Source: a virus. Taken from it: a DNA stretch of 30,236 bases. Below are positions 1-30,236 of this stretch, piece after piece (position 1 is the first letter of the stretch; each line of letters opens with the position of its first letter). The notes below the pieces were generated by a model. That model had not been told where the DNA came from. It did not search any database and saw only the letters and a list, made by a program, of their open reading frames with translations. The translations under genes were made by a program, and so were the position numbers. The DNA is taken from IMG/VR virus record IMGVR_UViG_3300021964_000325, positions 1 through 30,236 of that record; one strand, written 5' to 3'.

Positions 1-480
1 ACCAGATGTAGCGGCCGCAACTATACGAGAATTATTTGAAAACTCTATTGACCCTTTGTTTAACGCCTTACAACCAGGCTGTAGAAAGAAAGGTAGATTC
101 TCTAACATAAGAGTGATACGACCTAACATCTCTCTTGCAGTCGCACCTTTGTTTGCCATAACAGCAATTGTTTTATCTGGATTAAATAATGCAAACCATA
201 GTAGATATGCACACGCAGATATAGATTTACCTGACTGACGACATGCAAGAACGATATTGAATCGTTCACTCTGAAACTGTTTAAACATATTCCTTTGATA
301 TGGGTACAAGTCAAAAGGTACAAGACCTTTATCAAGAGAAATAATCTTAATATATTTTTCTGTGAAGTATGCAGGACTCTTCATGCATTTTGCATATTCT
401 TTTAAATCTTGTTGAGTCCATTCTTGGACGACACCATCTCTTTTTACGAGTGGGTTACCAAGATAGTATTCATTCTGCAT
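1..480 (-). CDS. terL: Terminase large subunit, N-terminal part (T4 gp17-like), cut by window edge
   Basis: This is the ATPase half of the packaging motor that drives DNA into the prohead. Reading from an ATG at 480 gives 160 codons open to the window edge, so the C-terminal ATPase remainder and nuclease domain are off-window. The N-terminus contains YYLGNPLVKRDG (about residues 5-16), typical of marine T4-like gp17. An adenine-binding Q-motif-like YPYQRNM lies near residues 59-65. The Walker A variant RQSGKS is at about 81-86 and is followed by a hydrophobic helix. The start overlaps the end of the small terminase gene by 11 bases, as expected for coupled 16-17 genes. Family assignment rests on motif, gene order and neighbours, and I am very sure of it. 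Confidence 0.95.
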   Translation of the reverse strand, partial: MQNEYYLGNPLVKRDGVVQEWTQQDLKEYAKCMKSPAYFTEKYIKIISLDKGLVPFDLYPYQRNMFKQFQSERFNIVLACRQSGKSISACAYLLWFALFNPDKTIAVMANKGATAREMLGRITLMLENLPFFLQPGCKALNKGSIEFSNNSRIVAAATSG

Positions 481-823
481 TGTTCTCGTTAGTAACATCA
501 ATCACTTGTTCATCATCTCTTAATAATTTTTGTAAGTCGGCAGTTGTACCAACAAACAAATTGTTATTAGTCGTGTTACCTACCTGTTTTGTTTCTTCTT
601 TTTTATCTAAATCTTTTTTCTTCTTATTAAGTTCCATCAACTTATCGTTGACATCTGCCATATTCTTAATAAGATTAGATAATACTTCGTATGCACGAGG
701 GTGTTCGGAAGACCTTGCAACTTCCATCATATCCATCAAAGACTCTTTGCCTTTTTCTAGAAGTTCGTAATATGTTGCTCTGGAGTATTCAAAATCATCA
801 TTTATATTCTTCTCATCACTCAT
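470..823 (-). CDS. terS: Terminase small subunit (T4 gp16-like)
   Basis: This 117-aa protein lies between gp15-like and gp17-like genes, the usual position of gene 16, whose product recognises DNA and regulates the large terminase. Sequence support is positional plus composition: it is acidic at both ends, and its centre (about residues 55-80, around NDKLMELNKKKKDLDKK) is a strongly charged helix likely to form the coiled coil known for gp16. It is shorter than T4 gp16 (about 164 aa), as is common in marine relatives. Its ATG overlaps the stop of gp15 in an ATGA arrangement, and its own stop overlaps the gp17 start by 11 bases, so the three are probably translationally coupled. No catalytic motif is expected. 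Confidence 0.82.
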   Translation of the reverse strand: MSDEKNINDDFEYSRATYYELLEKGKESLMDMMEVARSSEHPRAYEVLSNLIKNMADVNDKLMELNKKKKDLDKKEETKQVGNTTNNNLFVGTTADLQKLLRDDEQVIDVTNENNAE

Positions 824-1611
824 GCACTATCGCCTATTAATTCTATTAATGTTGTAAATCCAAAGTCACTATCTGCAAGACCTATAGTATCTAGTGGGTC
901 TGGCGTAACAGTAATCCTTGAAGTTTGTATATCACTATCTGATAAACCAACTTTAATTTGTGATACATCTGTAATTGATTTACGAATAATATCACTTGTT
1001 GTAATTGGTCCATGGAAACTAACCTTCATCACAAAGTCTAGTGTATATATAATTGTTCTTCTTGACGCAACATCACCTTCAAAATCATCACTAAAACTCA
1101 TACCTTGCATTATAATTGGTATATCTTCTTTTAGATTTGGATATACACTAGGAAAAGGTTTGATTGTTAGTGCATATTGTGGATTGAAGAAAGGTAGTAT
1201 TTGTTCTACAATCTGTAATGCATCATCTTGAGCCTTTGCATATACATTTAATTGAAAGTTTATATCATACGGTACTGGTGTAAAATATTTTCTTCTGTTT
1301 TCTTTTGCAGTACCTTGACTTTGGAATGTATTAATCTTTGCTAATTGTCTTGTCAAATCATAATTGAAACTTGTAATCTCAAATGACATACGAGGTAACT
1401 TGATTGCAACTTGTGAGTTTGCAGACAAGTCTGATTGTTCTCTAACTCGTTCTAGATATTTTTGTTTTGGTGCATATGATAATGGTACTTTTACTTGGCT
1501 AATAACTGCACCAGATGAATTTTTTCTGATAACATAAATGTTATTGAACATACGACCAAATATCGCAACTGAATTTTTAATTTTTTCGTGATAAAAATGA
1601 GTACCGAACAT
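820..1611 (-). CDS. gp15: Tail completion and sheath stabiliser (T4 gp15-like)
   Basis: This 263-aa protein resembles T4-type gp15, which caps the tail tube and sheath and forms the tail side of the head-tail joint. The opening MFGTHFYHEKIKNSVAIFG followed by FNNIYVIRKN is the recognisable start of marine gp15 homologues. The rest is mixed alpha-beta without a transmembrane segment or signal peptide. The gene sits between 14 and 16 as in T4-like genomes. Its ATG shares one base with the stop of gp14 (TAATG), with a GGAG ribosome site inside the end of gp14. Its stop overlaps the next ATG by four bases. It is a virion component, probably made late from the promoter upstream of gp13. Confidence 0.88.
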   Translation of the reverse strand: MFGTHFYHEKIKNSVAIFGRMFNNIYVIRKNSSGAVISQVKVPLSYAPKQKYLERVREQSDLSANSQVAIKLPRMSFEITSFNYDLTRQLAKINTFQSQGTAKENRRKYFTPVPYDINFQLNVYAKAQDDALQIVEQILPFFNPQYALTIKPFPSVYPNLKEDIPIIMQGMSFSDDFEGDVASRRTIIYTLDFVMKVSFHGPITTSDIIRKSITDVSQIKVGLSDSDIQTSRITVTPDPLDTIGLADSDFGFTTLIELIGDSA

Positions 1612-2510
1612 TATTGATTCTCCACATCACCAAAAGGATTGCCTTCACTAAAGTCTAAGAAGTCTACGGAACCAGTACTGAATTCATCATTTTGTTCGTT
1701 TTCTGATAGTGCATTTTCTTCTGTTACAATACTAACTGTAAAGTCAGAGTCTTGTCTATATGCACCACTAATTGTTGCAGTATATGTAGGTAAGAATGTA
1801 TGATATGCACCATCATTAGCACCAACGTGTATAACGTGAAGTTTACTATCAGAATCAGACCATTTCTCTACTTCACCAGTCATAGTTAGATTTGTTGCAG
1901 AATCTAATAACTGACTTACAGTTTGGCCAGGTAATATAGTATCACTTGTTCTGTCAAGTGTCAAGATATAAGTGTATGCGTAATCTTTTTCTATCTGGTC
2001 TATTTTCTCAATACCAGTATCCAAATCTTCATCATTGTATTCAAATAAGTTACAACGAAGTTTAAATACAGGTAAGTTTTGTAATTGATAGAATGGTTGT
2101 TCGTGTTCAACGTGTGATATTTGAAATAGTTTGTTAGTCATAGGAAGATAAATTAAATCACCTTCAAGTGGACGAACTGATGTTACTTCATTATCCCACT
2201 TTCTAACTGTTTGATTCCATCTTCTTCTGGATACAACAAATGTGGCCTCATCACGAATCTCAACACCAAATCTTGTGAACAGGTCTCCCTCTCCATCAAA
2301 ACCCTCTGTGTTTTCAATGTACATTTCTAGGACGTGTGCAGAATTAAATGATGAAACAACATCATCACCTAATATAGTGTCTTCGTTGACTAAATCTCTT
2401 GGAAGATAGTAGACATCTTGACCATAAATCTTCAATGATTCTATGACTATATCTTCATATAAATTCTGTTCAGACCTCACTGCGTCTGTGAAGTACATAT
2501 TTCGTGCCAT
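1611..2510 (-). CDS. gp14: Neck protein (T4 gp14-like)
   Basis: This 299-aa protein matches T4-type gp14, which with gp13 builds the neck that closes the filled head and receives the tail. The N-terminal stretch MARNMYFTDAVRSEQNLYED and the following YGQDVYYLPRD are characteristic of marine gp14 proteins, as is the RFGVEIRDEATFVVSRRRW segment near residue 100. The last third is acidic and rich in D, S and N and is less conserved. The gene starts two bases after the gp13 stop and ends overlapping the gp15 start. It has only a weak AGG upstream, which suggests that translation depends on read-on from gp13. Confidence 0.9.
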   Translation of the reverse strand: MARNMYFTDAVRSEQNLYEDIVIESLKIYGQDVYYLPRDLVNEDTILGDDVVSSFNSAHVLEMYIENTEGFDGEGDLFTRFGVEIRDEATFVVSRRRWNQTVRKWDNEVTSVRPLEGDLIYLPMTNKLFQISHVEHEQPFYQLQNLPVFKLRCNLFEYNDEDLDTGIEKIDQIEKDYAYTYILTLDRTSDTILPGQTVSQLLDSATNLTMTGEVEKWSDSDSKLHVIHVGANDGAYHTFLPTYTATISGAYRQDSDFTVSIVTEENALSENEQNDEFSTGSVDFLDFSEGNPFGDVENQ

Positions 2511-2511
2511 A

Positions 2512-3267
2512 TTAACCTACAAAAAAGTCTATCGGCGTTTCATGGTCAAGTCGTAATCGTTCTCTTAATCTCTCTAAATCTTGTGTTGCATCATCAAACA
2601 ATTGTCTACCATTCATAGTAACACCGCCAGGTAACTGCATACCTTCAAACTTGATAAGATTTGCACCCCATTGTTGTTTAATCAATGCAGTTGTAAACTC
2701 TTTTAACCACATATCATTATATACTTTAGTAAATGATTCTGGGTCAATAATCTTATATGCTTCGTATACAATATAATCACCTGCTTTTAAATCACCATCT
2801 GCAAACTCACCAAAGATATAAAGTCTATCTTGTTTTCTTGAGTATTCTATTTGAGGTGTACCATTTAATTTCATATCTAACAATGATAAGTATTGTTGCA
2901 TTTGTTCGTAGTATGCAAGGTCACCTACATAGTTGTGCATATCTGCAATATCATTTAACATCATTTGATATTTAATATCAAAGAAATTGATACTAGAACC
3001 AAATGTTGCGTCAATGGCAAACATGCGTGATATGAACAAAATACTTGAATCAACAGTTACATACCTATTAGTAACATCATCTGCAGTTATTTGATAACTA
3101 ACATATGTTCTAACTGTAGCTTCTGAATGGTATTCTTGAAAAACTTGTAGGGCTTCGTCTAGTCTATCTTCTAGTTGGTCTTCATCAACATTGATTTCTA
3201 TGACTGGGTCACCTAATCTTCTCTTGCAATAGTCAAGTAAAGTTTCCCTAGAAGTTGGATTTGCCAT
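2512..3267 (-). CDS. gp13: Neck protein (T4 gp13-like)
   Basis: This 251-aa protein is the gp13-type neck component that completes the head before tail joining. The N-terminus has SRETLLDYCKRRLGDPVIEINV followed by a region rich in acidic residues (DEDQLEDRLDEALQVF), which is the conserved opening of marine gp13. A hydrophobic strand region follows (about residues 60-90). The C-terminus ends in the short RLDHETPIDFFVG tail. It is the first gene of the gp13-14-15-16-17 block. A GGAG ribosome site lies about nine bases ahead of the ATG, and an exact TATAAATA lies 26 bases upstream, so this gene probably heads a late transcript covering the block. Confidence 0.9.
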   Translation of the reverse strand: MANPTSRETLLDYCKRRLGDPVIEINVDEDQLEDRLDEALQVFQEYHSEATVRTYVSYQITADDVTNRYVTVDSSILFISRMFAIDATFGSSINFFDIKYQMMLNDIADMHNYVGDLAYYEQMQQYLSLLDMKLNGTPQIEYSRKQDRLYIFGEFADGDLKAGDYIVYEAYKIIDPESFTKVYNDMWLKEFTTALIKQQWGANLIKFEGMQLPGGVTMNGRQLFDDATQDLERLRERLRLDHETPIDFFVG

Positions 3268-3292
3268 GAAATGTCTCCGTTTATTACTCTAC

Positions 3293-3300
3293 TATTTATA
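3293..3300 (-). promoter_or_regulatory. T4-type late promoter core ahead of gp13
   Basis: Read on the minus strand this is an exact TATAAATA, the late promoter core recognised in T4 by the gp55 sigma factor. It lies in the 36-base gap between the 633-aa structural gene and gp13, in the right orientation. A purine-rich leader and a GGAG ribosome site separate it from the gp13 ATG. Function is inferred from the consensus and position. Confidence 0.75.
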
Positions 3301-3303
3301 AGA

Positions 3304-5205
3304 TTAAGTAACCGTAATACCTAAATAATATGTATTAGCTGTTGTTGGAGTTCCAGCTGGGTGAGTTTGGGCACGATAATCGTCAACACTAACAAAACCT
3401 GTGCTGGTGGTACTACCACTCAATCTTGTATCAAGTATTGAAACTCCTCTTTGAGCATCACCACTTGTCCATTGATAACTTATTTTTCCTCCAGTTGTAC
3501 CACCTGCGGCAGTATACCTCATCATTTGTTGTAATACTGTTGTAAATCCTGCACTATCATCTGTGTAAATATCACCAGTTGAATCGTAAACAAGTGCAGG
3601 AATATCAAAATCTCTTGCGTTAGTTGAATCAAATGTTTTTTCAAAAAGATAATAATTTTGAACATCTGTAGGTTGGTCTTGAGTTTGACCTGTACCAGAT
3701 GTTAGTCCATCATTTCTTGTATCAGTAAATATTGGATTTGCATTAACAAGTGTACTTCCTGAAAATGTTGTTGCAGTTTGAACGTGATATATACCACCAA
3801 AACTATCTTCAGTTGTATCAGTAGTTCTGTATGTGCGTAATGCAGGAACACAAAATGTATCAATAAAATCTGTAGCAGTCATTGACACAAGGTCATTACT
3901 TGCATCACGATACATAGGGAATTTAATATTGTTACTATCAACAGTTGCTGATGCTGTCGCAATTATAGGTCCAAAATTTAAACCAAGTCTAGCAACGTCT
4001 GTATTATATTGAGTCAGATAAAGATATGAATTATCATTGGAATCTGCAGGAGTACGAATGTCATAATTAGTTCCTACTATGATACCCAAATCATCTAACA
4101 CAAATGTATCTTCTAATGTTACATCAGTAATATCATAACTACCACGAGTATTAAATCTATAAGCAATTATTCTTCCTGAATAGGCAGTTGAATTTAATAA
4201 AATATGTGTATCACCACTATCTGCAGTTCCACCTACAGTACAAACACCATATAAACCACCTGCACCATCTGGGTCAGGAAGTACTGCACTATCATCTTTT
4301 GCTGTACTAATGTCCCAAGGAGTTGATAAAGTATAACTTCTTATTTTCCACGAAGTTGTAGCGGTTTCATAAAGAGGATAAAATAATTTATTACCGTCTT
4401 TTGTTAACCAAAATGATTGACCTCGATTACCACTAGCATATGGAGTTTCACCTTCTACAGTAGGTCTAAAAATTTTTTTAGTTCCAGTAGAAACGGTTGA
4501 TAAATTCCAAGGAGTAGTTAAATCATATTGAAAAATTTCAGTACATATTGTTGAATAAGAACCAAAATAAACTTTTTCACCATTTGCGTGTAATTGTATA
4601 CCTCTTGGATTAATATTAACGCCACCACCACCTTGAATTGGGTGTCCTGTAGTAGTAATAGCACTAAAACTAAATACTGAATTTGGGGCACCTACAGATG
4701 CAGAATCTTTTATATCATAAGCAGTAGATAAAGGATATTGTAAAAGTCTGTCATTACCAAGGTCTAGAGTATATAATATTGTACCATTATCTCCTACTTG
4801 TGCGGCAATAATACTACTACCAGTTGGAGAATAAGTAGTTTGTTGGGAACTAATATCAGCAAAATGACCACTATCAAAATCAATAATTACACCATTATCT
4901 ACTGAAATAGTTTTATCTCTTGTTAAATCAATTCTACTATTACCAACTGTAAGAGGATTTACATTATTATAAGAAGTTAAAGCGGCACTTGTTGGATAAC
5001 TGACGGCATTAGTTTGTGTTACACCAGATTGATTTCTAGTGTCATTAATAGTTCCAACTTTACCACCACTTGCAGCATAACTTAAACTTACTGATTTATT
5101 TTGTGAGTAAAGATATTTTGCGTAGTTATAAACGTTCTCTAATTGAGTAGGTGTCATGTCTACTATGTCTGTACCATCAAAGTAGACTGGTGTTCTAGTT
5201 GCCAT
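3304..5205 (-). CDS. Structural or adhesin protein with propeller-like repeats
   Basis: This 633-aa protein is probably a virion surface or baseplate-associated protein, judged by its place among fibre genes. Residues 1-45 (TPVYFDGTDIVDMTPTQLEN) form a helical N-terminal module, and a related phrase, MYRDASNDLVSMTATDF, recurs in the second half. Between them are at least four degenerate units near residues 140, 222, 290 and 345 of the form aromatic-x-L-S/T-T-P/A-W/Y-D/N-I/L-S/D, for example YTLSTPWDISTA and YDLTTPWNLSTV. Such spacing suggests blades of a beta-propeller. The C-terminus is threonine- and glycine-rich. There is no signal peptide or membrane segment. The ATG has AGAGGT ahead of it, overlapping the previous gene's stop. 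The exact role is unknown; a propeller that binds glycan is one possibility. Confidence 0.65.
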   Translation of the reverse strand: MATRTPVYFDGTDIVDMTPTQLENVYNYAKYLYSQNKSVSLSYAASGGKVGTINDTRNQSGVTQTNAVSYPTSAALTSYNNVNPLTVGNSRIDLTRDKTISVDNGVIIDFDSGHFADISSQQTTYSPTGSSIIAAQVGDNGTILYTLDLGNDRLLQYPLSTAYDIKDSASVGAPNSVFSFSAITTTGHPIQGGGGVNINPRGIQLHANGEKVYFGSYSTICTEIFQYDLTTPWNLSTVSTGTKKIFRPTVEGETPYASGNRGQSFWLTKDGNKLFYPLYETATTSWKIRSYTLSTPWDISTAKDDSAVLPDPDGAGGLYGVCTVGGTADSGDTHILLNSTAYSGRIIAYRFNTRGSYDITDVTLEDTFVLDDLGIIVGTNYDIRTPADSNDNSYLYLTQYNTDVARLGLNFGPIIATASATVDSNNIKFPMYRDASNDLVSMTATDFIDTFCVPALRTYRTTDTTEDSFGGIYHVQTATTFSGSTLVNANPIFTDTRNDGLTSGTGQTQDQPTDVQNYYLFEKTFDSTNARDFDIPALVYDSTGDIYTDDSAGFTTVLQQMMRYTAAGGTTGGKISYQWTSGDAQRGVSILDTRLSGSTTSTGFVSVDDYRAQTHPAGTPTTANTYYLGITVT

Positions 5206-5216
5206 AATGTATACCT

Positions 5217-6035
5217 CTAGTTATCTGAACCAATTATTGTTTTTAGTGTACTCCCTGCAGAGTTTTTAATATTTAGTGTAGCGGCAGATGCAAAGTTTCC
5301 AGAATACAATCCTGTCAAATAATATCCAGAACCACTAAAGAATGGCGCAACAGCAAGACCATTAGCACTATCTTTACTTATTAATGTTCCAGATGTTGGT
5401 AGTGTTACACTTGTTGTACCTGTTGTAGTAAATGTAGACGCATGTCCACCAGTTAATGTTAAGTTTCCTGCTAAACTAACTGTTCTGTCTGCATTTTGTA
5501 CATCAAGTGTTAGTGTTCTATCTGCAGTTAATGTATCACCACTTGTTGATGTGATTCTTGTTTCAAAAGAAGTTGCGACTGTATCTCTCAAACCAAATGT
5601 ACTAATATCTGTAATAGAGCCAGGACCAGTTATAGTAGGACCTGTAATTGTTGGTGATGTTAATGTTTTGTTGGTAAGAGTTTCGGTTCCAGCAAGTGTA
5701 GTAAAATTACCATCAGTCAACGAGTTGTTAAACTGACCAGTAGTACCTTGTAGAGTATTTGTATTTAAGTTTATCGTTTTATTTGATAGAGTTTGTGTTA
5801 CACTTAAATAGGCAATAACGGCGGAGTCTGCTCTTATCTCTTGATTCGTTGCATGTCCTATTCCACCAACAACTTCTATTCCTCCTCCAGCGATACCTCT
5901 TATAGTTTTTATATAATCGCCTTGAGTACTAGAGTCTAGTTTGATGTTTTCGGATTGAACAATCGCACGAACAGTTGCCGAGTCTGCTTGGTCAGAGAAT
6001 GATGTTCCTAGAAAAGTACTTAGTTTTACTACCAT
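5217..6035 (-). CDS. Tail fibre-like protein with LTNKTLTSPTI-type repeats
   Basis: This 272-aa protein is rich in T, S, G and N. It carries the short repeat TLSNKTINLNT, ETLTNKTLTSPTI and GPTITGPGSITDI (about residues 80-150), which is widespread in marine phage fibres and baseplate appendages. Further short beta-rich repeats follow (SGDTLTADRTLTLDVQNADR, then GNLTLTGGHASTFTTTG). The composition suggests a trimeric fibrous beta-structure. It lies 14 bases downstream of the 985-aa structural gene and 11 bases ahead of the propeller-like gene, so it is part of the same transcript. No chaperone or cleavage domain is visible at the C-terminus. It is probably a short fibre or collar appendage, and the precise attachment site cannot be told. 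Confidence 0.68.
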   Translation of the reverse strand: MVVKLSTFLGTSFSDQADSATVRAIVQSENIKLDSSTQGDYIKTIRGIAGGGIEVVGGIGHATNQEIRADSAVIAYLSVTQTLSNKTINLNTNTLQGTTGQFNNSLTDGNFTTLAGTETLTNKTLTSPTITGPTITGPGSITDISTFGLRDTVATSFETRITSTSGDTLTADRTLTLDVQNADRTVSLAGNLTLTGGHASTFTTTGTTSVTLPTSGTLISKDSANGLAVAPFFSGSGYYLTGLYSGNFASAATLNIKNSAGSTLKTIIGSDN

Positions 6036-6049
6036 CTATTTTTCTTTCT

Positions 6050-9007
6050 TTATGCTTGTGCTTCCATCCATCTCAAAATAATCGCAATACGTCCTGAACC
6101 GTCAGTTGCTTGAGCATTTAATGCCAAAATGTCTGAACCGTCAGGGAATTTATAGTCACCTCCTAAAGGAGCACCTGTTAATTCTTTAAGTCTTGATAAG
6201 TCTAGCGTATCTGAAGCAGAACCAGTGTTGGCACATGGAAACGCAGAACTGAATATTGTTTCGCCTGGTTGAGCAGGGAAATCAGCCCTTATTGATGGCG
6301 ATGATGAATCTGATGTAAAAAATATGTCTCCACGAACTGCCGCTTGAGCAAAACTTGGAAGACCACCTTCTGCTTCACCAGTTAATGATTCCCATGTTGC
6401 ACTATCAAAGTTTTTAGGATTTAGTATACCTTCAACAACTAGTGCTGTATTTGATGTACCGTTTGCACCCACAACAGATAATCCAGAAAGTAATAACTGA
6501 GACCTATTCAATAGGTTCTTTGCACCAAGTCTTCCTACTGCACCATTATCAACAGATGGAGCAAGTCTAAGTGCAAAGTAGGTTTGTTCTGTTTCAAAAA
6601 CGTTTTTAGCACCTGTAGGGTTGATTTGATAGTTGAACATATATCCTCTATCTTCAGTAAATCCACCATCCATCATCAGAGCAGAACCCCAATGAGTAAG
6701 TGTCGGTGAACATGTGTTGGATATTTCAATAATACCAGTATTTGAACTGTGTGATGCAATAGGTCCTGCAGATAAGGTATTTGTTGCACCTTGTTGATAC
6801 TGACTAAATGTTGCGCCTCTTGTACACCCAGTAAAGTTACCTGGCCCATCAGTCGCAGAACGACCTGTATATGAGATAATCTCATTATCAATTAATAGTG
6901 TACCAGTATCTGTAAATTCTTGTAAGTCTGCGACAGGTATATCTGAATCGGCACTATCAATTGTACCAGTTAAAGATGTTAACGGTGCGTCATTCTCAAT
7001 TGAGTATCTTACAGGTAAGTTACCAGACCTCATATATGCTTCATCATTTACGTTGTTGTTTTTAATTCTATGTACATAATTCCATTTACCATCAGAACCA
7101 CGAATCATAAAGTGAATGAATCCAGCACCATACCATGAGTATTCGATACCCATCATCTGCATTTTGTTATTATTAAAATTGTAACCAGATGGACCAGTAC
7201 CATCTACTTTATCTAAATTCCATTTAGATTGTGGTACTCTTTTTTCTTTTATCTTTTGGGCACGAACACCAGATGCAGTAATACCACGATAGTCAGGTGT
7301 AACAAAAATTGATGTATTACTAACAACTTGTGTTACAAAGTGAATCTGTCCTCTAATAACAATTCTTTCACCTGCTTTTAATTGTTCTGTGAATCGTGTA
7401 TTTGTACCAGTTATGGACTGACTGTTTTGTGTAACAGCAACTGTTCCAGTAACGTTTTGAACTGAAGACCTTTGAACACAGAACATTTGGTTTCCGTCAA
7501 ATTCAAAGAATACACCGTTTTGGTCATCAAACAATCCTGCCCTAACGGCAGCACCAATCCATGACTTAACATAGACACTTGATACTTCTTCAAGAGCGGC
7601 AGTTGTGTCACCTAAAGTAGACGTTGCTAAAACTGTAAATGTATAGTCATCAACAATACTGTTAACTGAATATGTTCCTTCATATCCTGATGTAGTGATA
7701 CCATCTAATTCAATACTAGCGCCTGGTTGTAATCCGTGGTCTATGTCGTCTGTTTTTACTGTGATTGTAGAACCACTTGCTGTAGCATTTGCACTCACAC
7801 TTTGTATATCATACTTAGGTGCAAATAGTGTACCTGACGACCATAAGAAACCTTTACCAGATTGATATCTGAAATATCTTTTAGTCTGACGAACAACAGA
7901 GGCCGCATATGTTGGTGTTTTAGTAGATAGGATAACACCACCATCAAATGGTCTATGTAAAATTGTTGAGTTAGATAATGCATAGAATGTTGCAGAACCA
8001 GGCGAAGTAACGGCAGCACCACTTCTTGCAGTATATGTTAAAGATTCCAATGTAGGTGTTGATTTGATAAAGAATGGTCCAGATGCATATTCATTATTTG
8101 TACCAGTTCCTACATCAACGTGTATATTTGTGCCTGGAATGAGTCCGTGAGGATTAGTAAATGTTACAGTTATAATTGATGGGTCTGCACCATCTGATGC
8201 AATAGATGAAACAGGTATACTTGCACCAGTATATAATCTACCTTTTTTAACAAGCACTTCTTCTGTTTTTAATGAATCACCATCTGAAGCACCAACTGTA
8301 CCACGAGCAAAATATGTGATTGAAGATGTTGTAGGAATAGAGAATATAATCCAGTTACCATCTGCTCTTGAGAAACCATCAACAGCAGAATTTAATCCTG
8401 ATACGTTTACAACATCACCTACTGCAAGTCCATGAACTGTAGTAAATGTAACTGTAATCAAAGAGTTAGTTGTACTTGTTGTTTGATAGTCTGTTACAAT
8501 TGTAGAAACCGTTAAATCAACGCCAGGTAATTCGTATGTTGATGGATATCCTTTAACAGTACCATAACCTGCCCATTTTGTAGGTTGTAATCCGTATTCA
8601 AAGTCAGCATCAATCATCGCCTGTGGATTTGATACTCTCATTCTTTCGATTGCGTCTGTACCAAAATCCCATGGTCTAATTTTCTGACCGTAATCTTGTG
8701 TATCTTCTGTATAAATTTGAAGTGAATCACTTGCACTCATAGAAGATGAATTATACTGTAATGTGATTGTAGTATAACCATCATCTGCCTGAAGTATTGT
8801 AGGCCAATTTGTTGCATCATTGGCGGCAGTAAATGTTGCAGTTGTACCTGCAAAAGTAGTATCTGCAAAGTTGTAGATGATAATATTATCTGTTACGTTT
8901 GTTATTAATAAAATCTTGTCGAGAGTGTATCGGCCTGGGATTTGGATAGTTCCAACTCCAGCACCGCCAGGAGTAAATACATATTCTCTTTGTAGTTGTT
9001 TTGCCAT
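6050..9007 (-). CDS. Large virion structural protein, marine T4-like type
   Basis: This 985-aa protein opens with MAKQLQREYVFTPGGAGVG, a start I associate with large structural proteins of marine T4-like phages found among baseplate and fibre genes. The N-terminal 170 residues form a conserved-looking module (PWDFGTDAIERMRVSNPQA near 115-135). Three repeats around HGL then a proline or glycine turn (HGLAVGDVVNVSGL near 192, HGLIPGT near 286, HGLQPGASIELDGI near 424) mark successive beta-sandwich-like units. A further unit around 680-710 contains GTLLIDNEIISYTGR. The C-terminus ends in RIAIILRWMEAQA. There is no signal peptide or membrane segment. An AGGA site precedes the ATG. The role is probably a distal tail or baseplate appendage; I cannot assign it to a specific T4 gene. 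Confidence 0.7.
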   Translation of the reverse strand: MAKQLQREYVFTPGGAGVGTIQIPGRYTLDKILLITNVTDNIIIYNFADTTFAGTTATFTAANDATNWPTILQADDGYTTITLQYNSSSMSASDSLQIYTEDTQDYGQKIRPWDFGTDAIERMRVSNPQAMIDADFEYGLQPTKWAGYGTVKGYPSTYELPGVDLTVSTIVTDYQTTSTTNSLITVTFTTVHGLAVGDVVNVSGLNSAVDGFSRADGNWIIFSIPTTSSITYFARGTVGASDGDSLKTEEVLVKKGRLYTGASIPVSSIASDGADPSIITVTFTNPHGLIPGTNIHVDVGTGTNNEYASGPFFIKSTPTLESLTYTARSGAAVTSPGSATFYALSNSTILHRPFDGGVILSTKTPTYAASVVRQTKRYFRYQSGKGFLWSSGTLFAPKYDIQSVSANATASGSTITVKTDDIDHGLQPGASIELDGITTSGYEGTYSVNSIVDDYTFTVLATSTLGDTTAALEEVSSVYVKSWIGAAVRAGLFDDQNGVFFEFDGNQMFCVQRSSVQNVTGTVAVTQNSQSITGTNTRFTEQLKAGERIVIRGQIHFVTQVVSNTSIFVTPDYRGITASGVRAQKIKEKRVPQSKWNLDKVDGTGPSGYNFNNNKMQMMGIEYSWYGAGFIHFMIRGSDGKWNYVHRIKNNNVNDEAYMRSGNLPVRYSIENDAPLTSLTGTIDSADSDIPVADLQEFTDTGTLLIDNEIISYTGRSATDGPGNFTGCTRGATFSQYQQGATNTLSAGPIASHSSNTGIIEISNTCSPTLTHWGSALMMDGGFTEDRGYMFNYQINPTGAKNVFETEQTYFALRLAPSVDNGAVGRLGAKNLLNRSQLLLSGLSVVGANGTSNTALVVEGILNPKNFDSATWESLTGEAEGGLPSFAQAAVRGDIFFTSDSSSPSIRADFPAQPGETIFSSAFPCANTGSASDTLDLSRLKELTGAPLGGDYKFPDGSDILALNAQATDGSGRIAIILRWMEAQA

Positions 9008-9028
9008 TAGTTTTTTATCCTATCTTTA

Positions 9029-12000
9029 TTATCCCAATGCTATCGAGAAAGCAATTGATTGTGCAGGTGAAGCAAAGTTTGCCACTTCAGCACTATCACC
9101 TTTAGGTCCTTGAGCACCTCTCTGACCAATAGATGAATATACTTGCCATGAACTATTTATATAGATAAGTTCAATTATTGATTGTCCTAAATCCAATTCA
9201 AAGTTATCTGAATATCCTTCAATGGTTTCACCATTTCTATCTAATGTAACTGAATTTTCTGTTGCCCAGTTTGATACGTCAATCAGTCTTACATAATCAC
9301 CAGTTGTTGGTGAAGCAGGAAGTGTTACAGTAACAGGTCCGTCCGTTGTACTAATTGCATATCTACCAGCATTTACGGCAGTAAATGATGAATCTTCTTG
9401 TGTATAGTTTGATGAGAAGGCGGCAAAGTCTGAATCAAATCCTAGATATTGTCCTCTCAATGCTTTATAGTTCCATGTTCCTAATTCAAATGATGGGTCT
9501 GCTCTATTAATTGTCTGTGCGGCAGGATTTGAATCTAAATCATCTTGAATTAGATTGTCAAATGCATACCACTCACCATTTGTAGCATCTCTGAAGAATC
9601 CTGCTCGTCTTATAGTTACACCAGCATCTTGTGAATATCTACCAACTACACCAATGTCAAATATATCTTGAACACTTGAATCTGCGAGTTTAATTAATGC
9701 ATTTGTTACACGCAAGTCATTGTTTGATGCAACATTATAACCACCAGAAACGTTTAAGTCTCCACCAATTGTAACTGTGCCAGGAACAGTTAGACCACCA
9801 AACTCAACAGAGTCAGCAATTCCAATTGCTTGTCCTATTGAGATTGCACCTGTACCAGAATTGTAAGTAACACCAGTACCAGAACTAAAGTGTGCCCTTA
9901 CTTCTGATGGACTAGGTCCAGTATATGTAAACTCACCAGTATTTGAGTTATATGCAAAACTACCATCACCACCACCATCATTTGCCGATACACCACTTCG
10001 TACGGCAGAATCTGCTCTTGCGTCTGTATAGTATAGATTTGTACCTTCTGCAATATCAGTTGTTACTATGTTTGCACTTACATATGAATTAACTCTTGCG
10101 TCTGTATAGTATAGATTTGTACCTTCTGAAAGGTCTGTTGTTGACCTTGATGATAATGCAGATGCTTGTAAGTTACCAGAAAGTGTGCCTGAGGCCTGAA
10201 CGTTTCCTGATGCGATAAAGTCTTGGGCACGAATATTTTTATCTGCGGCGATACCACCAGCGACAACGAACGCACCAGATGTTTTGTTTGTTGCTTCTAC
10301 TGTACTTGTTACATTAACAATACCACTTGAACCGATTGTAAATAAGTCTGTACCACCATTAAGATTGAATGGTGCAGTACCAACATTATTTTTAACTGTA
10401 AATGTACCAGTTGTATCTGATAATCCAATTACAAGTTCGTTACTTGTTGTATTACCTCTTACACCAATTACATGGTCTATTTGGTTTTTAACACCAATGG
10501 CAACACCAGCAGTATATGATGAATCTTCTGATACAACATTTAGTATTGATTGACTTGCATCACCTTTTGTTTGGTCATTGTTTATTGATAAACCACCACC
10601 AGTTTGTCCGAATATATTTGTTGTGTTAACTGATACTGAATTAAATGCGACATCATCACTTGTACCCACTGCTTGTCCAATTGCAACTTCACCAGATAAA
10701 ATTGTTACTCCAGTTCCACCTGTAAAGTGTGCCCTTGCTTCAGCGGCACTCGGTCCTGTATATGTAAATACACCTGTGTTCGAATCATATGATAGTGAAC
10801 CATCACCACCTGCATCTGTAACTTGTAGAGCATTTCTTGCCCTGTTCATTATGTCTGCAGAATCTCTTAGTCTAGTTACAACTGTACCACCAGATGATAA
10901 GTTAATTGTGTAATCACCTGTTGTTGAATCAAATAAAGCACTCTCAACACCTGCAACTGCAACTGTTGTAACACTATCAATTAAACCAAATTGATTAACT
11001 GTAACAATAGGAACAGCAGAAGCAGAACCAAATGTTCCTGCCTGACCACTATCTATTCTAGTGTGAATCATTTGTTCAAATGAACCACCGTCAGCAGTTG
11101 ATATTGTGTATTTGTAACTTGCACTATCAAATGCAACACTTGATACACCTGCTACTGTAACTGTACCAGCAGAATCTATTTGTCCTTGTTCATTAATTGA
11201 AATTACAGGAATCTGAGTTGCAGAACCATAATTACCTGCTACAACACCTGTTGAATCTATATTGATTGTGTTGTCAGCAGTATTGTATGAAACACCTCTA
11301 CCTTGTGTAATTGCATTTAACAATGCGGCGTCTAAATCACTATCAAAGTTTACTGATGTGTAAATTTGTTCTACATCAATACTAAATTCACCAGTTGATG
11401 AGTTATATGATAAATCACCACCTGCAGATAAGGCCGCTCTTACTCGTGCATCTGTATAGTATAAATTTGTTGAACCTTCTGCAAGACTATCAGTTGTATT
11501 TGATGATAAATCAACTGCAACAGGTGAACCACCTGAACTTGTTACTAATAATGTTCCGTTCTCATCTTTAAGTACAATATTACCAAGATAGATAGATTGT
11601 CCACTTAAATGTAATTCACGCCATTTGTTTGTTGCAGAACCCAAATCGTATGTACTATCAAGTGCAGGAACAACATTACCATCTACTGTAATGTTTCCTG
11701 TTGTTAGTGTAGTGATAGCGGCAGAATCTATTGTTGCGTTTGTTACTGATAGTGTATCAGTTGCGTCATCAAAAGTAAATGTTGATTTTGTTGCCAATGT
11801 TCCTGAAGCATCTTCAACATATGGAATTCTTGTATCAACAAAGTCTGCGTGTGTTACTTGAAGATTAGTAGTTGGATTTAATATTAAATCACCAGATGTT
11901 GTTGAAACTGTATTACCATCAACATTAACATTGTCAACTGTAAGTGTAGTAAATGTTGTACTTTGTAATACATTGATAACATCTGTTGAATCAACTAAAT

Positions 12001-13027
12001 CTGTTTCACTTATTCTTAAATCAAAGTCTGAATCAAAGTTTGATTTTGTATAAACATCTTCAACATCAAAACTGAATACACCAGTAGTTGAATTATAACT
12101 TAAATCGCCAGATGAACTAATCGCATTTCTAATTTCTGATATTCTGTCATCTGAATCATGTAATGTTGTTAAGAAACTATTTCCGTCTGCAGTATTAATT
12201 GTTAATACACCAGTTGCAGAATCATATGTAGTTGATGATACACCTGCGACTGATACAAGACCTGCAGAGTCTATTTGCCCCTCGGCACTAATTGTTAAGA
12301 CTGGTATTTGTGTTGCAGAACCATATGTACCTGCAGTAACACCAGTTGCTGTTATACTGAATCTACCTGTTGCAGAATCGTATGTTAAATCACTACTTGA
12401 CGCAAATCGTGAATGTACTTCATCACCAAATACTTTTGGTCTATATTGTCCTGAACTATCATATGTTGTGAATGATGAATCCCAAAGTAAGAAGTGGTCT
12501 GGATATTTAAAGTTGTTTAAATTATCCTGAACATCATTGAGGTCTTGCATCTGTGAAACAACAACTGCTTGTCCTTCTTGACCAGCAAAGGCAAACGATA
12601 AATTACCATTACCATCAGTAACAATTGCTTGTCCTTCTTGTGCGCCGTCTAATAATGGGAAACTATAATTTCTTGTTCTTAAACGACCAAATGTTGCACT
12701 ATCGGCAAGTATTTGACCATTAATGTGAAGTGTTTGTCCTGTAGATGTATTAATGTAAATGTTATTTGAATCACCTTCAATAGATGAAACTTTTAATGCA
12801 GAATCTATTGCAACTGTATATTTGTCATTTGCAGAATCCCATGTGAATGCCAAACCATCTTGTCCTGCCAATGTTGTTGTTACATATTTTGAAGTGCCTG
12901 AATCATATACTAATATATCGCCATTTGTTTTACCAGTAGTATTAACACCAATTAAATTGTTGATGTCCCAACTACCTGTAACTCTTTTACTTGGTATTCC
13001 TACTGTGATGTTTTTTACGATTGTCAT
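9029..13027 (-). CDS. Long repeat-rich tail fibre protein
   Basis: At 1332 aa this is the largest gene here, and it is almost certainly a tail fibre or adhesin that contacts the host surface. It is built of many short beta-type repeats such as YDSATGxFxI, LSYNSxTGxFxxDVE, TNLYYTDAR and TVAGVSS. Two longer near-identical modules (GGDGSxxYxSNTGxFTYTGPS, then RAHF, then AIGQA) lie at roughly residues 735-800 and 1015-1080. The final 150 residues switch style: a TVTLPASPTTGDYVRLIDVS module, an IIELIYINSSWQVYSS strand and a short collagen-like GAQGPKG. The composition is dominated by D, S, T, N and G. It lies second in its transcript, nine bases after the BppU-like gene. No assembly chaperone is recognisable beside it. 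Confidence 0.82.
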   Translation of the reverse strand: MTIVKNITVGIPSKRVTGSWDINNLIGVNTTGKTNGDILVYDSGTSKYVTTTLAGQDGLAFTWDSANDKYTVAIDSALKVSSIEGDSNNIYINTSTGQTLHINGQILADSATFGRLRTRNYSFPLLDGAQEGQAIVTDGNGNLSFAFAGQEGQAVVVSQMQDLNDVQDNLNNFKYPDHFLLWDSSFTTYDSSGQYRPKVFGDEVHSRFASSSDLTYDSATGRFSITATGVTAGTYGSATQIPVLTISAEGQIDSAGLVSVAGVSSTTYDSATGVLTINTADGNSFLTTLHDSDDRISEIRNAISSSGDLSYNSTTGVFSFDVEDVYTKSNFDSDFDLRISETDLVDSTDVINVLQSTTFTTLTVDNVNVDGNTVSTTSGDLILNPTTNLQVTHADFVDTRIPYVEDASGTLATKSTFTFDDATDTLSVTNATIDSAAITTLTTGNITVDGNVVPALDSTYDLGSATNKWRELHLSGQSIYLGNIVLKDENGTLLVTSSGGSPVAVDLSSNTTDSLAEGSTNLYYTDARVRAALSAGGDLSYNSSTGEFSIDVEQIYTSVNFDSDLDAALLNAITQGRGVSYNTADNTINIDSTGVVAGNYGSATQIPVISINEQGQIDSAGTVTVAGVSSVAFDSASYKYTISTADGGSFEQMIHTRIDSGQAGTFGSASAVPIVTVNQFGLIDSVTTVAVAGVESALFDSTTGDYTINLSSGGTVVTRLRDSADIMNRARNALQVTDAGGDGSLSYDSNTGVFTYTGPSAAEARAHFTGGTGVTILSGEVAIGQAVGTSDDVAFNSVSVNTTNIFGQTGGGLSINNDQTKGDASQSILNVVSEDSSYTAGVAIGVKNQIDHVIGVRGNTTSNELVIGLSDTTGTFTVKNNVGTAPFNLNGGTDLFTIGSSGIVNVTSTVEATNKTSGAFVVAGGIAADKNIRAQDFIASGNVQASGTLSGNLQASALSSRSTTDLSEGTNLYYTDARVNSYVSANIVTTDIAEGTNLYYTDARADSAVRSGVSANDGGGDGSFAYNSNTGEFTYTGPSPSEVRAHFSSGTGVTYNSGTGAISIGQAIGIADSVEFGGLTVPGTVTIGGDLNVSGGYNVASNNDLRVTNALIKLADSSVQDIFDIGVVGRYSQDAGVTIRRAGFFRDATNGEWYAFDNLIQDDLDSNPAAQTINRADPSFELGTWNYKALRGQYLGFDSDFAAFSSNYTQEDSSFTAVNAGRYAISTTDGPVTVTLPASPTTGDYVRLIDVSNWATENSVTLDRNGETIEGYSDNFELDLGQSIIELIYINSSWQVYSSIGQRGAQGPKGDSAEVANFASPAQSIAFSIALG
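9788..10822 (-). repeat. Duplicated fibre module, two degenerate copies
   Basis: Two coding modules of about 190 bases lie near 9788-9980 and 10630-10822. Both translate to a series GGDGS, Y-x-SNTG-x-FTYTGPS, RAHF, SGTGVT or GGTGVT, then AIGQA or VAIGQA and a final DSVEF or DDVAF strand. They are similar at protein level but diverged at DNA level, which indicates an older internal duplication. Boundaries are approximate. Confidence 0.7.
10015..10128 (-). repeat. Perfect 36-base direct repeat inside the fibre gene
   Basis: Positions 10015-10050 and 10093-10128 are identical over 36 bases and start 78 bases apart, an exact 26 codons. On the minus strand both encode EGTNLYYTDAR and flanking codons. 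A diverged third copy lies near 11440-11475. The in-frame spacing means that recombination between copies would change fibre length without breaking the frame. Confidence 0.85.
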
Positions 13028-13036
13028 TTCTTAATC

Positions 13037-13384
13037 CTATTTGGTTACACTTGGCATTACTTGGACTCTACCTTCTAGAATTCTTTCAACAATTGTATTG
13101 CCATCACTATCAATAAAGTGTAATTCAACATCATAAACGTGTCTTCCAGTCTTAAGAGTGTCTGTTTGTGTGCTTGTAAGTGAGAGAGTGATTCCGCCAT
13201 CAGTTGTAGGGTTATTAATTATAGTAGTAAAGTCCGTATAGTCTTCACTATTATAATTCTTCTTTAATTTGGCGTATACGGTATAATTGGTAAGGTCTTT
13301 TTTGGCACCTGTTTCATCAAAACAGTCCATAGTTATAGCAACATCAGTACCTTGGTCGATACTTATTTCTTCGTATTGTGCCAT
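13037..13384 (-). CDS. BppU N-terminal-like baseplate or fibre adaptor protein
   Basis: This 115-aa protein resembles the small Ig-like beta-sandwich found at the N-terminus of baseplate upper proteins: a start rich in acidic residues and beta strands (YEEISIDQGTDVAITMDCFDETG), then DLTNYTVYAKLKKNY, a TDGGITLSLTSTQTDTL core, and a closing strand pair with GRHVYDVELHFIDSDGNT and ERILEGRVQVMP. It has no membrane segment. It is the first gene of the fibre transcript and lies just upstream of the 1332-aa fibre, fitting a role as an adaptor or anchor. A good ribosome site (AAGGAAAGG, 13391-13399) precedes the ATG, and exact late-promoter cores lie further upstream. The fold call is by pattern only. 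Confidence 0.62.
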   Translation of the reverse strand: MAQYEEISIDQGTDVAITMDCFDETGAKKDLTNYTVYAKLKKNYNSEDYTDFTTIINNPTTDGGITLSLTSTQTDTLKTGRHVYDVELHFIDSDGNTIVERILEGRVQVMPSVTK

Positions 13385-13445
13385 GAAATACCTTTCCTTC
13401 AGTAGTTTCTTTGTCGGACCCTATTGCCCCTGCACTTATATGATT

Positions 13446-13453
13446 TATTTATA
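13446..13453 (-). promoter_or_regulatory. T4-type late promoter core ahead of the fibre operon
   Basis: Exact TATAAATA on the minus strand, 61 bases ahead of the BppU-like gene's ATG. It overlaps the stop codon of the upstream glycosyltransferase gene, so it would start the structural transcript at the boundary between the modification genes and the fibre genes. Inferred from consensus and position. Confidence 0.65.
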
Positions 13454-14327
13454 TATTTTTGATTTTGTGTTTGAGTTCTTTTTTGTTTCTTGTGCAGAAA
13501 CAGAACTGTTGTGGACCTGCATATACAATATCTTTATTTATATCGTATTGTAGTGTTCTTATGTGGAAAGGTGTTTCTCTAATATCAACTTGATGTTTGA
13601 TATCTTGTTCTGGGTCCCAATAACCTTTGTTGTATGTGTCAAACTTCTGTAGACCATAAACGACTGTTGGAACATTCATCATACCTGCAAGATGCCAAGT
13701 AGCACCATCATAAGTATAATGTTGTTTACTATGTTGTAATAATTCTACCATTTCTGATACAGGCATGGTATAGTCAATGTACTTTACATTATAACGTGAT
13801 AGATTCTCTATGTCAAGTATTAAATCATACTGACCGTCTTGTGAACGATTCTTTCTCTTTTCTTCTGTGATTGATTCAAATCTATGAACTGTGATATAAT
13901 CACCATCGCCTAACCATTGTTGTTTCAAAGGCCATATTGCAGTCTTATCTTGTGTAGACATATTCATAAGTTGAGGATACAATGAATCGTAAAAATAAAA
14001 AGATACTATAATACCATTCTTTGGTGGTATCATATTCTCAACAATCCATGTTATTGTTTCATAGTATGTTTCTCTGTTCTGTGGTTTTCTCTTTGAGTCA
14101 ACAATGGGTAATAACATAACATACTTTTGTGGTTTGTCAAGTATTTTTTCTTGATGTAGTATGTGTGTATTTGCAAACGCAAGTGATAAGATACAACGAA
14201 TATCATTAAACGAATAGACTGCAAATCTATCCCAACGAACTAATGGGTGTATGCCTATCTCTGCGACTGACCCATCATTGTCGCACCCTATGTAAAATGT
14301 TTCAGCTAAGTTCATATCGTTTACCAT
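13449..14327 (-). CDS. GT-B-like glycosyltransferase paralogue 4, most diverged
   Basis: This 292-aa protein is related to the three proteins encoded at 14863-17574. Shared landmarks in order are an ETFYIxC opening, a KILDKPQ phrase, IPPKNGI, WPLKQQW, and a C-terminal HLAGMMNVPTVVYG loop. This loop corresponds to the sugar-nucleotide-binding HLA-G-PT-G signature of ADP-heptose-type (GT9-like) transferases. It differs from its paralogues in keeping the classical histidine (WHLAG, where others have YYLAG, YWLAG or YLLAG) and in having DGA in place of SGG or TGG. An internal ATG at 14315 gives a start that aligns exactly with the paralogues, so the true start may be 14315. Neither start has a strong ribosome site. 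It lies 26 bases after the oxygenase-like gene and ends at the fibre operon promoter. Donor and acceptor are unknown. Confidence 0.65.
   Translation of the reverse strand: MVNDMNLAETFYIGCDNDGSVAEIGIHPLVRWDRFAVYSFNDIRCILSLAFANTHILHQEKILDKPQKYVMLLPIVDSKRKPQNRETYYETITWIVENMIPPKNGIIVSFYFYDSLYPQLMNMSTQDKTAIWPLKQQWLGDGDYITVHRFESITEEKRKNRSQDGQYDLILDIENLSRYNVKYIDYTMPVSEMVELLQHSKQHYTYDGATWHLAGMMNVPTVVYGLQKFDTYNKGYWDPEQDIKHQVDIRETPFHIRTLQYDINKDIVYAGPQQFCFCTRNKKELKHKIKNI
13535..13542 (-). promoter_or_regulatory. Possible second late promoter core inside the glycosyltransferase gene
   Basis: A second exact TATAAATA on the minus strand lies 89 bases upstream of the first, within codons for DINK of the glycosyltransferase. 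It could act in tandem with the downstream site. It could also be chance, since an 8-base AT-only word is not rare in this AT-rich DNA. Confidence 0.3.
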
Positions 14328-14353
14328 TATTTTTACAATTAAGATAATATGTT

Positions 14354-14863
14354 TTAATCAATAACATGTTTTAATAAATTTTCATTCTCTATTTTATCTG
14401 GGTCAACTAAGAAATAATTGTATGTATATCGTACATCTGTTGATTCATAATAATGCCATGTTCTTTGTGTTAGTCCACAAAAATTCATAAGTCTATTTGG
14501 TTTCCAATCAACTGTTAGTTTTTCAGGATATGACGGTCGAGTATAATCAACAAGAGTAGTACCTATATTTTTCTCTGGACTTAAATATACTATTGCAGAC
14601 ATTATTTTAAATTCAGCTTCATCATGTTCTGGATGAACAAAGTTTGCTGGTGTAACAGCATAATGAATTAATTTTTTATAGGGACCATAATGCCTTCTTA
14701 CAGCATATTTTTTTACAAGTGTTTCAATTTGAGGTGTTGGGTCATAATCAAAAAACTTTCTATAGACATTATTGTCTTCAGGTTTAATATCCTTTATATC
14801 ATCTACTAATTTTTTAAACATATTGTCATCTAAATAATTATCAATAACTTCATGATTCCACAT
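14354..14863 (-). CDS. 2OG-Fe(II) oxygenase-like protein
   Basis: This 169-aa protein looks like the small phage type of 2-oxoglutarate, Fe(II)-dependent dioxygenase that hydroxylates a protein, sugar or small-molecule substrate. The metal-site region is HPEHDEAEFK (about 77-86), leading into the typical IVYLSP strand. A distal histidine is in TWHYYE (about H137), and an arginine that may bind 2-oxoglutarate is in RYTYNYF (about R145). The proximal pair reads HxE (H80/E82 or H77/E79) and not the commoner HxD, so activity is not assured. I chose the ATG at 14863, which shares a base with the upstream glycosyltransferase stop (TAATG), over a TTG at 14869. Its position inside the glycosyltransferase array suggests that it modifies the same product. 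Confidence 0.68.
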   Translation of the reverse strand: MWNHEVIDNYLDDNMFKKLVDDIKDIKPEDNNVYRKFFDYDPTPQIETLVKKYAVRRHYGPYKKLIHYAVTPANFVHPEHDEAEFKIMSAIVYLSPEKNIGTTLVDYTRPSYPEKLTVDWKPNRLMNFCGLTQRTWHYYESTDVRYTYNYFLVDPDKIENENLLKHVID

Positions 14864-15762
14864 TAACAATACTCCATTAATTTTTGTTTTAGTATATTAT
14901 ATTCTTCTATTTTTTCTACATTGCCTATATTAAATGTGTGGGATTGTGCTCTTTGATGTATTCTATTTCTTTCATCAAAATGTGTGATTCTTTCTTGATG
15001 TAAGAAATGTTCACCCCAACATGTTCTTAAAACTTTATTTGTAAAAGGTCTTCCTGGCGGTTTTAAGTTAGCATAATTATCTATCTGTGTTAAAGGACAA
15101 TCACCAAATGCGAGTGTTGGTACATTTAATCCACCTGCTAAATAGTAACAACCACCAGACCAAGATAAAAATAATTTACTTTGCCTTAATACATTAAATG
15201 TTTCTTCTATTGGTTTATCATATCCTACTAACTTATATTCTATTCCAAGATTTGTCAACTCATTTAAGATTGATTCATATGTTTTTTTGATTCTATCAAA
15301 GTTGTAATTTTTGTTTTTTTCTATAATTTTTATATCATTTATTGCCACATAATTTTTTGTATTATTATAATTCCATTGTTCTTTATATGGCCAAATAGTA
15401 AAGTAATCAGATGCAGTAACATATTTTATATTTTCTTTTGCTTCATAAACAGAAAACTTTATGCCATTTTTAGGCGGTATGAAATTATTTGCAATAAACC
15501 TTATTCTTTCTAAATTAGTATCACCTTGTTTATCATCAAATTTACCTATTTTTGGTATAACTAATGAAACACTATAAGGTTTGTCTAGTATACCATTTTC
15601 ATTCAATCTAAATGCCTTTAAGAAAACTTGTCCTAAAAAACAAATAAAAATGCCATAGGCATGACAATTGTTATTATCAAACCTTATAACATCTGAGTTA
15701 TGTAATTCTGGTATATTATTATCTTCTTCACAATTAATATAGAATGTTTCAATATACTTCAT
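14863..15762 (-). CDS. GT-B-like glycosyltransferase paralogue 3
   Basis: This 299-aa protein has the shared paralogue plan: ETFYINC (about 5-11), HAY near 34-36, GILDKPY (57-63), IPPKNGI (95-101), WPYKEQW (124-130), IEETFNVLRQSKL (185-197) and the loop SGGCYYLAGGLNVPTLAFG (202-220). The last is reminiscent of the C-terminal donor-binding signature of ADP-heptose-type transferases, with tyrosine where the usual histidine sits. It has no membrane segment, so it is a cytoplasmic enzyme. The gene is coupled to its neighbours, with ATGA overlap at the start and TAATG at the end. It is extremely AT-rich (one 60-base line, 15301-15360, has only 10 G or C by hand count). Substrate unknown. Confidence 0.68.
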   Translation of the reverse strand: MKYIETFYINCEEDNNIPELHNSDVIRFDNNNCHAYGIFICFLGQVFLKAFRLNENGILDKPYSVSLVIPKIGKFDDKQGDTNLERIRFIANNFIPPKNGIKFSVYEAKENIKYVTASDYFTIWPYKEQWNYNNTKNYVAINDIKIIEKNKNYNFDRIKKTYESILNELTNLGIEYKLVGYDKPIEETFNVLRQSKLFLSWSGGCYYLAGGLNVPTLAFGDCPLTQIDNYANLKPPGRPFTNKVLRTCWGEHFLHQERITHFDERNRIHQRAQSHTFNIGNVEKIEEYNILKQKLMEYC

Positions 15763-16709
15763 TTTAAAAGACTCTTTTTTAAAATATCATAATCTTCTTC
15801 GTTTATAACCTGACCAATATTTTTTACATGGTCAACTATTTTACTATGAAATTTCTTTTCTTCATTATATGTGTAAACATAACTAGGCACATTCCTCGTT
15901 CTTGAAATACCCCAAGCTGTTAATAAGTTTTTAGGTTCTACATGATAATCAGAATCAATAACTATTCTATTTTCTTTATAATCAACAGGCTTAGTGATTC
16001 TTATCTTATTTAAATAAAAATTTGTTTTTTCAATAAAGTTTTCACCAAATGCAAGAGTAGGTAGACCTAATCCACCAGCTAACCAATATGGTCCTCCAGT
16101 ATAAGAAATTAATAATTTACACATTAATAGAACTTCAAAAGTTTCCTTTATAGAAGTAGTATAATCTATTATTTTGTAATCTACAGATAAATTTTCTAAT
16201 TCATTTATTATACGACTAAAAATAGATTCTGAATTTCTATGAGCTGAATGTTCAGTTACATCACCTAATCCTTGCAATACAACAAAATCTTTACAATCAT
16301 TTTTATTCCATTGTTTTTTAAATGGCCATACAATGTCAGCATTTTGTCTAATAAAACCTTTTGTATTCTGTATATTAGATTCATATATTGAAATAACTAT
16401 ACCTTTATCTGGTGGTATAAAATTATTTGCAATAAATTTTATTCTTTCAACATTTGTTTCATAATCAGAATCTTTAAATTTTTTATTATCTAAAATGATA
16501 ATACCTGCAGAGTATGGTTGATTAAGTATACCATTTGATTGTAATGATTGTGCAGTATGAAATAATTCACCTAAACAAAATACAAATTGATAATAGGCAT
16601 GAGAATTACTAGACATTTTTGTGTCATCTAGTCTTATGACATGAGAATTATAAAGGTTAGGTATAATTTTATCACTACAATTTATATAGAGTGTTTCGCA
16701 GTATTTCAT
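15759..16709 (-). CDS. GT-B-like glycosyltransferase paralogue 2
   Basis: This 316-aa protein has the same landmark order as its neighbours: ETLYINC, SHAYYQF, GILNQPY, IPPDKGI, WPFKKQW, IKETFEVLLMCKL and TGGPYWLAGGLGLPTLAFG. It carries an extra segment near its C-terminus (around VIDSDYHVEPKNLL) that is not seen in the others. I chose the ATG at 16709 because it reproduces the common M-x-x-x-ETxYIxC start; a longer reading uses TTG at 16727. The gene overlaps the previous one by 35 bases and the next by four (ATGA), so the array is tightly coupled. It is a cytoplasmic GT-B-type enzyme by signature; donor and acceptor are unknown. Confidence 0.68.
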   Translation of the reverse strand: MKYCETLYINCSDKIIPNLYNSHVIRLDDTKMSSNSHAYYQFVFCLGELFHTAQSLQSNGILNQPYSAGIIILDNKKFKDSDYETNVERIKFIANNFIPPDKGIVISIYESNIQNTKGFIRQNADIVWPFKKQWNKNDCKDFVVLQGLGDVTEHSAHRNSESIFSRIINELENLSVDYKIIDYTTSIKETFEVLLMCKLLISYTGGPYWLAGGLGLPTLAFGENFIEKTNFYLNKIRITKPVDYKENRIVIDSDYHVEPKNLLTAWGISRTRNVPSYVYTYNEEKKFHSKIVDHVKNIGQVINEEDYDILKKSLLK

Positions 16710-17574
16710 AATCTCTTTCGGTTTCAACTTTACCTATATTTATTGTATTACTTTGGGGTCGGTTATGTAATCCATTTACTTCATCATAATGTAGTATTTT
16801 ACCAGCATGAATACACCAATCACCCCATACTGTATTAAGTATAGGAACTAAGTCTTTATTACCTGGCAGTTTTCTATTAATATAATCATCTGTTTTTGAT
16901 TGTAGATTATCACCAAAACCGATTGTCGGTAAGTTTAAACCACCTGCTAATAAGTAACAACCGCCTGGATAAGATAATAGTAGTTTAGATTTTAGAAGTG
17001 TATTGTATGTTTCTTCTATTTTCTGTTTATAATTTACAAACTTATATGATATTCCTAATGATTCTACTTCTTTCATCATTCGTTCATATATCTGTTCAAT
17101 ATTAGGATATCTAAAGTTATCTGCTATTTCATCTATTGATTGAATACAAATATAATCTTCACAGTTATCTTTATTCCATTGTTCTTTATATGGCCAAACA
17201 TAGAAAGCACCAAATGGTTTAATTACTTTTTTCTCTTGCCAATGTTCATAGAATGTTATAGCAATACCTTTTTCTGGTGGTACAAACTTCTCTAGAATGA
17301 ACTTCATTCGTGTAAGATTATCTTCAGGCTCAGAATCTTTGAATGATTCTATCTTAGGAATAACGACTGCGACTTTGTATGGTTTATCTAATATACCTTC
17401 TGATTGTAATTGCTGTGCTATAAAGAATGCTTCACCAAACATACTTACATAAACACAGTAAGCATGATAGTTACTTTGGTCCATTCTAATAACATATGAA
17501 CTATCTAATTGTGCTATTTCCCAACCATTGTTAGACATCTCACAGTTAATACATATTGTATCAATGTATCTCAT
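16675..17574 (-). CDS. GT-B-like glycosyltransferase paralogue 1
   Basis: This 299-aa protein is the first of the array, with DTICINC, YHAYCVY, GILDKPY, VPPEKGI, WPYKEQW, IEETYNTLLKSKL and PGGCYLLAGGLNLPTIGFG in the same order as its paralogues. The ATG at 17574 overlaps the stop of the cobalamin-type radical SAM gene (ATGA), and starting there gives the same N-terminus as the other copies; an upstream reading from 17625 would lie inside the other gene. It is visibly less AT-rich than paralogues 2 and 3. Coupling to a radical SAM enzyme suggests that the two act on one pathway. Function beyond glycosyl transfer is not determinable from sequence. Confidence 0.68.
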   Translation of the reverse strand: MRYIDTICINCEMSNNGWEIAQLDSSYVIRMDQSNYHAYCVYVSMFGEAFFIAQQLQSEGILDKPYKVAVVIPKIESFKDSEPEDNLTRMKFILEKFVPPEKGIAITFYEHWQEKKVIKPFGAFYVWPYKEQWNKDNCEDYICIQSIDEIADNFRYPNIEQIYERMMKEVESLGISYKFVNYKQKIEETYNTLLKSKLLLSYPGGCYLLAGGLNLPTIGFGDNLQSKTDDYINRKLPGNKDLVPILNTVWGDWCIHAGKILHYDEVNGLHNRPQSNTINIGKVETERDYEILRNTLYKL

Positions 17575-19184
17575 ACAGCAACTGTTTCCCAATGAAATGT
17601 TGATGATATATCGTGTTTGACACAATATTTTTTTAAATGATTAATTTTGTCTACACCACCTGATTGATATTCACCAAAGTAGAAGTTTTCTTTGTAATCA
17701 CTCATCAACTTTTCCCATAACTTCTCATCTGTTTCTGCCTGTCTTACAAGAGGCCACATTTCATCTGGATAATATGCATATAAAGAGAATGTTTTTGATA
17801 ATCCAATCATATCATTTCTTTGTAGATATGGTTTAGGCATAATAATTCCATTTATATCTTTTTCTGTTAAGAAACCATTACCGAAAATACCTTCATCTGG
17901 TTTTAGAAATCCAGCGTCTTCTGCAATTGTTCTTAAACCAGTACCTCTATAAGGCTGCCATATTGCAATTGTAAGACCATCATACCCTTCTGCATGTCTA
18001 ATAAGTCTTGCAGTATCCATGACCATATCACGAGTTTCAAATGGCATACCAATAATTATGTTCAAACTATATGGAATGTTACTTTCATTAATATATTTGA
18101 AATGTTTTATATAATCTTCATTTGTTGGTGTTCTTTTAAGATAGTTTCTTCTATAATCTTCATTACCAGATTCAACACCAAAAGTCATACGATATGCACC
18201 ACAATCTTTTAACGCCTCTAGAATATCTGGTTTACAATTTTCTATTCGTGTATTAAACCAAAATGGTATTTGATATTTACTCCACATTTTTGCAAATTCA
18301 AATATCTCTTTCTTTGGTCTCGCAAGAAAACTATCATCAATAAAGATAACTAAATCTGGTTCTAATCCTTTATCAATAAAATCTTGTAATTCTCTTTCAA
18401 CAACATCTGCAGGTTTTCTTCTCATAAAGTTTCCCAAGTCAAGAGTTTTTGCGATATCTCTAGTTGTCGGTGAGTTACAATATGTACATTGATATGGACA
18501 ACCACGATATGTTTCCATACTTACTGCACGATAGAAATGTTTACCACCCATAGGTCTTTGCCATCTATGGTTTTTATAACAACTAAAATCTGGTATTACT
18601 TCTGTTATATCAACTAACTTTGCAGGTTTGTTTCTATGTATTTTACCATTATCATCTTTCCACCAAACCCCATCAATAGTTGTAAATGCTTTCTTTTCTT
18701 TAAATGCACGAATAGCTTGACGAACAACTGTTTCACCTTCATACCGACAAATCATGTTAACTAAAGGTTCTTTTAATAATTGGTCTGGAACTGACATAGC
18801 ATAAACACCACCTGCGATATGAGGTATGTTTCTATCTTTAATACTATCTAACATCTTTAATCCTATTTCAACTACATCTTCTTGCATGTGAATAAGAATT
18901 AAATCTGGTTGATATTCGTCTATAGTTTGAATAAAGTCTGGTATAATTTGTTTTGGTGATTTAACATCAAAGTAATCTGCATCAGTATCACCTCTTTGGT
19001 TACCTCTGTTTGCACCATACTTTGCCATAAGAATATGTCTGTTTTCATATTCTTCAGAATATTGAGTTGTTTCAAATAAACGAAACTCTGCACCTTCTTC
19101 TTTACAAATACTATGAAATAAACCCACTGCAATTGCAGGTGTCATCATTAATGGAAGATTTGGATATGCCATTAATACTTTCAA
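17571..19184 (-). CDS. Radical SAM enzyme with cobalamin-binding-type N-terminal domain
   Basis: This 537-aa protein has the two-domain plan of B12-type radical SAM enzymes. The N-terminal 150 residues look like a Rossmann-type cobalamin-binding domain (KVLMAYPN, PDLILIHMQED, PHIAGGVYA, RYEGE), but no clear DxHxxG base-off motif is visible. The radical SAM core follows, with the cluster motif GCPYQCTYC (C229, C233, C236), FIDDS near 282-286, NTRIE near 311 and FGVESG (335-340). The C-terminal 130 residues are a typical family extension. Such enzymes methylate, rearrange or cyclise unreactive carbons, and class members act on sugars, lipids and natural products. The start is TTG at 19184, chosen because of the strong ribosome site and because the first beta strand would be lost from the next ATG (19172). 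Confidence 0.85.
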   Translation of the reverse strand: MKVLMAYPNLPLMMTPAIAVGLFHSICKEEGAEFRLFETTQYSEEYENRHILMAKYGANRGNQRGDTDADYFDVKSPKQIIPDFIQTIDEYQPDLILIHMQEDVVEIGLKMLDSIKDRNIPHIAGGVYAMSVPDQLLKEPLVNMICRYEGETVVRQAIRAFKEKKAFTTIDGVWWKDDNGKIHRNKPAKLVDITEVIPDFSCYKNHRWQRPMGGKHFYRAVSMETYRGCPYQCTYCNSPTTRDIAKTLDLGNFMRRKPADVVERELQDFIDKGLEPDLVIFIDDSFLARPKKEIFEFAKMWSKYQIPFWFNTRIENCKPDILEALKDCGAYRMTFGVESGNEDYRRNYLKRTPTNEDYIKHFKYINESNIPYSLNIIIGMPFETRDMVMDTARLIRHAEGYDGLTIAIWQPYRGTGLRTIAEDAGFLKPDEGIFGNGFLTEKDINGIIMPKPYLQRNDMIGLSKTFSLYAYYPDEMWPLVRQAETDEKLWEKLMSDYKENFYFGEYQSGGVDKINHLKKYCVKHDISSTFHWETVAV

Positions 19185-19188
19185 GATT

Positions 19189-19195
19189 CTCTCCT
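19189..19195 (-). promoter_or_regulatory. Ribosome binding site supporting a TTG start
   Basis: On the minus strand AGGAGAG stands six to seven bases ahead of the TTG at 19184, immediately after the previous gene's stop codon. It supports the non-ATG start of the cobalamin-type radical SAM gene over the in-frame ATG at 19172. Confidence 0.75.
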
Positions 19196-19197
19196 GT

Positions 19198-20169
19198 CTA
19201 TATTCTAAACTCTCTCATATCAAATAGTCCACCAGTCAATACATTGTATGATGTTTCGAAGTTAGACCACACCATCGCCTCTGGTGTTTCATATAACATA
19301 TCACACCCTCTACAATATGGTACCTCATCAAATCTATGTTCTCTGTGCATCTTTCTTAAGTGTTCGTACTCTTTACCATTCCATATTTCTTCAATAGTAT
19401 TCTCTGATAAATGACCTAGTACTGCTTTACTATCTTGACCAAGAACCATACAACACGGAACGACTGCACCTTTTTTACCATCATTACCACCTGCACGAAT
19501 AATGATATCTGGTGAGAATGGTCTACCACAAGAACGTCTAACTGACTTTTGTTTACGCCAAGTAATCTCATCATAGACACCTGACCAATTGTGCATACGC
19601 CATATAGAGGCCTTGATACCAGGCACCTTATTAATAAAGTTCTTTTGATACTGTTCTATTTCATATTCTTGATTATCATTATCTAACACGAGATGATATG
19701 AACCAATCGTTGCATCTGAACCTGATTCTTTGATGTATGCAATCATATCGTTTGCATTTTTAATAATCATATCAAGATTATCTTCGGACATCCATTCTTT
19801 ATATTTCTCACGATTATAACCAGTAACAGAGAATCGTGCAAAGTGTAAACCAGCATCTACGATATCTTTCATAAACTGTCCTTGCATTAAAGAACCGTTT
19901 GTGATGAAAGACATTTTAAATCCTCTTTCGTGTCCTGACTCTATGAACTTTGGAAGTTTCTTATTCATACCAGGCTCACCTGAACCTTCAAGATATATTT
20001 CTTCTACTTCTGAATCTATCAGTTGGTCTAATATATTAAGATACATTTGATAGTTCATCATCTGACGAAATGGTCTTTCACGACCACCATCAAACGAATG
20101 AGGACACATCTGACACTTGTAATTACAAGCACCACAGACTTCTATAACCGCTTTTTTAATGGGTAACAT
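19198..20169 (-). CDS. Radical SAM/SPASM-type protein
   Basis: This 323-aa protein has a radical SAM cluster motif close to the N-terminus (CNYKCQMC: C15, C19, C22), a GSGEP motif (about 62-66) that is the usual SAM-contacting GGEP loop, and SFITNGS near 87. The C-terminal half has the SPASM-type arrangement of auxiliary-cluster cysteines: C214, a CC pair at 239-240, then LGHLSENTIEEIWNGKEY and CRGC at 286-289. SPASM enzymes modify peptides, proteins, sugars or nucleotides using extra iron-sulphur clusters. The gene has a strong ribosome site (TAAGGAG, 20174-20180) and is the first of the minus-strand modification operon, 13 bases ahead of the cobalamin-type enzyme. Substrate unknown. Confidence 0.85.
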   Translation of the reverse strand: MLPIKKAVIEVCGACNYKCQMCPHSFDGGRERPFRQMMNYQMYLNILDQLIDSEVEEIYLEGSGEPGMNKKLPKFIESGHERGFKMSFITNGSLMQGQFMKDIVDAGLHFARFSVTGYNREKYKEWMSEDNLDMIIKNANDMIAYIKESGSDATIGSYHLVLDNDNQEYEIEQYQKNFINKVPGIKASIWRMHNWSGVYDEITWRKQKSVRRSCGRPFSPDIIIRAGGNDGKKGAVVPCCMVLGQDSKAVLGHLSENTIEEIWNGKEYEHLRKMHREHRFDEVPYCRGCDMLYETPEAMVWSNFETSYNVLTGGLFDMREFRI

Positions 20170-20232
20170 AATACTCCTTATAATAATTATATATAATTAT
20201 AACATAAATTGTAACATATGTAAATATTTATT
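20170..20232. promoter_or_regulatory. Divergent promoter region between two radical SAM genes
   Basis: These 63 bases are almost all A and T and separate head-to-head operons. Near the plus-strand start, the palindrome TAAATATTTA creates AATAAATA on the minus strand (20225-20232) and TGTAAATA on the plus strand (20219-20226), each one mismatch from the late core TATAAATA. A TATAAT at 20179-20184 on the plus strand could be a sigma70-type minus-10 box. The minus gene has a strong ribosome site; the plus gene has none. Confidence 0.5.
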
Positions 20233-21405
20233 ATGACAGAAAACAAGTATTGTACTTTACCTTTCAATGAAATCTTTAGTGATAACACTTCAAGTTATAG
20301 ACTTTGTTGTTTTGCAACAAAGAATAAATCTCTAGAAAAGTATAACGCAATAAACACATTACCTTTTGATTACTTTATGTCTGACGAAATGGAACAGATT
20401 CGTCAAGACATGATGGAAGGCAAAAGAATACAAGGCTGTGAATATTGTTATAAACTTGAGGACGCAGGTAAACCATCACCGAGAATTGCAAAGTATAATA
20501 AAAAATTCCAGAAAACTGCACACGTTAATAAAATAGATTTAAAACTGCGTATTGGTGGTTCACATTGTAATCTTGGGTGTTACATGTGTATACCATACAA
20601 CTCATCATTTAGACGACAAGAATTAAAACAATCTGGTATTGATAAGATATGGAATACTTTAGATAATTCAACTCTGACTGAAGAAGAAATGAATGACGGT
20701 ATTGGTTTTACTATTGAGAATAACGCAAAAAATGTTAGTATGAGAAGATTTGATGAGATAGTGAATAACATATTAGAAAATATAGACAAGGTTAATAGTA
20801 TAAAATTCATAGGTGGCGAGCCAGTTATTATTCCTCGTATGTGGGAGATAATGGATAGAATACCAGATGAAAATGCTAAAGATATAAAGATAAGATTTCA
20901 AACGAATCTTACGAATTTAAACTTTAATAATTATAGCATATTTGATATACCAAACAGATTTAAAAGTTTGACTATGGATATATCTGCTGACCATTATGGT
21001 GAGAAGTTGAGTTGGATAAGATATCCTATTGATGTAAAACAGTTTGAAAGAAACCTAGTAGACGCAAAAGAATATCTGTCTGGTATTGCGTGTACTGTCA
21101 ATCTATTAAACGTTAATGACTTATTTGAGATAAGAGATTATTATAGAAACAACTTTGGTATAGAAACATATTTCCATAATGTTGTTGCCAATCCTACATC
21201 TTTGTCATGTAAAAACGTAAGAAATAAAGAAGAATTGTTAGAGAAATATCAAGGTAAAGATTTCGAGATGGTAAGAGGTGAATTAACAAAAGAGTTTAAT
21301 GAAAGAGAATTACAACAAGGAATTAACTATTGTTTAAGTTTGGCGAAGTATCGCAATATAGATTTTCGGAAAGTATTTGAAGATGTGGCCGACAAAATAC
21401 TTTGA
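20233..21405 (+). CDS. Radical SAM protein with N-terminal twitch-like cysteine module
   Basis: This 390-aa protein has an unusual domain order. The first 75 residues carry cysteines typical of an auxiliary cluster module (C7 in YCTLPF, CC at 25-26, GCEYC at 69-72), which in most relatives lies at the C-terminus. The radical SAM core follows, with CNLGCYMC (C112, C116, C119), GGEP at 194-197 and FQTNLTNL near 222. This plan is seen in phage-encoded twitch-type radical SAM proteins of unknown substrate. The gene opens a plus-strand block diverging from the minus operon. There is no Shine-Dalgarno site before the ATG, only AT-rich DNA. Its end overlaps the next radical SAM gene by 23 bases, so the two enzymes are probably made together. 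Confidence 0.82.
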   Translation: MTENKYCTLPFNEIFSDNTSSYRLCCFATKNKSLEKYNAINTLPFDYFMSDEMEQIRQDMMEGKRIQGCEYCYKLEDAGKPSPRIAKYNKKFQKTAHVNKIDLKLRIGGSHCNLGCYMCIPYNSSFRRQELKQSGIDKIWNTLDNSTLTEEEMNDGIGFTIENNAKNVSMRRFDEIVNNILENIDKVNSIKFIGGEPVIIPRMWEIMDRIPDENAKDIKIRFQTNLTNLNFNNYSIFDIPNRFKSLTMDISADHYGEKLSWIRYPIDVKQFERNLVDAKEYLSGIACTVNLLNVNDLFEIRDYYRNNFGIETYFHNVVANPTSLSCKNVRNKEELLEKYQGKDFEMVRGELTKEFNERELQQGINYCLSLAKYRNIDFRKVFEDVADKIL

Positions 21406-22438
21406 TATATTTGCAGATATAACAACACATTGTAATGCTGGTTGTCCTCAATGTCATAGAACAAATTCTGATGGATTAAAGAAGGCAGATTGGTTACCAT
21501 TAATTAGTTGGTCATTAGAAGATTTCAAAAGAGCGTATAGACCTAGTACATTAAAACTAACAAATGTATTTCAGATATGTGGTACTTGGGGTGACCCAAT
21601 AATGAATAAAGACATATTTGAAATATGTAAATATATTATTAAAGAAACAAAAGATAATTTACAAAAGACTATTATCATAATTAATACAAATGGTAGTATT
21701 CGTGATGAGAAATGGTGGTGGGATTTAGGTATATTATGTGGTGATAGATTAAGAGTTGTTTTTGGTATTGATGGTAAAGACAATCATCAACATCAGTTAT
21801 ATAGAAAGTTTACTAATTTAGATAAAGTACTTGAAAATATGAAATCTTTATCTATGACGAAGGCGAAAGCTGTTGCACAAACTATATTGTTTAAACACAA
21901 TCAAGATGATTTGCAAGAAATAAAAGAGTTATGTTTAAAATATGGTGCTAAAAATCATAGTTATATTTGGTCAGACAGATTATCAGAAAAAAATAGATAT
22001 TTTGAATATACAAATGCTGATGGTTCAAAATATACACTAGAATATGCCGACAAGAAACCAGAAGAGATAGAAGGAATTAAATTAAAAACTAAAGAGAAAA
22101 AAATTGAAGATGATATCATATCTTGTAAATGGTTAAACAATAGAAAAATACTTATAAATCCAGATGGACAAGTAATTCCTTGTTGTTATCTAGCTAATAA
22201 TTATTATCAGTTTGGTCCACAAGTATTTGCTAATCAAACAATGATTGATTATAAGAAACAAGAAAAAGAACACAATATATTTTATAAACCAATTGAAGAA
22301 ATATTAAAAGATAGTAAATGGTTTAATCAACAATTACCTGAAAGTTGGGAATCTAATCCAATACGACAATGCAGTAAATATTGTAGTAAGGCAGGAAAAA
22401 GTTTCAACAAGTTACAAAGATTACAAGAAAATGATTAA
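21383..22438 (+). CDS. Radical SAM/SPASM-type protein, CGxxGDP variety, copy A
   Basis: This 351-aa protein has a cluster motif in CNAGCPQC (C17, C21, C24), preceded by an FDIFADITTH strand. In place of GGEP it has CGTWGDP (66-72), followed by INTNGS (100-105) and FGIDGKD (127-133). The C-terminal half has SPASM-type cysteines: C248, INPDGQVIPCC (267-268) and CSKYC (330-334). It is clearly related to the protein at 25997-26977, which has CGNYGDP in the same place. I chose ATG at 21383 over a TTG two codons earlier. It overlaps the upstream radical SAM gene by 23 bases and the downstream glycosyltransferase by eight (ATGATTAA), implying coupled synthesis. Substrate unknown. Confidence 0.83.
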   Translation: MWPTKYFDIFADITTHCNAGCPQCHRTNSDGLKKADWLPLISWSLEDFKRAYRPSTLKLTNVFQICGTWGDPIMNKDIFEICKYIIKETKDNLQKTIIIINTNGSIRDEKWWWDLGILCGDRLRVVFGIDGKDNHQHQLYRKFTNLDKVLENMKSLSMTKAKAVAQTILFKHNQDDLQEIKELCLKYGAKNHSYIWSDRLSEKNRYFEYTNADGSKYTLEYADKKPEEIEGIKLKTKEKKIEDDIISCKWLNNRKILINPDGQVIPCCYLANNYYQFGPQVFANQTMIDYKKQEKEHNIFYKPIEEILKDSKWFNQQLPESWESNPIRQCSKYCSKAGKSFNKLQRLQEND

Positions 22439-23171
22439 GATATTTTGTTTATATTACCAAGGCAAATACAGTACAGACTATGTTGCTAATCTCTACAACT
22501 CTCTTAAAAAACATTGTGATGTTGACTTTGAGTTTGTATGTTATAGCGATAGTGAAGTTCTCGCAGACAGAGTGATACCTCTCAAACAAAATGGTATCAT
22601 AAGAGAACATTGGTATAAACTACAATTTTTTGATAAGAACTTTACTGGTGATGGTGATATTATTGTTATGGACATTGACCAACTAATTGTAAGTAATATT
22701 ACAGAAATGGTCAACTGGCCCGTAGAAGAAAACGAACTTGTGTCATATACTAAATGGTGGAATAAAAGTCCTCATACAACAATCAATGGTGGTTGGTATA
22801 AATTCAAAGCAGGTAGTTTAGACTTTGTTTGGAAAAAATATATAGAGGACCCTGTTAGATGGCAATTACATTACTATAACAATCTTGTTGTACATTTTAA
22901 ATACTTTGGTGAACAAAACTTTGTAGAGGATACTTGCAGAGAAGAAGGTGTAAAGATTACCATGATGCCTGGTAAATGGGTTGGTAAATGGTCAAAAATA
23001 TTTGAACAGAATCTAACTTACAATGAATTGTATAGAGATAGTTTTAATGAAGAATTTCAGGTTATGGGTGATGAAATAAATTCTAATCTAAAAATTATAC
23101 ACTTTGCAAATCCAGATAACTATATAATGACTGAACGATACAATTGGATAAGAGAACATTGGCATGCTTAA
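22431..23171 (+). CDS. GT-A-like glycosyltransferase
   Basis: This 246-aa protein begins with a beta strand followed by YYQGKYSTDYVANLYNSL, then FVCYSD near 35-40, and has a probable metal and sugar-nucleotide motif MDIDQL (D81, D83), the DxD signature of GT-A enzymes such as GT8-like transferases. A later region has TTINGGWYKFKAG near 117-128, matching the acceptor-side loop of such enzymes, and LKIIHFANPDN near the end. It is related in its first 90 residues to the proteins at 23164 and 29440. It is probably cytoplasmic, with no membrane segment. The ATG lies inside the end of the previous radical SAM gene and the stop overlaps the next glycosyltransferase start, each by eight bases. Confidence 0.75.
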   Translation: MIKIFCLYYQGKYSTDYVANLYNSLKKHCDVDFEFVCYSDSEVLADRVIPLKQNGIIREHWYKLQFFDKNFTGDGDIIVMDIDQLIVSNITEMVNWPVEENELVSYTKWWNKSPHTTINGGWYKFKAGSLDFVWKKYIEDPVRWQLHYYNNLVVHFKYFGEQNFVEDTCREEGVKITMMPGKWVGKWSKIFEQNLTYNELYRDSFNEEFQVMGDEINSNLKIIHFANPDNYIMTERYNWIREHWHA

Positions 23172-23772
23172 TATAATATGTGTTTGTACTGGTGATAAGT
23201 ATCACCCAATCTATATTGACAATTTAAAATATATGCTTGACAAGTTCTCAGGTTTAGAGTATGATAAGTTCAATGTAGTAAGTGAAGATAGACACGAGGG
23301 TGTATTCAATAAACTACAAATCTTCGAACGATTCACAGAGAACTACAATATATATTTTGACCTAGATGTAATTATTCGTGGTGATTGTAATAAGTTTATA
23401 TCACAGGCACTATCAGTCATATACGCATGGTGGCGTCCTGCATACCACACACCAATCAACAGTTCTATCATATCTTGGTATGGCAATAAGTCATACATAT
23501 ACAAAGACTTTATGGAGCAACCAGATTACTACATGGTCAAGTATCATAAAGGCATAGACCAATATTTACACGAGAACCACGAATACATTACCTTTCCCTA
23601 TGGTGGTGTTTGTTCCTATCAAACAATACTTGATGAAAGAGAATTTAGTGTATACTTATTCAATCAACGATATAAATCTATGCAGATTCCTGGCTGGTAT
23701 TCGAAGTATCTTCTACCACAATTTCAATCCCATTTTCAACATTGTCAAGATGAATATCAATTGCAGCTCTAA
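23164..23772 (+). CDS. GT-A-like glycosyltransferase, short form
   Basis: This 202-aa protein has the same opening as the protein at 29440 (NIICVCTGDKYHPIYIDNL against NVICVKQGDKYSSDYVNRL) and a DxD motif in FDLDVI (D66, D68). It then has VIYAWWRP and PINSSIISWY, which match VLYAQWKE and LYNSSIMKWEW in the later copy, and KYHKGIDQYL, which matches KYQGVDRYL. By alignment its natural C-terminus is near IPGWYSKYLL; the last 18 or so residues run over the 3' end of the opposing gene at 23678. The gene is coupled to the preceding glycosyltransferase by an ATGCTTAA overlap. The small size implies a minimal catalytic domain; donor unknown. Confidence 0.72.
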   Translation: MLNIICVCTGDKYHPIYIDNLKYMLDKFSGLEYDKFNVVSEDRHEGVFNKLQIFERFTENYNIYFDLDVIIRGDCNKFISQALSVIYAWWRPAYHTPINSSIISWYGNKSYIYKDFMEQPDYYMVKYHKGIDQYLHENHEYITFPYGGVCSYQTILDEREFSVYLFNQRYKSMQIPGWYSKYLLPQFQSHFQHCQDEYQLQL

Positions 23773-24265
23773 CAACTTCTAAAGGTGTTGCAGCTCTTCT
23801 TAATGCCTTCTTTAAATCAGTATTAGTGTTTTGACGAATATGTGGCATTTCAAACAACTCTAATTTTATTGAGAACAAATTGTTAATTTCTGATTCTTTT
23901 GATTCATCAAATGGTTCAAATAATGAAGTTAGAAAAGTTGTGTATGAACGCACATCTGCAAGTCCAGAAGAGAATATTAAACCTTCTCTCTTTGCAATTT
24001 CCATTACTTCTAATTCATAGTTATATCTTGCTTCTCTTATCCAACGATAAGTATTTGCATGAATATTATCTAAATCATCACAGTTTTCTAGTACCCAATT
24101 ATATTGAGGTGAATCAACTGGAAATGCTGATGCAGTGTATTGACGTTCTGTATTTAGTTCATCTTCATTTTTAATATAAAGTAATTCTATAATACTTTTT
24201 TCATCATTAGTAAATCTTGCACTGCCTTTTACATATTGACAGTCCTTTGGAAATGCTCTACTCAT
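23678..24265 (-). CDS. Unrecognised 195-aa protein
   Basis: I do not recognise this family. It is a soluble protein with a charged N-terminus (SRAFPKDCQYVKGSARFTNDEKS), a YNWVLENCDDLDNIHANTY region, a helical EARYNYELEVMEIAKREG segment and a helical DLKKALRRAATPLEVVRAAIDIHL segment; the C-terminus is acidic. There is no signal peptide, membrane segment or obvious catalytic motif. It looks like a real gene: a strong ribosome site (TAAGGAG, 24271-24277) precedes the ATG and an exact late-promoter core lies upstream. It is a lone minus-strand gene between plus-strand glycosyltransferases and overlaps the end of one of them by 95 bases, tail to tail. Late expression and solubility would suit a minor virion or assembly protein, which is speculation. 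Confidence 0.7.
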   Translation of the reverse strand: MSRAFPKDCQYVKGSARFTNDEKSIIELLYIKNEDELNTERQYTASAFPVDSPQYNWVLENCDDLDNIHANTYRWIREARYNYELEVMEIAKREGLIFSSGLADVRSYTTFLTSLFEPFDESKESEINNLFSIKLELFEMPHIRQNTNTDLKKALRRAATPLEVVRAAIDIHLDNVENGIEIVVEDTSNTSQESA

Positions 24266-24300
24266 AATTACTCCTTATGTTTTTCATTTCACTTTAAATT

Positions 24301-24308
24301 TATTTATA
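24301..24308 (-). promoter_or_regulatory. T4-type late promoter core ahead of the 195-aa gene
   Basis: Exact TATAAATA on the minus strand, 35 bases upstream of the ATG at 24265, with a strong ribosome site between. The surrounding DNA is nearly all A and T and is shared with the divergent plus-strand glycosyltransferase gene. Confidence 0.68.
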
Positions 24309-24327
24309 TATACAATTAGAGTTTATT

Positions 24328-25200
24328 ATGAGAATTGTTTTTAGTCTATACATAGATATTCCTTCCGAAAATTTAGATTATCAACCACCATACAACGGTG
24401 ATGATATGTCTAAAACACAAAGAACAAAACTACAGTTTATTGAACACTACGATAGACTAAAAGAATCACATCAACAATACGCATATGATATTTCAACAGA
24501 GTATGAACTCTTTGAATATGATGATTCATATAAAGAATACCATAAAATGTTCAAAGAAAAATATCCTATGATTAATGATTATTGTATAGTTAACTTTTAT
24601 AAGATATATTTGTTGTATGAATTATCTAAACACTATGACGAAATATTATATCTTGATTTTGATGTAGTTCCAGTTACTGATGATGATTTCTTTGATGTGT
24701 GGAATTTAGATAGAGGTGTTGCAATATTAAACAATAATGATGATTACACATTAAAAATGCAACAAAGTCCTATGTTCAATAAAAGAAAGGCGTCTAACCG
24801 AAGCCCTCTTGCAAAGTACTGGAACGCAAAGGCTATGTTATTTGAAGAAGGACACCGTACGAACATAGATGTTTTCAACACAGGTATTATTGGTATTAAC
24901 AAAGAACACATAGATAAGTTAGATTACTTTGGTAACTTTGATAAGACAATAGAGTTAATGACACGAGTGAAAAACGATACAAGTTTTTATCCACAAGATA
25001 CACTAGATATGTTTGGTTATGATAATGAAACGATATGGTCTTATAAAACAAAAGTAAATAAAGTAAAAACACAATGGCTAGATAAGGAATGGCATTTTTT
25101 CTTTGACCCAATATCAACATGGATTCCAAAGAAAAGTAAGTTTGTTCATTGTATTAATAAGAGATTTGATGATGTCTGGGAATTCAAGAGTAATCTTTAG
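24328..25200 (+). CDS. GT-A-like glycosyltransferase, long form A
   Basis: This 290-aa protein opens with a RIVFSLYIDI strand and, after a helical region, has YDEILYLDFDVVP, whose DFD (D110, D112) is the expected DxD site of a GT-A transferase. Further landmarks are IDVFNTGIIGINKEH near 180-194, a typical acceptor-loop phrase, and a closing KKSKFVHCINKRFD. All these features recur in the next protein (VIFSVYQEV, YDEVLYLDLDVIP, NIVNTGVIGGNKDA, VIFVHVINKKFE), so the two are tandem paralogues. There are no membrane segments. The start follows a weak TTAGAG sequence. The gene diverges from the unrecognised 195-aa gene. Substrate unknown. Confidence 0.75.
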   Translation: MRIVFSLYIDIPSENLDYQPPYNGDDMSKTQRTKLQFIEHYDRLKESHQQYAYDISTEYELFEYDDSYKEYHKMFKEKYPMINDYCIVNFYKIYLLYELSKHYDEILYLDFDVVPVTDDDFFDVWNLDRGVAILNNNDDYTLKMQQSPMFNKRKASNRSPLAKYWNAKAMLFEEGHRTNIDVFNTGIIGINKEHIDKLDYFGNFDKTIELMTRVKNDTSFYPQDTLDMFGYDNETIWSYKTKVNKVKTQWLDKEWHFFFDPISTWIPKKSKFVHCINKRFDDVWEFKSNL

Positions 25201-25996
25201 TGTATATCAAGAAGTAAAAGACCTTAGTGTTACTTCTTATAAAAAACAACAGTTACATTTATATAAAGACAAACTTGCTACAAAACAAAAACAATATGCA
25301 AAGTTTTGTGGTGCAGATTATTTTGTTTATGAAACTGATGAATTTCATATTGATGATTATACATCAATACAATTTATGAAAATAAAACAGTTTGAAGAAC
25401 TTGCAAAAAAGTATGATGAAGTTTTATATCTTGACCTTGATGTTATACCTTTTATGTTCAAAAACTTTTTTGAAGAACATGACTTATCAAAAATATGTAT
25501 TCTACAACAAGATGGAAAACAATGGGGATTAGATAGATGTTTTAAAAAATGGCCATTGTATGGACATTTAGACTCTTTAGATAATCAGAACTGTTGGGTA
25601 AAGGCTTGTTCTAAAAACTCCATGTTACTTTTAGAAAACTATAAAGTTTTAAATGACAACATAGTAAACACAGGCGTTATTGGTGGTAATAAAGATGCAA
25701 TAGGTGAACTGATGTTTGGTGAAAATTTAAATCATATGATTGAATTATTGTATACTGCACAGAAAGATAACGTATATCCAAAAGAAATACATCCATTTAT
25801 GATACCTAATAACGAAGTATTCTTTTCTTATCTTATTGAAAAAAATAAATTAACAATCAATAATATTGAAGAAAAATGGAATCATATAGTTGATGATACA
25901 ACAACATTAGGTAAAATAAATTGGAAAGAAGTTATATTCGTACATGTTATTAATAAAAAGTTTGAACAAACGTTTCCTGAATATAATCTATTTTAA
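25172..25996 (+). CDS. GT-A-like glycosyltransferase, long form B
   Basis: This 274-aa protein is a tandem paralogue of the preceding gene, with RVIFSVYQEV at the start, DLD (D88, D90) inside YDEVLYLDLDVIP, NTGVIGGNKDA in the middle and FVHVINKKFE near the end. The ATG at 25172 (or the adjacent one at 25169) gives a start matching the paralogue; a longer reading from 25103 lies wholly inside the upstream gene in another frame and is unlikely. It overlaps the upstream gene by 29 bases, and its stop codon directly abuts the stop of the convergent radical SAM gene with no bases between. It is probably cytoplasmic; donor and acceptor unknown. Confidence 0.75.
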   Translation: MSGNSRVIFSVYQEVKDLSVTSYKKQQLHLYKDKLATKQKQYAKFCGADYFVYETDEFHIDDYTSIQFMKIKQFEELAKKYDEVLYLDLDVIPFMFKNFFEEHDLSKICILQQDGKQWGLDRCFKKWPLYGHLDSLDNQNCWVKACSKNSMLLLENYKVLNDNIVNTGVIGGNKDAIGELMFGENLNHMIELLYTAQKDNVYPKEIHPFMIPNNEVFFSYLIEKNKLTINNIEEKWNHIVDDTTTLGKINWKEVIFVHVINKKFEQTFPEYNLF

Positions 25997-26977
25997 TTAC
26001 CAATATTCTTTCTGTGGTTTCTGTAAACCCTGTCTATCAATAACATGCACATAAGAACCTGTACATCTTTTATGACATACTGATGTATTACAACCGTATT
26101 GCGATTGAATCCAATCGTTCATACCTTTACTATCAAGTATCTCTCGTATCGTATGTTTGTACAATGAATTCAAGTCTGGGTCGTCTTTGACCATAGGCCA
26201 ATCTGGACTTCTGTTGACTGCAGAACCAGTCCAACAACAAGGCCACAATCTACCCCATGCGTCAACATATATCTCTTTGCGTATTTCAGATACACATCTT
26301 AATTGTTCTTTCTTCTGAAACTTTTCTATTCTGAATCTATCTGATGTAGGTGGATATAGTTTACCGCCTGGGTATTCAAAAGGTTTCTTACTGTCTTGAA
26401 AACGTGCAGATACTTTGATAACAAATTCTTTACAACCTAACTCATCACTTAACTTCTGTGCATCTTCTATTTGATGTTCGTTATGAAAGAACGGTATAAA
26501 GAACCAGTACGACACACCACCAGTCTTGTTAAACGCCTTTACATTCTTTATAAGTTTATCCCACTTGACACCAATACGATAGATATGATTTGTATCTTCC
26601 ATACCATCTATATGAAACTGAACGTGCGACTGTGGTGATTTTGCGTATATCTCACCAAGTTCAGTCCAAAACTTTTCACCTCGTATACCACCATTCGTAC
26701 TCAATATGAATTCGATAGATGGATTTATGTCGTATAAATATTTGTGGATTTCTAAAAGGTCTTTTGCAATTGCAGGGTCCCCATAGTTTCCACAGAATTT
26801 GAATTTCTTGAGACCTTTTACAAAGTCTTCAGGAAAGAACTTGACGAAGTTTTCGTATGATACTTCGCCTTGATTATTTAATATTTTGGGATTATTAGTA
26901 CGAGAACACATTGGACAAAATGCATTACATCTCGCCGTTGGTTCAAAGTGTACCGCTTGTATTCCGTGAATTAACAT
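25997..26977 (-). CDS. Radical SAM/SPASM-type protein, CGxxGDP variety, copy B
   Basis: This 326-aa protein is related to the enzyme at 21383 but lies on the opposite strand. It has the cluster motif CNAFCPMC (C17, C21, C24), CGNYGDP (62-68) in the GGEP position, LSTNGG (92-97) and FHIDGMED (121-128). SPASM-type cysteines are C228, a CC pair in LWPCCW (247-248), and C296, C301 and C305 near the end. I chose the ATG at 26977 because it places the HFEPTARC strand at the usual distance; longer frames run through the divergent gene. No Shine-Dalgarno site precedes it, and only 13 bases separate it from the divergent methyltransferase start. Possible roles are peptide or sugar modification; the sequence does not say which. 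Confidence 0.83.
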   Translation of the reverse strand: MLIHGIQAVHFEPTARCNAFCPMCSRTNNPKILNNQGEVSYENFVKFFPEDFVKGLKKFKFCGNYGDPAIAKDLLEIHKYLYDINPSIEFILSTNGGIRGEKFWTELGEIYAKSPQSHVQFHIDGMEDTNHIYRIGVKWDKLIKNVKAFNKTGGVSYWFFIPFFHNEHQIEDAQKLSDELGCKEFVIKVSARFQDSKKPFEYPGGKLYPPTSDRFRIEKFQKKEQLRCVSEIRKEIYVDAWGRLWPCCWTGSAVNRSPDWPMVKDDPDLNSLYKHTIREILDSKGMNDWIQSQYGCNTSVCHKRCTGSYVHVIDRQGLQKPQKEYW

Positions 26978-26990
26978 AAAGTTATTTAGT

Positions 26991-28106
26991 ATGATTGTTA
27001 TAGACAAAACTGATTTCAAACTTCTTTGTGATACCAAACCGTATGATGAATTCAATGTGTTACAGACACTTGCATATGAAGAAGGTTGGCACAAAGCAAT
27101 AATTGACGACAAAGATACTCACTTCTTTACAGTAGTTATTGATAATACACCTGCATTTTCATTTACTGCAGTAAAGATGAATGGTAATATATTGCGAAGT
27201 ATGACAAAGATATATTCCAATCCAGAATATCGTAGTAGTATCAATCGTAAAATACTCAACACTTGTTTTGAATTCTTTGATTCAGAATACTTTGGTGATA
27301 TCAAGTTAAAGATAATCTCAAGACACCCATCACAAACTGCGTGGAAGAGTTGGTTTCGTAGACAAGGTTGGAGTATAGATGATGATATGTTATACTTGAT
27401 AAGTAAAGACAAGAAGAAACAAACTGCATGGAAACAACTATATTATAAAGGGGATATTGAATTGTTGAACACAGAGAAGATGAGTAAAGAAAAATACGAG
27501 GGAGTTTTTGGTAAGTATACATTTACATTTGACTTTGCAACTCCTGCCATTGAAAACGCAAAAGTTATTTTAGATAACCCAAGAAACGTGTTAGAGATTG
27601 GAACGTGGGAAGGTAAGTTCTCTATATGGCTTGCAGAAACATACAAATGTAAAGTAACAACAATTGACCCATTTGATGGTAGTGTTTATGGTATATCACA
27701 GACACTCTATGATGAAGCATACAAAGATTTAATTAACAACTTGAATACTTGTAAAGAAGATATTACTTACATTCGTAAAACATCTTATGACGCACTTCAC
27801 GATTTGAAAGGTCAACAGTTTGATTTTATTTACATAGATGGTTCACATAAGTCTGCAGACGTACTTGAAGACCTTGTACTATCTTATAGACTATTAACTA
27901 AAGGTGGTATTATGTTATTAGATGATAGTGTGTACTGGAAAGCAAGAGAAGTAACTGGGTGGAAACACGAAAAGAATAAATTAGTACATGATGTTGTTGA
28001 ATCACCACGAATTGCAGTTGACTATTTTATCCATATACATTGGAAAGATATTGAAGTGTTGAAACTGGCGAATAATTACCAGACTGCATTTAGGAAATTG
28101 TCTTAG
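26991..28106 (+). CDS. GNAT-like region fused to class I SAM methyltransferase
   Basis: This 371-aa protein appears to be a fusion. The C-terminal 190 residues are a class I methyltransferase: motif I VLEIGTWEG (200-208), TIDPF (224-228), FDFIYIDGSH (277-286) and GGIMLLDD (305-312). This resembles the Methyltransf_24-type small-molecule or sugar O-methyltransferases. The N-terminal 135 residues resemble an acyltransferase-like (GNAT) fold by pattern (SMTKIYSNPEYR, KILNTCFEFF, KIISRHPSQTAWKSWFRRQGW), but no clear acetyl-CoA loop is visible, so it may be a binding domain. The gene has no evident ribosome site. It is convergent with the TM coiled-coil gene, with stop codons overlapping. It probably acts on the glycan or other product of the island. 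Confidence 0.78.
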   Translation: MIVIDKTDFKLLCDTKPYDEFNVLQTLAYEEGWHKAIIDDKDTHFFTVVIDNTPAFSFTAVKMNGNILRSMTKIYSNPEYRSSINRKILNTCFEFFDSEYFGDIKLKIISRHPSQTAWKSWFRRQGWSIDDDMLYLISKDKKKQTAWKQLYYKGDIELLNTEKMSKEKYEGVFGKYTFTFDFATPAIENAKVILDNPRNVLEIGTWEGKFSIWLAETYKCKVTTIDPFDGSVYGISQTLYDEAYKDLINNLNTCKEDITYIRKTSYDALHDLKGQQFDFIYIDGSHKSADVLEDLVLSYRLLTKGGIMLLDDSVYWKAREVTGWKHEKNKLVHDVVESPRIAVDYFIHIHWKDIEVLKLANNYQTAFRKLS

Positions 28107-28582
28107 TTAATTCTGGCTCTATCCAACCGTCTGTATATTTCTTCAATGTCCTTAAGAGCATTTTGAATCATCTTATCATTATCTATCTGAGTGTTGTTGA
28201 CTTCACGTTCAATTTTGTCGAGTTTACTATTGATATCTGAAATCTGATTTGATGTATCACGCATTTGTTCCAGTGTATCTCTAAGTGCGTTAATTTTATC
28301 TTTAAGTGTATCTAATTGTCCAATTGTAACTGTGTCATTTTTCTGACGTTCTAGCGAACTAACTATTCCATTCACTTCAGCACTAATTGACTGTAAATCT
28401 AACAGTTGTTTGTTAATATCTTTTTGTGATTCAATAATAGAATCTATTCTTGTGTGAGCATTTACCGAAGTTTCAATAGACTGTTCAACTGATGTTTGTA
28501 AATCACTTGCTATTCTTAAACCTCCATACACTACACCAATTAAAGGTAAAATTGCTGTGATATATCCTATCCATTTCCACAT
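28103..28582 (-). CDS. Single-TM coiled-coil protein
   Basis: This 159-aa protein has one N-terminal hydrophobic helix (WIGYITAILPLIGVVYGGLRIA, about residues 4-25), followed by about 130 residues of heptad-like helix rich in I, L, D, Q and K. There is no catalytic motif. The topology suits a membrane-anchored coiled coil facing the periplasm or cytoplasm; an inner-membrane spanin or a membrane scaffold are possibilities, but no spanin partner is visible and I do not assign either. The ATG shares one base with the stop of the QueC-like gene (TAATG), so the two are co-translated from the same late-type leader. It ends in a stop-to-stop overlap with the convergent methyltransferase gene. Confidence 0.7.
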   Translation of the reverse strand: MWKWIGYITAILPLIGVVYGGLRIASDLQTSVEQSIETSVNAHTRIDSIIESQKDINKQLLDLQSISAEVNGIVSSLERQKNDTVTIGQLDTLKDKINALRDTLEQMRDTSNQISDINSKLDKIEREVNNTQIDNDKMIQNALKDIEEIYRRLDRARIN

Positions 28583-29403
28583 TATATTGTCTTAGTTCTT
28601 TCTATACAAGTATCACATTCACCACAAGTACTAGGGTATGCAACATCACACATATTGTGTGCTTTCATAACAATCTCTCTGTCTTTTTCTGTAAATATTT
28701 TTACATCATTAATAAGTGTATTGAGTAGTTTATACACATCAGACTTAGTCAAGTCTTGAAGTGGTAAATACATCTTATCGTTTTCTATTAGTTCATCAAA
28801 AGAAATGATTGTATATGAGTTTTGTTTTTCTAACCACGCATAGTTACTATATGCGTCAATGGCATCTCTTTCAATAATACCTCTGTATTTCTTTTTACTT
28901 GCTTTGATAGTCTTTGCAATCTTATCAGATGATGTGATATTCTTTTCTTTAAGATGATTCAAAAGAGTTCTACCTTCAAATATTCTTTTATTGATACCAA
29001 AAGTAATCGAGTGTTTATCTGTCAAATCAACACCACGTTCCCACAATAGATTTAAAAGAGAAGCAACATTCTGGCGTCTTTTGTCAACAATAAAGTTATC
29101 ACCATTTTGATATGTAAAATCTTCCATTGTTAAAAACACGATACGATTCTTTAGACCAACTTCTTCACACATATCATTGAATATACTATACTGATTCTGT
29201 AATCTAGTATCATCATAATTCTTTTCACCTCGTCTGTATATTTGATACAATGCATTGATAGGAAAGAATACTGCGACTACATTGTCTAGTGTTTTATATT
29301 TCTTTTTCATTCTCAAAGCAATCATAGTAGAATCTACACCACCAGAAAAGAACAACAATGTTTTCTTTTTTTCAGTTACTGTTGGTAAAACCATATCACT
29401 CAT
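28582..29403 (-). CDS. queC-like: QueC-like PP-loop ATPase
   Basis: This 273-aa protein has an N-terminal PP-loop SGGVDS (20-25) that binds ATP for adenylation and a C-terminal zinc-type cysteine cluster C252, C260, C263, C266 ending in CGECDTCIER. This is very like the CGEC-PAC ending of QueC, which makes 7-cyano-7-deazaguanine (preQ0). It is longer than usual QueC (about 220-230 aa), and the substrate-side region reads SITFGINKRIFEGRT, which I cannot match to the usual QueC motif. It may therefore be a divergent deazaguanine enzyme or another PP-loop ligase. No FolE, QueD or QueE gene is seen here. The start is supported by AAAGGAG (29411-29417) and an upstream late-promoter core. Confidence 0.75.
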   Translation of the reverse strand: MSDMVLPTVTEKKKTLLFFSGGVDSTMIALRMKKKYKTLDNVVAVFFPINALYQIYRRGEKNYDDTRLQNQYSIFNDMCEEVGLKNRIVFLTMEDFTYQNGDNFIVDKRRQNVASLLNLLWERGVDLTDKHSITFGINKRIFEGRTLLNHLKEKNITSSDKIAKTIKASKKKYRGIIERDAIDAYSNYAWLEKQNSYTIISFDELIENDKMYLPLQDLTKSDVYKLLNTLINDVKIFTEKDREIVMKAHNMCDVAYPSTCGECDTCIERTKTI

Positions 29404-29422
29404 ATAAAAACTCCTTTAATTC

Positions 29423-29430
29423 TATTTATA
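29423..29430 (-). promoter_or_regulatory. T4-type late promoter core ahead of the QueC-like gene
   Basis: Exact TATAAATA on the minus strand, 19 bases upstream of the ATG at 29403, with AAAGGAG between them. It sits in a 36-base gap shared with the divergent plus-strand glycosyltransferase gene. Confidence 0.68.
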
Positions 29431-29439
29431 TATATTATT

Positions 29440-30105
29440 ATGATAAATGTGATTTGTGTGAAACAAGGCGACAAATATTCTTCTGATTATGTCAACAGAC
29501 TATACAATATGGTCGAGAAAAATATGCCAGAAGAATTCAACTTCTATTGTTATACAGATAATGCAACTGGTCTAAACAAACCAATTGTACCTGTTGAGAT
29601 AGAATCAGACTTGACACAATGGTGGCCTAAAATTGATTGTCTAAACATATTTAGAGAAGGCAGTAATATATTATTTGACCTTGATATAGTTATTCTTAAT
29701 CCTCTACATAGACTTCTTTCTGTACAAACAAGAACAGTATCAGTCCTATACGCACAATGGAAAGAAGGATATCTAGCACCACGTGCCAGAGAAAAGTTTC
29801 CTACATTATATAACTCATCTATTATGAAATGGGAGTGGCATCAAGGTAAAGAGATATATGATTATTTTCAAAAACACAAACAGATGATATTATTTAAGTA
29901 TCAAGGAGTTGATAGATATCTATTTAATGAACCTGTACAAGTTGACTTATTACCTACATCAATCGCATATTCATATTGGAAAGGTGTACGATATCTTAAA
30001 GATACAACACCAGAGAAACTACGAAATGATTATGAAGTCTGTATATTAAATCATGGTACAAAACAAGAAGAACTAGAAACATGGATAAAAGATTACTGGA
30101 AATAG
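29440..30105 (+). CDS. GT-A-like glycosyltransferase, short form
   Basis: This 221-aa protein opens with INVICVKQGDKYSSDYVNRL, has FYCYTD near 35-40, and carries DLD (D80, D82) in ILFDLDIVI, the probable metal-binding DxD of a GT-A transferase. VLYAQWKE, YNSSIMKWEW and KYQGVDRYL follow, matching the protein at 23164 closely in order and spacing. The final 45 residues (YLKDTTPEKLRNDY, VCILNHGTKQEELE) show the natural end of this family. No Shine-Dalgarno site precedes the ATG; the leader is AT-only. It diverges from the QueC-like gene and overlaps the start of the next plus-strand frame by 25 bases. Donor and acceptor unknown. Confidence 0.74.
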   Translation: MINVICVKQGDKYSSDYVNRLYNMVEKNMPEEFNFYCYTDNATGLNKPIVPVEIESDLTQWWPKIDCLNIFREGSNILFDLDIVILNPLHRLLSVQTRTVSVLYAQWKEGYLAPRAREKFPTLYNSSIMKWEWHQGKEIYDYFQKHKQMILFKYQGVDRYLFNEPVQVDLLPTSIAYSYWKGVRYLKDTTPEKLRNDYEVCILNHGTKQEELETWIKDYWK

Positions 30106-30236
30106 CACAAAAGTGTAAAGACTTTTTAGAAAAAAGAAACAGTCTTTATCTTAAGGCAGACATACTGATACCAGAAGAAGTCAGAGATGAAGCATTGAAG
30201 ATATACGATATGGGTTTGTTTACTTCGCATAGAGTA
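30081..30236 (+). CDS. Start of an unrecognised gene, cut by window edge
   Basis: An ATG at 30081, inside the last codons of the preceding glycosyltransferase, opens a frame of 52 codons that continues off the window. It begins MDKRLLEIAQKCKDFLEKRN, then has KADILIPEEVRDEALKIYDM and ends GLFTSHRV at the edge. The part seen is helical and charged, with no recognisable motif. The 25-base overlap fits the coupled style of the plus-strand blocks, and codon use is natural, so I think it is real. Function unknown. Confidence 0.6.
   Translation, partial: MDKRLLEIAQKCKDFLEKRNSLYLKADILIPEEVRDEALKIYDMGLFTSHRV

Follow-up and report, generated by a model that had tools for sequence, protein, structure and literature searches.

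Gene content and borders of the island

The window, meaning the whole stretch of DNA analysed, was a 30236 nt fragment of a marine T4-like phage. The T4-like neck genes TerS (gp16), gp15, gp14 and gp13 occupied positions 470–3267 on the minus strand (PHROG matches down to 7.6e-84), and they mark the conserved boundary of the host recognition cluster. They were followed on the same strand by the fibre or virion structural genes fib633, fib272, vsp985 and fib1332 (3304–13027), and by lft115 (13037–13384; PHROG 3304, 5.8e-19), encoding an L-shaped tail fibre assembly-like protein. The vsp985 product was the virion structural protein of PHROG 5838 (8.5e-249), with its nearest relative in S-CAM1 (47%); fib633, fib272 and fib1332 were assigned from position and sequence character. 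The T4-like fibre and neck context beside the island was confirmed by PHROG. The conserved left border of the cassette was lft115, which has a late promoter of its own (TATAAATA, 13446–13453). The far border of the slot was marked by h195 (23678–24265, minus strand; late promoter at 24301–24308), a conserved fibre-region gene that kept this position in the lft115-sampled loci and in phage Mosig. The island was 98.4% coding with a largest gap of 64 nt, and none of its proteins had a clear membrane segment. The right end of the island is open, as the record stops at 30236.

All five radical SAM (rSAM) genes named in the original prediction matched PF04055 above the cut-off and carried CxxxCxxC, rSAM4 only when the neighbouring stretch was included. 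The B12-binding enzyme, B12-rSAM (17571–19184, minus), combined PF04055 (7.9e-21) with a B12-binding domain, and its nearest PDB entries were AprD4 and OxsB. The radical SAM/SPASM protein rSAM2 (19198–20169, minus; PF04055 3.7e-12 plus SPASM) was nearest to BtrN and then BlsE; BtrN acts on a carbohydrate-like cyclitol and BlsE on a sugar nucleotide. The twitch-domain enzyme rSAM3 (20233–21405, plus; PF04055 3.6e-7) scored 242 bits against NCBIfam N_Twi_rSAM NF033640, for which the cut-off is 170. The remaining two, rSAM4 (21383–22438, plus; PF04055 2.2e-6 plus SPASM) and rSAM5 (25997–26977, minus; PF04055 1.3e-9), were of the radical SAM/SPASM type.

Nine glycosyltransferase (GT) genes had also been predicted, and the support for them was graded: three belonged to PHROG 1962, two were GT8-like paralogues, and four were assigned by GT-B fold, while GTB1–4, GTA3 and GTA4 stayed below Pfam cut-offs. 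The PHROG 1962 members were the GT-A enzymes GTA1 (22431–23171; 3e-17), GTA2 (23164–23772; 5e-4) and GTA5 (29440–30105; 1.7e-9), all on the plus strand. The paralogues GTA3 (24328–25200, plus) and GTA4 (25181–25996, plus) carried DxD, and GT8 support came from their family, in which 4 of 17 members matched GT8 (E below 0.01, best 2.6e-5), the window copies lying below the PF01501 (GT8) cut-off (GTA4, 15.9 bits vs 24.3). Profile comparison gave no clear relation between the two GT-A families. The GT9/TibC-like GTB1 (13449–14327) and its paralogues GTB2 (14863–15762), GTB3 (15759–16706) and GTB4 (16675–17571), all on the minus strand, shared 26–45% identity, and searches against Pfam, PHROG and PDB sequences gave no meaningful match for any of them. 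PDB sequence profiles of GTB, GTA3/4 and OXY gave nothing significant. The AlphaFold model of GTB4 (pLDDT 89.3) had the GT-B enzymes TibC, POMGNT2 and WaaC as its best folds, each weak and none below E 0.001. Furthermore, GTB profiles matched SAR11 proteins which Pfam places in GT9; in GTB1–4, PF01075 was not found above the cut-off. The modelled fold and the SAR11 GT9 profile similarity support the assignment of GTB1–4 as predicted GT-B glycosyltransferases.

GTB1 adjoined OXY (14354–14869, minus) and lft115 in a conserved arrangement. No Pfam match was found for OXY; its structure model, a double-stranded beta-helix of the P4H/PHD2-type fold, matched 2OG-Fe(II) oxygenases (best E 5.9e-8), and H82, H139 and R147, with D/E at 84, were invariant (H-x-D/E...H...R). 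On modelled fold and metal/Arg residue pattern, OXY was confirmed as a 2OG-Fe(II) oxygenase. The predicted methyltransferase (26991–28106, plus) was likewise borne out, with Methyltransf_24 (1.3e-17) and an unassigned N-terminal domain. It was followed by the coiled-coil-rich h159 (28103–28582, minus), which had weak coiled-coil-type family matches only, and by a QueC-like PP-loop protein gene (28582–29403, minus; Pfam QueC 2.5e-7, PHROG 1550 2.6e-11) preceded by a late promoter at 29423–29430.

Promoters and variation among related phages

The late promoter motif TATAAATA occurred 7 times in the window vs 6.7 expected by chance, and 4 of the 7 sat 27–69 bp before gene starts. It marked gp13, lft115, h195 and the QueC-like gene, leaving the rSAM/GT operons unmarked, and was present at lft115 in 80 of 82 non-redundant copies. 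The frequency of NATAAATA before rSAM, GT and OXY genes was about that of chance. A sigma70-type promoter on the minus strand (TTTACA-17-TATAAT with an extended -10; 20186–20224; 11 of 12 consensus positions) lies upstream of the left operon, rSAM2 to GTB1, and is preceded by the late-like AATAAATA. Both elements were conserved, and the promoter was kept in loci L012, L013 and L015. Late promoters had been taken to favour a virion or late role; given the chance count and the unmarked operons, they were rejected as such a sign for the cassette genes.

Relatives were sampled as 64 non-redundant contigs picked by lft115. Its upstream side held 42 rSAM and 66 GT genes across these loci and its downstream side none; rSAM was present in 19 of 50 lft115 records, and some phages had a single GT directly before lft115. 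A core of rSAM2-OXY-GTB-lft115 recurred in both order and slot, and the rSAM/GT composition varied strongly among relatives. In addition, rSAM2 was found at 201 viral loci, and B12-rSAM and rSAM2 overlapped or adjoined in several phages, the pair being kept in L001–L004. The original reading of the island as a set of glycan-chemistry enzymes associated with fibre genes was supported. Across phages, rSAM and GT genes were linked rather than scattered as unlinked single genes. The view that they occur singly in marine T4-like phages did not hold: dense islands were common in this fibre slot in the sample, have already been published (PMC2853527, PMC7029224), and the window island is not unusual in kind.

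Among the sister islands, rSAM2 was the most conserved cassette gene (92–97%), and GTA1 and GTA2 were kept at 86–92%, whereas some fibre parts were not conserved. B12-rSAM was present in some sisters and missing from others. The island had been described as one unit; its right part (rSAM5, the methyltransferase, h159 and the QueC-like gene, and GTA5, for which no close counterpart was found) was missing from all three sister islands. Partial data from four sister islands only showed no simple tracking of the cassette with fibre type. Within the host recognition cluster of its phage, a member of the Kyanoviridae that is probably pelagimyophage-like, the island forms an exchangeable cassette.

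Probable role of the cassette

Homologues of rSAM2 on SAR11 chromosomes (42–48%) were located in surface-polysaccharide loci. CDP-glucose 4,6-dehydratase was above the cut-off in all 4 SAR11 rSAM2 loci tested, and glucose-1-phosphate cytidylyltransferase was near it. An OXY homologue lay beside rSAM2 or at most two genes away in 3 of 10 SAR11 rSAM2 genomes; in the SAR11 family, OXY was found in only 14 of 197 genomes and B12-rSAM relatives in about 20 of 197. Such loci (e.g. Pelagibacterales SAG-MED47) resemble the cassette in having rSAM2 with an OXY homologue nearby, but they include NDP-sugar synthesis, which the cassette lacks. The complete pathway originally proposed could not be upheld, because family searches of the island gave no match to NDP-sugar synthesis, initiating transferase, flippase or polymerase genes of exported-polysaccharide pathways, and no clear transmembrane protein; the contig is a fragment, and such genes may lie elsewhere in the genome. 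Host precursors must therefore be assumed. Since its key enzymes also occur in SAR11 surface-sugar clusters, the cassette probably acts on, and remodels, a cell-surface or fibre sugar.

We tentatively favour a reading in which the cassette remodels a surface glycan of the host type to match the fibres. The rSAM enzymes, OXY and the methyltransferase would change host-made activated sugars or the host glycan, and the soluble GT-A and GT-B enzymes would attach the changed sugars to the surface glycan of the host on the cytoplasmic side. With the surface altered, a receptor would be masked, either that of the phage itself or one used by a competitor, giving superinfection exclusion or preventing progeny from re-binding to debris. 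By travelling beside the fibres, the cassette would keep its modification suited to the receptor that the fibre uses. This is consistent with rSAM2, OXY and B12-rSAM in SAR11 genomes, the CDP-sugar genes in rSAM2 loci, the resemblance of GTB to GT9, the sigma70-type promoter of the left operon and the cassette genes without the late-promoter signature. The heptose/LPS-type genes of S-CAM1 at the same site, the published O-chain model (PMC7029224), and the GTA1–3 homologues, h195, lft115 and L-arabinose-type aminotransferase of Mosig point the same way. The conserved late-like AATAAATA beside the sigma70-type promoter counts against it, as do the position of the GTs on the fibre-gene slot side and the need for host precursors, the cassette having neither NDP-sugar enzymes nor membrane components. 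A more specific version, in which the rSAM2-OXY pair makes an undescribed sugar that the unclassified GT-B family transfers, so that the phage's own rSAM chemistry, common to SAR11 O-antigen-type loci, rewrites the fibre-recognised glycan, is rather unlikely.

The main rival is glycosylation of the fibres, with GTs building a fibre glycan and rSAM/OXY making or trimming unusual residues, which would adjust host range or protect the virion. The strict confinement of GTs to the fibre-gene slot side makes this a serious if doubtful possibility, and a lone GT before lft115 suits a fibre target no less than a host glycan. TibC, the closest though weak fold match of GTB, is a heptosyltransferase glycosylating an autotransporter adhesin, and OXY has the prolyl-hydroxylase fold, whose members often act on proteins. 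In mycobacteriophages, glycosylation of virions is established, according to work cited in PMC12619734. However, the cassette genes do not share the late-promoter signature of lft115, GTA1 and GTA2 are kept while some fibre parts vary, and relatives of rSAM2 and OXY sit in bacterial polysaccharide loci. Ser/Thr content was rejected as a sign of glycosylation, as adjacent fibres with vs without a GT showed no clear difference (22.6 vs 21.2%, p = 0.10).

The strong differences in composition and the coming and going of B12-rSAM among sisters would also suit a heterogeneous pile of exchanged genes without a common product, but the recurrent core order and slot, the conservation of rSAM2 and GTA1/2 in sisters and the rSAM2-OXY pairing shared with SAR11 make this improbable. 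SPASM and twitch rSAM enzymes often modify peptides, and maturation of a RiPP or production of a secreted small molecule was considered. It is very unlikely: a precursor within the island was rejected, as the gaps of at most 64 nt leave no room for one outside annotated genes (though one might overlap other genes), the island yielded neither a transporter nor a leader-recognition gene, and the nearest solved relatives of rSAM2 work on sugar-type substrates. The DNA of some phages carries modifications made by GTs and 7-deazaguanine enzymes, and the QueC-like gene might suggest decoration of the phage genome. That is the least probable role, as this gene lies outside the conserved core and is missing from sisters, no other queuosine or archaeosine gene was found above the cut-off in the island, and the GT homologues follow the fibre slot.

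Comparison with known systems

In pelagi- and cyanomyophages, the host recognition cluster extends over a large and variable stretch beside the fibres, on their gp14 side, and comprises fibre genes and many GTs, of which GT8 is the commonest; radical SAM cassettes were noted, and modification of the host O-chain was proposed (PMC7029224). The window likewise had fibre genes and several GTs that varied between relatives. Of the layout between VrlC and gp14, it contained the gp13/gp14 side and stopped before VrlC; the full layout was seen in Mosig. What set it apart from the published cluster was its defined rSAM2-(B12-rSAM)-GTB-OXY core, together with its GT-B genes, which are unclassified. A 2010 publication already described five-rSAM modules in T4-like phages, namely the interchangeable module of CP220/CPt10, phages of Campylobacter (PMC2853527). 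These are also T4-related, with five clustered rSAM genes, as in the window island, two adjacent GT-A-fold genes and a tail fibre gene about 12 kb off. Unlike the window, they infect another host, have no recognised rSAM2-OXY-GTB core and possess an amidinotransferase, whereas no Pfam match to glycine amidinotransferase was found in the window island. S-CAM1 also had surface-sugar genes adjoining fibre and neck genes, and P-SSM2 has 24 LPS genes (PMC2984593), but the genes of both are sugar-nucleotide and heptose enzymes, and S-CAM1 was without rSAM.

New here are the rSAM2-OXY-GTB-lft115 core, for which no earlier description was found in the literature searched (coverage incomplete), the SAR11 rSAM2/OXY/CDP-sugar loci, and the three GT families shared with Mosig in the same slot. 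SAR11 are among the most abundant ocean bacteria, and the rSAM2-OXY pair connects their surface-glycan loci with a cassette that recurs in phages. The Pelagibacter phage Mosig EXVC030M (MT647606), cultured on HTCC1062, carried a cassette in the same slot, from lft115 to h195/VrlC. Matches to rSAM2, B12-rSAM, the OXY family and GTB were absent from it, and aminotransferase (annotated as the UDP-4-amino-4-deoxy-L-arabinose type), carbamoyltransferase and nitroreductase genes were present instead. Like the window, it contained rSAM genes, oxygenases and methyltransferases in a similar two-direction layout, with homologues of GTA1 (45%), GTA2 (37%) and GTA3 (47%). Therefore, this cultured pair, which has three GT families in common with the window, makes the choice between host surface and fibre directly testable.

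Enzyme content of the island

The linear record of 30,236 bases, complete in IMG/VR, is a phage fragment. T4-like TerS, gp15, gp14, gp13, fibre and other structural genes and lft115 were located at 470-13384. The biggest conserved structural protein was nearest to that of Synechococcus phage S-CAM1 (47%), and gp14 to that of Kyanoviridae phage C48C1 (46%). The gene lft115 (13037-13384, minus strand), whose product is homologous to L-shaped tail fibre assembly proteins, borders the cassette on the left.

All five predicted radical SAM (rSAM) genes passed Pfam. The B12-rSAM (17571-19184) possessed a B12-binding domain, and its closest solved structures by sequence were AprD4 and OxsB; for rSAM2 (19198-20169) these were BtrN, then BlsE. 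Furthermore, rSAM3 (20233-21405) scored above the curated cut-off of a twitch-domain rSAM family. The rSAM4 type, one gene in the window (21383-22438), was found in several phages as two short overlapping genes, an rSAM core followed by a SPASM-like part (L014:9086-10029; L015:7833-8796; L139:211-1372; and L266:16426-17392, the cultured phage Mosig), which is possibly a natural two-subunit form, or else reflects frameshifts. The expected oxygenase, OXY (14354-14869), is probably a 2OG-Fe(II) enzyme, as its predicted model matched this class (6e-8) with the metal-binding residues kept in the family.

The nine glycosyltransferases (GTs) originally called were of unequal strength: three belonged to PHROG 1962, two were GT8-like and four came from an unclassified paralogous family. 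The AlphaFold model of the GT-B-type GTB4 (pLDDT 89) had GT-B enzymes as top fold matches, TibC first, none below E 0.001; such assignments are predicted models with individually weak GT-B matches. In SAR11, profile matches of the GTB family landed on proteins named GT9 by Pfam. The proposed complete pathway did not hold, since NDP-sugar synthesis, an initiating transferase, a flippase and a polymerase were not found in the window. No island protein had a clear membrane segment.

The methyltransferase MT (26991-28106) carried an additional N-terminal domain of ~170 residues, acetyltransferase-like by eye and without a Pfam hit. A QueC-like PP-loop gene (28582-29403) had its own late promoter, and another protein with the SGGLDS PP-loop motif lay within the cassette slot at L168:6142-6873.

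Recurrence of the cassette beside lft115

Three near-syntenic sister islands (L012, L013, L015) shared with the window, on one strand, lft115, GTB genes, OXY, sometimes B12-rSAM (missing in two of three), and rSAM2, followed by rSAM3-rSAM4-GTA1-GTA2, h195 (23678-24265, minus strand, in the window) and GTA3-GTA4. Identity among sisters was 92-97% for rSAM2, 86-92% for the GT-A enzymes GTA1/GTA2 and merely 37-52% for GTB2/GTB3. No sister had a close counterpart of rSAM5 (25997-26977), MT, h159 (28103-28582), the QueC-like gene or GTA5, which therefore form a separate variable part. The order rSAM2-OXY-GTB-lft115 was seen again in remoter phages, including the lft115-found loci L168, L197 and L180; the smallest slots held no GT, or one directly before lft115.

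Certain sister loci came from searches with cassette genes, so only the contigs picked by lft115, irrespective of rSAM, were unbiased toward these genes. With the count restricted to gene families present in the window, the 64 loci left after removal of near-identical contigs had 42 rSAM and 66 GT genes in the 535 kb upstream of lft115, and not one in the 475 kb downstream. With at least 6 kb upstream available, GTs occurred in 25/50 loci, rSAM in 16/50 and both in 11/50; the association was marginal (p = 0.047, computed before removal of near-identical contigs), and the statistics assume independent loci. Whole records contained rSAM in 19/50, seven of the 19 having four or more. The maximum was 16 rSAM per record, in a set chosen mostly by rSAM2, and 10 in 21 kb. 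From these counts in lft115- and rSAM2-selected records, dense rSAM/GT islands are common in these phages.

A second viral contig group (L024, L049, L054, L019, L029, L036; some >140 kb) carried 9-10 rSAM in ~20 kb, in records of up to 16, mostly twitch/SPASM types in conserved order with rSAM2 in the middle. A nucleotide-sugar epimerase was among the neighbours, and no description of the function of these rSAM arrays was found in the literature searched.

Expression signals

The lft115 late promoter read NATAAATA, the cyanophage late motif (PMC2984593), in 80/82 non-redundant copies (6.8 expected), with TATAAATA exact in 78/82 (13446-13453 in the window). This near-invariant promoter is a handy landmark for annotating the slot in metagenomes. 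Moreover, the left operon (rSAM2 to GTB1, minus strand) started with TTTACA-17-TATAAT plus an extended -10, kept in four phages, and adjoined by a conserved AATAAATA agreeing with the cyanophage motif. The original prediction held that late promoters favour a virion or late role. Before rSAM, GT and OXY genes, NATAAATA occurred at about chance, although internal operon genes are not expected to carry one. Because early-type and late-type elements are both present, promoters do not settle the matter.

Host, target and known counterparts

Scanning 84,980 cellular genomes with rSAM2 gave 14 loci, 12 of them in Pelagibacterales. The remaining two (L228, L238), phage-like by gene content and binned as Sphingobacteriales and Euryarchaeota MAGs, are probably mis-binned viral sequence. 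The SAR11 copies of rSAM2 belonged to surface-polysaccharide loci, and all four loci tested had a CDP-glucose 4,6-dehydratase that passed its cut-off. An OXY homologue was adjacent to rSAM2, or no more than two genes away, in 3/10 genomes (L226, L227, L237). Background frequencies were 14/197 SAR11-family genomes for OXY and 4/197 for rSAM2; B12-rSAM relatives occurred in ~20/197 (32-35% identical in loci read). In addition, Mosig, a cultured SAR11 phage, had GTA1, GTA2 and GTA3 homologues and rSAM genes between lft115 and h195. These chromosomal homologues and the content of Mosig suggest, but do not prove, a SAR11-like host.

Enzyme content, slot, recurrence and the gene link to SAR11 were observed. 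Mechanistically, rSAM and oxygenase chemistry would modify host-type sugars or glycans, and soluble GTs would transfer them. The host surface is tentatively preferred as the target; the phage fibres are a possible but somewhat less favoured one.

As far as the contig reaches, the island matches in place and kind the published host recognition cluster, for which rSAM cassettes were mentioned (PMC7029224). An interchangeable five-rSAM module was published in 2010 for T4-like Campylobacter phages (PMC2853527). In our study, 11 rSAM were counted in Campylobacter phage CP220, whose rSAM cluster adjoins two genes annotated with an NDP-sugar transferase fold.
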